A stretch of 64,000 nucleotides of DNA from Hymenobacter rubidus (GTDB lineage: Bacteria > Bacteroidota > Bacteroidia > Cytophagales > Hymenobacteraceae): NCBI RefSeq assembly GCF_016734815.1, contig NZ_JAERQF010000006.1, forward strand, positions 124,001-188,000, given 5' to 3'. The notes below the pieces were generated by a model, which saw only the letters and a list, made by a program, of their open reading frames with translations, did not search any database and was not told the origin of the DNA. The position numbers and the translations under genes were made by a program. Each line of letters starts with the position of its first letter. Position 1 is the stretch's first letter. Below are positions 1 through 64,000 of the stretch, in pieces.

Positions 1-1011
1 TACGTGAGCATCCTGGGCCCGGCACGCGGCGCGGCGGCGCGGGTGAGCGTGGTGGGCGTGGCCAACAACTTCGGCGGCAGCCTCTCGCCGCTGGTGGGCG
101 CGCTGGTGCTGTTTGGCGGCTCGGTGGCCCTCAAGGCCCGACTGGCGGCCTTGCCGCTGAGCGAGCGACTGGCCGAGGAATCGCAGCTGGTGAAAGGACC
201 TTATATAGGTCTGGCTGTATTCCTGATGGTGCTGGCGGCGGTGTTTTTCTTCCTAGTGAAGCTGCCCGACATTGAGGGTATTCCTTCAGAAGCGGTGCGA
301 GGTGCCGAATGGAATGAAGATGGCCAGTTGAAAGTCACCCATCGCACAAGCGCTCTACAGTTCCCGCACCTGGTGCTGGGCATCGCGGCCATTTTCGTGT
401 ACGTGGGCGTGGAAGTTGGCCTGGGCTCGTTCCTGATTCGCTACGGCGAGGCCCAGGGCATCACGCAGCTTTCCAGCTTCACGCAAAGCCTGGTGCGCGG
501 GCTGAACGTGGCCACCAACTACGTGGGCGTGCTCTTCGGCCAGCAGCCGGCCCCGATTGATACGGCGGCGGGCTTCACCAAGGCGGTGGGCGCGGTGCTG
601 GTGTCGTCGTACTGGTTTGGCTCGCTGGTGGGCCGGGTGGTGGGCATTCCGCTGCTGCTAAAGTTCCACAACCGCGTGCTGCTGGTGGCGGTGTGCGCCG
701 CTGGCACGGCGCTGGTGGGCGCGAGCATCCTGAGCACCGGCGAAACCGCGCTCTGGCTCATCGTGCTCTGCGGACTGATGAACTCCATTATGTGGCCCGT
801 CATTTTCCCGTTGGCAATTACCGGACTCGGGCCATTCACCAAGCAAGGCTCTTCCTATTTGATTATGGCCATTGTGGGCGGGGCGCTCATTCCGCCGCTC
901 ATGGGCTGGCTGGCTACGCACGGCGGCGGGCTGCGGGTGGCGTTTGTGGTACCGGCGCTGTGCTATCTGTATTTGCTGTTTTATGCACTAAGCGGGTACC
1001 GGGTGCGTTAA
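1..1011 (+). CDS. Sugar MFS transporter (FucP/GluP-like), 5'-truncated
   Basis: The reading frame is open from the first base, so the start lies outside the window and only the C-terminal about 336 residues are present. Several long hydrophobic segments alternate with short polar loops, as in major facilitator proteins. The opening segment with NNFGGSLSPLVG resembles the fucose/glucose-galactose proton symporter family of Bacteroidota. Expected role: proton-coupled uptake of a monosaccharide across the inner membrane; the substrate cannot be read from this fragment. The gene ends 44 nt before a lipoprotein gene on the same strand. Confidence 0.75.
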   Translation, partial: YVSILGPARGAAARVSVVGVANNFGGSLSPLVGALVLFGGSVALKARLAALPLSERLAEESQLVKGPYIGLAVFLMVLAAVFFFLVKLPDIEGIPSEAVRGAEWNEDGQLKVTHRTSALQFPHLVLGIAAIFVYVGVEVGLGSFLIRYGEAQGITQLSSFTQSLVRGLNVATNYVGVLFGQQPAPIDTAAGFTKAVGAVLVSSYWFGSLVGRVVGIPLLLKFHNRVLLVAVCAAGTALVGASILSTGETALWLIVLCGLMNSIMWPVIFPLAITGLGPFTKQGSSYLIMAIVGGALIPPLMGWLATHGGGLRVAFVVPALCYLYLLFYALSGYRVR

Positions 1012-1055
1012 AAGCGACCGCGGCTTCGCGCATCATCCGAGCGGCGGCGTTATCC

Positions 1056-1613
1056 ATGAAAAAATCGTTGTTTTTATCCACCTTTCTTCTGGTGCTTCTA
1101 TTAGGCACCGTTGCCTGCGAGAAAATTGCCGGCCTGCTCACCTTCCAGGTCAACGACTCCACTTCCTTCCAGTTGCCGGCCACGGGGCCGGTGCCGCCTC
1201 CGCTGCCCGCGCCGGTCCTCAGCTTGCCGGGCGTCACGGTCAGTTCTTCGTCGAACAGCACTTTTCAAAGTAACAATTCGGCGGCTGAGTACATCAAGGA
1301 CGTCACCCTCGACCGCCTGGCGCTAACCGTGACCGACCCGGCCGGCCAGAACTTCAACTTCGTGAAAAGCATCAGCATCTCGATTGCTTCTGATGCGACG
1401 GGCTCCGACAAGGTGCCGCTGGCCTCGCTCAACCCCGTGCCCACCGGCCAAACCACCATCGAGTTGACGCCCTCGGGCCAGAAACTGGACAAGTACCTGC
1501 GCAACGGCAACTACACCCTGTTCACCACCGTCGAACTGACGCAGTTGGGCCTGAGCCAGAACACGACCGTGCGGGCCGACTCGCGTTTCAACGTGACGGC
1601 CAATCCGAAGTGA
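1056..1613 (+). CDS. Putative lipoprotein of unknown function
   Basis: 185 residues. It starts MKKSLFLSTFLLVLLL and has a lipobox ending GTVAC, so it should be lipidated at that Cys and anchored in a membrane. The mature part is Pro/Ser/Thr-rich with alternating beta-like segments; no enzyme motif is visible. I chose the ATG at 1056 because it gives a proper lipoprotein signal; the frame is open much further upstream but that part overlaps the transporter in another frame. A strong terminator follows. Function unknown. Confidence 0.7.
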   Translation: MKKSLFLSTFLLVLLLGTVACEKIAGLLTFQVNDSTSFQLPATGPVPPPLPAPVLSLPGVTVSSSSNSTFQSNNSAAEYIKDVTLDRLALTVTDPAGQNFNFVKSISISIASDATGSDKVPLASLNPVPTGQTTIELTPSGQKLDKYLRNGNYTLFTTVELTQLGLSQNTTVRADSRFNVTANPK

Positions 1614-1656
1614 GGCAGTCGGCTTAGTTGTCAACCAGACTCTGGCAATAGCCATT

Positions 1657-1703
1657 AAAAAAGCGGGACCTGCAGCGAGTTACGTTGCAGGTCCCGCTTT
1701 TTA
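1657..1703 (+). terminator. Rho-independent terminator
   Basis: GC-rich stem (GCGGGACCTGCA with its complement) around a short loop, preceded by an A-run and followed by a T-run. It lies between the lipoprotein gene and the convergent kptA, so it can serve both strands. Confidence 0.85.
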
Positions 1704-1755
1704 TTTCGAACAGTTCACGCAGCCTTGCCCCTCCGCGGTTGACTGCAAGGCTGCG

Positions 1756-2301
1756 CTACAGCCCGCCCAGGTACTGCGGGGGCACGGCATCCACCAGCCA
1801 CACGCCATTGCCGGACTCATAGAAAACGATGCCGGCGGCGTGCATGGCGGCGGCATGCACGGTCAGGATGTGGGGCTGGCCGCGGCGGGCCCCCACGCGG
1901 CGGGCGGTTTCTTCGTCGGGCGAAAGGTGCACGTGGTGGCGCTTCATTTTGTGCAAACCCTCGCGCCGGATGGCGGGCAGTGCCGCTGGGGCGGTGCCGT
2001 GGTAGAGCACGGCCGGCGGTCCGGCGGGCGTCAGTTGCAAATCGACTTCGACGCTGTGGCCTTGCTGGGCGCGAATGCGGGTGCCCGTGGCATCGAAGGC
2101 GAAGCGCTGCTTGTCGTTGCCTTTCACGATTTCGGTCAGTTGGGGCAAGCTAATGGGCGTGCTGTGCTCCGCACAAGCGGCCAGCAAGTCGGCCACCTTC
2201 ACCCAGCCGCCTGCCTGCAGCGTCAGGCCGAGGGCGTCGGGGCGGTGCCGCAGGTGCAGGCTGAGAAACTTGCTGAGCCGGGTCATTTGCTTGGAGTCCA
2301 T
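1756..2301 (-). CDS. kptA: RNA 2'-phosphotransferase (Tpt1/KptA family)
   Basis: 181 residues, the usual bacterial KptA length. The family transfers a 2'-phosphate from RNA to NAD+, giving ADP-ribose 1'',2''-cyclic phosphate and nicotinamide. Visible signatures are the N-terminal LRHRPD segment (Arg18, His19), the IRAQQGHS motif and LYHGT of the ADP-ribosyltransferase-like half, with the V-L-S-P-D-like segment after it. In bacteria, which lack the tRNA splicing pathway of fungi, the natural substrate is uncertain; ADP-ribosylation of RNA ends has been proposed. It stands alone, convergent with the lipoprotein gene and divergent from murB. Confidence 0.9.
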   Translation of the reverse strand: MDSKQMTRLSKFLSLHLRHRPDALGLTLQAGGWVKVADLLAACAEHSTPISLPQLTEIVKGNDKQRFAFDATGTRIRAQQGHSVEVDLQLTPAGPPAVLYHGTAPAALPAIRREGLHKMKRHHVHLSPDEETARRVGARRGQPHILTVHAAAMHAAGIVFYESGNGVWLVDAVPPQYLGGL

Positions 2302-2626
2302 GGGCTAAAGATGGCAAACATTTCTACCTTAACTTTTAATCTCATCGCGCAAAACCCAAAGGCCCTCTCCGCTTCTCATACACTGCAAATCGGGGCCATT
2401 CACCTTGAAATCGAAGTAAACCGGCTGGCAAAGACACCCGGAACAGCATAAAGTTCGAAATCGGAGCACAAAACCCCTTGGCGCAGCACAAAAATTCAAT
2501 CAAGAGGCACAACCGTTTGGCCAGCCGTACAACAGCCGTTTCTTCGGCACAAATTCAACTGGCCAAATCAATGGCTCGCATCACATCCGACAGCAAGCCT
2601 CGCGCAGCCACCGATACCTTTGCGGC
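2302..2626. other. Intergenic region between divergent kptA and murB
   Basis: About 325 bases with no convincing gene. A box TACCTTTG (2615-2622) matching the Bacteroidota -7 consensus lies only 5 nt before the murB start codon, so if used it would give a leaderless or near-leaderless murB transcript. No clear -33 partner is seen. The motif GCACAAA recurs about four times between 2465 and 2555; its meaning is unknown. Confidence 0.4.
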
Positions 2627-3661
2627 ATGCTTCTCGAAGAAAACGTCTCCCTCCGCCCCTACAACACCTTTGGCCTCGACGTGCAGGCTCGGTACTTTGC
2701 CCGCTTCGCCTCGGCCGATGAGTTGCGCAAGTTGCTGCAGCTGCCTGAGGTGCAGCGTGCTGAAAAGCTCATTCTCGGCGGCGGCTCCAACTTGCTTTTT
2801 ACTCAGGATTTCAGCGGCGTAGTGCTCAAGAATGAGATTCGCGGGCTGGAAATTATCTCCGAAGACGCGGACACCCAGACCGCCCTGGTGCGCGCCGGGG
2901 CCGGCGAAAGCTGGCACGGCCTCGTCGAGTATAGCCTCGACCAAGGCCTGAGCGGCATTGAAAACCTCTCGCTCATTCCCGGCACGGTGGGCGCCGCCCC
3001 GCTGCAGAACATTGGGGCCTACGGGGCCGAGCTGCGCGACACCTTCGAGCACCTCGAAGCCGTCGAAATCAGCACCGGCGCGCTGCGCGTGTTCACGGCC
3101 GGCGAGTGCGGGTTTGGCTACCGCGAAAGCGTGTTCAAAAATGTGCTCAAGGGCCAGTTTGTGGTCACGGCCGTGGTGCTGTGCCTGCACCGCCAGGCCC
3201 GGCCCAACGTGCGCTACGGCGCCATCTCCGAAACCCTGGCCGAGTTGGGCATCGAAGGCGAGCCCACGCCGCAGGAGGTGAGCCGGGCCGTCATCCACAT
3301 TCGCCGCTCGAAGCTGCCTGACCCGGCCGAAATCGGCAACGCGGGCTCTTTTTTTAAGAACCCCGAAATCTCGCAGGCCCGCTTTGACCAGCTCAAAAGC
3401 CAGTACCCCGACCTGCCCGGCTACCCCGTGCCCGGCGGCGTGAAGGTGCCCGCCGGCTGGCTCATCGAGCGGGCCGGCTGGAAGGGGCTGCGGCGTGGCC
3501 CCGGCGCGGGCACCCACGGCGTGCACGCCCGCCAGGCCCTGGTATTGGTGAACCACGGCGGTGCCACCGGCAGCGAAGTGCGCCAGCTAGCCGAGGAAAT
3601 AATTGCTTCCGTCAGGCAGCAGTTCGCAGTCGAGCTTCACCCGGAAGTTAATATTTTATGA
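2627..3661 (+). CDS. murB: UDP-N-acetylenolpyruvoylglucosamine reductase (MurB)
   Basis: 344 residues, matching type I MurB. The enzyme reduces UDP-GlcNAc-enolpyruvate to UDP-MurNAc with NADPH and FAD in the cytoplasm, an early step of peptidoglycan synthesis. N-terminal FAD-binding signatures are visible: NTFGLD, then LGGGSNLL, then IPGTVGAAPLQNIGAYG. The C-terminal substrate domain has GNAGSFFKNP, which contains the catalytic Ser, and the protein ends HPEVNIL, with the family's C-terminal Glu. The ATG at 2627 gives the standard N-terminus. Confidence 0.96.
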   Translation: MLLEENVSLRPYNTFGLDVQARYFARFASADELRKLLQLPEVQRAEKLILGGGSNLLFTQDFSGVVLKNEIRGLEIISEDADTQTALVRAGAGESWHGLVEYSLDQGLSGIENLSLIPGTVGAAPLQNIGAYGAELRDTFEHLEAVEISTGALRVFTAGECGFGYRESVFKNVLKGQFVVTAVVLCLHRQARPNVRYGAISETLAELGIEGEPTPQEVSRAVIHIRRSKLPDPAEIGNAGSFFKNPEISQARFDQLKSQYPDLPGYPVPGGVKVPAGWLIERAGWKGLRRGPGAGTHGVHARQALVLVNHGGATGSEVRQLAEEIIASVRQQFAVELHPEVNIL

Positions 3662-3779
3662 TTTGTTAGGACTGAGGGTTAACCGTAATTTTATTGCTGT
3701 TAATGCCAGAAACTGTAGCGTTTGTCCCGAACTTTGCAATATTGCCTCTTTTATCGGTCTGCTTATTTTGCAATTTACG

Positions 3780-4790
3780 ATGATGAACAAACTACTCCTT
3801 ACCGCTTGCTTATTCTCGGGCGCTCAGGCTTCGGTCAGCGCCGCGCCACCCGTGCCCACCGTGCCATCTGTGCTCACCGTGAAGGCGGCGCGGGCGCTGG
3901 GGGCGGGCAGCACCGTCACGGTGCGGGCGGTGGTGCTCAACGGCAGCGAGATGGGCAATATTCGTTTCATTCAGGATGCCGAGGCGGGCCTGGCGCTTTA
4001 TGCGCAGGCGGCCAAGCTGCCGGGTTTTGGCGAGTTGCACGCCGGCGACAGCATTCAGGTAACCGGCCAGCTCAAGCTCTACAACGGCTTGTTGGAAATG
4101 GACCCCGTGGCCTCTTTTCACAAGCTGGGCTCCAACATGCGGCTGCGGGCCATTCAGGTACCGGTGGCGCAGGCCACCACCGCGTTTGTCGAAGCCAACG
4201 AGAGCCGCCTGCTGGAAATCAAGGGCGTAACCGGCTTGGCCACGCCGGCGGGCGCCCCGGCCACCACCTTGGCCGGCAACGCCAATTACCTGCTCAATGG
4301 CCAGCCGGGCACGCTGGTGCGCGTGATGGCCGCCAGCACCGGCCCCGAAGGGTTGGTGGATGCCGTGCCGCCGACGGCCGAGCCCTTTGACGTGCGCGGC
4401 GTGCTGAGCCAGTACGCCCCCAGCGGCACGGGCGGCTACCAGCTGCTGCCCCGCCTCGCCACCGACCTGGTGCGCGGCGGGGGCCTGCCCCGCCTCACCG
4501 AAGAGCCGGTGCCGGTGAACGTGAACGCCACCGGTTTTACCGTGGTGTTTTCAACCCTGAACCCCGGCGACACCCGCGTGCGCTACGGCCTCGACGCCAA
4601 ACAGTTGAAAGAAACGCGGCTCGACCCCACGCCGACCACCCACCACAGCCTGACGCTGGACGACCTGATTCCGGGCACCACGTATTACGTCGAGGTAAGC
4701 TCGCGCAACGCGGCGGGCACGGAAACGGCGCCGGCCGTGCCGTTTATCACCGGCAACGGCAAACGCCTGCGGCCGGGCACTAAAAACTAG
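3780..4790 (+). CDS. Secreted OB-fold plus fibronectin type III protein
   Basis: 336 residues with a signal peptide (MMNKLLLTACLFSGAQA). Residues about 30-230 resemble the OB-fold module of Bacteroidota extracellular proteins (TVTVRAVVLNGSEMGNIRFIQD, GDSIQVTGQLKLYNGLLEMD), and about 245-325 form a fibronectin type III-like domain. Both halves are clearly paralogous to the N-terminal part of the next gene, which adds phospholipase D domains and a sorting tail. This one has neither, so it may be a shortened duplicate or an accessory. I used the ATG at 3780 because the upstream extension encodes no signal peptide. No catalytic residue is visible. Confidence 0.7.
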   Translation: MMNKLLLTACLFSGAQASVSAAPPVPTVPSVLTVKAARALGAGSTVTVRAVVLNGSEMGNIRFIQDAEAGLALYAQAAKLPGFGELHAGDSIQVTGQLKLYNGLLEMDPVASFHKLGSNMRLRAIQVPVAQATTAFVEANESRLLEIKGVTGLATPAGAPATTLAGNANYLLNGQPGTLVRVMAASTGPEGLVDAVPPTAEPFDVRGVLSQYAPSGTGGYQLLPRLATDLVRGGGLPRLTEEPVPVNVNATGFTVVFSTLNPGDTRVRYGLDAKQLKETRLDPTPTTHHSLTLDDLIPGTTYYVEVSSRNAAGTETAPAVPFITGNGKRLRPGTKN

Positions 4791-4904
4791 GCACTTGTGT
4801 TGGCCCGGCCGACCCAACCCGCCGGCGCATTTGCCCGGAATTCAGCATCTTTGTAGTCCGGCTTGCAGACCGGAAACCTCATTCCACTCCCATTACGGTT
4901 CTTT

Positions 4905-7277
4905 ATGAAGAAACTTACCCTGCTGGCGCTGCTGGCGTGTGTCACTTCCTGGCACGCGGCTTCGGCCCAAACCGCCATTACCATCGCCGCCGCGCGGGCC
5001 CAACAGCCCACGACGAACGCCACGGCCGGGGCCACGGTCACGGTGCGCGGCATTGCCACCAACGGCGCCGAGCTGGGCCCCATCCGCTATTTCCAGGACG
5101 GCACCGCTGGTATTGCCGCTTACGGCGGCAGCGCAGGCACCTCGCCCGCCGTAGCCGCGGCGCTCAATACGGTGCAGCCCGGCGACAGCATTCTGGTGAC
5201 GGGCCAGCTGAAGCAGTTCTACGGGTTTCTGGAAATTGACCCCCTCACCAGCGTCACGGTACTGGCCGGCAACCGGCCGGTAGTGCCCGTGTCGTTTCCG
5301 GCGGGCAGCATCACCCCCGCATTTGCCGAGCAGTACGAAGGCCAGCTGGTGCGCATCAACGGCATCACGTCCATCAACACCTCGACCGGCGCGCCCGTGA
5401 CGGCGTTTGCTTCGGTTTCGGCCGGCTACCGCATCAACAACAACGCGGCCACGCCCCTCTACATCAACGCGGCCAGCACGGGTCCTTACGGCCTCATTGG
5501 CAAGCCTGCCCCTACCGGCCTCTACGATGCCATTGGCCTGATTAGCCAGCACATGACCAGCAACACCGGCACCGTGAACCAAACGACCGGCTACCAGCTG
5601 CTGCCCCGCCTCTATGCCGACTTCATTCAGGGCCTGACGCCCAACCTGATAGGCACGCCGACGACGTCGAATATCACCACTGCCGGCTTCACGGTTGACT
5701 ACCTGACCCAGAATGCGGGCACCACCAAGGTGTACTTCTCTACCTCTCCCAACCTGCCCCGCGCCAGCACCGACTCGGTGTTCAGCACCGGCAGCGTGAC
5801 AACCCACAGCATTGCCCTGACTGGCCTGCGCCCCGCCACGGTGTACTACGTGCAAGCCATTTCGGTGAACAGCGTGGGCCGCTCGCAGTCGCGCGTGGTG
5901 CCCATGATTACGGCTTCGCTCTCGACCGGCAAGATGCGGGCCTACTTCAATAACCCCGTGGACAACACGCTGGCGCTGCCCGGCAACAACGCCGTGTACC
6001 TGCCCAGCGGCCACATCGCCGACACCCTGGCCAGCTACATCAACAGGTCGCGTAAAACCCTCGACATCGCCATCTACAACTGGAACAACGCCGTGATTCT
6101 GAACGCAGTGAACGCGGCGTACGCTCGCGGCGTGAAGGTGCGCGTGATTTACGAGGACGACAACGCCAACATCAGCATCACCAGCCTGAACGCGGCCATT
6201 CCGCGCATCGGCCGCCCCAACCAGACCGGCAGCAGCAGCAGCGCCATCATGCACAACAAGTTTGTGGTGATTGACGCGGACACCAGCAACGCCAACGTGC
6301 CGTGGGTATGGACGGGCTCGACCAACTGGACCGCCGCCCAGCTCAGCACGGACCGCAACTCGGCCATTGCCGTTCAGGACCAGTCCCTGGCCCGCGTCTA
6401 TACCATGGAGTTCAACGAAATGTGGGGCAGCACCACGCTCACGCCCGGCACGTTTCTGTTCGGCAACCGCAAGACCGACAACACGCCGCACTTTCTCAAG
6501 ATTGGCGGCCGCGACGTGCAGTCGTACTTCTCGCCCTCCGATAACGTGAACGGCCACCTCATCGAGGTGGTGCAAACGGCCGACAACGACCTGCACTTCG
6601 CCTCGATGCTGGTGACCCGCGCCGACGTGGCCCGCGCCATTCGCGACCGGGTGACGCTGCGCGGCATCAGCGCCTGCACCGAAGGCGTGACCAACGACAC
6701 GGCCGCAACCGACGGCTCGGGCAACAACTTCCGCATCGTGCGCTCGGCCATCGGCAACCGCATGATTCTGAAGCGCGGTTCCTACATCTTCCACCACAAG
6801 TACCTGATTGTGGACGCCGGCAACTCGCAGTCGGACCCCACCATCTTCCTGGGCTCGCACAACTGGACCAACTCGGCCGATAACGAGAACGACGAAAACA
6901 CGCTCGTTATTCACGACAACCGCATTGTGAACCAGTACTACCAGGAATTTTCCACCCGCGTTTCGGAGCAAAACATCACGGGCGTCACCGTCTGCCGCCT
7001 GGTGCTGGCCACCAAAAGCGGCACCGTACAGGCCAGCACGCTACAGGCCTACCCCAACCCCACCACGGGTAGCTTCAATCTGCACCTGGCCAGCACGGCC
7101 GCCCGCACGGCCACCATTGTGCTGCGCGACGTAACCGGCCGCGTGGTGCTCACCCAGACTCAGGCCCTGACCGGCAACGACCTGACCATCGACGCCACTT
7201 CGCTGAAATCGGGCCTGTACCTGGTGCAGGTAACCACGCCTGAATCGACGCAGGTTAGCCGCGTGGTAGTGGAGTAA
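4905..7277 (+). CDS. Secreted phospholipase D-like protein with T9SS sorting domain
   Basis: 790 residues: signal peptide ending ASAQ, OB-fold module (about 25-250), fibronectin type III (about 260-345), two phospholipase D-like halves and a C-terminal type A sorting domain (about 715-790, AYPNPTTGSFNL to the end). Each half has an HxKx4D motif: H450/K452/D457 and H630/K632/D637, so a complete two-HKD active site is present. Such proteins hydrolyse phosphodiester bonds in lipids or nucleic acids. OB-fold plus PLD suggests an extracellular nuclease or phospholipase exported by the type IX system; the sequence does not settle which. The ATG at 4905 starts a good signal peptide. Confidence 0.85.
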   Translation: MKKLTLLALLACVTSWHAASAQTAITIAAARAQQPTTNATAGATVTVRGIATNGAELGPIRYFQDGTAGIAAYGGSAGTSPAVAAALNTVQPGDSILVTGQLKQFYGFLEIDPLTSVTVLAGNRPVVPVSFPAGSITPAFAEQYEGQLVRINGITSINTSTGAPVTAFASVSAGYRINNNAATPLYINAASTGPYGLIGKPAPTGLYDAIGLISQHMTSNTGTVNQTTGYQLLPRLYADFIQGLTPNLIGTPTTSNITTAGFTVDYLTQNAGTTKVYFSTSPNLPRASTDSVFSTGSVTTHSIALTGLRPATVYYVQAISVNSVGRSQSRVVPMITASLSTGKMRAYFNNPVDNTLALPGNNAVYLPSGHIADTLASYINRSRKTLDIAIYNWNNAVILNAVNAAYARGVKVRVIYEDDNANISITSLNAAIPRIGRPNQTGSSSSAIMHNKFVVIDADTSNANVPWVWTGSTNWTAAQLSTDRNSAIAVQDQSLARVYTMEFNEMWGSTTLTPGTFLFGNRKTDNTPHFLKIGGRDVQSYFSPSDNVNGHLIEVVQTADNDLHFASMLVTRADVARAIRDRVTLRGISACTEGVTNDTAATDGSGNNFRIVRSAIGNRMILKRGSYIFHHKYLIVDAGNSQSDPTIFLGSHNWTNSADNENDENTLVIHDNRIVNQYYQEFSTRVSEQNITGVTVCRLVLATKSGTVQASTLQAYPNPTTGSFNLHLASTAARTATIVLRDVTGRVVLTQTQALTGNDLTIDATSLKSGLYLVQVTTPESTQVSRVVVE

Positions 7278-7295
7278 TCCTCACTTGGCTTTCAT

Positions 7296-7333
7296 AAAAA
7301 AGGCGGCTTCCGGTACCGGGAGCCGCCTTTTTT
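7296..7333. terminator. Bidirectional terminator
   Basis: Stem GGCGGCTtCCGGtaCCGGgAGCCGCC flanked by A-run and T-run, between the PLD-like gene and the convergent antiporter gene. Confidence 0.85.
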
Positions 7334-7381
7334 GTTGAGGAAGATTAGCGCTTCAGGCCAGCAGGCAGTTCTCCGTCAGGA

Positions 7382-8767
7382 TTACGCTGCACTCGGGCGA
7401 CGGCTGGAGTGGCGCTCAATCAGATTCAGGGCCGGGCCGGTCATGCAGGTGGTGGCCAAGGCCATTATCACCATCATGGCGAAAACCTGCGGGGTGAGGA
7501 TGCCAAGGTCGTAGCCAATGTTGAGCACCACGATTTCCATGAGGCCACGGGTATTCATGAGGGTGCCAATGCGCAGGCTGTCGGACCAGCTGTGGCCTAC
7601 GAAGCGGGCTGCCAGCGCACTGCCCAGTAGCTTGCCGGCCACGGCGACGGCCACGATAAGCGCGCAAATGCCCCACAAGTACCCGGTATTGAGCAGGGAT
7701 ATTTCGGTGCGTAAGCCCGTGAACACGAAGAATAAAGGCAGCAATAATCCTTCGGCGACGGCCCGTACTTTATTGCTCAGCCACTCCCGCAGACCGCTTT
7801 CGCCGGGCACGATGGCACCCGCCAGAAAAGCCCCAAACAAGGCGTGAATGCCAATAAGCTCGGCCGCGAATGCCGAGAGCACCAGCAGCAGAAAATAAAC
7901 GGGCAGCATGGTTTCTTTAGGGCCGGTTGCGGCGCTGCTGCGGGTGGCTAGGCGCACCAGCAGCGGCCGGACCACCCGCAGCATCAGGCCCACGTACACG
8001 GCAGCTAGGGCCAGCAAGCCGAGTGCGCTGCCGGCGGAGGCGCTGCGCACCAGGGCCACCACGGCCGCCAGCAGGCACCACGCCGTCACGTCGTCGACGG
8101 CCGCGCAGGTGAGCACCAGCGCCCCGAGCGCCGTGGTGTGCAGGCCCCGCTCCCGCACAATGCGCGCCAGCACCGGAAAAGCCGTGATGCTCATGGCCGT
8201 GCCCAAAAACAGCCCGAAGGACGAAAACGCCACGCCGACCGGCGCGAAGGCACCGTAGAGAAAATACGCCAGCCCAAAGCCCAGCCCAAAAGGCAGCAGA
8301 ATACTGGCGTGACTGATGACTACCGCTTGGCCAACCTTGCCCCGAATAGCCCGCCAGTCCAGGTCCAGCCCCACCACGAACATGAACAGGATGAGCCCAA
8401 TCTGACTGAGCTGGCGCAGGGTTTCTAACGATTGGGGCGGAAAAAGATGGGCCGAAACCGTTGGGAAGTACCGCCCCACCAGCGACGGCCCCAGCACAAT
8501 GCCGGCGGCCATTTCGCCCACCACGGCCGGTTGCCCTATTTTCCGACACAGCGCCCCCAACAATTTGGCCATCAACAGAATAGTCGCCAACTGCACCAGC
8601 AACAGCGCCAGTGGCGACTGCCACCCGTGGCGCAATGTGGCCGCAGCCGCAGCCCACGGCGAACCTCCTAACGGCGCGGCAAACGCCGGGCCACTGCTCC
8701 CCCCCACAAGCGCCAATGCCAGCACGATGTACCACCACAGTCTGTTGGGCCGAATCATATGCGGCAA
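7382..8767 (-). CDS. Cation/proton antiporter, CPA2 family
   Basis: 461 residues with about 12 hydrophobic segments. The order and motifs (VVGEMAAGIVLGPSL, LILFMFVVGLDLD, TAMSITAFPVLARI, TCAAVDDVTAW) match monovalent cation:proton antiporters of the CPA2 type. The paired Asp residues in AVDDV are the ion-binding site of the family. There is no RCK/TrkA-N domain at the C-terminus, so it is a transport-only version. Probable role: Na+ or K+ export in exchange for protons. The cation is not predictable. Confidence 0.88.
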   Translation of the reverse strand: MPHMIRPNRLWWYIVLALALVGGSSGPAFAAPLGGSPWAAAAATLRHGWQSPLALLLVQLATILLMAKLLGALCRKIGQPAVVGEMAAGIVLGPSLVGRYFPTVSAHLFPPQSLETLRQLSQIGLILFMFVVGLDLDWRAIRGKVGQAVVISHASILLPFGLGFGLAYFLYGAFAPVGVAFSSFGLFLGTAMSITAFPVLARIVRERGLHTTALGALVLTCAAVDDVTAWCLLAAVVALVRSASAGSALGLLALAAVYVGLMLRVVRPLLVRLATRSSAATGPKETMLPVYFLLLVLSAFAAELIGIHALFGAFLAGAIVPGESGLREWLSNKVRAVAEGLLLPLFFVFTGLRTEISLLNTGYLWGICALIVAVAVAGKLLGSALAARFVGHSWSDSLRIGTLMNTRGLMEIVVLNIGYDLGILTPQVFAMMVIMALATTCMTGPALNLIERHSSRRPSAA

Positions 8768-8949
8768 ATTGACAGGTGCGGCAGCTTATTTGCCCGAACA
8801 AATAGAGTGCATACAACAGTTTTCATAAGCGCGGTAGCAGCCGGAAACACAAATTTGTGCCCCACAAAAATAGCGGCGCTGGCTGTCCGACCTGACTTGC
8901 TCTGCTGCGCGATGAAACAAATCAGCTTCTCCTCTTCAATCCAAAATAC

Positions 8950-9552
8950 TCAGCCATTCAAAAGCTTATGCCGCTTGATGGGCTTGTTGTGGCGCAGTAG
9001 CAGGGCGTGGTAGGCGGTGGGCACGTCGTTGGTCCAGTTAGGCAGCAGCACTAGAATGGCCACCATTTCTAACCGGCTCAACACGCCGAGGTAGAACGAG
9101 GCATCGAACAGCCAGTCCGAATCGCAGGTAATCATGAGCTGGACCAGCGCGGCAAACGACACCAGCACCCAAGCCTTGGCGCCCCAGGAATGCGTGGCAA
9201 TTTCCTTGCGAAATTTCAGGTAGCTCACCGCATACGTCAGTCCTTCGAAGACCAGCAGCGCGAGGAGCTTCGTGGCGTGTTGGCGAAAAAAACCGGGGCA
9301 GGCCAGCCAGGTAGCGCCCACCACCGCAGCCCAGAAAACCTGGTCGACGGCAGAGTCGAGCCGGCGCAGCTTCTCCGTCGACACGCCCACATGCCGGGCA
9401 ATGATGCCATCGAAAACATCGGTGAGCAAGCCCAGCGTGACCAAGCCCACCCCCAGGGCAGCAAAGTGGCTCACCCGGAGGAAATGGAGCCCGACCAGTA
9501 GCCCACCGATGAGCAACCGGGAATAAATGAGCACAATCGGCAGATGCTTCAT
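8950..9552 (-). CDS. CDP-alcohol phosphatidyltransferase family protein
   Basis: 200 residues, several membrane segments. The family signature is visible as TDVFDGIIAR followed by LRRLDSAVD, giving the four metal-binding Asp residues. The Gly normally found four residues before the third Asp is replaced by Leu. These enzymes transfer a phosphatidyl group from CDP-diacylglycerol to an alcohol such as glycerol phosphate or inositol phosphate. The start at 9552 places the first membrane segment correctly; the longer frame upstream has no family similarity. Confidence 0.75.
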   Translation of the reverse strand: MKHLPIVLIYSRLLIGGLLVGLHFLRVSHFAALGVGLVTLGLLTDVFDGIIARHVGVSTEKLRRLDSAVDQVFWAAVVGATWLACPGFFRQHATKLLALLVFEGLTYAVSYLKFRKEIATHSWGAKAWVLVSFAALVQLMITCDSDWLFDASFYLGVLSRLEMVAILVLLPNWTNDVPTAYHALLLRHNKPIKRHKLLNG

Positions 9553-9598
9553 GACCGATAAATAACGCGTTGGCACAATGCTATATCTCGACCAGTGA

Positions 9599-10039
9599 CT
9601 ACCCAGCGGAAACCTGCTCCGCACTGTCCCTTCTAAGATTATCGCGGGTGCTTTTCTGCACCACCACGGCCGCAAACAGGCTCAGCACAAACGCCATGGC
9701 ATAAAAACCCTTCTCGCTCAACGACAACGTGGCGTGCCACAGCCCCACGGTCAGCAGCAGCACGGTGAGGAGCACCGACACCCAGCTGATGCCATAATAG
9801 AGGTTGATTACCGGGATGCCTTCGAGGCGGTCGCGCACGCTTTTTTGCACCGAAATGGCCGCAAACAAACCAAAAACCAAGACGGTGAAATAATAGCCTT
9901 TCTCGTTCAGCGGCATTTGGGCGTTCCAGAGCCCGATGTTGAAAGCGGCAAAGCCCACGAGCAAGGCAATCCAGGAAGCCCCGACGAAGGCGGCCGAGGG
10001 TTGCGGCGAAGGCGGCGGGTTGGTGACTGACGAATGCAT
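9599..10039 (-). CDS. YiaA/YiaB-type inner membrane protein
   Basis: 146 residues with four membrane segments arranged as two copies of a two-helix unit. Each unit carries a similar motif: [18 protein letters not shown] then [13 protein letters not shown], and [18 protein letters not shown] then [13 protein letters not shown]. This internal duplication is typical of the YiaA/YiaB family, whose function is not known. The start at 10039 gives a short polar N-terminus before the first helix. Confidence 0.85.
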
Positions 10040-10204
10040 GAGACAAAAAGGGGGAAGGTGAGGGCTGCGTCCGGCGCATTGACTGCGCAACCCGGAACCA
10101 GCGAAGCAAACCTACCGTCCTCCGACACCAACCGCCAGCGCAAATTTGCCTTTATCAGACTTTTAAAACCGGTATTCACCGCCTGCTAATGCGTAAAAAG
10201 CTGC

Positions 10205-10240
10205 ATAAAAAGAAACCCAGGCCTTATTCAGACCTGGGTT
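10205..10240 (-). terminator. Terminator after mutS2
   Basis: On the minus strand an AACCCAGG stem with its complement is followed by a run of T. It lies about 50 nt past the mutS2 stop codon. Confidence 0.75.
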
Positions 10241-10291
10241 GTGTACTGCTTGATGAGACTTTAGGAAGCAGTCGGCGCGGGGCCGCGCGGG

Positions 10292-12736
10292 CTACTTCAG
10301 TACCGCAATGGTCACCCCATCCCCGCCCCTATCGGCGTGCTCGTCGGCCACGCTGGCCACAGCGCGCTGGCTGCGCAGGTAGTCGCGCACCACTTGGCGG
10401 AGCACGCCGTTGCCCCGGCCATGCAAAAATTTGATTTCGGGCATGCCCAACATCACGGCGTCGTCCACGAAGCTCATGGTTTTGGTGAGGGCGTCCTCGG
10501 CGCGTTCGCCGCGCAGGTCCAGCGTAGGGCTGAAACCGGCCATGCGGTCGGTGATGTTCACGCCATTGCCGCCGCCCGAGCTGCCGCCGCTCAGCTTGCC
10601 GGCTTTGGCCTTGGCGGCCTGCTCCCGCTCCCGGATTTCGGCCCGGCCCAGCTTTTCGAGTTGGTTCACTTTCACCAGCGTTTTCAAGCCACCGAACAGA
10701 ACTTCGGCGGTCTGGCCCTTCACGCTCACCAGTTCGCCGTGGCCTTCCTGGCCGAACAGGGCCACTTTGTCGCCGGGCTGGAGGGCGCCGGCCACGGCCC
10801 GCTCGCGGGACGCCTTGGGCTTGGGCGGCTCAATTTGCAGCTCCTTCTTCACGAAGTTGTCGAGCTTCTCGCGGGCGGCTTTGTTGGTTTCCTTCTCGGC
10901 GTTGCCCCGCCGGATTTCGCCAATGGTGGCCTCAATCTGCTGGTTGGTATTCACCAACAGCGCCTTGGCCTGCTGCTTGGCCGTGCGCAGGGTTTCGATG
11001 CGGGTGTCTTCGATGTGCTGCTTGAGGTCCTGGTATTCCTGGGCAGCTTTCTTGAGGCGGCGCTCGGCTTTGGCGGCTTCGGCGGTGCGGGTTTCCAGCT
11101 CCAGCTTGTCTTTTTCGAGTCCTTCGAGCAGGCGGTCGTAGCGAATTTTGTCCTTGCCCACCAGCTGCGTGGCGCGCTCCACCACCTCCTTCGGCAAGCC
11201 GATTTTGCGGGCAATTTCGATGGCAAACGACGAGCCCGGCTTGCCCACTTCCAGCCGGTAGAGCGGCTGCAGCTTCTCGGGGTCGTAGCGCATGGCCCCG
11301 TTCACGAGGTGCGGGGTGCGCTCGGCGAAGTTCTTGAGGTTGGTGTAGTGCGTGGTGATGACGCCGTACACGCGGGCCCGGTTTAGCTGGTCGAGCACGG
11401 CCTCGGCGATGGCGCCGCCCAGGCTGGGCTCGGTGCCAGTGCCGAATTCGTCAATCAGGACCAGGCTTTTCTTGCCGGCCAGCAGCAGAAACTGCTTCAT
11501 GGCCAGCAGGTGCGAGGAGTAGGTTGAGAGGTCGTTTTCGAGACTCTGCTCGTCGCCGATGTCCAGGAAAATGTCCTCGAACACGCCGGCTTCGGAATTG
11601 TCGGCGCAGGGAATGAGCAGGCCCATTTGCAGCATGAACTGCACGAGGCCCACCGTTTTCAAACTCACCGATTTGCCGCCCGCGTTTGGGCCCGATATCA
11701 CCAGAATGCGCTGCTCGTGGTTCAGCTCCAGGTCCAGGGGCACCACTTCGCGCGGGTCGCCGTTGTCGCGCTTGTGCTGGGCGAAGGCCAATTGCAGCAG
11801 CGGATGGCGCACGCCGTGCCACTTTAGCAGCGGCTTGTTGTGCAGCACCGGCAGCTGGCAATCGAGGGTCACGGCCAAGCGGGCTTTGGCCCGGATAAAG
11901 TCAATCAGCCCGAGGTAGGAATAGGCCTTGCGCAGGTCCGGAATGTGCGGCCGGAGCTGGTCGGTGAGGGCCGTGAGGATGCGAATCAGCTCGCGGTGGT
12001 AGGCGTTGTCGAGGTCTTTGATGTCGTTGTTCAGCTCAAAAACGGCTTCCGGCTCGATGAAAACCGTTTGGCCCGAGGCTGATTCGTCGTGAATCAGGCC
12101 CTTCACCTTGCGCTTGTGCTCGGCGATGACGGGCAGCACCAGCCGCCCGCCCCTAATGGTGGGCTCGGCATCGGACGGAATCCAGCCCTCGGTTTTGGCG
12201 TGGCGCAGGATGCCGGCAATCTGCCGGCGCAGCTGCCCCTGCCGGGCAATGAGCTCCTGCCGAATCTGGCGCAGCAGCGGGCTCGCGTCGTCGCGCACGG
12301 CGCCCTCGTCGTCCACCACCTTGTCCAAGTTGGCCAGCAAATTGCGGTCGACCTGCACGCCAATGCCCAAAAGGCGCAGCGTGGGGTACAGGCTTTCGTC
12401 GGCCTGGGTAAAGAACGTGAGGGCCTGCCGGATGGTGCGCAAACTCATTTTCACCTCAAAAAAGGCGGCCACGTCCAAGTAGGCGCCCGGCAGGGCGGCG
12501 CGCTGGAGGTGCACCTTGGCATCGTGGTAGTGCGAGGCTGGAAAGTCGGCCCCGGAGCGCAGCAGGTACGTGAATTCGTTGGTTTGCTGCAACAGTTTCA
12601 GCAGGGGCTCGTGCTTGGGTTGGAACTCCATGCGGGCCACGTAATGCCGGCCCAAGGCCGAGAGGCAATTGGCTTCGAGCTGCTCGCGCAGGGTGCTGAA
12701 GCCGATTTTTTGTTCGAAGTGTTGGGGTAAAAGCAA
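10292..12736 (-). CDS. mutS2: MutS2 family ATPase with Smr domain
   Basis: 814 residues, typical MutS2 length. Helical core (about 1-330), MutS-type ATPase with Walker A GPNAGGKS (349-356) and Walker B LVLIDEFGTGTEPS, a long coiled-coil clamp (about 510-640), and a C-terminal Smr nuclease-like domain with LDLRGER and HGRGNGVLR near 730-800. It lacks the mismatch-recognition domain of MutS1. MutS2 proteins are linked to suppression of recombination and, in Bacillus, to rescue of collided ribosomes. Complete, no missing motif. Confidence 0.95.
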   Translation of the reverse strand: MLLPQHFEQKIGFSTLREQLEANCLSALGRHYVARMEFQPKHEPLLKLLQQTNEFTYLLRSGADFPASHYHDAKVHLQRAALPGAYLDVAAFFEVKMSLRTIRQALTFFTQADESLYPTLRLLGIGVQVDRNLLANLDKVVDDEGAVRDDASPLLRQIRQELIARQGQLRRQIAGILRHAKTEGWIPSDAEPTIRGGRLVLPVIAEHKRKVKGLIHDESASGQTVFIEPEAVFELNNDIKDLDNAYHRELIRILTALTDQLRPHIPDLRKAYSYLGLIDFIRAKARLAVTLDCQLPVLHNKPLLKWHGVRHPLLQLAFAQHKRDNGDPREVVPLDLELNHEQRILVISGPNAGGKSVSLKTVGLVQFMLQMGLLIPCADNSEAGVFEDIFLDIGDEQSLENDLSTYSSHLLAMKQFLLLAGKKSLVLIDEFGTGTEPSLGGAIAEAVLDQLNRARVYGVITTHYTNLKNFAERTPHLVNGAMRYDPEKLQPLYRLEVGKPGSSFAIEIARKIGLPKEVVERATQLVGKDKIRYDRLLEGLEKDKLELETRTAEAAKAERRLKKAAQEYQDLKQHIEDTRIETLRTAKQQAKALLVNTNQQIEATIGEIRRGNAEKETNKAAREKLDNFVKKELQIEPPKPKASRERAVAGALQPGDKVALFGQEGHGELVSVKGQTAEVLFGGLKTLVKVNQLEKLGRAEIREREQAAKAKAGKLSGGSSGGGNGVNITDRMAGFSPTLDLRGERAEDALTKTMSFVDDAVMLGMPEIKFLHGRGNGVLRQVVRDYLRSQRAVASVADEHADRGGDGVTIAVLK

Positions 12737-12840
12737 GTAGTTGGTCTTTCGGTATTGCGGGAATAGGTTACGAAGGTAAACAGCTAAGCGGGCGGGAAGA
12801 TTCGCGAGCGGAGCAGCAATCGTTACTGCTTATGCCGTTG

Positions 12841-13332
12841 CTAAAGAATATTCGTATCTGGGCTCATCATGGCCGGATGGTCGAGGTGATACTGCGCGAC
12901 GACCTGCATAAAGGCTTCCACCATTCCGACAAAACCTCCGATTGCGCCAAACAGGCTATTAGCAATCAATTTCACCCGGTTGCCATCGGCTAGTGTAAAC
13001 CGCACGACGTCCCCTCCGCGCGTGACCATATACCGATAGGAAACGACCTGCTCAAATAGCACTTCAGCTGTCCGACCGGCAGCTAGGCCGCTTATCAGCA
13101 CCCGGTCGGCCAAGACCGAAATCTGCGTTCCAAAAACCCGAATCCGGGCGTATCTCCAAACGATGAAAAAACCTGTAACCGTCCAGCCGATAAAAAATGA
13201 AAAGGGTAAACCTCGCAGCAAAGGCATGAGCAGCAAAGGCAGCAAGAATACTGCGCTTATTAGTCCTATGATAAACCAAATGTCAACCGGTCTGTAATCG
13301 ACCAGTCGCACATGAAACCATTGATTCATCAT
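12841..13332 (-). CDS. Membrane protein of unknown function
   Basis: About 163 residues with two adjacent membrane segments (about 17-60 from the chosen start), then a soluble beta-rich domain of about 100 residues. The layout resembles small bacterial PH-like membrane proteins, but this is only a shape match. No motif was recognised. The start at 13332 (MMNQWFHV) is preferred over the one 54 nt upstream. Confidence 0.5.
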   Translation of the reverse strand: MMNQWFHVRLVDYRPVDIWFIIGLISAVFLLPLLLMPLLRGLPFSFFIGWTVTGFFIVWRYARIRVFGTQISVLADRVLISGLAAGRTAEVLFEQVVSYRYMVTRGGDVVRFTLADGNRVKLIANSLFGAIGGFVGMVEAFMQVVAQYHLDHPAMMSPDTNIL

Positions 13333-13411
13333 AACACGCTTAATAGAATTTGGCCATCTGGGAGCGGGATAGCTACGCAAGTTCACAATAGGAGCTATTC
13401 CGACTCAGCCG

Positions 13412-14143
13412 TTAAGCAGCCGGCGTGGGCCGCTGGTTGCGCCGGTACAGGCCCAGGTACAGCGCCGTGAAGGTGAACAGGCGCAGCGACACGGTCCATT
13501 CCACGCCGGGCACAAACAGCAATACCCCGGCCAACGCCATCAGGGCGTAGCACAGCCAAGCCAAGGCGCGGCCCGCCCAGCCCTGGTAAAAGTTGGGGCG
13601 GTGCAGTGTTTCGGCGGTCGCCCCGCCGGTGGCCGCCTGGCCTTGCATAGCGCCGCTCAGCGTGAGCACGTCAACCAAGCCGGGCAATTCGGCTTCGGCC
13701 GCCGGGATGCCGCGCTTGGGGCGGTCGGCCAGTTGCAGCATGGGGCCGTGCTCGCGGTATAGCTTGATGTGACTGCCGCCCTGCGAGAGCAGTTCGCCAT
13801 AGCCGGTTATCTCACGCAGCGGCACTTCCAGGGGCTGCACCCCGTAGGCAAGGCTGCGGTCGCGCGGCTCTAGGCGCAGGCTGCGAGGCGTGAGGGTGGC
13901 TAGCAGCGGCAACATGCTGCGGCGCAGCAGCGGCCAGGCCGTGGCCAGCATGAGCAGGCCCACCAGCAACAGGCCCCACCCCGTGCCGCGGTCGCCGTCG
14001 CTCAGCGAAAAGCCGGCAAACAGCAGCACGGGCAGGCTAAAGGACGGAATGAGGATGCCGGCCAGCATCAGCGGCATGCGCACCTGCACCACGTGGCTGC
14101 GCAGGGTGGTGGGGTGAGCGGAAGAAGCGGAAGAATGGGCCAT
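13412..14143 (-). CDS. Membrane protein of unknown function
   Basis: 243 residues. Two membrane segments near the N-terminus, a soluble middle (about 80-170), and two more near the C-terminus. The overall form resembles the preceding gene, so the two may be distant relatives, but no sequence motif proves it. The start at 14143 was chosen because upstream codons encode a Cys/Phe-rich stretch unlike a protein start. The gene follows the TIGR02757 gene on the same strand with a short gap. Confidence 0.5.
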   Translation of the reverse strand: MAHSSASSAHPTTLRSHVVQVRMPLMLAGILIPSFSLPVLLFAGFSLSDGDRGTGWGLLLVGLLMLATAWPLLRRSMLPLLATLTPRSLRLEPRDRSLAYGVQPLEVPLREITGYGELLSQGGSHIKLYREHGPMLQLADRPKRGIPAAEAELPGLVDVLTLSGAMQGQAATGGATAETLHRPNFYQGWAGRALAWLCYALMALAGVLLFVPGVEWTVSLRLFTFTALYLGLYRRNQRPTPAA

Positions 14144-14180
14144 TTGCACTGAGAAGCAGAAGCAGAAGCAAGTCCCGAAT

Positions 14181-14975
14181 TTACTCCTTATCCACCCCCG
14201 CCCCAAACAGCGCAAAATCGTACTTCACCGGGTCCGTTGGGTCCAGCAGGCGCAAATTAGATGTCAACTCCTCGGCGGCTTCCCAGTCCACCAGCTTGCG
14301 ACTGAGCAGGCCCAGGGGGCGGGCCTGGCGCTCGACGTGCAGGTCGATGGGCATGATGAGGTTGGCGGGCGAGAGGCGCTGCCAGAGGCCGAAATCGACG
14401 CCGTGGGCATCGCGGCGCACCAGCCAGCGCAGGTACATGTTCACCCGCTTGCATGCCGATTTGCGGGCCGGCGTGGCCACGTGCTTGCGGGTGCGCGGGG
14501 GCGCATCGGGCAGGCTGAAGAAGTGCTGGTGGAAGTTGATGAGCCGCTCGCGCTGGGTGTGGCCCACCAGAAACGCGGTTTCCAGCGTGTCGTGCTGCCC
14601 GTACCAGTGGCGCAGGAAGTGCACGAAGTACAGCAAATCGGTATCGCAGAACGTGCGGTGGCAGAAGCCCAGCAGGCGCTTCAAATCCTCGTCCTGGTGC
14701 TGGGTGATGAACTGATGGGGGGCGTCGTCCATGCGCTTCATCAACTCGTTGCATTTGCTAATGATGGTCGGGCGCTGCCCCCAGGCCAGCAGCGCCGCGA
14801 AGAGGGCCGCGATTTCAATGTCCGCCCGCTGGGTAAAGCGGTGCGGGATTTGGATGGGGTCGTTTTCAATGAAGTCGGGCCGGTTGTAGCGCTCATACTG
14901 GGCGTCGAGCTGGCGGCGGAGCTGGGCGATGTTCAAAGGGAAGAAGGGCAAGATTTGGGGAGGATGGCACAGCAA
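14181..14975 (-). CDS. TIGR02757 family protein
   Basis: 264 residues. The sequence matches a Bacteroidota and spirochaete family of about this length: ALLAWGQRPTI near residue 65, RRDAHGVDFGLW near 185, and LIMPIDLHVERQARPLGLL near 208. The protein is helical with many conserved Arg, His and Asp residues, suggesting a nucleic-acid enzyme related to helix-hairpin-helix glycosylases, but no activity is established to my knowledge. It ends DPVKYDFALFG, a strongly conserved family tail. Confidence 0.85.
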   Translation of the reverse strand: MLCHPPQILPFFPLNIAQLRRQLDAQYERYNRPDFIENDPIQIPHRFTQRADIEIAALFAALLAWGQRPTIISKCNELMKRMDDAPHQFITQHQDEDLKRLLGFCHRTFCDTDLLYFVHFLRHWYGQHDTLETAFLVGHTQRERLINFHQHFFSLPDAPPRTRKHVATPARKSACKRVNMYLRWLVRRDAHGVDFGLWQRLSPANLIMPIDLHVERQARPLGLLSRKLVDWEAAEELTSNLRLLDPTDPVKYDFALFGAGVDKE

Positions 14976-14981
14976 TAAAAG

Positions 14982-15085
14982 AACGTCATGCTGAGCGCAG
15001 CCGAAGCATCTCGCGTGCTCAAGTAAACCTGTCGATTGGATTACTCACCCACGCGAGATGCTTCGACTTCGCTCAGCATGACGTT
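14982..15085. repeat. 104-bp inverted repeat (REP/MITE-like)
   Basis: Two 36-nt arms (14982-15017 and 15050-15085) are complementary except for two positions and enclose a 32-nt loop. The arms contain GTCATGCTGAGCG and GAAGCATCTCGCGTG. It sits between two leftward genes. No coding capacity. It looks like a dispersed palindromic repeat; copy number cannot be judged from one window. Confidence 0.85.
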
Positions 15086-15114
15086 CCTTTTGCCAAGTTA
15101 GGCAAGCCCCGCCC

Positions 15115-16089
15115 CTACTGCGGAATGTAGTTCGTCTCGACGCGGAAGCGCGAGTCGGCGGTGCCCAGCTTTTGCACAGCGCGGGGCGAGAGGCGCACCA
15201 GAATATTGTTGTTCTCGCCGGTATCGGGCAGCTTGCCGATGACGCGCACGTACACCGACAGGCCATTCATGCTGTTTTTCACCTGCATGATGGTGCCCAC
15301 GGGAGCGGTTTTGTGCAGGGCGAGGTACTTATCGGTCACGCTTTTTTCGATGGGCGCGCCCAGGCCGTTTTCCACCACTCGCGATAGTAATTCGCCGGCC
15401 CGGTTAGGGGTGCGGTCTTCCTTTTCCTCCCGCTCTTTTTCAGCGGGCTTTTCCGGAGTTACCGTCGCAATTTGGGCGGGCTTGTCGGGGGCCGGCGCGG
15501 CGGGGGCTTTCGTGGCTGGGGTTTCGGGCACGGCTTCCACCTCCACGGGGCGCACGGGGGCGGCCGGCTTGGGGGTGGCGGCCACGGGCGCGGCGGTGGC
15601 GCCCTCTTCAGCGGCCTTCAGCAGCAGCAGCTGGCCTACCCGCACGGCGCCGCCCGCCGGTAGCTTGTTCAGCCGAATCAGCTCGTCGGGGGTCAGCTGG
15701 AACTTGCGGGCGATGCCAAATAGGGTTTCGCCTTTGGCCACGGTGTAGTGGGCGGGCACGGCTGCGCCGGCCGGCGCGGCAGGGGCTTTGGCGGTGGCTG
15801 GGGCCGCTGCTTTGCCCGCCGCAGGGCGCGGCACAAACACGATTTGGCCAATGCCGAGGCCGTTGGCAATTTGGGGGTTGGCCTGCGTGAGCTGCGCCAG
15901 GCTGACGTGGTAGCGGCGCGTGAGGGCCGTCAGGGTTTCGCCCGCCGTGACGCGGTGCTTCACAAAGCGCTGGCCGCCGCGCACCTCTACCCCAATAGAG
16001 TCGGAGGGAGCACTTTTGGCCGCAGGCCCTTTGCCAGGACCGGGGCTGCCCAGGGCAAGTAGCGTGAATAGCGAAAGGAGTACAGTCAT
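15115..16089 (-). CDS. LysM-domain cell-envelope protein
   Basis: 324 residues: short hydrophobic N-terminus (probable signal sequence), LysM 1 (about 44-88), LysM 2 (about 114-158), a long Pro/Ala/Glu-rich linker (about 160-225), and a C-terminal domain of about 90 residues with GTIMQVKNSMNGLSVYVRV, which resembles RlpA-like double-psi barrels. LysM modules bind the glycan of peptidoglycan, so this is probably a periplasmic wall-binding protein. The low-complexity linker is typical. The divergent neighbour is kdsB. Confidence 0.75.
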   Translation of the reverse strand: MTVLLSLFTLLALGSPGPGKGPAAKSAPSDSIGVEVRGGQRFVKHRVTAGETLTALTRRYHVSLAQLTQANPQIANGLGIGQIVFVPRPAAGKAAAPATAKAPAAPAGAAVPAHYTVAKGETLFGIARKFQLTPDELIRLNKLPAGGAVRVGQLLLLKAAEEGATAAPVAATPKPAAPVRPVEVEAVPETPATKAPAAPAPDKPAQIATVTPEKPAEKEREEKEDRTPNRAGELLSRVVENGLGAPIEKSVTDKYLALHKTAPVGTIMQVKNSMNGLSVYVRVIGKLPDTGENNNILVRLSPRAVQKLGTADSRFRVETNYIPQ

Positions 16090-16281
16090 AAAATCAATCT
16101 TGCAAAATCAACACCGCCCCCGCCCAGGGGGCCGGCCAAGCAGCCAGCGGAGGCAAAATAACGCAAAAACCGCTGGGAAATTGGCCACCACCGGGGCCGG
16201 TTGGTCCCCGGGCCCGTTCTTTGAATAACAATTGCTGAAATAGCGTCCTGCTTCTCGTTCATTTTTCCCTGGTTTGCCCCG

Positions 16282-17037
16282 ATGGTTCTTGGCCTGATTC
16301 CCGCCCGTTTTGCGTCCACGCGCCTGCCCGGCAAGCCCCTGCTCGACCTGGGCGGGCAAAGCATGATTCAGCGGGTGGTGGCCCAGGCCCGGCAAGCCAA
16401 CCTGGCCCGCGTGGTGGTGGCCACCGATGACGAGCGGATTCTACAGCACGTGCAGGAATTCGGGGGCGAGGCCGTGCTCACCCGCGCCGACCACCCCAGC
16501 GGCACCGACCGCCTTTGGGAAGCCTTCCAGCTGCTGGGCAGCCCCGCCGAGGTGCACTGCATCGTCAACATTCAAGGCGACGAGCCGTTCATTCACCCCG
16601 GCCAAATCAATGCCCTGGCCACCTTTTTTGCCGATGCAGCCACCGCGCCCGACATCGCCACGCTGGTAAAACCCGTGCTCACGGACGAGGAATTATTCAG
16701 CCCGCATTTGCCCAAAGTCGTGCTCAGCCAGCAGGGCCACGCCATGTATTTCAGCCGCCACCCCCTGCCCTACCAGCGCGGCCGCGAGCCAAGCGAATGG
16801 CTGGCGCACCACCCCTACCTGCGCCACCTGGGGCTCTACGCCTATAAGCCGTCCGTGCTGGCCCGGCTCACCCAATTGCCCGTGTCGCCGCTCGAAGCAG
16901 CCGAAAGCCTCGAGCAGTTGCGCTGGCTCGAAGCGGGCTTCCGCATTCAGTGCGCCAAAACCGAGCTCGAAGCCTTCGGCATCGATACGCCCGAAGACAT
17001 GGAACGGGCGCGGAAAAGGTTGAGCAGTGAGCAGTGA
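16282..17037 (+). CDS. kdsB: 3-deoxy-manno-octulosonate cytidylyltransferase (KdsB)
   Basis: 251 residues, the family's standard length. The enzyme couples Kdo to CTP, giving CMP-Kdo for lipopolysaccharide inner core synthesis in the cytoplasm. Visible motifs: IPARFASTRLPGKPL (nucleotide binding), VVATDDERI, NIQGDEPFI, and the C-terminal ETKxxLEAFGIDTPEDM-like segment. The last codons and stop lie inside a tandem heptamer repeat, so the final few residues are the product of a repeat tract. Confidence 0.95.
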   Translation: MVLGLIPARFASTRLPGKPLLDLGGQSMIQRVVAQARQANLARVVVATDDERILQHVQEFGGEAVLTRADHPSGTDRLWEAFQLLGSPAEVHCIVNIQGDEPFIHPGQINALATFFADAATAPDIATLVKPVLTDEELFSPHLPKVVLSQQGHAMYFSRHPLPYQRGREPSEWLAHHPYLRHLGLYAYKPSVLARLTQLPVSPLEAAESLEQLRWLEAGFRIQCAKTELEAFGIDTPEDMERARKRLSSEQ

Positions 17038-17067
17038 GCAGTGAGCAGTGAGCAGTGAGCAGTGAGC
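17022..17067. repeat. Tandem GAGCAGT heptamer repeat
   Basis: About 6.5 uninterrupted copies of the 7-nt unit GAGCAGT, overlapping the 3' end of kdsB. A change in copy number would alter the last residues and the stop position of KdsB. Confidence 0.9.
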
Positions 17068-17083
17068 AAAAGGAAGGCCTTGC

Positions 17084-17530
17084 TCAACTTTTGGTTCCCA
17101 AGCCCTTATCGACTCGGTCCACCACCTGCGCTTCGGGGGTGGCTTCGTGGCGTTCTTCGCGCATTTCGCGGGACAGGAAGTAGTTGAGCGCCGTCCGAAT
17201 CACGGCGATGGCGCCGAGCTTACCAATTTGCTCCCAACTGGGCGCAATGGCGGTGGACAGAATATCCGCCCCCAGCTGAAACTCCAGCGCCAGGGCCAGG
17301 TAGCGGGCCAGCGCCAGCCGAATGGCTGTAAAATCAGCCGTTTGCTGCTTGGCAAGGGCTCTCACCAGCAGCCAGCCGGCGCTCAGAATGCCCAGCACAA
17401 TGATGGTGGCGCCCACGGCTTCCACGCCCAGCTTCAGCCACAGCACCGCGCTGATGACGGCATTTTCGGCCTGGCCGTGCAGGGACGAGACGTCGCGCGC
17501 AGCCTCGGGAAATGCGGAGAGTTGAAACAT
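17084..17530 (-). CDS. DUF1622 family membrane protein
   Basis: 148 residues with three membrane segments. ARYLALALEFQLGADILSTAIAPSW, near residue 90, and IAVIRTALNYFLSREM are the conserved core of the DUF1622 family. Function unknown. It converges on kdsB across the heptamer repeat and follows the SUI1 gene on the same strand. Confidence 0.85.
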   Translation of the reverse strand: MFQLSAFPEAARDVSSLHGQAENAVISAVLWLKLGVEAVGATIIVLGILSAGWLLVRALAKQQTADFTAIRLALARYLALALEFQLGADILSTAIAPSWEQIGKLGAIAVIRTALNYFLSREMREERHEATPEAQVVDRVDKGLGTKS

Positions 17531-17594
17531 GGCCGCGGATGAGTTAGGGGAATACAGGCCCTGAGAAAAAGGCCGCTGATGCGTCGGCTATCCG

Positions 17595-17930
17595 TTAGCC
17601 ACCGGCCTTCTTGGCTTTGTAGCCCTCCTTGAGCAGCACTTCCAGCACTTTGTCGCGGAAATCGCCTTGCACGACTACTTCGCCGTCTTTGGCGCTGCCG
17701 CCCACCCCACACTTGGTTTTGAGCAGCTTGCCCAAGGCCTGCAAGTCGGCATCGGTGCCCACAAAGCCGGTCACCAGCGTTACCTGCTTGCCGCCCCGCT
17801 GCTTTTTGTCGAGCTGCACCCGCAGCTGCTGTTGCTGGGGCGGCAGCGTAGTGGCTGGGCCGGGCTCGTTGGATTGGTAGGAGAAGTCGGGATTGGTGGA
17901 ATACACCACGCCGGTTCGGTTCTGTTTCAT
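17595..17930 (-). CDS. SUI1/eIF1-like translation factor (YciH family)
   Basis: 111 residues. The C-terminal 80 residues match the SUI1 fold: KKQRGGKQVTLVTGF, then LGKLLKTKCGVGGSAKDG and IxVQGDF-like VVVQGDFRDKVLEVL. Bacterial relatives influence start-codon selection on the ribosome. The N-terminus is polar and glutamine-rich, as is usual in Bacteroidota. Probably transcribed after the lipid kinase gene, 23 nt upstream on the same strand. Confidence 0.9.
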   Translation of the reverse strand: MKQNRTGVVYSTNPDFSYQSNEPGPATTLPPQQQQLRVQLDKKQRGGKQVTLVTGFVGTDADLQALGKLLKTKCGVGGSAKDGEVVVQGDFRDKVLEVLLKEGYKAKKAGG

Positions 17931-17953
17931 GGTTATTGATTTCTGAATCAGTA

Positions 17954-18823
17954 TTAAACGGCCACAGCCAGCGCCAACGGCAGTAGGTCAACGGTAAACT
18001 CCGCGGCGTGCCCCATGTAGTCGCCGTCTACGTGGAAGCCGATGGGTGCCTGGGCCACTACCCGCCCCTTTGGTACCCGAAAATACTCGGCAGCGTTGGT
18101 TTTTGGCAGGGTGCCCAGGGCCATGGCCAGGCTGACGCGGAAGGCCCGGCCCACGGGCAACGCATCAATTAGGCACACGTCAAGCAGGCCGTCGCGCAAG
18201 TCGGCCAGGGGCGCGATGTAGGCGTTGTTGCCATATTGCGAGGCATTGGCGAAGGCCAGCACGTAGCAGTCGGTGGCTCTTTGCTGGCCGTCCAGGTTCA
18301 TTTGCACCGGCACGGGGCGGTAGCGGCGGTACTCGCGCAGCGTCACGCGCAGGTAGGTACTCAGCCCGCGCGAGCCGGCTTCGGCAAAGTGCTGGCTCAC
18401 GTGCGCATCAAACCCCAGCCCGGCTGTGCAAAAAAACGGGTGGCCGTTCATCACCCCCACATCCATGCGGCTGAACGCGGGCGCCGCCAGCCGGCGCAGG
18501 GCGGCGGGCACGCCCAGCGGCACTTTCAGGTGGCGGGCCAGGCCGTTGCCCGAGCCCTGCGGCACAATGCCCAAAGCCGCGTCGGTGCCCAACAGGCCGC
18601 GTCCGACTTCGTTGATGGTCCCGTCGCCGCCCACGGCCACCACCACCCGAAAACCTTCCGTCGCCGCCTGTCGGGCCAGCTCCACGGCGTGCCCCGCGTA
18701 AGCAGTAGGCCTGATTTCGTAATCGGGCTCCCGCCCCCCAAAATACCGGGCAATCAGGGCCGGCAGGTCGTGGCGGTGGCTGGGGCCGGCCTTGGGGTTG
18801 AGGATGAAGCAGGTTTTAGGCAA
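17954..18823 (-). CDS. Diacylglycerol/lipid kinase family protein (YegS/BmrU-like)
   Basis: 289 residues. N-terminal ILNPKAG and VVAVGGDGTINEVGRGL are the nucleotide-binding motifs, followed by GIVPQGSGNGLARHL. The C-terminal half is the beta-rich lipid-binding domain. The family phosphorylates diacylglycerol, sphingoid bases or related lipids at the membrane face; the substrate is not predictable here. Confidence 0.9.
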   Translation of the reverse strand: MPKTCFILNPKAGPSHRHDLPALIARYFGGREPDYEIRPTAYAGHAVELARQAATEGFRVVVAVGGDGTINEVGRGLLGTDAALGIVPQGSGNGLARHLKVPLGVPAALRRLAAPAFSRMDVGVMNGHPFFCTAGLGFDAHVSQHFAEAGSRGLSTYLRVTLREYRRYRPVPVQMNLDGQQRATDCYVLAFANASQYGNNAYIAPLADLRDGLLDVCLIDALPVGRAFRVSLAMALGTLPKTNAAEYFRVPKGRVVAQAPIGFHVDGDYMGHAAEFTVDLLPLALAVAV

Positions 18824-18900
18824 AATGTGGGTTTGAGGTGAAGGAAGGAAGTGGAAATACGAAGAATGTGAGGAATGAGTAAAAAGTAAAGTGGGGCCTA

Positions 18901-18968
18901 CGGTTTACGGCACAGCAATAAAAAAGCCTGCCACGTGGCAGGCTTTTTTATTGCTGTGCCGTAAACCG
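18901..18968. repeat. Perfect 68-bp palindrome containing a bidirectional terminator
   Basis: The 34-nt left arm (18901-18934) is exactly complementary to the right arm (18935-18968) with no unpaired centre base. The inner part AAAAAAGCCTGCCAC/GTGGCAGGCTTTTTT forms a terminator for gap, whose stop lies at 19014. The outer arms continue for another 19 bp. Perfect symmetry far beyond the need of a terminator is unusual. Confidence 0.95.
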
Positions 18969-19013
18969 GCGCTTGCGCACATGTTCACATTCAGCATTTT
19001 GTCACGTCAAGCC

Positions 19014-20290
<1,277 letters not shown>

Positions 20291-20320
20291 TTGCACCGAA
20301 AGATGCGCGCTGTATCTTTG
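20291..20320 (+). promoter_or_regulatory. Bacteroidota sigma-A promoter of tRNA-Glu
   Basis: TTG (20291-20293), a 19-nt spacer, and TATCTTTG (20313-20320): an exact match to the TTG-N19-TAnnTTTG consensus, with the tRNA starting 19 nt later. Confidence 0.85.
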
Positions 20321-20338
20321 CACCACCAAAACAAAAAC

Positions 20339-20410
20339 GGTCCGTTCGTCTAGGGGTTAGGACAGTAGATTTTCATTCTACCAACAGGGGTTCGATTCCC
20401 CTACGGACTA
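20339..20410 (+). tRNA. tRNA-Glu (anticodon UUC)
   Basis: 72 nt folding into a normal cloverleaf. The acceptor stem is GGTCCGT with ACGGACT (one G-U pair), D-arm GTCT/GGAC, anticodon stem GTAGA/TCTAC with loop TTTTCAT giving anticodon TTC, and T-arm AGGGG/CCCCT around TTCGATT. CCA is not encoded. Being next to the phage it is a plausible integration site, but no duplicate of its 3' end is present in the window. Confidence 0.95.
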
Positions 20411-20412
20411 CT

Positions 20413-20450
20413 AAAAAGGCCCTCACAGCAATGTGAGGGCCTTTTTTATT
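20413..20450. terminator. Terminator after tRNA-Glu
   Basis: Stem GGCCCTCACA with its near complement TGTGAGGGCC, preceded by five A and followed by six T. It starts three bases after the tRNA. Confidence 0.9.
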
Positions 20451-20483
20451 TATTCCGTGTCAGTTTCCGTGTCAGTCCTGGAA

Positions 20484-21059
20484 TTAATTTACCAGCTCGA
20501 CTTCCTTAAACAGACGGTAAATGCCGTAGAGCAGGCCGACGCCAAAAAGGATAAACAGGACGTTTCGCCAGAAATGGCCCTCTTCCTGATAGACGACGGC
20601 ACTCCCACCATCCGGCACGATGACGCCACCACTGCTCCCGGCCGGCGGGCTCATGACCACTGGCGCACTTCCGTAGGCCGGGCCGCGGTCCCGGCTCATC
20701 ATGTTGTCGAGGATAACGTAGTCCATCAGCCCAAGGCCTCCGCCACTGGCCGAACTGCCGCCGTTATGGTATTGGTTGTTGACGACCGTTTTCTGCGACG
20801 AGCGGTAAGTACTCCGCGACGTTGCGGGCGCCGAGTAGCGCGCTGCAGCTGGTGCGCGGTAGCTAGGCGTTGACCGGAAGGTGAACGTGCGCGACGGGCT
20901 CGATGAAAACGAGCGATAGCCACTGGAGCCACTGCTCCGGAAGCCGCCGCCATACGACGGCCTGGAACTGAAGCTGGGCCTGCCAGGGCCGGCGTGGGTG
21001 TCGACGCTGGCCAGCGTTACGCCGAGCAGCATAAAGAGGAAGGCAAACAGGTATTTCAT
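20484..21059 (-). CDS. Secreted Ser/Gly-rich protein with C-terminal membrane helix
   Basis: 191 residues. Signal peptide MKYLFAFLFMLLGVTLA, a long low-complexity region rich in Ser, Arg, Tyr and Gly (about 25-110), and a C-terminal membrane helix (NVLFILFGVGLLYGIYRL) followed by FKEVELVN. No family recognised. Its upstream region carries a near-copy of the phage late promoter, hinting that it belongs to the prophage. It may be a host-surface or lysis-timing protein, but nothing proves that. Confidence 0.55.
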   Translation of the reverse strand: MKYLFAFLFMLLGVTLASVDTHAGPGRPSFSSRPSYGGGFRSSGSSGYRSFSSSPSRTFTFRSTPSYRAPAAARYSAPATSRSTYRSSQKTVVNNQYHNGGSSASGGGLGLMDYVILDNMMSRDRGPAYGSAPVVMSPPAGSSGGVIVPDGGSAVVYQEEGHFWRNVLFILFGVGLLYGIYRLFKEVELVN

Positions 21060-21095
21060 GGGGCAACGTTTGGGTTGGTTGAAAAAAGATGGACC

Positions 21096-21131
21096 CAAAG
21101 GTTTGCCGCCCGCATACCCGAGAAAAAGGAC
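21096..21131 (-). promoter_or_regulatory. Phage-type promoter, variant spacing
   Basis: GTGTCCTTTTT upstream and AACCTTTG downstream on the minus strand, with 27 nt between GTCC and CTTTG instead of the 26 seen in the six other copies. It precedes the gene starting at 21059. Confidence 0.5.
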
Positions 21132-21138
21132 ACGAAAA

Positions 21139-21717
21139 CTACGCTGCCACGTACTTGGCCACGGTGCTCGGGGAGATGCTCAGCGTCCGGGCGATGCAGC
21201 CGTTGGACTTGCCCTCCCCTTTCAGGGCACGCGCCTGCTCTACCACTGCTGCGGATTTCGTCGGTGCACCAAGTTTGATGCCGGCAGCCTTCTTTCGGGT
21301 CAGGGCGGCCTTGGTATTCTCCGACACCTTGATGAGGTCCTGCTTGGCCAGCGTGGCCAGCATGGCAATGGCGACGTCGGCAAACGGCCCGAGCGTGTCG
21401 AGGTACGGCTCCATGAAGGACTTGTAGTTCACGCCATGGTCACTCAGCTCCTTCAGATATTTGAGCGTGGCCAGCGTGCCTTCGCGGCTGAAGCGGTCTA
21501 GGCGCCAGAACACGACCAGGTCGAATTTCTTCTGGTAGGCTTCGAGGAGCAGCAGCTTGAACTGCAGGCGGTCGGCCTTGCCGCCGGACACCTCCTCGGT
21601 GAACACTTTATAAATGGTGCCGTGCTTCTCAGCGAAGGTGCGCAGCTGGTGCAGCTGATTCTCGGGGTCTTGGCCTTTGTCGTTCGTCGACACGCGGGCA
21701 TAGATGGCGACTCTCAT
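21139..21717 (-). CDS. Small serine recombinase (resolvase/invertase family)
   Basis: 192 residues from MRVAIYARVSTND, with the catalytic Ser10 in that motif. Further family motifs are VFWRLDRFSREG and the GPFADVAIAMLATLAKQDL helix. The C-terminal 45 residues form a helix-turn-helix (CIARTLSISPSTVAKYVAA). It is a small resolvase/invertase, not a large serine integrase, so it may invert or resolve DNA rather than integrate the phage. I chose Met at 21717 because it starts the conserved beta strand. The AT-rich gene upstream is on the same strand. Confidence 0.92.
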   Translation of the reverse strand: MRVAIYARVSTNDKGQDPENQLHQLRTFAEKHGTIYKVFTEEVSGGKADRLQFKLLLLEAYQKKFDLVVFWRLDRFSREGTLATLKYLKELSDHGVNYKSFMEPYLDTLGPFADVAIAMLATLAKQDLIKVSENTKAALTRKKAAGIKLGAPTKSAAVVEQARALKGEGKSNGCIARTLSISPSTVAKYVAA

Positions 21718-21738
21718 TGTCAAACAGAACAAGCATAA

Positions 21739-22767
21739 TCAGATAAGACCAGTAAAAAGATTGAAAACAGTCGGTGTGTTCCAACTACGTGGGTCTCTAT
21801 ATCCCTGCGTATTTATCATGAATCCATCAAAATTCCAGTGGGACTTTAGTTGATTATAGAAGGCTATTGACATGCACCAAGTTTCTATTCTCCTCATTAA
21901 TACATCGCTAACGAATTTGTAAATGTCATCTGAATTTAAAGTTTCAAATAGATTAACTGGCACGCCTTCAATTTCAGTAACTCCAATTGGATAGCCAATT
22001 ACAAGATGCAAGGCTCCTTTGACAGGTATTAGTGCAAATGAAAACGCAATAGGAACTAACCCATCATCAAGAAACTGGTGGGTTTCTAGCATGGTTTTAA
22101 AAGCACTATCCTCAATACTATTTAATGTTACGAAAGACGAACTAGTAGAACAGGCCGCTATTTCAAAATACTTCGGAAGTACCCGATGTACAAATGAAAA
22201 CCCTTTAGGCTCATTAATATCATCACTAAAGACCTCTTTTTCCAACAAGTATGATACTTGTTTACTCCACCTACTGATTTCTGCATGACGAGTGAAATAT
22301 TGTTGGGCTAGCAACTTCACTTCAGAAGAGGTGCTATTGATATTCATTATTTTTAAATATGCCTCATCCCAAGCTTCTGCTTTGCGCTCTAAACACATAT
22401 GTGCTCGGTAAGCAAAGAGAAGATTATGCCTGTAATTGGAAAAGTCAGGTGTCTGATTCTCAATCTCACTGAATAAGCGAGCATCACAGTTGTTGTGTTT
22501 ATGTCCGCAGAAACCAATAAATCCTAAAACGTCGCTCGTCTTAACACTTTTGCGAACAATTTTACGTGGATGAAAGGGCATAGCGGGTACTCGCTCCATT
22601 ATCATTCCATCAGTAGAGATAGAATCCAATATGCCTCCTTTCTGCTGGAGTACATGGGAGTTAATCGCAGGCATGCCACAAGAAGGCGTGAGACATTCTC
22701 GTGGGTCATTTAGTGCTTTTTCTAATAGTTTAGAAAATCGTCTTTTGTCTTCCTTCGGTATAGCCAT
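21739..22767 (-). CDS. AT-rich zinc-finger/HNH-like protein of unknown function
   Basis: 342 residues, clearly more AT-rich than the phage around it. N-terminal region: CLTPSC (about 20-25), INSHVLQQKGGIL, then FIGFCGHKHNNCDARLFSEIE. This C-x4-C, SH-x-L, FCxxHD-like pattern resembles a family of bacterial proteins with an HNH-like zinc-binding start and a helical C-terminus; the family's role is not known to me. The rest is helical with no motif. The start is preceded by AGGAGAAA, an unusual Shine-Dalgarno-like sequence for this host. It lies 21 nt before the recombinase and looks horizontally acquired. Confidence 0.6.
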   Translation of the reverse strand: MAIPKEDKRRFSKLLEKALNDPRECLTPSCGMPAINSHVLQQKGGILDSISTDGMIMERVPAMPFHPRKIVRKSVKTSDVLGFIGFCGHKHNNCDARLFSEIENQTPDFSNYRHNLLFAYRAHMCLERKAEAWDEAYLKIMNINSTSSEVKLLAQQYFTRHAEISRWSKQVSYLLEKEVFSDDINEPKGFSFVHRVLPKYFEIAACSTSSSFVTLNSIEDSAFKTMLETHQFLDDGLVPIAFSFALIPVKGALHLVIGYPIGVTEIEGVPVNLFETLNSDDIYKFVSDVLMRRIETWCMSIAFYNQLKSHWNFDGFMINTQGYRDPRSWNTPTVFNLFTGLI

Positions 22768-22804
22768 CTTTTCTCCTGGTTAATTCTTATAAATATACGC
22801 TATG

Positions 22805-22890
22805 CCCTCCAATAAACGGACGTATTCTGGAGGGTTTCGCACAGTGCCCAAACGGCCCGGAAACGCAGGTTTTCCGGGCCGCTTTTTTAC
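22805..22890. terminator. Double hairpin at the end of the late region
   Basis: Two stems: CCCTCCA/TGGAGGG (22805-22834) and CGGCCCGGAAA/TTTCCGGGCCG (22853-22881) with a T-run on the plus side. It follows the tape measure gene on the minus strand; the T-run is weaker on that strand, so efficiency there is uncertain. Confidence 0.55.
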
Positions 22891-22911
22891 ACCGTTTTTT
22901 GGAGGGCTATT

Positions 22912-25797
22912 CTAGCGCCGAATACCATTCTCCAGCTGCACCTGCTTCCGCTCCGACTGGCCCGCCTCCAGCTCCGCCAGGTCGAGGTAAATTCCTAACC
23001 GGGACTGCCACTGCTTCACGTCCGCCAACTGCTGGGTCAGGGTCTGGAGCGCGGCCAGCATTTGTGTCTGCACGGCGTAAGTCAACTCGCCATCGGTCAC
23101 CGGGGCGGCGTTGGCCGCCGGCAGCGTGACGCCGCCAGTGGCCCCGCCCTCGGCGTAGCCGCGCAGGCGCTTGGCTTCCAGCCACTGCTCGACGGCCACC
23201 ACCTGCGGGTCCTGGCGCATCCACTTGGGCACCACGTACTCGTCCTCGTGCACGAGGCCGGCCACGGCAAAGCCCGAGCCGTCCTGCAGCTTGCCGTTGG
23301 GGCCCACGCTCATGCCCGCGTACTGGAGCAACTGGCCCATGGGCGAGACGGCCATGCCCTCGCCCCCGCTGGTGCGGCCGCCCTGGGCGAAGCTGAACTC
23401 CTGCAGTTTGTAGAGCCCATACGCCGTGCGGGCCACGGCCAGCGCGGTTTGCACCCCACCCAGCACGGCCCCAAATACGCCGGCGCTGGGCACGTTCTCG
23501 GGCTGCTCGGCCGAGTACTGCCAGATGGCGGCCACTTCCTGCACGCCATCGGCGATGATTTTGGCCCCGGCCAGCGCCGTGTACAGGTTGTGGTGCTTTT
23601 TGCGGGCCGCCTCGTCCTGGAAGAGCAGGTCGATGGTGGTTTGCAGCACGTCGCCGGCGGTTTTCAAGCCCTCTTTGGCCATTGCCTCCTTGGCCTTGTG
23701 GGCTTTTTTGGCATCGGCCAAGTTCTCGGCGTTGTGGTCCACCTCAGTTTTGAGCAGTTCACCATACGCTTTTTTGTACTGCTTGCTTTCTTTGCCGAAG
23801 CTGTCTTCAATCAGGGCCATCTCCCGTTCCAACGCCGCTTTCCGGGCCTCGTACTTGGCGTCGTCGAAGGCTTTTTGCGAAAGCAAGGCCGCATCAAACA
23901 TCACCTGAAACGCCGCCTGTTTGCGGGTTTCGTCGGCGTCAATTTCCTCCAGCTGCTGGTCGATGAATTCTTCCTGCTGCTTGCGCTGGTCCTCGGCCGC
24001 TTTCTTGGCTGCGGCCAGGTCCTGCTCATCGTACTGCGCCTGCTTTTCCTGCTTTTTCTGCTGGGCTTCGGCATTTATCAACGCAATGGCTGCGGCCCGC
24101 TCCTGCTCCGAACCCTGCACGCTCAAGGTTTTGCGCAGGGCATCAAACTCAATGGCGCCTAATTCGCGCTCGCGCTGGCTGCCGCGGGCAATCAGGGCCG
24201 CTTCGGCCAGGTTGTAGAGCATCTCCTGGTGGTGGCGCTCGGCCTCTTCCTCTGCCTTGTGCTGCTTGGCCAGCGCCGCCTCGCGTGCCTTCCGTTCTTT
24301 TTCCGATTCGCCCGCCGGCGCCTCGCCGTTGCTGGCCGCCGTGCTGCCGTCGCTGGTTTCAGTGGTTTCGACGTTAACCGAGCGCGTGATTTTGTTATTC
24401 TTGTTGGCCTCATAGCCCTTCAGGAAGGCTTCAGCGGCCCGCTGCCCGCTGCTCAGGGCCACGTCGGCCGTGGCGCTGAGGGCCGATTTAAAGCCGGCCA
24501 CGATTTTATCCTTGTCGAGGGTAAAAATCCCCACGATGATGTCGCCCACCCCGCCCAGAATTTTCAGCGCGTCGTCTTTTATCGTGGTAAACAGGCTCAC
24601 GATGACGGCCCCCAGCCCGCCCAGAATGCCGCGCAGCAGTTCGCTTTTATTGTACCACTCAATAAAGTTGTCAATCACGCTGCGGCTCACCGCCAGCAGC
24701 AGGCGCAGGGGCATGAGCAGCACGGTGAGGGCCGTTTTCAATACCTCGACGACGATGGCCGCCGTGTCGGTCTTTTCGTTGAACAGACCCAAGCCCTCCA
24801 GCACGTCGCCGATTTCACGGTAGTAGGCCGCAAACTGGTCGACCAGTTCCGTGACCATGTCCACCAGGGGCTGGGCCTTGTCCAGCACGCGGCCGAGCCA
24901 CTGGCTCAGCCGGGTCAGGCCCTCGCTCACGAAGCCGCCCACCGTTTCCTTCATCTCGTTCCAGCGCATGCTGAGCGTGGCCATGCCGCCGCCGGCCTGG
25001 CGGGCGGCCTCGGCCGAGCCGCCGAATTCCTTGTTCAATTCGGCCAGAATCAGCTTCTGCGCGCCGGCCGTGTCGCCGGCTTTCTGCATGGCCTTTATCT
25101 GGTCCTTCTGCTGCTCGGTGAACGTCACGCCTACGCGGGTCAAGGCTTTGAGCCCATTGGTGGGGTCATTCAGCGCCTTGCCGACCTGAATCGACGCCCC
25201 TTTCAAATCCGCCGGCCCGTCACCGCCCATCTTGGTGGCCAGGTCCTGAATGGCCGGAATAGCGTCTTCAAACACCCCCTTCTTGATGTTGGTGAAGGTG
25301 AGCAGCATCGCGCTGGCGCGGTTGGTTTCGTCGTCGTCGAAGAGCGTGACCTTGGCCCGCTCCGTGCCGATTTTCTGAATTTCCTGGGCCGTAAGCCCCG
25401 CCGCGTGGGCCGTGCTTTTCAGGGTCGCCTCCAGGTCGGCCCCGGATTTAGCGCTTTGCAGGAACTCCTCCCGGGAACTGAAAAGGAAGCCGAAGATTTG
25501 CTGCACCACGCCAATAATCCCGCCGCCGGTGAACAGGGCAAACGCATTGGCGAACGCCTGCTTCATCACGCCGGCCGACTGGCTCACGCCGCCTACTTCC
25601 GATTTAACCTCGGCCACCTTCGCCTTCATGGCGTTCAGGTCGGCAATGAGTTTGGCCCGGCCCGGGTCGTCCTGGCTCATCTTGCGCCACTGCGCGTTGA
25701 GCACGGCCACGGCCGCGTCCATCTCTTTAATCGAGGCGTTGGCTTTCTGGCCGTTGACAATGATTTCAACGACGCGTTCTTCTTTCGGCTGTCCCAT
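22912..25797 (-). CDS. Phage tail tape measure protein
   Basis: 961 residues, the longest phage protein. N-terminal coiled coil (EIIVNGQKANASIKEMDAAV), a central part with hydrophobic segments (ALTVLLMPLRLLLA, GAVIVSLFTTI), then long Lys/Glu/Ala-rich coiled coils (about 490-720) and a Gly-rich C-terminal region. This layout, together with the tail genes upstream, is typical of tape measure proteins, which set tail length. At about 0.15 nm per residue the tail would be near 140 nm. It has its own promoter and is the last gene of the late region. Confidence 0.9.
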   Translation of the reverse strand: MGQPKEERVVEIIVNGQKANASIKEMDAAVAVLNAQWRKMSQDDPGRAKLIADLNAMKAKVAEVKSEVGGVSQSAGVMKQAFANAFALFTGGGIIGVVQQIFGFLFSSREEFLQSAKSGADLEATLKSTAHAAGLTAQEIQKIGTERAKVTLFDDDETNRASAMLLTFTNIKKGVFEDAIPAIQDLATKMGGDGPADLKGASIQVGKALNDPTNGLKALTRVGVTFTEQQKDQIKAMQKAGDTAGAQKLILAELNKEFGGSAEAARQAGGGMATLSMRWNEMKETVGGFVSEGLTRLSQWLGRVLDKAQPLVDMVTELVDQFAAYYREIGDVLEGLGLFNEKTDTAAIVVEVLKTALTVLLMPLRLLLAVSRSVIDNFIEWYNKSELLRGILGGLGAVIVSLFTTIKDDALKILGGVGDIIVGIFTLDKDKIVAGFKSALSATADVALSSGQRAAEAFLKGYEANKNNKITRSVNVETTETSDGSTAASNGEAPAGESEKERKAREAALAKQHKAEEEAERHHQEMLYNLAEAALIARGSQRERELGAIEFDALRKTLSVQGSEQERAAAIALINAEAQQKKQEKQAQYDEQDLAAAKKAAEDQRKQQEEFIDQQLEEIDADETRKQAAFQVMFDAALLSQKAFDDAKYEARKAALEREMALIEDSFGKESKQYKKAYGELLKTEVDHNAENLADAKKAHKAKEAMAKEGLKTAGDVLQTTIDLLFQDEAARKKHHNLYTALAGAKIIADGVQEVAAIWQYSAEQPENVPSAGVFGAVLGGVQTALAVARTAYGLYKLQEFSFAQGGRTSGGEGMAVSPMGQLLQYAGMSVGPNGKLQDGSGFAVAGLVHEDEYVVPKWMRQDPQVVAVEQWLEAKRLRGYAEGGATGGVTLPAANAAPVTDGELTYAVQTQMLAALQTLTQQLADVKQWQSRLGIYLDLAELEAGQSERKQVQLENGIRR

Positions 25798-25823
25798 CCC
25801 TTCGGTTCTCCTACGTTCAGCCG

Positions 25824-25858
25824 CAAAGCTGCACGCGCGGGCAACGGGAGAAAAGGAC
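25824..25858 (-). promoter_or_regulatory. Phage late promoter (tape measure unit)
   Basis: On the minus strand GTCCTTTT, then 19 nt, then CAGCTTTG. Exactly 26 nt separate GTCC from CTTTG. Starts about 27 nt before the tape measure ATG. Confidence 0.7.
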
Positions 25859-25869
25859 AGCCGAAACGC

Positions 25870-26346
25870 TTAGAACGTAACCTGCACTTCGGTCGGGCCC
25901 TGGGTATTGGACGCCACCAGGGCCACGAGCGTGCGGCCCGTTAACTCGCTCATCAACTCGCCCAGCCGGTGCTGGTCGCGGGCCAGCTGCTTGGTGCGCC
26001 ACTTCTTGGCCTTGCGCACGTGGCGGTGCAGCTGGCCCTTTTCGTTGCGCAGGCGGTAGTAGTCGGCGCCCTGGTCCTGGCGCACGCCGGCGCCCAGGCC
26101 CCGGCCCACGCCCAGTTCCACGAAGACGCCCTGCACGGCGTAGGCCAGGCGCAGGCGCAGCGTGTCGCCCCCGGCCTGCTCGGCCAGCCAGCCGCGCAGG
26201 CTGCGCAGCAGCTCCTGGCTGCTGCCGATGCGCTGCTTGACCAGGTTGCGCTGCCAATGCTCGACGGTGTACTTGAGCCAGTCGAGGGCCAGCTGGCGCT
26301 CGTTGGCCCCGAAGGCCTGGCTGGTGAGGGCGATGTCCTGGCTCAT
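25870..26346 (-). CDS. Phage tail-region protein, unknown
   Basis: 158 residues, helical, basic. The start codon overlaps the stop of the preceding gene (ATGA), so translation is coupled. It lies between the tail protein and the tape measure. Contains VFVELGVGRG and a KAKKWRTKQLARDQHRLGEL helix near the end, common in Bacteroidota prophage tail loci. A tail completion or assembly role is possible. Confidence 0.6.
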   Translation of the reverse strand: MSQDIALTSQAFGANERQLALDWLKYTVEHWQRNLVKQRIGSSQELLRSLRGWLAEQAGGDTLRLRLAYAVQGVFVELGVGRGLGAGVRQDQGADYYRLRNEKGQLHRHVRKAKKWRTKQLARDQHRLGELMSELTGRTLVALVASNTQGPTEVQVTF

Positions 26347-27803
26347 AGCAGTTCCCGGTACGAAATGGTGGCGGATTGCAGGCGGCTGCCGGCGCTGACC
26401 TTTACCTGGACTTTCTCCCAGAGCAGCAGGTGCTGCTCGACCAGCTCGTGGCCGGCCGGGTCGAGGGTGAGCAGGTCGGCGATGCGAAACGGCACTTCGT
26501 ACTCGCTCGGCACGGCCCGGCTGCGGAAGTCGAGCCAGGGCTTGTGCCAGGTGGCGTACAAGCCCTGGGGGCCGTCCCAGCGCAGGGAATACGCGCCCAC
26601 CGACGCACCGGCGTAGTTCGTTGTGCCCGGGCTGAGCAGCCGGTAGGGCTGGCCCTGGCTATCGTTCTGCAGCCCGCGGTCGAAGAGCAGCCGCAGGCCG
26701 GTGCGGGAGTCGTCGCCCAGTTCGTACTCGGCCGAGGCGCCCTTGGCCGAGATGGCCGGCACCAGCCACTGGCGGCCGGCCGCGTTGGGGTTCTCTTCCC
26801 GCACCAGGTGCAGCGTGCCGGCCGCGGCCGTGATTGGTTCGCCGCCGGCACCAATCACCAACTGCTGCCAGCCGATGTCGAGGGTTTTGTCCAGCTCGTC
26901 GTTTGTATCCGGGTCCTGCTTGAGCGTAAAGCCGGTGGTAGCGTTGGGGCCCGCGCTGGTAAGCACCGCCCCTGGGCGGGCCGTGTAGGGGCCGCGCTGC
27001 ACTACCTCGCGCAGGGCCGTGATGCGCACCTGCTGCGTGCTGGTCTGAAAGTACAGGCCCAGGCAGAACTGGTTTTGCAGGCCCAGCAGCGCTTCGGCCA
27101 CGGTGATGGCCGGCAAGTGCCGGGCGGGATTAAAGGGGCTGCCCACGGCCTGCGAGGCCGGCAGTGCGCGGTCAGAGTAGATGACCAAGGACTGGATTTC
27201 GGGGTCGTCGACCCAACTGCCTGTTATCGTGTAGCCAAACGTGGCCAGGATGGCCCGCAGGGCGGGCACGAGGTAGAGCATGGGCACGTACACCTGGTTG
27301 GGCCCGGCGGCGCCCAGCCCAGGCGCGTTGAGGATGCCTTTAAAGGCCGGGTTCTTGTCGTCGAAGAATTCGGTGTTGCGCACCGGCGCCAGCACGTAGC
27401 CGGCCTGCCCCGGCCCGGTGGGGGCAAACACGAGGTCGGGCACTACCAGGTCGGGCAGCTTCACGGCGGCCAGCTGCTTGGCCAGGTCGGAGGCGTCGGC
27501 CACAAAATTGGTGCGGTACACGTTCTTTTGGGCATCGAAGCCGCGGTACACCAGGCTGCCGCGCTTCCAGCGCTGCCCGTAGAGGTAGCAATCCACCACC
27601 ACCGGCGCCGGGCCGCCGGCGCCGCGCTGCAGCCGGGGCCAGCCCAGCAGCCGCGAATTGGCGCCGTCGGCCGCCAGGTCGAACGGGTAGGTGGTGATGC
27701 CGGGAATGGCGTCGGTCTGGAAGTAGGGGTTGGCGATTTCGAAGCTGATGTCGCCGCCGGGCAAACTCAGCACCTCGCCGGCCGGGGTCTGGAAGCGAAT
27801 CAC
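26343..27803 (-). CDS. Phage tail protein, probable baseplate/tail-tip component
   Basis: 486 residues from the GTG at 27803, which overlaps the upstream stop as GTGA; longer frames reading from further upstream lie over the previous gene. Begins MIRFQTPAGEVLSLPGGDISFEIANPYF, then a mixed beta-rich body. The position between a large tail protein and the tape measure, and the sequence style, suggest a distal tail or tail-tip hub protein. No enzymatic motif. Confidence 0.6.
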   Translation of the reverse strand: MIRFQTPAGEVLSLPGGDISFEIANPYFQTDAIPGITTYPFDLAADGANSRLLGWPRLQRGAGGPAPVVVDCYLYGQRWKRGSLVYRGFDAQKNVYRTNFVADASDLAKQLAAVKLPDLVVPDLVFAPTGPGQAGYVLAPVRNTEFFDDKNPAFKGILNAPGLGAAGPNQVYVPMLYLVPALRAILATFGYTITGSWVDDPEIQSLVIYSDRALPASQAVGSPFNPARHLPAITVAEALLGLQNQFCLGLYFQTSTQQVRITALREVVQRGPYTARPGAVLTSAGPNATTGFTLKQDPDTNDELDKTLDIGWQQLVIGAGGEPITAAAGTLHLVREENPNAAGRQWLVPAISAKGASAEYELGDDSRTGLRLLFDRGLQNDSQGQPYRLLSPGTTNYAGASVGAYSLRWDGPQGLYATWHKPWLDFRSRAVPSEYEVPFRIADLLTLDPAGHELVEQHLLLWEKVQVKVSAGSRLQSATISYRELL

Positions 27804-29899
27804 GGCTGCGCCCCTCCTCCCCCGCGCACCGGCGCGATGGGCCGGCCCGCGGCGCTGGCCGGCAGGCGCGGGGTGAAGCGCCGCTGGCGGGGCAGCAGGA
27901 AGTCGAACTCCAGCCGGTTCAACTCGCCCGGCGCCTCGTCGACCAGCGGCAGGGACTTGGCCTTCACCCGGCCGGGAAAGTAGGCGTCCTGGGCCTGCAG
28001 CGTCACCCGGAGCGAGAGCAGCAGGTCCTGGGCCGCCACGAGCTGGTCGCGCCGCAAGTCGCCGCTGCTCACGCTGAGCGTGAGCACGCCCGAGCGGTCG
28101 GTGGGGAGCGTGTCGCCCAGCAGCGGGTCGTAGCCGGCCGGCAGCGCCCGCTCGGTTTCCTCCACTTGCACGTCGAGCGCCGTTTTGGCGTCGCCGGTAC
28201 TGGCCAGCGTGCTCACCCCGCCCAGGCTGTTGGTGTAGAGGAAGTAGCGCGGCCGGGCCACGTAGTCGGTGGCCAGCGCGTAGGTACGGCGCTCGGTCTG
28301 GGCCACGCCCGCGGCGTCGCTCACCCACACCTGCCAGCCCACCACGGCCGGCCCGGCGCTCAGGCCGCTGCCGCCCAGGCCCAGGGCCCGGTAGCCCACC
28401 GGCAGGCAGTACACCTCGAAGCGGTGCACGCCCGGCACAGTGAAGGCCGTGAGCTGGCCCGCCGTGCCATCGGCGTACAACAAGCGCACCTGCACCTGAA
28501 AATCGGTCAGGGCAAACGAGTCGGCCATGAAGTAGAGGTACTCCGGCTGGTCGGCCCGCACGGCTTTGTTATCCGGCTCCCAGGTCAGAAACGGCTGCAC
28601 CCGGGCCTGGTAGTCGAACCAGGTGCCGGCCGGGGCCGCGAAGAAGTCCAGCCCGCCGAGCACCACGTAGTGCTGGGCCTGGCTGCTCAGGGCCGCGGCC
28701 ACCGCCGGCGTGCCGTACTTCTCGGCGTACTTGAAATAAAAACGCCGAAACAGGCTGTCGGCTCGGCTGGGGCGGGCCTGGTTCAGCGCGGGCAGGTGCT
28801 CCGTGAGGTAATCGTCGAGCAGGGCCTGGGCATCGAAGACGGTGCGGCCGTCGCGGTCGGCGGGCTGCTCCTGCACCGGGCCGATGCGGGTGAAGACGTT
28901 GCTGCGGTACACTTCCTCCACCCACACCTCGCACACGAAGCTCAGCTGGGGCTTGGTGCTCGGGTCGAGGCGATAGGCGTCCCCGGCGTCCAGGGCCAGG
29001 GTGACCGGGTTTTTGCTCCAGTAAAAGCGGTAGGGGTCGACCGTGAAGGTGATGGCCTGGCTCGCGCCCCGGGCGTCGGTCACGGTGCAGGCGTAGGTGC
29101 CGACCGGCAGGCCCAGGCGCGTGGCCGTCGTGGGCCCATCGGTCCACTGGTAAGCATAGGGCGCCAGGCCGCCGCTGGGCACCAGCGTGACGTTGTTGTC
29201 GGTGCGGCTGACGAGCACGTCCAGCCGCGGGTCCTCGGTGATGGCCACGACCACCGTGGTGCTGGCCCCGCTCGCGTCGGTGACGGTGCACGAATAGGAG
29301 CCCGCGGCCAGGCCCGTGCGGCTGGCCGTGAGCGGGGCGCCGGCGTCGGCCCAGCGGTAGGCGTAGGTGCCCACCGTGCCGTTGCTGGCCACCAGGGCGA
29401 TGGCGCCGGTGGCCGTGCCGAAGGCGCCGGTGGGCGTGTGCGTTTCGGCCACCCGCACCGGGCGGATGGTGTCCTCCGGCGTGGCGTACCAGCTGAAGCC
29501 GGTGTTGCCGTTGAGGTACACCTGGTCGCTGGACGGCAGGCGAAAGTCCCAGAAGGGGTCGTAGACAACGGCCTGCACCACGCAGGCCTGGGCCACGCCG
29601 GCGGCCAGGCCCGTGCCGTAGGCCACCGTCACGGTGTAGTCGCCGGCGATGCCGATTTGCCCCAGCCGCTGCTGCACGGCGTAGGCAAAGGCCTGCACCG
29701 TGTTGGTCTGGGCCTGGTCGGCGTCGGTCGAACTCAGTAGCGTGCGCAGCCCGAACTCGCTGGGCGTCGGGGTGCTGTTCTCCGAGATGGCCGTGAAGCG
29801 CCGGTAGGCCGTGCCCAGCCAGAGCTCCACCCAGGAGCCCACCTGCATGTTGGCGGCGTGAATAAAAACGCGTTGGGTCGCTAAACGTTCGCCGGCCAT
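27800..29899 (-). CDS. Phage tail protein with SprB-like repeats
   Basis: 699 residues. The N-terminal about 150 residues are unrecognised. Residues about 165-285 contain two SprB-like repeats: each has a YAYxW motif, LAAGSYSCTVTDASG or LPVGTYACTVTDARG and a beta strand. SprB repeats are found in Bacteroidota gliding adhesins. The C-terminal about 400 residues are beta-rich with no motif. Probable tail-tip or receptor-binding role. It overlaps its upstream neighbour by one base. Confidence 0.65.
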   Translation of the reverse strand: MAGERLATQRVFIHAANMQVGSWVELWLGTAYRRFTAISENSTPTPSEFGLRTLLSSTDADQAQTNTVQAFAYAVQQRLGQIGIAGDYTVTVAYGTGLAAGVAQACVVQAVVYDPFWDFRLPSSDQVYLNGNTGFSWYATPEDTIRPVRVAETHTPTGAFGTATGAIALVASNGTVGTYAYRWADAGAPLTASRTGLAAGSYSCTVTDASGASTTVVVAITEDPRLDVLVSRTDNNVTLVPSGGLAPYAYQWTDGPTTATRLGLPVGTYACTVTDARGASQAITFTVDPYRFYWSKNPVTLALDAGDAYRLDPSTKPQLSFVCEVWVEEVYRSNVFTRIGPVQEQPADRDGRTVFDAQALLDDYLTEHLPALNQARPSRADSLFRRFYFKYAEKYGTPAVAAALSSQAQHYVVLGGLDFFAAPAGTWFDYQARVQPFLTWEPDNKAVRADQPEYLYFMADSFALTDFQVQVRLLYADGTAGQLTAFTVPGVHRFEVYCLPVGYRALGLGGSGLSAGPAVVGWQVWVSDAAGVAQTERRTYALATDYVARPRYFLYTNSLGGVSTLASTGDAKTALDVQVEETERALPAGYDPLLGDTLPTDRSGVLTLSVSSGDLRRDQLVAAQDLLLSLRVTLQAQDAYFPGRVKAKSLPLVDEAPGELNRLEFDFLLPRQRRFTPRLPASAAGRPIAPVRGGGGAQP

Positions 29900-30435
29900 C
29901 AGGAAGAGAATTTAGTGGGGTCGTAGCACAGCTCCGGGGTGGCCGGGGAGCGGAAGGAAAAATTGAAGCGGGCCCCGTAGAAGTGGCTGCCCACCGGGCC
30001 CACGGCCTCGGCCAGCACGTCGCCCGGCGAAATGCGCACCGGCCGCTCCCGGGCCCGCAGCTGGGCGATGGCGGCCGCCATGATGTCTTCGCCGATGGCT
30101 TCGCAGGCGTCGATGACGGCGTCGCGCTGGTCGTAGTCGCCGGCCTTCACCGGCCGCAGGATCAGGAACGCGCCGTGGTGCTCTTTGCCGGTAAAGTCGC
30201 CGTCGTTGTCGCTGTAGTCGGCCTGGTAGTTTTCCAGCACGAGGCAGGCGCTGCCGTCGCGCAGGTCGATTTTGTGCTTCAGCCCGCCGTAGAACTCCTC
30301 GAAGTCCATCACTTTCTGAAGGGGGTCGGAGGAGAGAATCAGGCGCACGAAGCGCACCTGGTCGGGTCGGTGCTGCACCTGCAGGTGGCGTTCGGCCAGG
30401 GTGCGAAACAGGGTGGTGTATTCGAGGTGGCGCAT
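29899..30435 (-). CDS. Phage tail-region protein, unknown
   Basis: 178 residues, mixed alpha/beta. Features include FEEFYGGLKHKIDLRDGSACLVLENYQ and a DAVIDACEAIGEDIMAAAI helix. The style matches small structural proteins in Bacteroidota phage tail modules; a tail terminator or head-tail connector are alternatives. Ten nt after the upstream gene and one base of overlap with the next. Confidence 0.5.
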   Translation of the reverse strand: MRHLEYTTLFRTLAERHLQVQHRPDQVRFVRLILSSDPLQKVMDFEEFYGGLKHKIDLRDGSACLVLENYQADYSDNDGDFTGKEHHGAFLILRPVKAGDYDQRDAVIDACEAIGEDIMAAAIAQLRARERPVRISPGDVLAEAVGPVGSHFYGARFNFSFRSPATPELCYDPTKFSS

Positions 30436-30444
30436 ACGAGGGGG

Positions 30445-31275
30445 TTAGTGAGGGGCGTTTTCGCGGGCCTGACGGGCCAGCTCTTTGGCGCGGTGGGCAT
30501 CGTCCTGCATTTTGGCCAGCACCAGGCGGATGGGCTGCTGGGCGGTTTCCTTCAGCGTACCGAAGGCCTGGCCGCTGAGCTCGCGCAGCACCTGGCCCCA
30601 ACTGGTAGTGCCCGGGGCGGAAACATCTGCTTGCTGCGAGGGCTCAAACACCAGCGGGAAGTCCGTCTCCAACTGCTCCCGGCAGCCCCGGTACCAGGTG
30701 AGCACGGCCAGCTTCTGTTCGGGGGGCAAGTGGGTGAGCCGCTCGGCCCGGCGGCGCACCAGGTACTCGTTGAAGTCCTGCCGGCGGTCGCCGCCGTAGG
30801 TCGCGGCGTGGGGCCGGTAGGGCCGGCGCTGCGGCCGGTAGAGCGTGGCCACCAGCAGGTCGAGAAACGCCGGCTGCTGGCCCGTCACGTAGGCCAGGAA
30901 GTAAGCATCGGCGAAGATGAACTCGCCAAAGCTGACGTTGCGCAGGCTTTCGCGGGGCCCCCACCAGCGCCGGCGGCGCCAGTCGCGGCGCCAGGGCAGC
31001 CGCACCCAGGGCAGCAGCTGCGTGGTCAGGCCCACCGACGCCAGCACGAAATCCGTGAGCCACTTGATTTGGCAGAGTTGCACGGCCGTGAAGCGCAGCA
31101 CCACGGTGGCCAGCGGCACCTGCAGCAGCACCGCCAGCAAGCGGATGCGCAGCTGCCGCTCGTCTGGATTGGGGCTGTAGAGCACGCCCAGCACCCGCAG
31201 CAACAGCGGCCGGGTCAACTCATTCCAGGTGGAGGCCACCAGGCGAAGGCGGCCATTAATTGTTACTTCTTCCAA
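30445..31275 (-). CDS. Phage protein, possible tail assembly factor
   Basis: 276 residues, helical, with a very Arg/Trp-rich patch (WRRDWRRRRWW near residue 95). First gene of the tail unit: its ATG lies about 23 nt after the promoter box. Positions before the tape measure are often taken by tail assembly chaperones, but no frameshift signal was found. No motif recognised. Confidence 0.5.
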   Translation of the reverse strand: MEEVTINGRLRLVASTWNELTRPLLLRVLGVLYSPNPDERQLRIRLLAVLLQVPLATVVLRFTAVQLCQIKWLTDFVLASVGLTTQLLPWVRLPWRRDWRRRRWWGPRESLRNVSFGEFIFADAYFLAYVTGQQPAFLDLLVATLYRPQRRPYRPHAATYGGDRRQDFNEYLVRRRAERLTHLPPEQKLAVLTWYRGCREQLETDFPLVFEPSQQADVSAPGTTSWGQVLRELSGQAFGTLKETAQQPIRLVLAKMQDDAHRAKELARQARENAPH

Positions 31276-31297
31276 GGGTCGGAGCAGTTGGTTGAGC

Positions 31298-31332
31298 CAA
31301 AGCTCCGGCCATGGCCCAACCCAAAAAAGGAC
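31298..31332 (-). promoter_or_regulatory. Phage late promoter (tail unit)
   Basis: GTGTCCTTTTTT then GAGCTTTG on the minus strand, GTCC to CTTTG exactly 26 nt. The T-run of the upstream terminator ends 4 nt before. Confidence 0.7.
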
Positions 31333-31335
31333 ACG

Positions 31336-31361
31336 AAAAAGCCCCGCCTATTGGACGGGGC
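31336..31361 (-). terminator. Terminator fused to the tail promoter
   Basis: Minus-strand stem GCCCCG/CGGGGC followed by TTTTT and then directly by CGTGTCC of the promoter. Confidence 0.6.
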
Positions 31362-31365
31362 CTGC

Positions 31366-31373
31366 TATCTTTC
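31366..31373 (+). promoter_or_regulatory. Candidate plus-strand -7 box
   Basis: TATCTTTC, one base from TAnnTTTG, 46 nt before the rightward gene at 31419. No -33 partner at the usual distance. Confidence 0.35.
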
Positions 31374-31418
31374 GTGCCCTTGCATCTCTTCTGTTAACAC
31401 CCGCTTTTTACTATTCCC

Positions 31419-31919
31419 ATGGCCAGAATCAGAACCATTAACCGCGCATCCAAGCAGGTATTCGACTTCCACCCTGGGAGTGACCGTGAACCTCAGGTAA
31501 TAACGGGCTGGGCCGTTGAAGTCGACGAGGACCCGAGCGACCGCTACAAAATGATTTGTTCAAGCACTACAGAAGACGGGGTGCGTTTTGTTCGCTCAAA
31601 GCCCCTGAGCGGCGGTGCCTATCAGGTTCTGGATGATACCCTGGCTGTATTACCTCAGTCCATTCACCTCTTTTCCGTCGATAACGAAGATTTGTTTTTC
31701 CATGCCGAATACCGAACTAGTCTCGGGAGCTGGGCAGTGTACAACGGCGCACAGGGCAACTCGAATGCTAATTGGGGACCTGAAACAACCGACATGAGTT
31801 GGATTCTTCCCTTTCACGCACACCTGAGACTTCTTGCCATTCCTCGGAGCGTAAAGCGCGTAACCAATCACGGCAAGCGAGCAAAGGCCAAGAAGCGGTT
31901 GGTATTTCGCCCGCGTTGA
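31419..31919 (+). CDS. Rightward cargo gene of unknown function
   Basis: 166 residues, the only rightward gene inside the late region. Mostly beta-like N-terminal 140 residues followed by a strongly basic tail (SVKRVTNHGKRAKAKKRL). Its stop faces the stop of the next leftward gene, 7 nt away. Orientation and its own candidate promoter fit a moron, a gene carried by the prophage but not needed for the virion. No family recognised. Confidence 0.55.
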   Translation: MARIRTINRASKQVFDFHPGSDREPQVITGWAVEVDEDPSDRYKMICSSTTEDGVRFVRSKPLSGGAYQVLDDTLAVLPQSIHLFSVDNEDLFFHAEYRTSLGSWAVYNGAQGNSNANWGPETTDMSWILPFHAHLRLLAIPRSVKRVTNHGKRAKAKKRLVFRPR

Positions 31920-31926
31920 GGGTCGC

Positions 31927-32160
31927 TCATAGGACGGGCGTGATAAACCCGCCTTGCTGCAGGTCGTGTAGAAAATTGACCACCGAATCCGTCCGGACGA
32001 TGGCGCCGGTTTGCATTTTGCAGGCCTCGGCCATGTTCTCCATAAAGTCCTCGATGCCGACCGAGTGCACCCATTGCAGGTCCAGGATGCGCAGGGCTTC
32101 GACGAGTTCGACGGGGGTGGCGGCCTCAATGTGGCCGCCACCTAGTATTTCGTATTTCAT
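31927..32160 (-). CDS. Small acidic protein paired with amidoligase
   Basis: 77 residues, begins MKYEILGGGHIEAATPVELVEALRIL and contains an AEACKMQTGAIVR segment. Starts 11 nt after the amidoligase stop on the same strand, so the two are almost certainly co-transcribed. Small partners next to amidoligases can be peptide substrates or regulators; nothing here decides. Confidence 0.55.
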   Translation of the reverse strand: MKYEILGGGHIEAATPVELVEALRILDLQWVHSVGIEDFMENMAEACKMQTGAIVRTDSVVNFLHDLQQGGFITPVL

Positions 32161-32171
32161 GTAGGGGTCGC

Positions 32172-33197
32172 TTAGCGGGTGGCCAGCGCCGTACGCCGGC
32201 GCTGGTAGTAGGTTACGATGTCGCGCTGGTTAAAAGTAGCAAATTCGGCTACGGGCAGCGCCGGGGGTACGAGGCGCTGCTTGGAGTAGTCGACCAAGTT
32301 GGCCAGGAATTTTACCCAAAAGCTGATTTTTTCAAAGTCCGTGCTGCCGCTGTGCTGGCGAAATTCGATGGTCTGCTGGCGGAAGTAGCTCTGCATATTC
32401 ACCTTGTAGTAGCGGCCGCTGCCGTTGGCCGCGGCGCCGAGTTGCTGCACCGTGGTGGCGGCGAGGATATCCTGCTCGGCCTGGGCCTGGGTGCGGCCGC
32501 GCAGCAGGCCCTGGCAGTAGGTGGCGGCGTTGCCGCGGCGGGCGGCGGGCATGAGCTGGTCAATGGTGGGCTCCAGGACCAGGTAGTTGCGCACCAGCTG
32601 GCGCATATTTTCGATGGTTAGGTCGCCGGCGCCCAGGTGCACGTGCAGGCCGCAGCTGCTGTTGACCTGGGCGCCGCAGATTTTCAGGGCCCGGCAGGCG
32701 CGCTCCAGGTCGGCCAGGCCTTCGAGGCCCTGCAGTACCGGGCTGACCAGTTCGAAGGCGTTGGCGCCGCTGATGCTGGAGTCGCTGGTGATTTTCCAGT
32801 GGGCGCGGGTGTCGTGGTTGTAGTGCTCGTCCCGGGCTTCGAGGCCCTGGGCGCGCAGCTCGGCCAGCAGGGCGGCGCGGGTGACACCGAAGGCTTCGAT
32901 TTCGACGCCGAAGGTGCGGGTGAAGCGGCCCGGGGTGAAGGGCGCCAGGGCTTGGGCGGTGGCCGTGCGGGTGGGCGTTACCAGGGCCCGCTGGGCGCCG
33001 GCGGCCATCCAGGCGGCGTACACGTTCTGGGCGAAGCCGTAGCCGACCTGCATCATCGCGGCTACTTCGCGGCGGGTCAGGCCCAGGGCGAAGAGCTGCT
33101 GCATCTTCCAGGTTTTAGTCGTTCCGGTCGTGGCGAGGATTTGGGCGGCGGTCATGGCGTAAGGCGTTGTTTTGCTGTCGTTTAGTATGACAAACAA
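32172..33197 (-). CDS. Amidoligase family protein
   Basis: 341 residues. The N-terminal about 75 residues look like a helix-turn-helix (LGLTRREVAAMMQVGYGFAQNVY). From about residue 95: RTFGVEIEAFG, then HWKITSDSSI, FELVSPVL, CGLHVHLGA, and EFRQHSGSTD. This matches the amidoligase fold related to glutamine synthetase/COOH-NH2 ligases, with the Glu, His and Arg positions of the active site. Such enzymes join carboxylates to amines, often on peptides or cell-wall material. Position between lysis and tail modules suggests cargo or a host-modification role. Start alternatives exist in the first 20 residues. Confidence 0.8.
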   Translation of the reverse strand: MFVILNDSKTTPYAMTAAQILATTGTTKTWKMQQLFALGLTRREVAAMMQVGYGFAQNVYAAWMAAGAQRALVTPTRTATAQALAPFTPGRFTRTFGVEIEAFGVTRAALLAELRAQGLEARDEHYNHDTRAHWKITSDSSISGANAFELVSPVLQGLEGLADLERACRALKICGAQVNSSCGLHVHLGAGDLTIENMRQLVRNYLVLEPTIDQLMPAARRGNAATYCQGLLRGRTQAQAEQDILAATTVQQLGAAANGSGRYYKVNMQSYFRQQTIEFRQHSGSTDFEKISFWVKFLANLVDYSKQRLVPPALPVAEFATFNQRDIVTYYQRRRTALATR

Positions 33198-33313
33198 CGC
33201 ATCCTTCTGGCCCCCAAGTCAAGTGAATTAACTTGTTTTTGAGTCATTTAGCGCAGATTCCATGCCCAGTGGAATCGTCGACTGGCACCGTGCAATTCCC
33301 CCGCGCGGCGCCC

Positions 33314-33395
33314 TATCTTTGTGCCATCAACGTACCCCCTGAGAATGGTACGCTGGTGAATGTAAAAGGCCCCCGCGTGAGCAGGGGCCTTTTTA
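33314..33395 (+). ncRNA. Candidate small RNA with promoter and terminator
   Basis: TATCTTTG (33314-33321), a perfect -7 box, is followed after a few bases by a small hairpin (CGTACC/GGTACG) and about 45 nt later by the strong terminator at 33364-33395. No open frame of note. A transcript of about 65-70 nt is predicted. There is no clear -33 element, so this is a candidate only. Confidence 0.35.
33364..33395. terminator. Bidirectional terminator after the lysis unit
   Basis: Stem GGCCCC/GGGGCC (AAAAGGCCCCC to GGGGCCTTTTT) flanked by A- and T-runs, beginning right after the stop of the last gene of the portal-lysis unit. Confidence 0.85.
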
Positions 33396-33396
33396 G

Positions 33397-33639
33397 TTAT
33401 TCAGCTGCTGGGCGTTTTCGAAGCCGGGTGATGGTCGTTTCCTGGTCGGTCACCATCTCTTCCAAGGCCACAATGACCTCGACCAATTTCCGCTCCGTGT
33501 CGCTGGGGGGGTTGAACTGCAGGTTATACCGCTCAAAGCACCGCCACACATCGGCGTCCTTCACCCCGCGCACCGTCACCAGGGGCAGGTTCGGCGTGCC
33601 GTCATCGTCTAGGTCGCCGGAAGGGTCGAATGGATTCAT
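33397..33639 (-). CDS. Small phage protein, unknown
   Basis: 80 residues from MNPFDPSGDLDDDG; a longer frame from 33693 is possible. The N-terminus is acidic, the C-terminal half a helix (ERKLVEVIVALEEMVTDQETTITRLRKR) with coiled-coil character. Last gene of the portal-lysis unit. Function unknown. Confidence 0.55.
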   Translation of the reverse strand: MNPFDPSGDLDDDGTPNLPLVTVRGVKDADVWRCFERYNLQFNPPSDTERKLVEVIVALEEMVTDQETTITRLRKRPAAE

Positions 33640-33795
33640 GAGCCGGAGCAAGTCGGGGAAAATCGCTGCGAATATTCCGGACCAACGGCCCAAAGCATAG
33701 GGGTCATGCTCCCCCTCTACTTCCCCGACCGTTTTCTGACGGCCGAGGGCGGTTGGTTGTATTTCCCGGAATATTCGCGGGGCGAAGATAGGGGC

Positions 33796-34197
33796 TTAGG
33801 GTTTGAGAAAGGAAAAGAAGGGGATTTTGCTGCGCAACCATTCCCAGCCAGCGGCCCCGGCCACCGCCACCAGCCCGAATACCCACCAGGGCGTGCCACC
33901 CGGCTTAGCCGTCGCCTGGCTGCCGGCGCCGATGGCTGCCGCCGCGGCCTTGGTTTTGCCGGTCGCGACGGGATTGGCCACGTTGTTGTTGCCGTGCTGC
34001 ACCACGATGTTCACCGGTGCCCGAATCACTATCTTCCGGGCGCTGGGCAGGGTGGCCTTAATCAGGCTGTCGGCCTCGTGGCTTAAAGGCTGGCTTTGCC
34101 AAGCCTCCCGGTTGCAGCTGCTGAGCAGGGCCAGGCCGGCCAGCAACAACCCCAGGGCCCGCAGCAGGGCTGTTTGTAAGAGATAGGGCATAGTCAA
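33796..34197 (-). CDS. Putative unimolecular spanin (lipoprotein with C-terminal membrane helix)
   Basis: 133 residues. Lipoprotein signal with lipobox LLSSC (Cys28), a polar mostly beta/Ala-rich middle of about 70 residues, and a single membrane helix near the C-terminus (WWVFGLVAVAGAAGWEWL) with a short basic tail. Outer-membrane lipid anchor plus inner-membrane helix in one protein is the plan of u-spanins, which fuse inner and outer membranes at the end of lysis. The preceding gene is the endolysin, which supports this. Sequence similarity alone would not identify it. Confidence 0.6.
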   Translation of the reverse strand: MTMPYLLQTALLRALGLLLAGLALLSSCNREAWQSQPLSHEADSLIKATLPSARKIVIRAPVNIVVQHGNNNVANPVATGKTKAAAAAIGAGSQATAKPGGTPWWVFGLVAVAGAAGWEWLRSKIPFFSFLKP

Positions 34198-34211
34198 TCC
34201 ACGTTTTCATG

Positions 34212-34781
34212 TTAATGGGTCCAATCCGAGCCGGCATAGATTTCGCCCTTGCTGCGGCTCAGGCGGTGTACGCCGGCCGTGGCCCGGCTGCCGGTGTTGC
34301 CTTCGCTGGTGATGAAGCCGTTGCGGGTGCGCGCCACCACGCCGGTGGTGTGGCCCACTCGGTGCTTGCTCGGGCTCCAGATGCCGGCGTTGTGGCCCGG
34401 CTGCAGGTCGTCGACGCTGCCGCGCACGCCCTGGATATAGAACGTGCGCGGGCTGCCGGGCAGGTACCAGTTGGCCGCCAGGCCGGCCCCCGCCGGGAAC
34501 GGCATGCCGCAGTGCTGGTGCCCCGCCGCCTGGTACGAGCCGCACCATTCCGTGTGGTAATTGCCCGTGACGCGCTGGTAGGCCTCGACTTGGCGGCCGT
34601 CGTTGTGGCCGGTGGCCTCCCGCACGTCGCGCTGCGCCTCGTACCACTCCAGCAGGCAGGCCACCCGGCCCGCCTGCACCGCCGGCGAAACTACGCGGAT
34701 TGGCTGGCCCCATGCCAGATGATGGCCCAGGCCACCAAGTAAGCAGACCAGAGAAAGGCGAAGAATTGCATTTTTTGCCAC
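34212..34781 (-). CDS. Phage endolysin, CHAP-like, with signal sequence
   Basis: 189 residues from the GTG at 34781, which starts a signal-like N-terminus (LRLSLVCLLGGLGHHLAWG). The body shows EWCGSYQAA, RVGHTTGVV and ITSEGNTGSR, which are the Cys, His and Glu/Asn motifs of CHAP-type cysteine amidase/peptidases. It would cut peptidoglycan in the periplasm. It overlaps the preceding membrane gene by about 90 nt in another frame. A signal sequence suggests Sec export, without strict need of a large-hole holin. Confidence 0.75.
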   Translation of the reverse strand: MAKNAILRLSLVCLLGGLGHHLAWGQPIRVVSPAVQAGRVACLLEWYEAQRDVREATGHNDGRQVEAYQRVTGNYHTEWCGSYQAAGHQHCGMPFPAGAGLAANWYLPGSPRTFYIQGVRGSVDDLQPGHNAGIWSPSKHRVGHTTGVVARTRNGFITSEGNTGSRATAGVHRLSRSKGEIYAGSDWTH

Positions 34782-35098
34782 GAGGTGAGGGATAAGAAGG
34801 TTCGAGTGAAGCGTTTTTTGAGCCAGCGGGGAAGAATGGGCAGGTTGAAGCGCATGCCCAGCCACAAAAAGCCGTGCCCGAACACGAAAACCAGGGCCGA
34901 GAGCTTGATTTTGTCGAGCTGGGTAGCCGAGAGCGGGGCCGAGTCGGGCCAGATGTGTTCCATGGCCAACTGGCTGGGGTACCAGCACAAGGCGATGAGC
35001 AGCGCCAGGTGCAGCTCGTTGTGGCGAAGAATCCAGCCCCAGGCCAGCTGGTACCAGGCCAGGTGCTGTGGGTTGCGGTCGTGCAGAAAAGCGCGCAT
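34691..35098 (-). CDS. Phage membrane protein, possible holin
   Basis: 135 residues with about three membrane segments (LHLALLIALCWYPSQLA, IKLSALVFVFGHGFLWLGM, MQFFAFLWSAYLVAWAII). Immediately upstream of the endolysin, as holins often are. No family match. Confidence 0.5.
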   Translation of the reverse strand: MRAFLHDRNPQHLAWYQLAWGWILRHNELHLALLIALCWYPSQLAMEHIWPDSAPLSATQLDKIKLSALVFVFGHGFLWLGMRFNLPILPRWLKKRFTRTFLSLTSWQKMQFFAFLWSAYLVAWAIIWHGASQSA

Positions 35099-35107
35099 AA
35101 GGAAGGG

Positions 35108-35410
35108 CTAATGGCGGGTCATTGCCCGCAGGTTGTCAATGATGAAATCCTGGAACAGCTTTTTCACGTCGGCCACGTCCTTCCCAATCTGGTCGAGACG
35201 CTCTTTGGTCCGGGCTTCGCGCTCGTCGACGCGCTGGGTCAGGTTGGCAATGTTCTGCTCGTTGCGCTGGCTCAGGGCCAGGGCCTGGTCTACTTTCTCG
35301 TCGTGCTTGCCCTGTTTGTAGTGGCTGCGCGACGAGACGATGTTGTAAATGCCAGCCGCCACGCCCAGCAAGCTGATGAGGGTGGCAATGATGCGAATCG
35401 TTAAATCCAT
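35108..35410 (-). CDS. Small membrane-anchored coiled-coil phage protein
   Basis: 100 residues from MDLTIRIIATLISLLG: one N-terminal membrane helix, then a heptad-rich coiled coil (about 35-90). Start chosen at 35410 since the upstream part of the frame is within the neighbouring gene. Might be a holin accessory, antiholin or spanin-like part of the lysis cassette. Confidence 0.55.
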   Translation of the reverse strand: MDLTIRIIATLISLLGVAAGIYNIVSSRSHYKQGKHDEKVDQALALSQRNEQNIANLTQRVDEREARTKERLDQIGKDVADVKKLFQDFIIDNLRAMTRH

Positions 35411-35411
35411 T

Positions 35412-36437
35412 TTAAAAAGCCCCGTAAGCGGCCGAAGCCTGGTCATTCCGCACCACCGGGCGCGGGCCGGCCGGCTGGTACACAGCCGAAGTGAAGTAGG
35501 TGGCAAAGCGCGTGGCCGAGGCGTTGGCGTTGAGGTAGGCCCGCAGCCGCTGCAGGTACACGTGCCCGTCTTCGACGGCCGCGCGCACCTTCTGCTGGAG
35601 CAGGTCCACCAGCGGGGCCCCCGGCCGCGAGTCCGACTGCTGGCGCTCCGTGTCGTCGAAGCGGTACACGTTCAGCTCCAGGGCCGAGCCGTTGAGGCTC
35701 AGGCCAATTTCGGGCACGGCCTTGGCCACCGTCAGGTTGGTCAGCGCCGGGCGCACGAACAAGTCGAGCAGCTGCTGATTGTCCACCGTCACGTCGCGGT
35801 CCTTCACCTGCTCTTTTAGCTCCAGGTAGAAGTCGAGGCCCAGCACCGGTTCCAGGCTGAAGCGCTCCACCTTGGCCAGCGTGGGCAGCAGGGCCAGGTA
35901 CACCAGGCGCGAGCGGCCGATGTTGTAGTGGGCTGAAAATTGCGCCGCCGTGTTCACGAAGTACTGGTGCGAGCGCGTGCCGGCCTCCGACGTGGCCCAG
36001 GTCGCCACCGAGGCGTCGTCCAGGTGCTGGTCGAGCACGTCGAGGGCCCGCTCCAGGAAGTTGAAGCCCTTGCGCACCCACGCCGCCCGCAACTCGTTTA
36101 CCTGCCACTGGAAGGCCGTTTTCTTGTCGCCGGTCGAGCTGATGTGCACGCCCGAATCCGAGACCTGCACCTGGGCCAGGGGCAGGTTTTCGGCCAGGGC
36201 CAGGTTTACCAGCCCGCTCTGCAGGTAGCGCACCACCTCCATGAGCACCGGCCCAAGCGTGCCGGCCGCCTTCTTAGCCAGCAACTCCTGCAGGAAGGCA
36301 TCGCCGAGCAGCGGCCGCAGGTCCTGGTCCTGCACCAAGTCCAAGTCGGGCAGCAGCAGCTCCAGGTCGTTGTTCACGTTCACGGCCACGTGCTCGCGCA
36401 GCTCGTCCATGGTTTGAATCAGGGTCCGGTTCTCCAT
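35412..36437 (-). CDS. Phage structural protein, DUF6712-like
   Basis: 341 residues, mixed helical and beta, begins MENRTLIQTMDELREHVAVN. Its position right after the portal and its style resemble a protein family of Bacteroidota phages (DUF6712 by my recollection). Head-tail connector or head completion is the most likely role. No catalytic motif. Confidence 0.55.
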   Translation of the reverse strand: MENRTLIQTMDELREHVAVNVNNDLELLLPDLDLVQDQDLRPLLGDAFLQELLAKKAAGTLGPVLMEVVRYLQSGLVNLALAENLPLAQVQVSDSGVHISSTGDKKTAFQWQVNELRAAWVRKGFNFLERALDVLDQHLDDASVATWATSEAGTRSHQYFVNTAAQFSAHYNIGRSRLVYLALLPTLAKVERFSLEPVLGLDFYLELKEQVKDRDVTVDNQQLLDLFVRPALTNLTVAKAVPEIGLSLNGSALELNVYRFDDTERQQSDSRPGAPLVDLLQQKVRAAVEDGHVYLQRLRAYLNANASATRFATYFTSAVYQPAGPRPVVRNDQASAAYGAF

Positions 36438-36438
36438 A

Positions 36439-36633
36439 TCAGTTGTGCCCGAGGCTAAAGCCGACCATAGCGGCCAGCGCGATGAGAAAAATGGCCAAGC
36501 AGAGCAGGGCCACGAGCACGAAGGCGAGGGCGCCAGCGGGGCCGCTGCCGCCGTCCTGGCGGCTTATGACGAACAGCAGCACCAGAGCCAGTACCAGCAG
36601 CAGCCACCAGTGCGAGAAATGCAGCGTTATCAT
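36439..36633 (-). CDS. Small two-helix phage membrane protein
   Basis: 64 residues from MITLHFSHWW, with two membrane segments. The start overlaps the portal stop as ATGA. The frame is open further upstream but overlaps the portal. Holin-like in size and shape, though placed away from the endolysin. Confidence 0.5.
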   Translation of the reverse strand: MITLHFSHWWLLLVLALVLLFVISRQDGGSGPAGALAFVLVALLCLAIFLIALAAMVGFSLGHN

Positions 36634-38006
36634 TTCGTTTCCTGCTGGGCGTTCAGGGTGGCGCTCATGCTCATGGCCTTGGGAATCTGAAAGCGCCACT
36701 TCAGACGCGGGTCCCAGCCGTTGTAGGCCGCAATCAATTCCAGCGGCTCCAGCACCAGGCTCTGGTGAAAAGTCACCGTGCTGATGAGGTTGTTGAACAT
36801 CACCCGGGGCTCCGAGCCGCCGCCGGCCCCGCCGCCCATGCCCTTGCCGGGCGAAACGCCCATCAGGGCCGGGGCCACGCCCACGGCCGTGTACACGTGC
36901 GAAGCCGCCTCGGCCGAGTCCTCGATGTAGAGGCCGTCCTTGAGCTTGTCGTCGATGGCCGCCACCTTAAACGCCTCGATGTCCTCCCCTTTCGCGTTGC
37001 GAATGGTGGTCGTCATCAGCGTTTTGCCGGCCCCGTTGGTGCCGGCCAGCACGTCGTTGAAGGCCTTCAGCTCCGCCTCAATCAGGCCGCGCCGCTCGTC
37101 GAGGGTTTTGCCCTCCCAGTCGCCGTACTTCCAGTCCCAGTACAGGTGGTGAATCGTCACCATGTACTTGATGGAGAGCTGGTTTTTAAACAGCATCTTT
37201 TTGAACTCCGGGATGGCCGCCATCACGTCCAGCCACCCGCTGCGCCGCACCGAGTTCCAGCTGGCCAGCTGGTAGAAGGCCTTGTCGGGGCTCGGCACGC
37301 TCAGCGGGTAGATGTACTTGAACGAATCAGTGCGGGCCTGCAAATTCCCGACCGCGTCGTAGTACGGGTCGATGATGGGCACCTTCGTGGTGTACTCATC
37401 GTCCGGATGCCCGCCGTAATCCCAGTTCGCGTTGATGTACACGAGCTGAAACTTGCCCTGCTGGGGCTTCTGGTAGCGGCACCAGATGGCTTCCTGGGCC
37501 GAAATGCCCACGATTTTCTTCCGGTCCTTGCTCAGAATCAGTTCCGGGAAAGCGTTGCCGAACACGTTGATGTCGTGCAGGGCCTCGAATCCGTACCGAT
37601 TCAGGCGCGTGCGCCGGATAAACTCGTCGATTTCGGGCACCGATTGGCGCTTGAACACCTCGTTTCCGTCCGCATCGAAGCCCTCCACGATGCCGTAGAC
37701 GATGCCTTCGCCGTACATGATGGCCGTTTTGCGCTCCAGCACGCTGGGCAGAATGGTGTTTTTCTCCATGTCGGCCAGCACCTGCTGCGGAAACAGGTTG
37801 TCGTCGCCCCACGGCGCCATGTCGCCGAAGGCAAAGCCCAGGTACCGCTTCTGCGGGTCCGTGGGCTCGATGTCCTGGCCTTTCGCCTTCTTGGCCTGGG
37901 GCGCGCCGCTGCCGGCGCCCATGGGCCCGGCGTTGAGCCGAAACACTGCGCCGCTCCCTTCCGCGAAGGCCATGGTGGCCTCCGGGTTCACTACAATTCG
38001 AGTCAT
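36630..38006 (-). CDS. Phage portal protein
   Basis: 458 residues. Long alpha/beta sequence with PWGDDNLFPQQVLADMEKN, HDINVFGNAFPELI, and the SPDKAFYQLASWNSVRRSGWLDV region, followed by a C-terminal helical part. Matches the portal family of Bacteroidota phages. The portal forms the ring through which DNA enters and leaves the capsid. Downstream of terminase, as expected, though separated by a terminator and promoter. Confidence 0.85.
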   Translation of the reverse strand: MTRIVVNPEATMAFAEGSGAVFRLNAGPMGAGSGAPQAKKAKGQDIEPTDPQKRYLGFAFGDMAPWGDDNLFPQQVLADMEKNTILPSVLERKTAIMYGEGIVYGIVEGFDADGNEVFKRQSVPEIDEFIRRTRLNRYGFEALHDINVFGNAFPELILSKDRKKIVGISAQEAIWCRYQKPQQGKFQLVYINANWDYGGHPDDEYTTKVPIIDPYYDAVGNLQARTDSFKYIYPLSVPSPDKAFYQLASWNSVRRSGWLDVMAAIPEFKKMLFKNQLSIKYMVTIHHLYWDWKYGDWEGKTLDERRGLIEAELKAFNDVLAGTNGAGKTLMTTTIRNAKGEDIEAFKVAAIDDKLKDGLYIEDSAEAASHVYTAVGVAPALMGVSPGKGMGGGAGGGSEPRVMFNNLISTVTFHQSLVLEPLELIAAYNGWDPRLKWRFQIPKAMSMSATLNAQQETK

Positions 38007-38021
38007 TGATTTACCGGGCCC

Positions 38022-38345
38022 TTAGCCCAACACGATTTTCTTCCCATTCAGGGCCAGCAGCAGCCAGATGTGCACCTTGCGCCGCTGCGTCCCGTTTCCC
38101 ACCACCACATTCCGTGTCCCGTTGGCGTAGTGCGCCGGCATGCCTGAGGCAGTCGAAGCATCTTTAGCTCCCTCACTCGCTCTTCCTTCCCTCCGCTGCC
38201 GGCCGGATAAGCGGCACCCCGTCCACTCGCGCACCTGGCCGCCGGTTTTCCGTTTCCGGTCCACCGTCACAAAGCGCAGCGTGAACGGCTCCTGTGCCGT
38301 CTCCATCATTTCCAGTGCTTCCACCAACCGCATCGTCCCTTCCAT
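38022..38345 (-). CDS. Small phage protein preceding portal
   Basis: 107 residues from the ATG at 38345 (MEGTMRLVEALEMME); an alternative start at 38333 leaves a more usual leader. Basic C-terminus with a GKKIVLG end. First gene after the promoter at 38354-38388 and 15 nt before the portal start. Unknown function. Confidence 0.5.
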   Translation of the reverse strand: MEGTMRLVEALEMMETAQEPFTLRFVTVDRKRKTGGQVREWTGCRLSGRQRREGRASEGAKDASTASGMPAHYANGTRNVVVGNGTQRRKVHIWLLLALNGKKIVLG

Positions 38346-38353
38346 CACGGTGG

Positions 38354-38388
38354 CAAAACTCCCGCACCGCACCAGCGAAAAAAAGGAC
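38354..38388 (-). promoter_or_regulatory. Phage late promoter (portal-lysis unit)
   Basis: GTCCTTTT then GAGTTTTG on the minus strand, GTCC to TTTTG exactly 26 nt. Confidence 0.7.
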
Positions 38389-38680
38389 AGCAAACCAAGC
38401 AGCGGGCGACTGCAAAAACGCCAATCTCACTGCCAACCGCCCGCACGGGCCATTCAAGGCCCTTTTTTGCCGTTTTGAGAATTATATTTTCTCATTTTGT
38501 CTTTGGGCACCCCAACGCGCACTGTCGGCCGGATGGCAATTGCCAGGCCCAAAAAAAAGGATATATGCCAGGTAGGGCACGAAAAAGGCCCCTGCCGATG
38601 CGGTAGGGGCCTTTGAGTGTTTGGATTCTGTTTTTATCGGCAATTGCCGCCTTGGTACCGAATGGGCTGGAGGTTGGTAC
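38389..38680. other. Intergenic region between large terminase and portal unit
   Basis: No gene. It holds a dyad TGAGAA-N7-TTCTCA (38476-38494), a plus-strand TGTCTTTG box with TTG 20 nt upstream (about 38475-38505), two copies of the palindrome GGCAATTGCC (about 38534 and 38640), and a terminator at 38582-38614. A packaging or regulatory function is possible. Confidence 0.4.
38582..38614 (-). terminator. Terminator after large terminase
   Basis: Stem GGCCCCT/AGGGGCC with CGATGCGG-type loop; on the minus strand followed by TTTTTCGTG. Confidence 0.75.
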
Positions 38681-40378
38681 CTATGCACTCACGAGCAGCA
38701 GCCCGCCGCCCTGGCCAGTACTGCGGGCCACGTGCTTGTCAATGCTGAGGAAGTGCAGGTCGATGATGTCGGTGAAGTGAGTGGCCTCCTGGCCAGGCAG
38801 CGTGAGCTTGCGTTCGCTGCTTTTATCCTTCTGGATTTCGCCGCGCGTGCCCTGCTTCACTGGAGCTAGGCTCATGGCCGTGAGCGGGTCTTTGCAGTTC
38901 ACTTTGTTGAAGCGGATGCGCAGCTGCCGCTCATCGGTCTCGCCCAGCAGCTCGTAAGCCAGGCGGTACCGCTCCCCGTAGTCGGGCACGCGGCCCTGGT
39001 CGAACACCCGCACCCGCCAGCCTGCCGCCTTCAGCCGCTCGGCGAACTGCTGGTTGTAAGTCAGGCTGCTATCCGGGCGGCGCGCATTGCCCCACTCGTT
39101 GTCCTGAATGAACTCGAACACTTTCACCAGGTGGTGCTGGTAGTAGCGAATGAAGAGGTCCGCCAGGTCATCGATGAGTTTGGGGTGCTTGACGTATAGG
39201 CCCTTCAGGAAGCGGTACTCGCGCACGTCAGCGTGGATTTGGGCCAGGGTGAGCGTGCTGATTTTGCTGCCCCAGTCCACGGCGCCCCGGATGGGTTGGT
39301 GGCTGCGGCAATCACCGTCCATCCGGCTGTCGTGGGCCCCCAGCTTGCGCAGGTTGAACTCCAGGCCGGCCACGTAGTCGTTGTTGGGGCACTCCTGGGC
39401 GTGGTGGGCCACGTCGAGCTTGGGATAGAAACCCGCCTCTACGGTCGCCGGCCGCTTGTTCAGGATTTCAATCATGAACACGAAATCCGACAGCTCCCGG
39501 CGCTGGTCTTCCAGGTAGCCGATGCCCACGTTTTGCAGGTTATCGAAAATGTTGGCCTCCGAATAGAGCAGGCCCTTGGGAATACTCAGATGGCCCTTGC
39601 CGATGCGCTTGGGATTCGGGTAAAACCGCAACTGGCTGCTCAACTGGCGGATTTCGGCGTATAAGTCGAGGCGTTTTTTTTGGCTGCGCGTGTCCACGAA
39701 TTGGAGCTGCAGCGCAATCATCGCATCGCGGATTTTCTGAAAATCGTAGCCGTCCTCGGCGTAGTAGGCCGCATCGTCGAGCAGCCACTTGCCCGTGTCG
39801 CCCCAGGGCATCGACGAAAACAGAAACTTGCCGTGGTGCAGCGTGGCTTTGGGCCAGTAATCGACGTTGCCCCGGTTCGAGGCAATGACGTCGGTACCGA
39901 GCTTTTCGCGGTTGAGCAGCAGCGCCTCGTCGGCGATGTAGCCGTCGAGGTTCATGCCGCGCGAGCTGCCCCCGCCCCCGTCTTGCGTAATTAAGTGAAA
40001 ACCGGCTCCGGTGTAGAAAATGATGAAGTTGTCGTACTTCACCGGGCGCTGAAACGGCTCGGGCCACCCCCAGGAGGGCGGTGGCTTGCGGCCGATGAAG
40101 TAGTGCACGTCCTTGTAGTAGCCGATGCGCTCGAGGCTCGCAATCGTCGAGGGCAGCGTGCGGGTCAGAATCTGCTGATACGTCGAACCTACAATGCCCC
40201 AGCAGCTGCGGGGCATTTCGGTCACGATGCGGTGAATCAGCCAGGCAATCTTGCTCGACTTGCCCGTAGCGCGGCTCCAGACCGAATTGGCACTGGAGGG
40301 TGTCGTCATGACGAAGCGCAGCTGCGGCCGGTTGAACTGCAGCGGCTTTAAATCAACATTAACGGGGCTCGTCTCCAT
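38681..40378 (-). CDS. Phage terminase large subunit
   Basis: 565 residues. N-terminal ATPase: variant Walker A SRATGKSS (35-42), Walker B-like DGYIADEALLL. C-terminal nuclease half: VDWGSKIS, giving the first metal-binding Asp of the RNase H-like fold. The motor packages DNA through the portal. Follows the small subunit with a 20-nt overlap. Complete. Confidence 0.88.
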   Translation of the reverse strand: METSPVNVDLKPLQFNRPQLRFVMTTPSSANSVWSRATGKSSKIAWLIHRIVTEMPRSCWGIVGSTYQQILTRTLPSTIASLERIGYYKDVHYFIGRKPPPSWGWPEPFQRPVKYDNFIIFYTGAGFHLITQDGGGGSSRGMNLDGYIADEALLLNREKLGTDVIASNRGNVDYWPKATLHHGKFLFSSMPWGDTGKWLLDDAAYYAEDGYDFQKIRDAMIALQLQFVDTRSQKKRLDLYAEIRQLSSQLRFYPNPKRIGKGHLSIPKGLLYSEANIFDNLQNVGIGYLEDQRRELSDFVFMIEILNKRPATVEAGFYPKLDVAHHAQECPNNDYVAGLEFNLRKLGAHDSRMDGDCRSHQPIRGAVDWGSKISTLTLAQIHADVREYRFLKGLYVKHPKLIDDLADLFIRYYQHHLVKVFEFIQDNEWGNARRPDSSLTYNQQFAERLKAAGWRVRVFDQGRVPDYGERYRLAYELLGETDERQLRIRFNKVNCKDPLTAMSLAPVKQGTRGEIQKDKSSERKLTLPGQEATHFTDIIDLHFLSIDKHVARSTGQGGGLLLVSA

Positions 40379-41039
40379 CTTCCTCCTCGCTTTCGGTTTT
40401 GTCTAGCAGCCCGCGCATCTGCTCCAGGCTCAAATCGCTGTTCTCCACCGCGTCAATCAGTTGCGCATAGGTTTCGGGCTCGATTTTGTCGAGCGAGTTC
40501 AGGGCCACGGTTTGCGGCTGGCCGTCCTTGCCCTGGATGGTGATGTTCACCACGTAGGTCTTGTTGGCCAGCACTTCCGGGCTCAGCGCGTTGGTATCCT
40601 CCTTGTCGAGGCCTTTCAATACCGCCATGTTTTTGATGGCCGCATTCATGGCCTTCAGGTCGGGCGCCGCGTTCTTGTACTCGTCTTTGCGGCCGGCCGC
40701 CAGCTGAAAAACCTTCATCGACATCTCGTACAGGATGTGGCGCACGCCGTCCTTGTAGGCCCGCGTCACGTCGCCAAACAGCCGAATGGCCTCGTTGCAG
40801 CGCCGGTAAGCCGTGGCCCGGCTTAGCTCGTAGCGGCCCATGAGCAGCGGCACGGCCTGCTCCAGCGAGTGATAGTTGGTGAGCAGGCCGTGGGCCGCCT
40901 CCAGCTCGGTGCGCCGGGCGATGTCGGCCGCGCTCAGGCGGGCCTCCGCGCCCTCGTTCAGGTACGAGGCCCGGATGCGGTCGAGCACCGTTTCGGTGCT
41001 GCCGGTGTAGTTCGGGTTAGTAGGCGCTAAGCTCTCCAT
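40359..41039 (-). CDS. Phage terminase small subunit (probable)
   Basis: 226 residues, helical. RYELSRATAYRRCNEAIRLFG near residue 75 is a helix-turn-helix-like DNA-binding segment; the C-terminus is acidic (ESEEEDGDE). Directly before the large subunit and overlapping it. Small subunits recognise the packaging site. Identification rests mostly on position and DNA-binding form. Confidence 0.65.
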   Translation of the reverse strand: MESLAPTNPNYTGSTETVLDRIRASYLNEGAEARLSAADIARRTELEAAHGLLTNYHSLEQAVPLLMGRYELSRATAYRRCNEAIRLFGDVTRAYKDGVRHILYEMSMKVFQLAAGRKDEYKNAAPDLKAMNAAIKNMAVLKGLDKEDTNALSPEVLANKTYVVNITIQGKDGQPQTVALNSLDKIEPETYAQLIDAVENSDLSLEQMRGLLDKTESEEEDGDEPR

Positions 41040-42297
41040 CGCTCAGTTCCTCCCCGTTTCTCGACACCGTAAAGCGCCGGTTGTTGTCGCGCATGAACTT
41101 CACCCAGCGCCGCACGTGCACGTCGACGTAACGCGGGTCGAGCTCCGCTACGCGGGCCTGGCGGCCGGTGATTTCGCAGGTCACCAGCAGCGAGCCGGAG
41201 CCGCCAAAGCCATCGAAGCAGATGGCACCCGGCTTGCTGGAGCAATTCACCAGGTACTCCAGGATGTCCAGCGGCTTCATCGTCGGGTGCTCCGCGTTGC
41301 GCTGCGGGCGGTCGAAGTTGAGCACCGTCGTCTGCTTGCGGTCGGAGCACCACGTGTGCGCCGCCCCTTCCTTCCAGCCGTAGAGAATCGGCTCGTGCTG
41401 CCAGTGAAAATCCTGCCGGCCCATCACGAAGGCCTGCTTTACCCAGATTAAGCACTGACTTAATTTCAGCCCGGCATCCTTGAAGGCCTGGCGGAAGTTG
41501 GCGCCTTCCGAATCCGCGTGAAACACGTAAATGGGCGCGCCCGGGCGCATGTAAGCGTAGCAGTTGGTGTAGAAGTCGCGCAGAAACTGGTAGAAGTCAT
41601 TGTCGGCCATGTCATCGTTTTCGATGCGCAGCGCGTCCTTCGTTTTGCCCTCGTAGGCCACGTTGTAAGGCGGGTCGGTGTTCACCAGGTCGGCCAGCAC
41701 GCCGGCGCCCAAGGCCGTTTCCACCACCAGCGAATCAATCGACGAGCCGCACACCAGGCGGTGCACCAGCGCCAGGCCTTCGCTCTCGAACTCGTACACG
41801 TCGCCGAGCACGCTGATGGGCTCCGCCGGCGGCGTGAGGTCTACTTCTGCCTCCTCGGCCGGCAGCGCCTGCAGGGCGGCCAGGTTGAAGGCGGCGATGC
41901 CATCCAGCAGGCTGGCATCGGCCAACGCTCCTAAATCAATATCCGCGAAGTTCTTTACCAGGCTCTCGTAGTCCCAGATGCCGGCGCCTACGTTGCTCGT
42001 TACGTTGTAGCGTTTGGCCTCCTGCTCGGTGAGCAGGCGGTTGGGCATCCGCACGTCGATGAGTTCGTCGCCGCGGCCCAAATCGAGCAGAATGCGCAGG
42101 CGCTGGTGGCCGGCCAGCACCACCTCGTCGGCGTTCACGGCCGGGATTTCGGCCAGGTCAAACTCCTCGATGCTGGCCAGCAAGCGCGCGTAGCCCTCAT
42201 CCTCCAAGATGCGCGGGTTAAACTCATAGGGCACCAGGTCGCGCACGCGGCGCTGGGCGGTGTGCCATTTCAACTTCACAATTCCTACTTCACTCAT
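41017..42297 (-). CDS. ParB-like domain fused to DNA methyltransferase
   Basis: 426 residues. ParB/Srx-like N-terminal domain (about 15-95, with LAGHQRLRIL), then a DNA methyltransferase of the N4/N6 amino type: DPPY (208-211) comes before FDGFGGSGSLL, so the order is that of beta-class enzymes. This fusion is common in phages. It may methylate phage DNA to evade restriction; the target sequence is unknown. Start overlaps the upstream stop as ATGA. Confidence 0.88.
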   Translation of the reverse strand: MSEVGIVKLKWHTAQRRVRDLVPYEFNPRILEDEGYARLLASIEEFDLAEIPAVNADEVVLAGHQRLRILLDLGRGDELIDVRMPNRLLTEQEAKRYNVTSNVGAGIWDYESLVKNFADIDLGALADASLLDGIAAFNLAALQALPAEEAEVDLTPPAEPISVLGDVYEFESEGLALVHRLVCGSSIDSLVVETALGAGVLADLVNTDPPYNVAYEGKTKDALRIENDDMADNDFYQFLRDFYTNCYAYMRPGAPIYVFHADSEGANFRQAFKDAGLKLSQCLIWVKQAFVMGRQDFHWQHEPILYGWKEGAAHTWCSDRKQTTVLNFDRPQRNAEHPTMKPLDILEYLVNCSSKPGAICFDGFGGSGSLLVTCEITGRQARVAELDPRYVDVHVRRWVKFMRDNNRRFTVSRNGEELSDGELSAY

Positions 42298-42959
42298 GGC
42301 TTCAGCTTGGTTTCTAGTACATGGATATCGGCCAGCGCCTGGGCCAAATCGGCGGCGCGGTCGGGGTTGCGTTTGAGTTTGGAGGCCTGCGGGCGCAGGT
42401 TGGCCAGCAGCCGGCGGATTTCGCCCGCATCGGCAATGGCCGCCAGGTCGGGCCGGGGCGTGGCCACCGGCGCCGACACCGCGCGGCCGCGCTCCTGGTC
42501 GTAGCTGGCGGCCAGCAGCTGGCTCAGGTCCAGGATGCGCAGGGCACTGGCGTGGCGCTCGGCATCGGTGGCCAGCAGCTCGAGGCGGGCGTGCAGGAAG
42601 TCGCGCTCGGCAAACCAGGCGCTGCGCTGCTTGCGCGTATCAGTGGCCACCGAGCTATCTACATTATGGGACGAGCTATCCACATTTTGCAACGATTTCG
42701 TTGCGTTTTGTTTTACCAGGACATTTACTGTGTCATTTACTCTGACATTTGTGGTGACACCTGAAGGGACATTTGTGGTGACATCACCGGCAATTGCCAG
42801 CTTCTCCAACTCCCGCCTGAGCGTGGCGCGCGTAAAATCGGTAGCCCCGTACTGCAGGCTACGCAGCAGCACCCGGCTCTTGCCGTGGGCCGCGTACAGG
42901 GCCACGCCCTGGGCATAGTCCTGCCCGCCATTTGCCAACCACTCCCGTATCTCCTTCAC
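42294..42959 (-). CDS. Phage protein, unknown
   Basis: 221 residues from the GTG at 42959. It starts VKEIREWLANGGQDYAQGVALYAAHG and ends with an Arg/Lys-rich helix. A Val/Thr/Asn-rich low-complexity stretch lies in the middle. The GTG start lies 5 nt after the promoter box, so the message may be leaderless. Position before the methyltransferase and terminase genes suggests a DNA-packaging or replication accessory. Confidence 0.55.
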   Translation of the reverse strand: MKEIREWLANGGQDYAQGVALYAAHGKSRVLLRSLQYGATDFTRATLRRELEKLAIAGDVTTNVPSGVTTNVRVNDTVNVLVKQNATKSLQNVDSSSHNVDSSVATDTRKQRSAWFAERDFLHARLELLATDAERHASALRILDLSQLLAASYDQERGRAVSAPVATPRPDLAAIADAGEIRRLLANLRPQASKLKRNPDRAADLAQALADIHVLETKLKP

Positions 42960-42963
42960 GTTG

Positions 42964-42998
42964 CAAACTTTGCGCGTATCTTTCCTAGCGAAAAGGAC
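42964..42998 (-). promoter_or_regulatory. Phage late promoter (terminase unit)
   Basis: GTCCTTTT then AAAGTTTG on the minus strand, GTCC to GTTTG exactly 26 nt; immediately after a terminator T-run. Confidence 0.7.
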
Positions 42999-42999
42999 A

Positions 43000-43031
43000 A
43001 AAAAAAGCGCCCCGGCCAATGGCCGAGGCGC
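43000..43031 (-). terminator. Terminator fused to the terminase promoter
   Basis: Stem GCGCC/GGCGC with GGCCATTGGCC core, followed on the minus strand by TTTTTTTT and GTCC. A second inverted repeat (43034-43044 with 43074-43084, AAAAAGGGTGC) lies just upstream and overlaps the end of the preceding gene. Confidence 0.7.
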
Positions 43032-43068
43032 GAAAAAGGGTGCTACCCTTGTCCCTCACGATGCTTGC

Positions 43069-43329
43069 TCAGGCACCCTTTTTACTTTTTGCCCTTGCGG
43101 GGGCCGTGGCGGATACCACGGCCCCCGCTTCGTCTACGGGCGGCGCTACCGGCACCAGCCACTCAAAGCCGCCGGGCAGCGCCATCAGCTCGTCGGCCTC
43201 TTCCAGACTAATCTGGGTCAGGTCGACTTCGCGGTCCAGGCGCGTGACAAACAGGCGCGTGTGGCCCGCTGCGCTCAGGGCGTAGCGGGCGGCCACTTCG
43301 GGCCGCAGGGCCAGGGTGGGCTGGTCCAT
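43069..43329 (-). CDS. Small phage protein, unknown
   Basis: 86 residues: MDQPTLALRPEVAARYALSAAGHTRLFV, then an ISLEEADELMAL helix and a basic end (RAKSKKGA). Follows the probable tail tube by 3 nt. Possibly a head or tail completion protein; not recognised. Confidence 0.55.
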   Translation of the reverse strand: MDQPTLALRPEVAARYALSAAGHTRLFVTRLDREVDLTQISLEEADELMALPGGFEWLVPVAPPVDEAGAVVSATAPARAKSKKGA

Positions 43330-43332
43330 CGC

Positions 43333-43893
43333 TTAGGGCGTCACCACGCCGGTCAGGGCGTTGATTTTGGAACCATCGGGGCGCACGATGTCGCCCTCGT
43401 AGAACTGCAGGCCGTTCTGGTAGCCTTCCACCTTGTACATAAAGCCCCGGCGGCCGCCCGAGAGCTTGCCGGTGTCGTAGCTGCCGAGCACTTCCAGGCC
43501 CAGGCCCTTGCCGCCAAACTGCAGCCACACGCCCTCGGGCGTTTGCACCAGCACGATGCAGCTGCGGTTTTTGATGATGCGGTCGAACTCGGCCGCCTGC
43601 TTCGTGTTGCCGGGGTTGAAGAACTCGCCGGTGGCCTTCTTGCCGCGGCCGTCGCGCTCGCCCACCGGGTCGAGTTTGAACTGGGCCGTGTCCTGGGTCG
43701 AGTACACCTGAATAAAGCCATACGTGGCCAGGAAGCTGTGCGAGCCGGCAATGGTCACCGAGTCGCCGGCGGCCGTGGTCGTCTTGAAGCCCTGGATGAC
43801 GGCAAACGTGTCCTCGGCCGCAATGAAGATGTTGCCCTTCAGGCCCGGCGTGTTGTCCTTGCCGCCCAGGCCTGGCAAATCAAATAAATCCAT
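43333..43893 (-). CDS. Probable major tail (tube) protein
   Basis: 186 residues, beta-rich: FIAAEDTFAVIQGF, SVTIAGSHSF, FIQVYSTQDT, and a C-terminal VYEGDIVRPDG-like segment (LQFYEGDIVRPDGSKI). Immediately after capsid genes. The size, strand pattern and place fit a tail tube protein, but a head decoration protein is a real alternative. Confidence 0.45.
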   Translation of the reverse strand: MDLFDLPGLGGKDNTPGLKGNIFIAAEDTFAVIQGFKTTTAAGDSVTIAGSHSFLATYGFIQVYSTQDTAQFKLDPVGERDGRGKKATGEFFNPGNTKQAAEFDRIIKNRSCIVLVQTPEGVWLQFGGKGLGLEVLGSYDTGKLSGGRRGFMYKVEGYQNGLQFYEGDIVRPDGSKINALTGVVTP

Positions 43894-43945
43894 GTTGGGA
43901 TGAATGAGAGAGGCTGAAAAATTGATTGAATGCCGGTTCTAGCGG

Positions 43946-44386
43946 CTAGGCAGTGGCTTCCACCTTTTGCAGCACGCCCGACTCGGCCTCCACCAGCTGG
44001 CGCACCAGCTCGGGGTTCGCGGTCAGGCTGCGGGCCTCCACGATGAGGCCGTTGTGCTGGAACTTGGGGGCCAGCACGCGGTACTGCTCCTTGGCGTGGG
44101 TCACCACCACCGGGCCTTCGGCCGAGGCCACTTCCGCCGCCGCCAGCTTGCCGGTTTGCTCCTCGATGAGCAACTCGGCCTGGTTGAGCTCCTCCGCCTT
44201 CTCGTCGAGTTCGGTGCGGGCCTGGTCGCGCTCGGCAATGGCCTGGTCACGCTCCGACTTGGCGGCCGCCAGTTCGGCAATGGCCTGCGCACGGTCAGCG
44301 ATGGCCTGGTCGAGCTGCGCCTGCAGGTCCACCGTGTTGTCGGCAGTTTGGTCGGCCGCCGGCGCCGTGTTTTGATTTTTGCCCAT
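43946..44386 (-). CDS. Coiled-coil phage head protein
   Basis: 146 residues. Residues 20-85 are a nearly uninterrupted coiled coil with repeats of the form RDQAIAERDQ; the C-terminal 50 residues are globular with KEQYRVLAPKFQHNGLIVEARSL. Placed after the capsid gene. A scaffold or head accessory is likely. Confidence 0.5.
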   Translation of the reverse strand: MGKNQNTAPAADQTADNTVDLQAQLDQAIADRAQAIAELAAAKSERDQAIAERDQARTELDEKAEELNQAELLIEEQTGKLAAAEVASAEGPVVVTHAKEQYRVLAPKFQHNGLIVEARSLTANPELVRQLVEAESGVLQKVEATA

Positions 44387-44486
44387 GACAGGGAAGAATG
44401 ACTAAGTGAGAAAACGACTACGAATACCAGCAAAAAAGCCAGCCAGCCTCCCCTGCTGCAGGGAAGGCCGGCGGCCGTTCGTTACC

Positions 44487-45476
44487 TCACACCAAATCCT
44501 GGTCGTTGGTGAAGATGGCCTCGGGCAAGTAGAAGCCGACGCCTTTGTAGAAGTCGGTGTAGAGCTTCACCTGCCGGTCCACGTTTTCCAGCTGGAAGAT
44601 GCCCATGTTCTGGCTCTTCTTGGCCAGTTTCACCGTGTTGTCGAGCGGGGTGGCCCACACCTTGGCCGAGGCGCCCATCGAGGGCAGGCCCACGAGCTTG
44701 TGCTTGGTGAACTCCACCGTGTTGGCCGTGCCCAGGAAATCGGCCACGTCGGGCGTGCCGGGCACGCGGGCGGCCATGTTGAAGTCCTTGCCGTACTTGG
44801 CCTGCTTGCCGCGGGCGTAGCGCTGGGCCAGCGTCTCGTTCACGTTCACGTACATCGGCACGTTGTAGTAGCGCTTCGAAAACGCGTCGCAGAACGCCTC
44901 GATGTAGTTCACGAAACTCACCGGGTCGGTCGGGATGGCCCCCAGCGCGATCGGCGTGGTGCGGCCGGCGCTCACAAAATCGTTGATTTTCTTGCGGATG
45001 CCGTCCATGGCCGTGCCGCTGGCGCCGGCCACGCCGGCGGTGGGCTCCACGCGCACGCCGGCGTAGATTTCGTTCAGTTCGTACTCCTCCAGAATCTGGG
45101 GAATCAGGTGCGCCTCGATGAGCCAGCGCACGAAGGGCCACGTCTTGCGGTCCAGGCTGGAATCGGCCAGAAAGCCGAGCCAGGTGGCCTCCAGCGTGTC
45201 GGGCGTCTCCTGCACGTCCACCTTCATGGGGAACTGCTGGATGCTGATGGGCGTGGCCGTCAGCGAGCCGGTCGGCGTCCAGGCGGCCTGGAACGGCTGC
45301 AACAGGCGCGAAAACGCCGTCTTGGCCATGCGCCAGATGGTGTCGTCGGTCACGATGCTGCGGAAGAGCTGCTCGGTGACGGACGGGCGGTACAGCAACT
45401 GAATCAGCCGGGCGGCGTTCTGCCCCTGGTTGATGTAGTAGTTGCCAAATTCGGTTTTGATGTCCGTAATGGTCAT
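44487..45476 (-). CDS. Major capsid protein
   Basis: 329 residues. Starts MTITDIKTEFGNYYINQGQN, then RPSVTEQLFRSIVTDDTIWRMAKTAFSRLLQPFQ and a C-terminal alpha/beta part ending FYKGVGFYLPEAIFTNDQDLV. This matches the capsid proteins found next to S49 proteases in Bacteroidota phages, with the HK97-like fold inferred. Position directly after the protease supports it. Confidence 0.8.
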   Translation of the reverse strand: MTITDIKTEFGNYYINQGQNAARLIQLLYRPSVTEQLFRSIVTDDTIWRMAKTAFSRLLQPFQAAWTPTGSLTATPISIQQFPMKVDVQETPDTLEATWLGFLADSSLDRKTWPFVRWLIEAHLIPQILEEYELNEIYAGVRVEPTAGVAGASGTAMDGIRKKINDFVSAGRTTPIALGAIPTDPVSFVNYIEAFCDAFSKRYYNVPMYVNVNETLAQRYARGKQAKYGKDFNMAARVPGTPDVADFLGTANTVEFTKHKLVGLPSMGASAKVWATPLDNTVKLAKKSQNMGIFQLENVDRQVKLYTDFYKGVGFYLPEAIFTNDQDLV

Positions 45477-45535
45477 CTGCGTATGGGCTTAAAGTGAGAA
45501 AATGAATGAAAAAGCGGGGTGCGCAACGGCCAGGC

Positions 45536-46015
45536 TTAGCCCTTGAGGCGGCCGGCGAAGAGCGGGTTGTTGTCGAGCGCCTGGTTGTGGGGCAGCTCGT
45601 CGATGGCCTTCTGGGCCTCGCTGGCGGCCGTGCCTTCCTGCACGTCGTTGGCTTCTTTGGGGGGCGTGGTGCCCAGCGCGCCGGCCTGGCTGCCGAAGGC
45701 TTCGGCCTTGGCCTTCCACTCGTCGCGGCTGGCCACCAGGGCGGCCACGTCGGTGGCGCCGGCGGCGGTGAGGGCGCCTTTCACGGCCAATAGCGAGGAC
45801 TCGGCCGTGTCTTTGGCCGTGGTGAGGGTGGCCACTGAGGCAGCCGCCGTCTCCAGCTGCTCGTGCGCGGCCGCCGTGATGAGGGCAGCACCCGTAATGC
45901 CCAGCTCTTTGAGCTCGGCGTTGGCGGCATCGGCTTGCTCGGCCGACACGGTTTCGGCGCCCATGAGCGCCAGCATGGCGGCCCCAAGGCTCACCTTTTT
46001 ATCAAAAAGTCCCAT
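45536..46015 (-). CDS. Possible nested scaffold protein inside the protease gene
   Basis: 159 residues if translation starts at the internal ATG (MGLFDKKVSLGAAML), in the protease frame. The start MGLFDKK is preceded by a Ser/Thr-rich linker, and everything after it is helical. Internal starts for scaffolds inside protease genes are known in lambda-like phages. The evidence is only the composition change and the Met. Confidence 0.4.
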   Translation of the reverse strand: MGLFDKKVSLGAAMLALMGAETVSAEQADAANAELKELGITGAALITAAAHEQLETAAASVATLTTAKDTAESSLLAVKGALTAAGATDVAALVASRDEWKAKAEAFGSQAGALGTTPPKEANDVQEGTAASEAQKAIDELPHNQALDNNPLFAGRLKG

Positions 46016-46984
46016 CTTACTTGCGTTGGTTGAGGAGGTGGCGGAGGAAGTGCGCTGCTCCTGCACCAGCTGCGCGCACAGCGCGAAAGCATCCTGCAGG
46101 GAACCCATGCCGTCGATGAGGCCCAGCTCCTGGGCCTCGGCGGCGTGAAAGGTGGCGCCGGCCAGCGCGCCGGCTTTTTTGGCGGCCTTCTGGTCGAGCC
46201 GGTCGCCGCGGTTGGCGCTCACGGCGCCGATAAACTGGTCGCAGATGGCCGAGAGGCGCTCCTGCATGGGGCCGTAGTTGCCGGCCTTGGCGGCCGCGAA
46301 ATCGGCGTTTTTCTGCGTCGACTGCGAGGCGTACACCTCGTGAAACACCACGCCGTCTTTCTCCAGCTTGCCCTGCTTGTCGGCCCAGCTGGCCATCACG
46401 CCAATTGAGCCAATCACGCACGTTTCGTGCGTGGCTAGGATGGCGTTGGCGGAAGAGGCAATCCAGTACGCCGCCGAGCACATCAGCCCGTCGTCGCAGA
46501 GGGCCACCACCGGCTTGCCGCAGTTTTTGATGGCATCGGCCAGGCTCTGCGTGCCATACACCTGCCCGCCGGGCGAGTCAATTTTGAGCACCAGCGCGTC
46601 GATGTCCGGGTTTTGGCCAGCCGACTGGATGTAGCGGGCGAAGGTGCTCATGCCCAGCGGGCCGCATTCCTGGTCGTCCTTCATCAACGGGCCGCTTAAG
46701 CTCACCACGCGCACCTGGCAGCGGTCGGCGCTGGCCTGGGCCTTGGTGGCCCCGCCTTGGCCGGCGGCGTATACCGGCACCGCAGTGCTGGCGCCGTGGG
46801 CGTTTACCACCATGACGTAGTCCTGGGGCTGCATTTCCGCCCGCAGCTCCGCCAGGTTCCGGCCCGCCCGCATATCGGGCATGTGGCCCTCCTGCAAGCC
46901 GAGCAGCACCGGCAGGTACGATTGGGCCACCGCCGGGCTAATCAGCCAGGGCGAGTCAAGAATTCGGGCGAGTAACGGATGCAT
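45536..46984 (-). CDS. S49-type prohead protease with scaffold-like C-terminus
   Basis: 482 residues. The central part is a ClpP/SppA-like peptidase: VRVVSLSGPLM, LKIDSPGGQV, then LMCSAAYWIASSAN with the probable nucleophile Ser170, and VIGSIGVM. The last 160 residues are an Ala-rich helical region that begins with an internal Met (46015) and ends LDNNPLFAGRLKG. A protease with a C-terminal scaffold is the lambda C/Nu3 plan: the protease trims scaffold during capsid maturation. Confidence 0.85.
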   Translation of the reverse strand: MHPLLARILDSPWLISPAVAQSYLPVLLGLQEGHMPDMRAGRNLAELRAEMQPQDYVMVVNAHGASTAVPVYAAGQGGATKAQASADRCQVRVVSLSGPLMKDDQECGPLGMSTFARYIQSAGQNPDIDALVLKIDSPGGQVYGTQSLADAIKNCGKPVVALCDDGLMCSAAYWIASSANAILATHETCVIGSIGVMASWADKQGKLEKDGVVFHEVYASQSTQKNADFAAAKAGNYGPMQERLSAICDQFIGAVSANRGDRLDQKAAKKAGALAGATFHAAEAQELGLIDGMGSLQDAFALCAQLVQEQRTSSATSSTNASKMGLFDKKVSLGAAMLALMGAETVSAEQADAANAELKELGITGAALITAAAHEQLETAAASVATLTTAKDTAESSLLAVKGALTAAGATDVAALVASRDEWKAKAEAFGSQAGALGTTPPKEANDVQEGTAASEAQKAIDELPHNQALDNNPLFAGRLKG

Positions 46985-47004
46985 CGGCGGCAGCTAAGTG
47001 TCTG

Positions 47005-47039
47005 CAAAGCTGCCGGCGCCCGGAACCCCTAAAAAGGAC
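47005..47039 (-). promoter_or_regulatory. Phage late promoter (protease-capsid unit)
   Basis: GTGTCCTTTTT then CAGCTTTG on the minus strand, exactly 26 nt between GTCC and CTTTG. Confidence 0.75.
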
Positions 47040-47042
47040 ACG

Positions 47043-47073
47043 AAAAAGCCCCGCCGGATGGGGCGGGGCTTTT
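47043..47073 (-). terminator. Terminator fused to the protease-capsid promoter
   Basis: Stem GCCCCGCC/GGCGGGGC followed on the minus strand by TTTTTCGTGTCC. The T-run runs straight into the promoter element. Confidence 0.8.
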
Positions 47074-47075
47074 GT

Positions 47076-47177
47076 TTACTTGCCTGGGAGCATGTAAGCG
47101 GCCGGCAGCTTCCAGCAGAGGCAAACGACCAGGGCGGCGAGCAGCAGCCAGCCAAAAACTTTAAGCAGGGAAGCCAT
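47076..47177 (-). CDS. Tiny hydrophobic phage protein
   Basis: 33 residues: MASLLKVFGWLLLAALVVCL and a short polar tail. It overlaps the preceding gene by 17 nt in another frame and ends just before the terminator. One membrane helix. It could be a small membrane peptide of the late unit; the evidence is position and the hydrophobic helix. Confidence 0.4.
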   Translation of the reverse strand: MASLLKVFGWLLLAALVVCLCWKLPAAYMLPGK

Positions 47178-47691
47178 CACGGTAGGGTTGGCTATCGCCG
47201 TGGGTGATGGCTGGGCCGTTGGCCGGGTCGCCGTAAATGAAATAGGGGGCCTCGTTGGCTGCCATCATGGCGGCTTCCACCGGGCCGACCATGTCCTGCG
47301 GGCCGGCGTTCATCTGCGCCTCGTAGGCATCGCCCCGGCGCAGCAGCGGGCGGGGGTCGTCGACGATTTTCGCTCGCCACTCGGCATCGGTTTCCTGCTG
47401 GCGCTCAAACACGATTTCCCCGCCCGGCAAGGCAATCACCTCGTGGTTAGTGGCCTTGTAGGTCCGCATCCGGCGCGGGCACAAAATGGGGGCTTCCTCG
47501 CCTGGTGTGCCATCGGGCAAGGTGTGGTGGTGCGTGATGAGCACCGTGATGAGCACGGCCAGCTCCAGCCGGTCGGGGTGCTGCAAGACGTTGACGCCGA
47601 TGCGGCGGGTGCGGCGCTGAAACACGACGCCGTCCCATAAGAGGGAATTCACCCAAACATCGAGGGCGGTGTGCTGGTGGGGGTATTCCAT
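47161..47691 (-). CDS. Phage protein, unknown
   Basis: 176 residues, begins MEYPHQHTALDVWVNSLLWDG, with acidic and proline-rich parts. Follows the carbohydrate-binding-like protein. Might be a tail fibre accessory. No family recognised. Confidence 0.5.
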   Translation of the reverse strand: MEYPHQHTALDVWVNSLLWDGVVFQRRTRRIGVNVLQHPDRLELAVLITVLITHHHTLPDGTPGEEAPILCPRRMRTYKATNHEVIALPGGEIVFERQQETDAEWRAKIVDDPRPLLRRGDAYEAQMNAGPQDMVGPVEAAMMAANEAPYFIYGDPANGPAITHGDSQPYRDGFPA

Positions 47692-47709
47692 GGGGTTACG
47701 CTGGGAAGA

Positions 47710-48234
47710 TTAGCTAATGAGAAAGGGCAGTGAGGTGTATTGGGTCCACGCATTGGGACCGGATTCGCGGTGCACTTCGACCCCGTCGATAAAAAACGCA
47801 ATCTGCAAACCGGCGCCGCCGTAGCGTTGGCGAATCCAAAAGCGGATTCGGTAATAAGTGCCGGAACTGAGCAAAATGGTTTGGCTGACGCCGGCGCCGG
47901 CCAATTGCAGCACCAGGCATTGATTCGGCTGCGGTATCGGGTAGGTGCCAAACGGTCCGAACTGGTCGTGGATGATGGCGTTTCCCACGCCGGTTGGGGT
48001 CCAGTTGCTTGTGGCCGGGTCGGCCAATGCCATGCCCCCCTGGCCTTGCACCGGGTATTCAAATCCGCTATTGGCAAGGATGCCGGGCATGACATTGCCG
48101 GCCACGTCCAATATTTCCAGCTGGTCCACAAAAATGCTGTGGTCGCCGGGGTATTCCTGGTTAATCAAGGCCAGCGTCACGGCTTTGGTCGGGCCTCCCA
48201 TCGAGCCGAAAAGAAGTAGGCGGCGGCGGCTCAT
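47710..48234 (-). CDS. Phage protein with carbohydrate-binding-like beta domain
   Basis: 174 residues from the ATG at 48234, overlapping the preceding stop as ATGA. NSGFEYPVQG, then SGTYYRIRFWIRQRYGGAGLQIAFFIDGVEV is the pattern of DUF642-like or CBM-type jelly-roll domains. Follows the fibre gene, so it may be a receptor- or glycan-binding tip. Confidence 0.5.
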   Translation of the reverse strand: MSRRRLLLFGSMGGPTKAVTLALINQEYPGDHSIFVDQLEILDVAGNVMPGILANSGFEYPVQGQGGMALADPATSNWTPTGVGNAIIHDQFGPFGTYPIPQPNQCLVLQLAGAGVSQTILLSSGTYYRIRFWIRQRYGGAGLQIAFFIDGVEVHRESGPNAWTQYTSLPFLIS

Positions 48235-49739
48235 GCGCGGGTTTTGATAAGGTATTGCACCTTGCTGGCGGCGGCCGTGGGGTGAATCCAAAAGACGTAC
48301 TCGTGTTTCTGGCCGGGGATGTAGGTGCCAGAGCCTTCAAAACTGTCATCCAGGGCAATGGGCGAACAACCGGCCCCTAACAGGGCGGTGACGATGGTGT
48401 GCATCTTAAGCACCGACTTGTCGAACGTGAACGTGCCGGTGGCCAGCTCCTGGTAATCGCGGTCCTGGTCGAACTGAATCACGGTGCCGGTGCCGATGGA
48501 AGAACCACCACTGGACGCGGCCACCACCACGTTGCCATCGGCGTCGGGCGCGGTGCCGTTGATGGTTTTGACCGTGCCCATTTTGCCGTACAGCTCGTTA
48601 ATGGCGGCCACCACGTTGTTCTTGGCCGTGGTGAGCAGCCCATTCACCGTGCCAAGGAAGCCGGCATTGGCGGCAATCTGCTGGGTGTGCTGCTGCTGGG
48701 TGGCCAGCATGGCGGCCGTGCCGGTTTCGTCGGCGGCCTGCTGCGCGGCAATCTCGGCCAGCGTATCCAGCGCCTCCGGCGCGCCGGCGACCAGGTTATT
48801 GAGCCGGTCGGTTTGGGCATCAATGGCCGCCTGCAGCTGCGAAACGGCCGAACTGCTGTCCCCGCCCAGCGGCACCCACACATCGGAGCTGCGGCCGGTC
48901 CACGCTAGGCAGATTTCAAACGCCGGCCGGCGCACGCCATCGGCGTCCTGGGCCCGAAACGACAGGGCCGCGGCCTGACGGTTCATCCCTTCGAATACCA
49001 GGCACGTCCGCACGGCGCCGGTGCCGCGCTCCTGGCTGCCCATCCGGATAATAAACTGCGGCTGGTACGTGCCCAGGTCGCTGTTCTGCTCGTGGTCGTG
49101 GGCCGAGGGGGCCGAAAAAATGCGGTAAATCGGGTCGCTATCGAGGCCAGTCGGTACCGGATGGCTGAAGCCCACGCTGTCGGCCTTCCACTGCACCAGG
49201 TCGGTGTGCCCGTCCGGAAAGGTGTAGCGCCGCACGTCGCCGGCGTCGTAGTCCACATCCTCCAGCACCAGCTCGTCGAAGGAGGCAATGCGCTCCAGGG
49301 CCGTGCCGCTGATTTGCGCCCACCTGGCCTTCACGGTGAGCGTGGTGGCGGGCTCGGCATCGAGCAGCGCGTCCACCGTGCCGTGCGAATCCCGAATCAG
49401 GGCGAAGAACACCGGCGGCTTGACCACGCCGGTGGCGCCGGTGGTCGAGTCCACGCCGTTGACGGCCTGGGCCTGGGCGCCGAGGATGCGGTAGTCCGGC
49501 GGCACCTGGCCCAGGTTGTCGGTGTAGGGCACCGGATACGTGCCGCCCTTGAGGCGCTTGGTGCTCAGGTGGCGCCAATCGGCAAACACCTGGGCCAGGC
49601 CGGCGAAGGTTTCGCGAAAATCCAGCTCGGTCGTATTGCCGAAGGTGTTATCAGCAAAGCGGGTGTTGACGTCGGCCAGCCAGGCCTCCACGGTGGGAGT
49701 AAGCGCGACCGGGGAGGGAACGGGAGAATTTGCTGCCAT
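48231..49739 (-). CDS. Phage tail fibre-like protein
   Basis: 502 residues from the ATG at 49739. The N-terminal 250 residues are beta-rich with no match; residues about 290-390 form a helical repeat with QLQAAIDAQTDRLNNL and NVVAAINELYGKM, followed by VNGTAPDADGNVVV-like beta strands (INGTAPDADGNVVVAA), a pattern widely found in fibres; the C-terminal domain is a beta fold. The start lies only 5 nt after the promoter box, so the mRNA may be nearly leaderless. Confidence 0.65.
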   Translation of the reverse strand: MAANSPVPSPVALTPTVEAWLADVNTRFADNTFGNTTELDFRETFAGLAQVFADWRHLSTKRLKGGTYPVPYTDNLGQVPPDYRILGAQAQAVNGVDSTTGATGVVKPPVFFALIRDSHGTVDALLDAEPATTLTVKARWAQISGTALERIASFDELVLEDVDYDAGDVRRYTFPDGHTDLVQWKADSVGFSHPVPTGLDSDPIYRIFSAPSAHDHEQNSDLGTYQPQFIIRMGSQERGTGAVRTCLVFEGMNRQAAALSFRAQDADGVRRPAFEICLAWTGRSSDVWVPLGGDSSSAVSQLQAAIDAQTDRLNNLVAGAPEALDTLAEIAAQQAADETGTAAMLATQQQHTQQIAANAGFLGTVNGLLTTAKNNVVAAINELYGKMGTVKTINGTAPDADGNVVVAASSGGSSIGTGTVIQFDQDRDYQELATGTFTFDKSVLKMHTIVTALLGAGCSPIALDDSFEGSGTYIPGQKHEYVFWIHPTAAASKVQYLIKTRA

Positions 49740-49743
49740 GGCG

Positions 49744-49778
49744 CAAAGGTGCCCGCCCACGAAGGCCCTGAAAAGGAC
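49744..49778 (-). promoter_or_regulatory. Phage late promoter (fibre unit)
   Basis: CGTCCTTTTC then CACCTTTG on the minus strand, GTCC to CTTTG exactly 26 nt. Confidence 0.7.
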
Positions 49779-49790
49779 GAAAACGGCCGT

Positions 49791-50462
49791 TTACGCCGGC
49801 TGCACGCGCACGTCCGTGCGAAATGGCCCCTCGATAACCACGTCGTAGCCGGCCGGCACCACCGCACGCACGTTGCCGCGGCCATCGAGTACGCGCACGC
49901 TACCGGTGCTGCCCACCGTTGCGGCAGCATTGGCCCCTCCCACGCGCAAGGCACCGGTATAAAACGGCGCCAGGCGCGTCGTGAGGCCCGAAAACAGCAC
50001 GTCCAGGCCGGCGCGCGTGCCCGGGTGCTGGCCCGTGCCGGTGGGCAGCAGGCGCAGCGGCTCCTCGGCACTGCCCACCAGGCGCAGCTGCCCGTCGTGC
50101 TGGCGCACGAGCAGCACCAGCGGCCGGCGGGCCAGCGTGTCGATGCTGCCCAGCACGTTGGCCACCGCCTGCGGGCGCTCGCCCTGCAGCTTCACCTGGT
50201 AGGTGCTGCCGTGGCGCGACTCTTTGGACGTCTCGGTGAGTTTAATCGTGTGCTGGGTCAGCGGCAGCTCCTGCCACTGAAAGCCGGCGCTCGACACCAG
50301 GTCCCCGACCACCCGACCCGCGGCCACGGCCACCGGGCCCAGGCCATCGGCCCAGTGGTAGTACACGGCCGTGTAGCCGACCAGCCCGGGCAGGGCCGGC
50401 TGGCTCAACTCGAGCAGCGGTTGAGCGGCGACGCTCGGCAGGTTAGGGGTCGTTTGGGCCAC
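49791..50462 (-). CDS. Phage protein, first late gene, unknown
   Basis: 223 residues from a GTG start at 50462. Beta-rich, with VYYHWADGLGPVAVAAG and VYDGRGNVRAVVPAGYDVVIEG-like segments, typical of structural proteins. Its start codon lies inside the first copy of the 21-bp repeats, so those repeats sit over its promoter. No family recognised. Confidence 0.5.
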   Translation of the reverse strand: MAQTTPNLPSVAAQPLLELSQPALPGLVGYTAVYYHWADGLGPVAVAAGRVVGDLVSSAGFQWQELPLTQHTIKLTETSKESRHGSTYQVKLQGERPQAVANVLGSIDTLARRPLVLLVRQHDGQLRLVGSAEEPLRLLPTGTGQHPGTRAGLDVLFSGLTTRLAPFYTGALRVGGANAAATVGSTGSVRVLDGRGNVRAVVPAGYDVVIEGPFRTDVRVQPA

Positions 50463-50523
50463 CGGACAAAAGGTAAAAATTACCGGACAAATACCAGAGT
50501 AAAACGGACAAATGCGAGAGTAC
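50461..50523. repeat. Three 21-bp iteron-like tandem repeats
   Basis: CGGACAAA occurs at 50463-50470, 50484-50491 and 50505-50512, spaced by exactly 21 bp, with partial similarity over the rest of each unit. Two helical turns between sites means the same face of the helix. The array lies between the last early gene and the first late gene. It could be an origin or the binding site of a late regulator. Confidence 0.75.
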
Positions 50524-50528
50524 TTTTT

Positions 50529-51077
50529 TTAGGCCGCCGGGCGCGCGGCCGGCGGGGTGGGCAGTGGCCGCCGGGCCAGGTCGCGCCGCACGTTCTGGTC
50601 GGCGCGACCTGGCCGGGTGATGCGCTTGAGCTTTTTGGTGGCCTGGCGCACGCCGGCGTCGCGCTGGTAGCGCTTGTAGAGCGTCTCGTACTGAATGTCT
50701 TCCTCGCCGATGAGGCGCTCGTGCATGTACTGCTCGATGGCGTACTTGATTTTGTTGCCGAATTGCACGTGCAGGCTCACGAAGCCCATCATTTCCGTGT
50801 CGAGCACGGCGTCCACCCAGTCGTTGAATTTCTGGGCCCCCTTGCCCGTCAGCCGCAGGCCGTGCTTTTTGGCGTCGAGCGCGCCCAACTGCACGCGCCA
50901 CTTCGCGCCGTAGGTTTCCAGCACGTGGTCGCGCCGCGCGTCCTGCAGCGGGCGGCGCAGCTGCGAGTAGAGGTAGGCGCCGAACTGGTCGTTTTCGCTC
51001 AGCACGTACTGTTCGCCGAGGTAGAAGTGCAGAAACTTGAGCACGTGCGGCCGCACCGGAATGTCAATGTAGTTCAA
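50529..51077 (-). CDS. Phage early protein, unknown
   Basis: 182 residues, helical N-terminal 130, then a basic C-terminus (KKLKRITRPGRADQNVRRD) and a Pro/Ala tail. Last gene of the early region. The basic tail could bind nucleic acid. No family recognised; a regulator that acts on the neighbouring repeats is a possibility worth testing. Confidence 0.5.
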   Translation of the reverse strand: MNYIDIPVRPHVLKFLHFYLGEQYVLSENDQFGAYLYSQLRRPLQDARRDHVLETYGAKWRVQLGALDAKKHGLRLTGKGAQKFNDWVDAVLDTEMMGFVSLHVQFGNKIKYAIEQYMHERLIGEEDIQYETLYKRYQRDAGVRQATKKLKRITRPGRADQNVRRDLARRPLPTPPAARPAA

Positions 51078-51172
51078 GGAAGTGCGCGTAAAGATGGAAA
51101 TACCTTCAAACTTAGAACGATAGGCGCTGTGTTCAAAGTACGGGCCAAGGCGGGGCGCTCAGCCCCCTAGCA

Positions 51173-51550
51173 TCATGGGTTGAAACGGATGTAGCGCTCC
51201 AGGTTGAGCGCCTTCTGCTGCACCTTGCCCAGTTCCACCCAGGCCCCGGTGGCCACCGGCTGCACGTGCAGCATGATGGCCACCACTTCGTCGGCCTTCA
51301 GCCGGAAGCGCCGCGGCCGCTGGCGGGGCGGGCCGATGGCATCGGCGTCGCGCTGCGCCAGGCGGTAGAGCCGCTTGGCGCAGCGCTGCAGCGCGGGCAG
51401 CGCCAGAAACAAGTGGCCGTCGACGGGCACGGGGGTCGGGTGCTGGGAGCGCAGGGCCACGCGGGTCAGCAAGTCGCCAATCAGCCAGTAGAGCTGGCGG
51501 GGCTCCCCGTACTGCAGCTCGATGATTTGGTCGAGGTGGGCCAGGTTCAC
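51173..51550 (-). CDS. Phage early protein, unknown
   Basis: 125 residues from the GTG at 51550, which overlaps the preceding stop as GTGA. Helical, with PPRQRPRRFRLKADEVVAIML. The longer frame upstream runs over the neighbour. Unknown function. Confidence 0.5.
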   Translation of the reverse strand: MNLAHLDQIIELQYGEPRQLYWLIGDLLTRVALRSQHPTPVPVDGHLFLALPALQRCAKRLYRLAQRDADAIGPPRQRPRRFRLKADEVVAIMLHVQPVATGAWVELGKVQQKALNLERYIRFNP

Positions 51551-51825
51551 GCCACCCACCCTTTCTGCGAGAGAAACCGGTGAATCTCCTCGTTGCGCTC
51601 CAGGTCGATGATAAGCGCGCTGGCCACCAGTTGCGGCCCCCACTTGTCAATCATGCGCTTGAGCCCCTCGATGCCGTACTGGCGCGGGTTACTCACCGGC
51701 CGGTTGAAGTAGAGCTCGCGGGCGAAGAACGTGCGGCCGGCCTGGCCGGGGCCGGAGATGAAGTAGACAATGGCCTTGGTGTGCGGCTGCTGGCGCTGCC
51801 AGCTGGCGGTAAGCGGAGTAGACAT
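51547..51825 (-). CDS. Small phage early protein, unknown
   Basis: 92 residues, with VYFISGPGQAGRTFFAREL and a C-terminal helix. The glycine-rich GPGQAGRT is loosely P-loop-like but lacks the Lys, so ATP binding is unlikely. Coupled to the next gene. Confidence 0.5.
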   Translation of the reverse strand: MSTPLTASWQRQQPHTKAIVYFISGPGQAGRTFFARELYFNRPVSNPRQYGIEGLKRMIDKWGPQLVASALIIDLERNEEIHRFLSQKGWVA

Positions 51826-51854
51826 GAGACGTGAGATGATGAAGGGGGAAGCAA

Positions 51855-53234
51855 TCAGGCGGCCGCGACGGGCCGGGAAAAGTGCTGGTAGAAGCGCTCC
51901 AGGGCCTGCGGGCCCAGCTGGCGCATCTTGGCTTCGTGGTAGCGGTAGAGTTCGAGCGTGGTTTTCTGCTGGGCCCGCTTGGGGGCCGTGCCCAGCGCGT
52001 GCTGGCGCAGCTCACGCCGGGCCCGGCGCAGCCCATCGGCCAAGGCCCGCTGGCCGCGGTGGGCCAGGTGGGTGGCGTACCAGGCCATCGTGCCCGCAAA
52101 GCCCTTGGCGTTCTGCGCGTCGAAGTAGCCGGCCCCTTCCACGTGCTCGGCGTAGGGCAGCGGCGGGTATTTGGCGGGGTTTCGGGCGAAGTAGGCCGCG
52201 GCCAGGCCGATACGCTCCAGCACCTGCTCGTGGTAGCGTTCCTGCTGGTGCAGGGGCCAGTCGGCCGGGAAGCCGCCGTACACGCCGAAGTAGATGGCGT
52301 TGCACGCCAGGCGTCCCTGCTGCTCGGTAAATAATTGGTTCTGCGGGGCATATAACTCGCGTTGGGCTGCCCACCAGAACTCTACTACCATGTTGCGCTG
52401 CCGCTTGGAAACGGTCGTTTTGGGCCCGTCCGGCCCCTGCGGGGCGGTTTTGGCTTCGGAAGCCGGAACCATGTCGTTCGCGCCGCCGGTGCCTTCTTTC
52501 GGCGCTTGCGCGGCCCCTGCCGGTTGGCCCGGCTGCCCCGTGTAGCCTGACGGTGTAGCCTGCTGGCTGGCTGGGGGCGTTTGGCCCCGTTGCGCAAGGT
52601 ATTTATCCACCTGGCCGGTTTCTATTTCAGTAGCCTGAATAGGTTCATGAACTCCCTTAGGCGGAAAGTTTGTACCTAATGGCGGCTGAAGCGCCGAAAA
52701 AGCCGTTTTTTGAAAATGCGGTTTTTCGGCCGTTTGGGCGGGTTTCTCACCGGCTTCCCACAGAAATTGCGGGTTTATCCACACCTGGTAGTCGCGCTGC
52801 CGGCCCCGGAACTGCACGCGGGTCACGATGCCGGCCCGCTTCATCTCGGCCAGGTGGTTGCGCACCGTGCGGCCGGCCACGCGCTTGCCCCGCACATTGG
52901 TGCGGCACAGGGCCTCGCTGTTGGTCGAGACCGGCGGCGGGGCCAGCGGCGCGTCCGTCGCGGCCTCGAGCAGCAGCGGCACGCTGCGCACCTCGGCCAC
53001 GGCCTTCAGCGCCAGCCGAATCAGGGCCCAGGCCGTTTTTTCGGCCCCGTCCGAGAGGATGCTGCCGCGCACCTGGTAGGCGTCGGTGCGGGCCGGCACC
53101 ACGGTGCCGTCCTTGAGGGTGCGGGCCCGGAGCCGGCGCGTGCGCAGGGTTTTGGGCAGGGCCGCGCTGCGCTGGTCGATGAACTCGGACAGGGCCACGC
53201 GGGCTTTGGAAGGGCAATACGGAATCGGCAACAT
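51855..53234 (-). CDS. Winged-helix phage protein, possible replication initiator or regulator
   Basis: 459 residues from the ATG at 53234 (MLPIPYCPSKARV). The N-terminal 170 residues contain a winged-helix segment (TVRNHLAEMKRAGIVTRVQFRGR). A long Pro/Gln/Gly-rich linker follows (about 195-275), and the C-terminal about 170 residues are helical (QRNMVVEFWWAAQRELY and later). This plan fits initiator or DnaD-like helper proteins of phages and plasmids, but no diagnostic motif is seen. The frame is open for another 57 codons upstream without a plausible start. Confidence 0.55.
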   Translation of the reverse strand: MLPIPYCPSKARVALSEFIDQRSAALPKTLRTRRLRARTLKDGTVVPARTDAYQVRGSILSDGAEKTAWALIRLALKAVAEVRSVPLLLEAATDAPLAPPPVSTNSEALCRTNVRGKRVAGRTVRNHLAEMKRAGIVTRVQFRGRQRDYQVWINPQFLWEAGEKPAQTAEKPHFQKTAFSALQPPLGTNFPPKGVHEPIQATEIETGQVDKYLAQRGQTPPASQQATPSGYTGQPGQPAGAAQAPKEGTGGANDMVPASEAKTAPQGPDGPKTTVSKRQRNMVVEFWWAAQRELYAPQNQLFTEQQGRLACNAIYFGVYGGFPADWPLHQQERYHEQVLERIGLAAAYFARNPAKYPPLPYAEHVEGAGYFDAQNAKGFAGTMAWYATHLAHRGQRALADGLRRARRELRQHALGTAPKRAQQKTTLELYRYHEAKMRQLGPQALERFYQHFSRPVAAA

Positions 53235-53502
53235 TCTCGGGAACGTGCTAGGGGTGAGTGGGCGATAGGGAAAGCGGTGGCGGCGCATGGGGCGAGGGGC
53301 TGTCATCCCTGCCCATGCGGCCGCCGGGTAACCGAGTCGGCTAGCCCTGTGCGCACCCGGCCGGCTGCGATGCCGGCATTGCCGTTGGGCACAAAGAATT
53401 TCCACCGGATAAGGGCAAAAACCAACGGGTCTTCGTTAGACGACGGGGCGGCTGAAAGGTGGAGTCGCCGGCGGGGCGCGGCCGCCCGGCCAGGGCGTGG
53501 GC

Positions 53503-53832
53503 TCAGGCATTATCCGCTCCTCCCTTCTGCGTGCCGAGCACGGTATCCAGGCCGCGCAGGCGGCTGGTGAGCGCATCCAGGTCCGCTTTCAGGCCGTTTT
53601 CGCGGCCCGCGTCGGCCGGCACGTCGCCGTAGAGCAGGCGGTCGAGGTCGTGCTGCGCATTGGTAATTTCCTCGCGCAGCTCTGCGCGCAGCAGCTCCAG
53701 GGCCTGGCGGCGCTGCGGGTCGGGGTTGGGCAGTAATTCCAAGGGCATGAGCTGCACCTGGCGGCCCAGGGCCAGGAAGAAGCCGTCGATGCCCTGGTTG
53801 GGGGCCGAGCAATACACTTTCAGAACGGACAT
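53503..53832 (-). CDS. Small phage early protein, helical
   Basis: 109 residues from MSVLKVYCSAPNQGIDGFF. C-terminal two thirds form a coiled-coil-like helix (RRQALELLRAELREEITNAQ). The frame is open upstream, but the DNA there codes for the helix-turn-helix gene in another frame. Unknown. Confidence 0.5.
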   Translation of the reverse strand: MSVLKVYCSAPNQGIDGFFLALGRQVQLMPLELLPNPDPQRRQALELLRAELREEITNAQHDLDRLLYGDVPADAGRENGLKADLDALTSRLRGLDTVLGTQKGGADNA

Positions 53833-53873
53833 AAGCGGAAGAAGTAGAAGGTGAATCGATGAAAAGGCGGGGG

Positions 53874-54218
53874 TTAGGAAGCCACGCGCATGGGCGGCAG
53901 CTGCTCGGGCAGCAGCTGGCTGGCGTCGAAGGCCAGGCCGCGGCCGTAGGCCAGCAGGGCCGAGCGCGGAATGCGCGGGTAGCCCGGCGAAAACTCCAGG
54001 GCGAAGAGCTTGAAGCGCTTGCCCTTCTCGTCGTACTTGCCCTCGGTGAGCCACTTGCGCACGGTGCGCACGCTCACGCCGGCCACCTCGGCCGCCTGCT
54101 CCAGGGAGTAGAAAGCATCGGGGGCGGCGATGACGGGCAGCGCGGCCTGGAGCAGCTTTTCCAGGTGCTCCGAGAGGGCGGTCAGGTCGGCTTTGGTGGC
54201 GATGTCGTGCGGGCTCAT
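53874..54218 (-). CDS. Helix-turn-helix protein, excisionase-like
   Basis: 114 residues. Residues about 36-90 form a MerR/excisionase-type DNA-binding domain (FYSLEQAAEVAGVSVRTVRKWLTEG). The N-terminal 35 residues are helical. Such proteins direct excision or act as early regulators. No integrase is nearby. Confidence 0.7.
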   Translation of the reverse strand: MSPHDIATKADLTALSEHLEKLLQAALPVIAAPDAFYSLEQAAEVAGVSVRTVRKWLTEGKYDEKGKRFKLFALEFSPGYPRIPRSALLAYGRGLAFDASQLLPEQLPPMRVAS

Positions 54219-54230
54219 GGCAGGGAAAGA

Positions 54231-54542
54231 TTAGGCAGCTTGGCGCTCGGGTAAGAGCAGTTGGAAGGTGCGGCGGTCGTCGGTGACGACGATTTCGCGG
54301 ATGCCGGCGGGCAGCTGGTCCACCAGCCACATTTCAGCCCCGGTATGGCCCTCTTCGTGGGCCGTGCGCAGGTTCAGGGGCATCGAGCCGTTGACGTACA
54401 CCGTCAGGTGGCCGGCCTGGTAGCAGTAGCCCAGGATGGGCTCCACCAGGGCGGCCCCCTGGGGCAATTCAGCGACGCGCACCCGCTTGCCGGTGCGGGC
54501 ATCAGTGAGCGAAACGGGGGGTGCGAAGGGTGCGGCGTCCAT
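54231..54542 (-). CDS. Small phage early protein, unknown
   Basis: 103 residues, with LVEPILGYCYQAGHLTVYVNGSM and AEMWLVDQLPAG. Tightly packed after the next upstream gene (1 nt). No family recognised. Confidence 0.45.
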   Translation of the reverse strand: MDAAPFAPPVSLTDARTGKRVRVAELPQGAALVEPILGYCYQAGHLTVYVNGSMPLNLRTAHEEGHTGAEMWLVDQLPAGIREIVVTDDRRTFQLLLPERQAA

Positions 54543-54543
54543 C

Positions 54544-54762
54544 TTAGTGCGTGCCTTCGATGTGGTGGCGCAACTCGTCGGGCGTGCGCAGACGGCCCAT
54601 CATCATTTCCAGCATGCCGAGTTCAATCGTGATGTTGCCGGCCGTTTCGGGATGCTTCCCGAGGTCGCTCACGAAGCTGGCCCAGGCGTCGGTGAGATTG
54701 CCGGCGTCGAGGTACTCGAGGGCGCGGCCTTTGGCCCATTGCAGGTGTTCGGAGCGGGTCAT
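54544..54762 (-). CDS. Small phage early protein, unknown
   Basis: 72 residues, helical (RALEYLDAGNLTDAWASF). Start overlaps the upstream stop as ATGA. No family recognised. Confidence 0.45.
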   Translation of the reverse strand: MTRSEHLQWAKGRALEYLDAGNLTDAWASFVSDLGKHPETAGNITIELGMLEMMMGRLRTPDELRHHIEGTH

Positions 54763-55052
54763 GCGCGCACAGGCTGGGCGTGAAGGGATGACTCTGCACT
54801 GGCATGCGGCCGGCCGGCCACGTGCAGCTCCCCGCGCAGGCGCTCGCGGCGCTGCTGCTCCCAGGCCAGCACCAGGGGCGTTTCTTCCTGAAAGTGCGGG
54901 TGGGTGGCGTTGATTTCGCGCACCCGTCGGCGCAGCTGCTTCAGGGGCGCGAGCTGCACCAGCGCCGGAGGCAGCAGCGTGGCAGTGAGGATGGCCAAAT
55001 CGCGGATGCAGGGCTTACGCGGCGGCGCGGCGGGGTCGGTGTTGAGGTGCAT
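54759..55052 (-). CDS. Small phage early protein, unknown
   Basis: 97 residues, helical and basic (QLRRRVREINATHPHF). The gene is coupled to its downstream neighbour. Function not recognised. Confidence 0.45.
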   Translation of the reverse strand: MHLNTDPAAPPRKPCIRDLAILTATLLPPALVQLAPLKQLRRRVREINATHPHFQEETPLVLAWEQQRRERLRGELHVAGRPHASAESSLHAQPVRA

Positions 55053-55087
55053 GGAACTGAGAATGGAGGTTGGTGAAAGGATAGATT

Positions 55088-55462
55088 TTATAAGTGAGCG
55101 GGGGCCGGCACCAGCCGCGCGAGGGTGCGGGCATTGGCGTAGCGCACGCAGCCAAGCAGCAGCTGGCGGGCCTCGCGCAGGCGGCGCACCTGCTGGCCGG
55201 TGAACAGGGTTTCGGGCTGGGGCTGGCCGGGGTAGTGCACGCGCAGCCAGCAGGTGGCGCTGGGCACGGGGCCGCTGAGCCAGGTGTAGTCGAGCTGGAA
55301 CCGCTCGCCCTGGGGGCCGAGCCAGTGGGCGGCCACGGTGGCGGTGGTGGGGCGCGCCTGCTCCACGGCCGTAAAGCCCTGGGCGCGCAGCCAGGCGGCC
55401 AGCGGCGCCGAGAGGTCGCGCGGGCCTTTCGGGGCCGTGTGGTAGGGGGCGGGCGCTTCCAT
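55088..55462 (-). CDS. Small phage early protein, unknown
   Basis: 124 residues, beta-like centre (GERFQLDYTWLSGPVPSATCWL) and a helical C-terminus. Starts 4 nt after the first early gene. No family recognised. Confidence 0.45.
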   Translation of the reverse strand: MEAPAPYHTAPKGPRDLSAPLAAWLRAQGFTAVEQARPTTATVAAHWLGPQGERFQLDYTWLSGPVPSATCWLRVHYPGQPQPETLFTGQQVRRLREARQLLLGCVRYANARTLARLVPAPAHL

Positions 55463-55466
55463 CGGC

Positions 55467-55736
55467 TCAGGTGGTAGCGGGCGCGAAGAGGGTGCCCAAC
55501 ACTTTGGCCGGCAGCAGGTCGAGCGGAATGACGTAGTCGGGCAGGCCGGCCTTCACTAGGTCAATCAGCCAGGGCAGGTGAACCTTGCGGGCCTGGCGCA
55601 CGGCCGTGAGCTGCGCGGCCGTGGCCTTGTGGTCGTTGCGCACCAGCGTGTCAATGGCGGTCAGGGGCAGGTCTTCGCACACCAGCGCCATGAGCTGATA
55701 ATACTTCTGCCGGTCGGTGCTAAGCGGAGGATGCAT
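55467..55736 (-). CDS. First phage early gene, unknown
   Basis: 89 residues, helical (MALVCEDLPLTAIDTLVRND; AAQLTAVRQARKVHLPWLID). The first leftward gene after the divergent regulatory region, so it is the first to be made when the early promoter is released. Its place fits an anti-repressor or host takeover factor, but the sequence gives no proof. Confidence 0.5.
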   Translation of the reverse strand: MHPPLSTDRQKYYQLMALVCEDLPLTAIDTLVRNDHKATAAQLTAVRQARKVHLPWLIDLVKAGLPDYVIPLDLLPAKVLGTLFAPATT

Positions 55737-55738
55737 CG

Positions 55739-55751
55739 CGTGTTTGACACG
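55739..55751. promoter_or_regulatory. Dyad between the early promoter and the first early gene
   Basis: CGTGT-TTG-ACACG, perfect 5-bp arms, immediately upstream of the first early gene. Confidence 0.4.
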
Positions 55752-55783
55752 ATTCGCCCGCCACCTCCTTTATTGCAGGTGCG

Positions 55784-55800
55784 TTGTCGTGCCATGACAA
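55784..55800. promoter_or_regulatory. Operator-like 17-bp dyad over the early promoter
   Basis: TTGTC-GTGCCAT-GACAA, near-perfect two-fold symmetry with one mismatched pair. It overlaps the minus-strand -7 box TATGTTTG at 55798-55805, so a bound repressor would block leftward early transcription. Confidence 0.55.
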
Positions 55801-55805
55801 ACATA
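55798..55805 (-). promoter_or_regulatory. Early leftward promoter -7 box
   Basis: TATGTTTG on the minus strand, exact fit to TAnnTTTG, about 60 nt before the first early gene. No -33 TTG at 19 nt, so an activator or weak promoter is possible. Confidence 0.45.
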
Positions 55806-55854
55806 CGCATATACAGAGTACATGTGTCGCATTTTATGCTACACTATGCCACAA

Positions 55855-55877
55855 AATATCTACAAATAATAGATATT
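55855..55877. promoter_or_regulatory. Operator-like dyad before the regulator gene
   Basis: AATATCTA-N7-TAGATATT, perfect 8-bp arms, ends 17 nt before the regulator ATG. Suggests autoregulation. Confidence 0.55.
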
Positions 55878-55894
55878 CAGCGACATAATTTTAC

Positions 55895-56395
55895 ATGCCT
55901 TCTACCAAGAATGAAAGGGCCCGTGGTCCTAAGACTGAACTCGATGAAAAATTCCTGTCTACAGCTAGACAGGTCATGAAAGCGCACGGAATTACCTCAG
56001 ATAGAGCAATAAGCCTTGCACTCGGGAGAAAGGCCGACTTCATAAATCGGGTAAGTAATGGTGCTCAGTCAGCGACTCCGGAAGCCTGGGACACACTTCT
56101 CAACAAATACCCAGAGGCGCGAAGCATCACCACCACCAACGTGATGGTGCAAGGTGGTGGCCAAGCGGTCGGTACAGTCCAGGGTGACAATTTTTACATT
56201 CCAAATACCCTCGAGGCATGCCAATTGGAGCTGGAGCAGCACAAGCGCGACCTAGCCGGCGTGCGAGCCGAGAATGAGCAGCTACGGCAGCAGGTGGCAG
56301 CGCAAGCGGCCCTGCTGGAGAGCAAGGATGCGCTCATTGCGGCCAAGGATGAAACCATCAGCCTCCTGCGCGGGGGGTATAACCGGCCGAACTGA
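55895..56395 (+). CDS. Phage-type repressor/regulator with coiled coil
   Basis: 166 residues. Helix-turn-helix-like segment about 15-65 (AHGITSDRAISLALGRKADF), a Gly/Gln-rich hinge with GGGQAVGTVQGDNFYI, and a C-terminal coiled coil (about 105-160) for multimerisation. This hinge motif is common in regulators of Bacteroidota prophages. Divergent from the early genes, it is probably the lysogeny repressor. Its stop overlaps the SLATT start (TGATG), so the two are translated together. Last residues GGYNRPN recur further downstream. Confidence 0.7.
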   Translation: MPSTKNERARGPKTELDEKFLSTARQVMKAHGITSDRAISLALGRKADFINRVSNGAQSATPEAWDTLLNKYPEARSITTTNVMVQGGGQAVGTVQGDNFYIPNTLEACQLELEQHKRDLAGVRAENEQLRQQVAAQAALLESKDALIAAKDETISLLRGGYNRPN

Positions 56396-56412
56396 TGGAA
56401 CCAACAAAAGCC
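56349..56412 (+). repeat. Left copy of a diverged direct repeat (regulator 3' end)
   Basis: The segment covering the last codons of the regulator and the first of the SLATT gene is repeated, with differences, at 57186-57247. The shared part includes GGGTATAACCG and, further on, AACT and ACCAA. Confidence 0.6.
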
Positions 56413-56898
56413 CCCGTGGAATCTGTCATACAGAAATGGTATGATAGAGTAAGTGCAACCCAATATGCACATTATTCCTCCTCGCGGTACTATTCTAGCC
56501 GAAACCTATGGCTTGGCGTTCCCGCTGTCGTTCTCTCAACCATTGTTGGTACCACAGTCTTTGCGTCTATAAAAGCCGAGCGTTTAGAAACATGGGCACA
56601 AATTGCTGTAGGCTTAGCTAGTGTACTTGCTGCTGTGCTAACCGGCCTTCAAACACTTTTAGGCTTCTCTACTTTGGCTGAAAAGCACCGACTGGCGGGA
56701 GCTAAGTATGGGGTAATTGGACGTGAACTAGAGTATTTGCTTGCCGTCCCCACCAACATCACTCCAGCCATCATTGGTAGCCTGCAAAAGCGCCTGGAGG
56801 ACCTTGCCATCGAGTCGGTTAACAATCCTAAGTCTATTTATCGCAATGCTGTAGCCGCTTTGGAATCAGCAGAGCCAGGTAAACATCCATCATTGTAG
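56395..56898 (+). CDS. SLATT-domain two-helix membrane protein
   Basis: 167 residues. Layout of SLATT proteins: N-terminal helix with WYDRVSATQYAHYSSSRYYSSRN-type motif (residues 15-37, quoted in part as WYDRVSATQYAHYSS), two membrane helices (about 38-59 and 67-89), then a helical soluble part with AEKHRLAGAKYGVIGRELEYLL. SLATT domains are predicted membrane-perturbing effectors of bacterial conflict systems. Here it has no enzymatic partner beside it and is translationally coupled to the phage regulator, so expression should follow lysogeny. Superinfection exclusion or abortive infection is a likely role. Confidence 0.75.
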   Translation: MEPTKAPVESVIQKWYDRVSATQYAHYSSSRYYSSRNLWLGVPAVVLSTIVGTTVFASIKAERLETWAQIAVGLASVLAAVLTGLQTLLGFSTLAEKHRLAGAKYGVIGRELEYLLAVPTNITPAIIGSLQKRLEDLAIESVNNPKSIYRNAVAALESAEPGKHPSL

Positions 56899-56908
56899 CG
56901 TTTTTACC

Positions 56909-57178
56909 ATGCCTACCTCCTACTCTACCTTCTGCGCCTTACCCCACATTCAGCAAGTGCCGCTGGTGTGGGCGGAGGGAACATTCATCGCCCGGCGCTG
57001 GGAGGAAGAGGACGGGGTGAGCCTCTACCACATGGATGGCGGCTTCTTCTGCGAGGTGTATCTGAATCCCGATAGCCTGGAGATTCTGCAGGTGCAGGCG
57101 TTCACTACCGATTCGGAGCGGCTGGAGGATTATGCATGCTACGTCACGCTGGACGACTTGGCTGACCCGAATCGCTGA
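56909..57178 (+). CDS. Small protein of unknown function
   Basis: 89 residues, acidic, with VWAEGTFIARRWEEEDGVSLYHMD and FCEVYLNPDSLEILQV. Starts 10 nt after the SLATT gene. Higher GC than its neighbours, which fits a separate origin. Not recognised. Confidence 0.5.
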   Translation: MPTSYSTFCALPHIQQVPLVWAEGTFIARRWEEEDGVSLYHMDGGFFCEVYLNPDSLEILQVQAFTTDSERLEDYACYVTLDDLADPNR

Positions 57179-57185
57179 GCAGCGA

Positions 57186-57247
57186 ATGAAACTGAAGCCT
57201 CTTGGGTGGGGGTATAACCGACCTAACTAAGTGACCAAAACACCCTT
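57186..57247 (+). repeat. Right copy of the diverged direct repeat
   Basis: An in-frame remnant reads KLKPLGWGYNRPN and a stop (57228-57230), matching the GGYNRPN end of the regulator at 56372-56395. So a second regulator 3' end once stood directly before the conflict operon. Confidence 0.6.
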
Positions 57248-57256
57248 TCTGCACAC

Positions 57257-58414
57257 ATGGCACAAATTTCTACCTACAAAGAGACTTCAGTACAAGCGCT
57301 TAAGAAACTCAAGAAGGAGATTAACATTTTGTTGGTCACCGTTACACCAATTGAGTCTAAAGCATTGCACAATTTGCTTAAACCATTGCCTGAGGAACGA
57401 GCTGTTCTAAAAGGCAGTAGTGAAAATTTAACCTATAACGTTGGAGTTTTCGGGAAATACAAGGTGTGCCATGTGGAGTCCAAGATGGGCAGCGTAGCTG
57501 TTGGCGGCTCGTTGATGACGATTCAGCAAGCCATTACTGACTGGAGCCCCAAAGTCATCATCATGTTGGGCATTGCTTTTGGGAAGGACAAGGAGAGCCA
57601 AAACATTGGAGATGTGTTGGTCGCAAGACACATTCAACAATATCAGCACAAGAAAATAACCAAAACAGGCAAAACAGAAGACCGAGGGGATAAGCACCAC
57701 TGCAGTCCGACACTGCTTGATAGATTTAGCGCCTACCATGATGGTTGGAGCTACTCTATAGCTGACTCTGTTTCATCGGTAGTGCGAATTGGCGACGTAT
57801 TATCCGGCGAGGTACTCATCGACAACGAAAAGTATCGTAACAAACTATTTGAACAATATTCCGAAGCCATAGGTGGAGAAATGGAAGGAGTAGGAGTGGC
57901 CAATGCAGCCCTTACGAAAGCCAAAGAGTGGATTGTTGTTAAGGGCATCTGCGATTTTGCCGATGGTGACAAAGGCAAACACAAGACCCAAAACCAACAA
58001 ATTGCCGCAGGTGCTGCTGCATCACTATGCGAATTCATTCTCAATCACAGCTACGTATTCAAATCATTAAAAATCAACGCACTGCTTGAGCCACCTAAAA
58101 AACAAGAAATCCAAGCAACTGATATTGTACAGGAAATATCACCGGATGAAGTTGTTATTCCTAAAATTCTGGGCTTAACTGACAACGATATGGAAGCAAA
58201 CCGAAAGTTGATTCGTGCATTCCTTAGTCTGACAGTAAGCAGCCGATTTCATATTGGCACCCTATTAGGCCTAGTCGACCCAGAAGAAGTTGAAAACGGC
58301 AACAGTGAAGAAGTTTCGACTCAGATACTAGTCAGAGCGAAGGAACAAAAGCTTTTCGGCCAGCTCTGGTCCGCCCTCTTCGACGAAAAGAACGACCCCA
58401 ATCCTTTCAAGTAA
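57257..58414 (+). CDS. Nucleoside phosphorylase-like (PNP/MTAN) effector with C-terminal helical domain
   Basis: 385 residues. Residues about 20-275 are a nucleoside phosphorylase/MTAN-type domain: ILLVTVTPIESKAL with Glu33, VIIMLGIAFG, GDVLVARHI, EMEGVGVANA (208-217) and KGICDFAD with Asp233, all catalytic or purine-binding positions of the superfamily. Residues about 305-385 form a small helical domain (ANRKLIRAFLSL...FGQLWSALF) resembling death-like effector-associated domains. Relatives in defence systems act as ATP nucleosidases or nucleotide depleters. First gene of the GTPase operon, so it is the probable toxic effector. Confidence 0.8.
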   Translation: MAQISTYKETSVQALKKLKKEINILLVTVTPIESKALHNLLKPLPEERAVLKGSSENLTYNVGVFGKYKVCHVESKMGSVAVGGSLMTIQQAITDWSPKVIIMLGIAFGKDKESQNIGDVLVARHIQQYQHKKITKTGKTEDRGDKHHCSPTLLDRFSAYHDGWSYSIADSVSSVVRIGDVLSGEVLIDNEKYRNKLFEQYSEAIGGEMEGVGVANAALTKAKEWIVVKGICDFADGDKGKHKTQNQQIAAGAAASLCEFILNHSYVFKSLKINALLEPPKKQEIQATDIVQEISPDEVVIPKILGLTDNDMEANRKLIRAFLSLTVSSRFHIGTLLGLVDPEEVENGNSEEVSTQILVRAKEQKLFGQLWSALFDEKNDPNPFK

Positions 58415-58433
58415 TTCTCACCCCCTTCGTCTC

Positions 58434-59537
58434 ATGACCACGACAGCAAAAGACCAACTCCCCCGCTGGATTGAAGCAGTAGCCAAAAAAGAGATTCCGT
58501 CTGCCCAGCTTGAGCTACGTCAGGGCACCATAAGCAAGCTACTGGGTAAGACTCATTTACCCTATTGGATTGGCTTAATCAAGCTTTTTTCTGGGTTCAG
58601 CGATGAAGATGGACCGGAGTTTAACGACCTGATGAAGGAATTTTTTAAAGATGATGATAACTTTCCATTAAAAAACAACTCGCAGTTGGTTCGCGTGCTG
58701 GCTGGCAGCCTACTAGCCCAGAAGATAGAGTCTCGTTCGACCCTGTCTGATACGCTGATGCTGGCGCTGCTAACTGCGAATTTTGCAACGAATAGAGCTG
58801 AATTACCAATTCTTGAACTACTGGTCCAAATTGAGGCTCTGTGGCTGCAAAAATGCTCAACAAGCAGAGACTTGCCTTCCGCAAATGGCATGAGCCAGCC
58901 GAAGACCACTTCGTCCAAGGCTACTCTTGTGGCTGGTGCCACGATAAATGAAAAGGTTCAAGAACACTTAAACAGCCTGTTCACCGATGTCAAAAGCCAG
59001 CACAAGTTTATCAGCTCAATTGTCACTTACCTCACTGACCTTGAAAAGAGAGTAGCTTCTAATTCAGAAGAAACCAACATTCTATCCTGGATTCTCAGGG
59101 AACACAGCCGAGAAGTCCCTGCATCTTTCACGGAGATAGGTGCAACAAGGCTGCCCTTCATTGGCGCGAAAGATTTGGCCGTGCTAACAGCCATCGCCCC
59201 TGGGCTCCCTGATGCACGCGGCATACTCCATAAGATGCTGCAAACTGTCGGTACTTCTGACGATACTATCACGTTGGCAGAAATAGTGCGTGCCTTCAAA
59301 GAAAAGTCGCCCTATACTGAGTGGGTCACTGAAACCACCAAGCTTTCGCTTATTTCGTCTGGCGAAAGCATCACCCCTCTACTGTACGCGCTCCACTGCT
59401 CACAGGAGCCGGGTTGGGAGCAAGCATTCCCCCTGAAAGCAAGTTTCCCGCTCGAGCACGAAACAACTTTGTTGAACTTTGCAATGCAGTTCTACAAAGA
59501 ATGCATGCTGATGTCTATCGTCCATAGAACCTCTTAA
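58434..59537 (+). CDS. GASH-like all-helical protein (GTPase-associated)
   Basis: 367 residues, helical, no catalytic motif. The N-terminal part (WIEAVAKKEIPSAQLELRQG, LPYWIGLIKLFSGFSD) and its place beside paired TRAFAC-like GTPases match the GTPase-associated system helical protein (GASH) described in NTP-dependent conflict systems. Probably an adaptor that joins effector and GTPases. Nineteen nt after the effector gene, 14 before the first GTPase. Confidence 0.65.
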   Translation: MTTTAKDQLPRWIEAVAKKEIPSAQLELRQGTISKLLGKTHLPYWIGLIKLFSGFSDEDGPEFNDLMKEFFKDDDNFPLKNNSQLVRVLAGSLLAQKIESRSTLSDTLMLALLTANFATNRAELPILELLVQIEALWLQKCSTSRDLPSANGMSQPKTTSSKATLVAGATINEKVQEHLNSLFTDVKSQHKFISSIVTYLTDLEKRVASNSEETNILSWILREHSREVPASFTEIGATRLPFIGAKDLAVLTAIAPGLPDARGILHKMLQTVGTSDDTITLAEIVRAFKEKSPYTEWVTETTKLSLISSGESITPLLYALHCSQEPGWEQAFPLKASFPLEHETTLLNFAMQFYKECMLMSIVHRTS

Positions 59538-59551
59538 ACCGTCTTTGTGTA

Positions 59552-60655
59552 ATGGCCACCCTGGGAGATTATAGCGACTACACCTGTGAGCAACCCCTCT
59601 GTACATTCAGCACCACGGGAGTATGCGTAAAAAACTTTACCCCAGCAAACAAATGCCCATTCTTGAGCAATGAGCATGATTTGGAAGACGAAGACCTAGA
59701 AGATGACGTGGAAGACGGAGATGAAGAATCCGCCTTGCTCAATGCCCACGACATCGATGATTTGAAAGGGGGCAGCCCTGGTGATGATGAAGACAAATCG
59801 ACCCCAGTCGCTGATTCTATTTACTTCGCATCTGGCGAAGCACTGCTGGGGTCAAGCATTGAAACCATTACCTATGCCTTCCCGGCCAAACTAATTCTTA
59901 TCATTGGAGGACCCGACTGCGGCAAAACCACACTGGTTTCAGCTGTGTTCGAGTCTTTTCAAAAGAGGGCACTAGGGAATTTCATATTCGCCGGCTCCTA
60001 TACGCAGGTTGGATTTGAGTTAATCAGCTACCTTGCCCGGGAAGCATCTGGTAAAATTGACCCAGATACCGAAAGAACTAAGTCAGCAGAATTCCTCTAC
60101 TTACATCTGTCAATTCGAGATAAATTACTTGCCCACAAAGCCCAACACCTTCTATTTACTGATGTATCAGGAGAGAGGTTTAACCTCGCTCGTGATACAC
60201 AAGCTGAGATGGATGAGCTAACTATTTTAAAGAAGGCTGACCATATCTTCTATATAGTAGATGGAGAGGCCCTAAGCAACGTTAAAACCCGTGATACTAC
60301 TAAACAAGACGTTATCATATTCCTCAAAAGAGCGATAAAAGCTAATCTACTTACTAAAGACAACCAACTGATTATCTTAATAAACAAATTTGACCGGGTT
60401 ATTAAAAATTCTGCGCAACAGGCCGTAGAACTTTTTTTCACGGCTCAGCTCAAGAAGCTTTTTCCAGATATAATTGCTGACATTATTACTACAGTTGCAA
60501 GGCCTAAACGAGACAGCCTAAGCCATCAGACTCATAATCTGGATGTTTTCCTTGATTTGTGCACGCGCAATACAAAAATTGATAAGGAAAATCTTGTTTA
60601 TTATACGTCTACAACTACTAACTCAAGAGAGTTTTCGCGCTTATTTTCTAAATAA
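59552..60655 (+). CDS. TRAFAC-like GTPase with Cys-rich N-terminus (double-GTPase 2 type)
   Basis: 367 residues. N-terminal Cys12, Cys17, Cys25 and Cys35 could bind one zinc. A strongly acidic linker follows (about 41-81). GTPase motifs: GGPDCGKT (119-126), DVSGE with Asp204, and NKFD (278-281), a full G1/G3/G4 set. Three nt separate it from the next GTPase, so they should act as a pair. In related systems they are thought to sense or time the response. Confidence 0.82.
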   Translation: MATLGDYSDYTCEQPLCTFSTTGVCVKNFTPANKCPFLSNEHDLEDEDLEDDVEDGDEESALLNAHDIDDLKGGSPGDDEDKSTPVADSIYFASGEALLGSSIETITYAFPAKLILIIGGPDCGKTTLVSAVFESFQKRALGNFIFAGSYTQVGFELISYLAREASGKIDPDTERTKSAEFLYLHLSIRDKLLAHKAQHLLFTDVSGERFNLARDTQAEMDELTILKKADHIFYIVDGEALSNVKTRDTTKQDVIIFLKRAIKANLLTKDNQLIILINKFDRVIKNSAQQAVELFFTAQLKKLFPDIIADIITTVARPKRDSLSHQTHNLDVFLDLCTRNTKIDKENLVYYTSTTTNSREFSRLFSK

Positions 60656-60658
60656 CCA

Positions 60659-61540
60659 ATGGCTAGTTTACAAACTCCTAAAATAGTTTTACTTGGCTTA
60701 CCATCAACAGGTAAGACTTCATTTTTAGCTGCGCTGCGACATTACATTGAGGTAGATACACCAAATAAAAAATTAATTCAATACGATTACTCTGAGAATG
60801 ATGAGTATTTAACTAAAATTTACTTTGATTGGTTGGGTTGCGCCCTACCAACTCGCACCCCTGCAAACGCCAAAACTTATAGAAATATAAAATTATTCCT
60901 ACAACATATTGAAACCGAAGAAAAATTAATTCTCGATGTGCCAGATATAGCAGGAGAGACGTTCAATCAACAATGGGAATCGCGAAGCTGGACAAAACTT
61001 TATATGAGTGAGATAGAACAAGCTGATGGTTTGATTCTTTTTATTCATTCTCAAGATGTCAGAACCCCTGTTTTTTTGCATGATATATACGCGCTAACTG
61101 AAGGTGAAGAAGAAGATTATATTAGCAAACTAGAGCCTTGGTCACCAAGAAAAGCACCAACTCAAGTAGTATTGGTGGAATTGCTACAATTCCACTTGGA
61201 ACACTTCCACCGAAAACCGATGCCCGTTGCCATTGTCATATCGGCTTGGGAAAAGCTGTTGTCAGGAGGAACTGGGATTACGCCGGAACGTTGGCTAGAA
61301 AGAAACTTACCTTTGCTGTCACAATTTTTGATTGCCAACCAGGAAAAGTTACAGACCAACGTTTATGGCGTAAGTGCTCAAGGCGGTGATTTCGCAAACA
61401 CAGAGGAGCGCACCAAGCTGCAGCACCTAGACGATGCCGCTGAGCGTATCAAGGTTCAAGTAGGCACTGAGCACAGCAATGACATCAGTGCCCCTATTCA
61501 ATGGCTCCTTAACACATGGCAGAGTCCGTCAACCCAGTAA
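60659..61540 (+). CDS. TRAFAC-like GTPase (double-GTPase 1 type)
   Basis: 293 residues. P-loop GLPSTGKT (13-20) and DIAGE with Asp96 are clear. The G4 position appears as ISAWEK rather than NKxD, so guanine specificity is less certain. The C-terminal 80 residues are helical. Its 3' end overlaps the GAP1 gene by 25 nt, which supports coupled translation. Confidence 0.8.
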   Translation: MASLQTPKIVLLGLPSTGKTSFLAALRHYIEVDTPNKKLIQYDYSENDEYLTKIYFDWLGCALPTRTPANAKTYRNIKLFLQHIETEEKLILDVPDIAGETFNQQWESRSWTKLYMSEIEQADGLILFIHSQDVRTPVFLHDIYALTEGEEEDYISKLEPWSPRKAPTQVVLVELLQFHLEHFHRKPMPVAIVISAWEKLLSGGTGITPERWLERNLPLLSQFLIANQEKLQTNVYGVSAQGGDFANTEERTKLQHLDDAAERIKVQVGTEHSNDISAPIQWLLNTWQSPSTQ

Positions 61541-63900
61541 TACACCAAACGTTGCACGGGTATGCTGACGGACATACGCTGTTGGCGTCCTCGTGCGACC
61601 TGACACCAGTCGAGAAGAAAGCCTTATTGCTTCTAAGTGACCTTTCCGGACAGACAGGCAACCGAAACTTTGATTCTTATCTAACTGGCTACCCACTTCC
61701 TGGGAAGCGCTATTATGCCCTCGCCAGAACCTGGTACGCTCCTGAGATGCCCCGCCCTGGCTGTGTGTGGACGCAAACCTTGCTACTTGCGCTTCCATTG
61801 TTAACCAGAATAAGTAACTTATCAGAACTCAATAACTTATTCGTGAGGCCATTAATTGGCCAAACAACTCCATACTTATCAGCCATTCCAGTCGATGAGT
61901 TCACTGATATTTACAAATTTATTTCTGCCTCATTATATGGCGTTAGGCCAAGCTTCTATGCCATTGCGTATCACTTATACAGCAAAACAAAGGAGGCGAT
62001 TGTAGTCCCAGCTGAGAGTGCTGCAGAATACGAGGACGACATTCTCAGCATTTGGAGCCAACAGTGGCCAAGGCTGCGCCGCAGCTTTTCATTCTGCACT
62101 GGCTCACTGTCTATCAGAGAACTGGACAGCAAGCCATTAGACTTTCAGGTTGTTCCTGATTCTTATGGTAGTCGCCTCTCCCGGCAACAGACAGACAATA
62201 TTGCTGTGGCAGACCTATCTGCCAAGAATAAGGTAACGAATTGGTTCAAGGTGTATGAGGGCATAGAGCCGCAGCGCCTGCAATCCTTCATGTATCATTA
62301 TGGCTCCGACATCATTGGCAAACGCAGCAAGTTTGCTCCTTTGTGTTTAGCCTATGGCATACTCGATAACAAGCCAGAACCCAGTATCACATTCGAAAGC
62401 ATTCTATTATTTCTTAAGCAGAATTTTAGCTCTGCTAGCGAAGCCAAAAGACTTAAGCGTGATTTAATCAACAGATTAATTGACTATACACCAGATGGCA
62501 AATATGCGTTTGTAGAAGCATTTCTTACATCTCCCAATGCAGATTTAATTCCTACACAGGAATGGGACCTTTCGGAGCTAATTATACAACTATGGTCAGA
62601 GGATAAAATCAGTTCAGATAAAATCACTAGACTCCTCGAGAAATTAGATTCAAGCAGACTGAGTGAAGCCCAAAAGTTACAATTGCTAAATGGTTTACCA
62701 GTTGAGGCGTGGATTGATATCGAATGGGTATCACATTCTTTGCTAACTGAGGTTGTCATTGCTCAGCCTCAACTAATAATCAGGTTATGGTCAGAAGGCA
62801 AAATCGACAAGAAGCAGCTTATTACACTACTTGAAGAGCTAAGTGAAGCCACTGATGCTCAAAAGCTTAAACTTCTAAGCAACTTACCCATTGAATTATG
62901 GGCAGATGTTCGATGGGTAACAGATGCCTTGATAAGGCAAATTGTTACTACTCAACCTCACGTACTTGAACAACCAATCTTTTGGCAGGGCCCAATCCCT
63001 AGTCAACTCATTGGGCTAAAAGTATTTACAAAGAACAGCGGAGATTTCTTTCATGTCGGCAGGGTAGTGGCGGCCATGATTAATGCACACAACGATAGGT
63101 GGATAGAAAACCTATCGTCTGAGCTCAACTATCTTATACTCTTCGCTGCTCTAGACTGGTTGATACATAAACCTAATGCGACGCTGCCCCAGAAGTGGGA
63201 AAATCTAGTGTGGGCATATCCAAGCGAATACCTAGAGTGGCTCGTGTCAAATCAGCACTATACAGAACGGAATACTGAGCTAATGCTACAAATACTTGTA
63301 GCAAAGAACTTTAATGCTGATAGTTTGAGTAAAGAGGATGTAAATCCGTTGCTTACCCGACTAGTAAAACTACGAGCAAGTTCTATGCGCAATAAAGCCA
63401 TGGCCATCTGGCTGGCAAAAGGCCTCAATAATTTACATCCGGCTGCAAAAGAAATCACAATTATATTATTTCAGCCTATTTACAATATTCTTAAGCAAGA
63501 CCAATTGGATTATGATAGTTGGTTATTCCTCAATCCAGGATTTGAAAAGCCTATAGAAAGCTTTAGCTTCTATGAAATCCCTAAAATCATTATAAAATTC
63601 TTTTCCGAAGAAAAGCCTCAATCAGACGATTGGGACAAATGCGGTCAACTCCGGCAAAAAATTATACAGTCGTGCATTCTGCTCCAATGGCCCAGCGAAG
63701 TATTGTGTAGAGCAATTACAGATAAAATCACATTTGAGGACATTACAAAATATGCTTTAAAGCTTGAAAGTGGAAGAGTACTCTTTACCAGAGTCTTGCG
63801 CTTTATTAAGGAAAACAAGAAATACAAGAACCCTGGTTATGAAAAAATAATAGAATTCGAGTTCCAGAGAATTAAAAAAGGCAAGAAGAAGCGTAAATAA
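61516..63900 (+). CDS. GTPase-associated protein 1 (GAP1-N1 type)
   Basis: 794 residues. N-terminal GAP1-N1 domain (about 1-150): HQTLHGYADGHTLLASS, LLLSDLSGQ, YLTGYPLPG, YALARTWYAPEMPRPGCVWTQ-type core (seen here as ARTWYAPEMPRPGCVW). A middle domain follows to about residue 330. Residues about 354-417 and 418-481 are a tandem repeat (LIIQLWSEDKI / LIIRLWSEGKI). The C-terminal 300 residues are helical with a basic end. Likely the sensor or scaffold. Last complete gene of the operon. Confidence 0.82.
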   Translation: MAESVNPVIHQTLHGYADGHTLLASSCDLTPVEKKALLLLSDLSGQTGNRNFDSYLTGYPLPGKRYYALARTWYAPEMPRPGCVWTQTLLLALPLLTRISNLSELNNLFVRPLIGQTTPYLSAIPVDEFTDIYKFISASLYGVRPSFYAIAYHLYSKTKEAIVVPAESAAEYEDDILSIWSQQWPRLRRSFSFCTGSLSIRELDSKPLDFQVVPDSYGSRLSRQQTDNIAVADLSAKNKVTNWFKVYEGIEPQRLQSFMYHYGSDIIGKRSKFAPLCLAYGILDNKPEPSITFESILLFLKQNFSSASEAKRLKRDLINRLIDYTPDGKYAFVEAFLTSPNADLIPTQEWDLSELIIQLWSEDKISSDKITRLLEKLDSSRLSEAQKLQLLNGLPVEAWIDIEWVSHSLLTEVVIAQPQLIIRLWSEGKIDKKQLITLLEELSEATDAQKLKLLSNLPIELWADVRWVTDALIRQIVTTQPHVLEQPIFWQGPIPSQLIGLKVFTKNSGDFFHVGRVVAAMINAHNDRWIENLSSELNYLILFAALDWLIHKPNATLPQKWENLVWAYPSEYLEWLVSNQHYTERNTELMLQILVAKNFNADSLSKEDVNPLLTRLVKLRASSMRNKAMAIWLAKGLNNLHPAAKEITIILFQPIYNILKQDQLDYDSWLFLNPGFEKPIESFSFYEIPKIIIKFFSEEKPQSDDWDKCGQLRQKIIQSCILLQWPSEVLCRAITDKITFEDITKYALKLESGRVLFTRVLRFIKENKKYKNPGYEKIIEFEFQRIKKGKKKRK

Positions 63901-64000
63901 TTTTGCAACAGGTCAACTTATCGCTTTTGAAGATATAGAATCTGCGTTCGGAACCAGCTTAGACCATTCCTCATGCACGGCAAAAGTTATAGTGGAAGCC
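63858..64000 (+). other. Open frame running off the window
   Basis: The +1 frame relative to the GAP1 gene is open from 63853 to the end and reads protein-like (QLIAFEDIESAFG). No ATG is present, only non-standard candidates, so I do not call a gene. It could be a next operon gene or chance. Confidence 0.25.

What the first reader, a model, noticed from the sequence alone, without database searches (positions are those of the whole stretch)
21096..49778. A phage-specific 35-bp late promoter in six identical-spacing copies
At 25824, 31298, 38354, 42964, 47005 and 49744 the minus strand has GTCC, TTTT, 19 bases, then NAnnTTTG, with GTCC to xTTTG exactly 26 nt every time, each just before a gene. 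A seventh near 21096 is one base longer. The -7 box keeps the host TTTG but lacks its first T, and TTTT takes the -33 place, while GTCC lies where an activator or altered sigma would bind. I know of no described phage promoter like it.
Basis: seen in the sequence. Interest (0 to 1): 0.85.

Follow-up and report, generated by a model that had tools for sequence, protein, structure and literature searches.

The report
Phage late promoter across Bacteroidota
Six copies of one 35-base DNA signal in this dormant virus are likely the switches for its particle-building genes, and the same signal occurs in viruses of bacteria across a whole phylum, usually together with an unnamed small protein that is predicted to read it.

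Summary
In detail: six exact minus-strand copies lie in a prophage of a likely Hymenobacter host. In 25 prophage stretches (this one and 24 relatives) the exact pattern occurs 76 times, always on the late strand, with 0 on the other strand and 0 reversed controls. Of 131 GTCCTTT words on that strand, 94 have TTTG at offset 31; no other offset has more than 1. Boxes of this kind recur in phages of Polaribacter, Cellulophaga, Flavobacterium, Porphyromonas and Bacteroides. The box varies by lineage (GTCCTTTT, GTCCTTTC, GTCTTTT, GTCACAA) while the register mostly stays. With it goes an uncharacterised protein family (window 50529-51077), the predicted late activator. Promoters of that gene keep the host-type TAnnTTTG (first T in 14 of 15); late promoters lack the T (present in 1 of 79). 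This suggests that host sigma starts the regulator and late genes need it. No transcript start, binding or activation was tested; one boxed phage (MT835559) has no detectable regulator, and Leef_1's -7 is mostly out of register. My paper searches showed no such promoter. New variant of a known kind: an activator-dependent phage late promoter with a new regulator family.

The parts
49744..49778 (-). late promoter copy 1, before tail-fibre-like gene 48231-49760
   Evidence: exact match; ATG 4 nt after TTTG, so a leaderless mRNA is predicted
47005..47039 (-). late promoter copy 2, before head maturation protease 45536-46984, directly after a terminator-like hairpin
   Evidence: same place occupied in the second prophage
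42964..42998 (-). late promoter copy 3, before or at the start of 42294-43019
   Evidence: conserved place in relatives
38354..38388 (-). late promoter copy 4, at the 5' end of the 38022-38393 ORF, upstream of the weakly portal-like gene 36630-38006
31298..31332 (-). late promoter copy 5, before 30445-31275, after a terminator-like hairpin
25824..25858 (-). late promoter copy 6, before tape-measure gene 22912-25797
21096..21131 (-). seventh copy, spacer one base longer, before small gene 20484-21098 next to a serine recombinase gene
   Evidence: a regular-length copy stands at the like place in L237
50529..51077 (-). candidate late-activator gene, 182 aa, no Pfam match above cut-off, no NCBIfam or PHROG match
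   Evidence: homolog in 40 of 200 family genomes
51107..51141 (-). host-type promoter of the candidate regulator gene, GTACTTTG-N19-TAAGTTTG
50464..50511 (-). array of three TTTGTCC repeats 21 bp apart, between the regulator gene and the first late gene
45536..46984 (-). head maturation protease, a late gene under copy 2
   Evidence: PHROG phrog_53 2.4e-55
38681..40378 (-). terminase large subunit-like gene
   Evidence: tblastn to annotated terminases

Best explanation
The six repeats are likely activator-dependent late promoters of a tailed-phage prophage: each has an 8-base box beginning GTCC, 19 bases and an off-consensus -7 element ending TTTG, a layout that recurs in phages of several Bacteroidota classes, and the box is predicted to be bound by a small phage protein (window 50529-51077) that would bring in the host RNA polymerase. 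Likely order of events: after induction, host sigma reads the regulator gene's promoter, which keeps TAnnTTTG. The regulator then binds GTCC boxes where host sigma would contact the -33 element and opens late promoters whose -7 (S-A-G-Y-TTTG) is too weak alone. In 15 of 25 stretches the regulator's own promoter carries the box too, so it would also boost itself. Shown: the repeats, their conservation, register, strand, place before late genes, the -7 difference, and co-occurrence with the protein family.
For: Exact copies: 76 late strand, 0 other strand, 0 reversed control in 25 stretches. Register: TTTG at offset 31 for 94 of 131 GTCCTTT words, 0 of 20 on the other strand. -7 contrast: first T in 14 of 15 regulator-gene promoters, 1 of 79 late promoters, Fisher 1.3e-14. 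Host control, 217 upstream regions: TAnnTTTG 36 sense and 15 antisense, SAGYTTTG 4 and 5, the exact phage pattern 0 and 0. Protein: of 45 terminase hits with E under 1e-60 that cover over half the query, 39 have the regulator homolog on the same contig and strand within 15 kb; the other 6 lie on contigs without it, in genomes that have one on another contig (read by hand). Breadth: in 11 phage records, 29 of 42 late-strand GTCCTTT words are in register, 0 of 18 on the other strand, other offsets 1.8%. Leef_1 gp39 is a relative by BLASTP (4e-8) and a 157-aa Leef_1 protein, taken to be gp39, by fold (Foldseek 5e-7); six GTCCTTT words precede genes of its late strand. Box letters change by lineage: GTCTTTT in G131, G028 and G067, GTCACAA in laban6-1, GTCCTA in G371 and G517. 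The BT-TP2 homolog is annotated 'transcriptional regulator'.
Confidence: 0.7

Rival explanations
1. A different phage protein reads the box; the 50529-51077 family is only a conserved neighbour, for instance a replication or assembly protein.
For: One boxed phage lacks a detectable homolog; regulator and terminase trees fit the box classes equally; no recognised DNA-binding domain.
Against: The gene lies just before the late block in Hymenobacteraceae phages, Leef_1, Porphyromonas phages and BT-TP2 (not so in Mea-Yong924-1), its own promoter carries the box in 15 of 25 stretches, and GTCC arrays adjoin it in 11 of 25.
Confidence: 0.16
2. A phage-encoded or modified sigma factor reads box and -7 together, so this is a full alternative promoter rather than host sigma plus activator.
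For: Both halves are conserved at fixed spacing, and GTCC is not part of the host consensus.
Against: No sigma domain in the regulator by Pfam; the TTTG half stays host-like in most phages read while the box varies; 14 of 15 regulator-gene promoters couple the same box to the full host -7.
Confidence: 0.12
3. A host alternative sigma or host regulator reads the box, and phages exploit it.
For: Boxes occur in most of the Bacteroidota phages read; one exact copy (C11:116707) lies in a 20 kb host stretch with no homolog of the window's phage proteins.
Against: 217 host upstream regions have no copy; 160 genomes without the regulator hold 19 copies, against 107 in the 40 with it; box letters differ between phages of related hosts.
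Confidence: 0.05
4. The repeats are not promoters but another late-strand signal, such as terminators or packaging or recombination sites.
For: 37 of 79 late sites sit on the T run of a terminator-like hairpin.
Against: 42 of 79 have no such hairpin by that test; the downstream TTTG register and start-codon spacing are promoter-like.
Confidence: 0.03

Closest known systems
Bacteroidota primary-sigma promoters (TTTG / TAnnTTTG; PMC6847099, passages seen)
   Same: TTTG of the -7 element, its spacing to an upstream element, and the regulator gene's own promoter.
   Different: Late sites lack the first T, mostly have G at the third base, where the paper reports G as virtually absent in F. johnsoniae, and carry a GTCC box instead of TTTG at -33.
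T4 middle promoters with MotA and AsiA (PMC6755090, start of abstract in the listing; box details recalled)
   Same: A phage activator box takes over the upstream recognition region while a host-type downstream element is kept.
   Different: Different box and host sigma; no match to known structures found; here it would serve late genes; no AsiA-like partner was sought.
Late activators Mu C and P2 Ogr (recalled, no call)
   Same: A small phage activator made just before the late genes turns on several late operons.
   Different: No Pfam match to those families; one box-to--7 register kept over a far wider range of phages.
PHROG phrog_21888, unknown function
   Same: Matches the FPSV-F7 and laban6-1 homologs.
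   Different: No function assigned; the window's member is not matched by it.

Membership tests
Bacteroidota primary-sigma promoter | -7 element TAnnTTTG | tested here: not met
   Late sites: first T in 1 of 79. The regulator-gene promoters meet it, 14 of 15.
Bacteroidota primary-sigma promoter | -33 element TTTG | tested here: not met
   Place reads TTTT in 74 and TTTC in 5 of 79 late sites; ACAA in laban6-1.
MotA-type sigma appropriation | activator box replaces the upstream element while the downstream host element and its spacing are kept | tested here: inconclusive
   Layout fits; no binding or transcription tested.
MotA-type sigma appropriation | activator homologous to MotA | tested here: inconclusive
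   No solved-structure match by profile (best E 0.4) or fold; absence is not proof.
Phage-encoded sigma factor | sigma-70 family domains in the regulator | tested here: not met
   No Pfam sigma match for the window regulator or 9 relatives.
Mu Mor/C or P2 Ogr activator | Pfam domain of those families | tested here: not met
   No match at E up to 0.1 for the window regulator or 9 relatives.
Phage late promoter | transcript starts there late in induction | not testable with these tools
   Needs 5' end mapping.

The most novel reading that the evidence does not exclude
Bacteroidota temperate phages share one ancient late-transcription system: a single regulator family that replaces host sigma's upstream contact, whose box can be rewritten lineage by lineage (GTCCTTTT, GTCTTTT, GTCCTA, GTCACAA) while the geometry is frozen, giving a phylum-wide set of distinct natural activator-promoter pairs.
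Probability: 0.5. Interest if true: 0.88.

Novelty: new variant of a known kind. Interest (0 to 1): 0.8.

Why it matters
I found no paper on late promoters of this kind (listings; most subscription journals are not held; crAss-like phages, which bring their own RNA polymerase, are a separate case, recalled). If true, one short pattern finds late operons and a likely master regulator in phages of soil, sea, mouth and gut bacteria, lets many unannotated prophage genes be sorted into early and late, and makes a direct test possible in tractable hosts such as Bacteroides thetaiotaomicron with phage BT-TP2.

Tried and rejected
Fold: the regulator model (pLDDT 85.8, pTM 0.73) has no confident PDB match; weak alignments of residues 90-156 are not used as evidence. 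Tree: box classes are clustered on the regulator tree (13 changes, shuffled mean 16.6, as low in 0 of 200), but regulator and terminase trees need 9 changes each, so co-variation was not claimed to single out the regulator. Classes were assigned by hand; G082 was counted as TTTT although TTTC was as common there; G065, G324 and G178 were dropped for want of a clear class; long branches make the deep part unsure. Satellites: isolated copies were thought to be phage satellites using a helper's promoter. Of 8 stretches fetched, 5 have the copy just after a homolog of the serine recombinase 21139-21732, a sixth (L237) has a second copy after it, and 2 have no homolog of the window's phage proteins, so prophage ends or remnants are likelier. 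LuxR-type regulators of Leef_1 and laban6-1 were considered as the common reader; none showed in the window's scanned early ORFs (not every ORF was scanned). The phylum search by profile found only 3 further genomes of 395, with at most 9 candidates scored in most listed rows, so absence there means little; of these G324 is cut off by the contig end and shows no box. The boxes of laban6-1, FPSV-F7, G131/G028/G067, G371 and G517 were found by looking at upstream sequence or repeated words first and counted afterwards. Host control: one search left out C11:100001-120000, which holds one of the two stray exact copies; I fetched it and repeated the count. That copy lies before ORFs under 100 aa, so it is in no counted upstream region, but it is one exact copy in 420 kb of sampled host DNA. 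The C38 copy overlaps a 158-aa ORF. A host -33 element was not recoverable from 34 sites. Of 41 phage records I read 9, about one per group; BT-TP2 and phage019a were added by regulator homology.
Full report
Observation. The six minus-strand sites are exact, and the pattern is rare in the genome (10 exact copies in 5.49 Mb, 1 in the reversed control). Two of the other four copies lie in a second, related prophage at contig C44, one before its head protease as in the window and one before its homolog of window gene 50529-51077. The host is likely Hymenobacter: same-genus genome G072 has a contig of 268,823 bases, the contig length given for a protein of Hymenobacter sp. ASUV-10; this is inference.

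What the element lies in. The window holds a tailed-phage prophage on the minus strand: tape measure, head protease, terminase and a weakly portal-like gene, a DNA methyltransferase with a ParB-like part, an amidoligase and a serine recombinase. The likely early region runs from about 55.7 to 51.2 kb (with a MerR-like protein), then comes gene 50529-51077, then the late block.

Relatives. A search with protein 50529-51077 found homologs in 40 of 200 family genomes. I fetched 23 of those prophage stretches and added the window and C44 (found through the motif), 25 in all. The exact pattern occurs 76 times, in 22 of the 25, always on the late strand, never on the other, with no reversed control. 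Late proteins are mostly about 30-75% identical to the window's, so DNA conservation by descent alone does not explain exact matches at 13 fixed positions. Without assuming the -7 half, 94 of 131 GTCCTTT words on the late strand have TTTG at offset 31, the next best offset has 1, and the other strand has 0 of 20.

Two kinds of promoter. Fifteen matches lie within 130 nt of the regulator gene's start: 14 have the T of TAnnTTTG. Of 79 late sites, 1 has it; 51 have C, 23 G, 4 A. The commonest late -7 is S-A-G-Y-TTTG. In 217 upstream regions of this host, TAnnTTTG is enriched (36 sense, 15 antisense) but SAGYTTTG is not (4, 5), and the phage pattern is absent. In F. johnsoniae G at the third place is reported as virtually absent (PMC6847099, passages). 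This fits a design in which host sigma can start the regulator gene but not the late genes. The window's own regulator promoter is GTACTTTG-N19-TAAGTTTG, host-like and without GTCC.

Phylum-wide layout. Fold comparison of the regulator gave a 157-aa protein of Polaribacter phage Leef_1 (E 5e-7, TM 0.68/0.78), taken to be gp39, which lies two genes before the head protease and matches by BLASTP at 4e-8. Six GTCCTTTT boxes stand before genes gp02, gp04, gp05, gp13, gp41 and gp46 of Leef_1, two GTCCTTT words lie on the other strand, and only one of the six has the -7 in register. I then read 9 of the 41 records of a terminase search, not chosen by box or regulator and Leef_1 among them, and 2 chosen by regulator. 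In the 11, 29 of 42 late-strand GTCCTTT words have the -7 end in register, 0 of 18 on the other strand, and other offsets give 1.8%. Regulator homologs were found in 8 of the 9 terminase-chosen records, some weakly at first (Ingeline 0.003, phage030a 2e-5; E-values for small ORF sets); MT835559 has none. In two of the nine the box is different but repeated: GTCACAA in laban6-1 (6 on the late strand, 0 on the other, 5 with a -7 in register) and GTCTTAA in FPSV-F7 (8 and 1, -7 about one base short). In other Hymenobacteraceae the box is GTCCTTTC or GTCTTTT, and in more distant genomes GTCCTA (G371 9 and 0, G517 5 and 0).

Why the TTTT is probably part of the box. Where the box differs, the bases at the -33 place differ too, while TTTG or TTCG mostly stays at offset 31. 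So the upstream half goes with the phage lineage and the downstream half with the host polymerase.

The protein. The window's member has no Pfam match above cut-off and no NCBIfam or PHROG match; two relatives match one PHROG of unknown function. Predicted: an N-terminal mixed part and three helices (78-105, 110-120, 130-147), with Arg139 invariant in 53 aligned sequences. Whether this is a helix-turn-helix is not shown. GenBank calls the BT-TP2 homolog a transcriptional regulator, without evidence given there.

Extra anatomy. TTGTC[CT] arrays with exact 21-bp steps follow or end the regulator gene in 11 of 25 stretches, 5 in non-coding DNA and 6 inside the 3' end of the gene. Of 79 late sites, 28 have a start codon exactly 4 nt after TTTG, so those mRNAs are predicted to be leaderless, and 37 sit on the T run of a terminator-like hairpin.

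Literature. The listings showed no paper on such a promoter; the main text of the Leef_1 and Ingeline paper (PMC8776804, term search) does not contain the word promoter. Most subscription journals are not held.

Verdict. A real element found across the phylum; promoter function very likely, reader likely, mechanism inferred.

Noticed in passing
G000:C44 about 200000-236000 (L001, L005): A second, related but diverged prophage in the same genome, with its own regulator and boxes.
   Followed up: partly
L231, L232, L233, L234, L236, L237: Six stretches with a serine recombinase followed by a box and, by eye, a small secreted-looking protein: a recurring leftover of prophage ends.
   Followed up: partly
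50464-50511 and like places: 21-bp GTCC repeat arrays that are non-coding in some phages and coding (seven-residue repeats in the regulator tail) in others.
   Followed up: partly
L084 (MZ447863): Microcystis phage Mea-Yong924-1 carries a Bacteroidota-type box, regulator homolog and terminase; its true host may be a Bacteroidota bacterium in the culture.
   Followed up: no
G000:C11:116707-116741 (L003, L266): A stray exact copy before short ORFs, in 20 kb without homologs of the window's phage proteins.
   Followed up: partly
57257-58414: Phosphorylase-superfamily protein with a GTPase-associated adaptor domain match below cut-off, next to further genes to 63900: possibly a defence-type island.
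   Followed up: no
55895-56395 (+): Divergent gene before the early region, possibly the lysogeny repressor; no family match above cut-off; a homolog stands at the like place of the second prophage.
   Followed up: no
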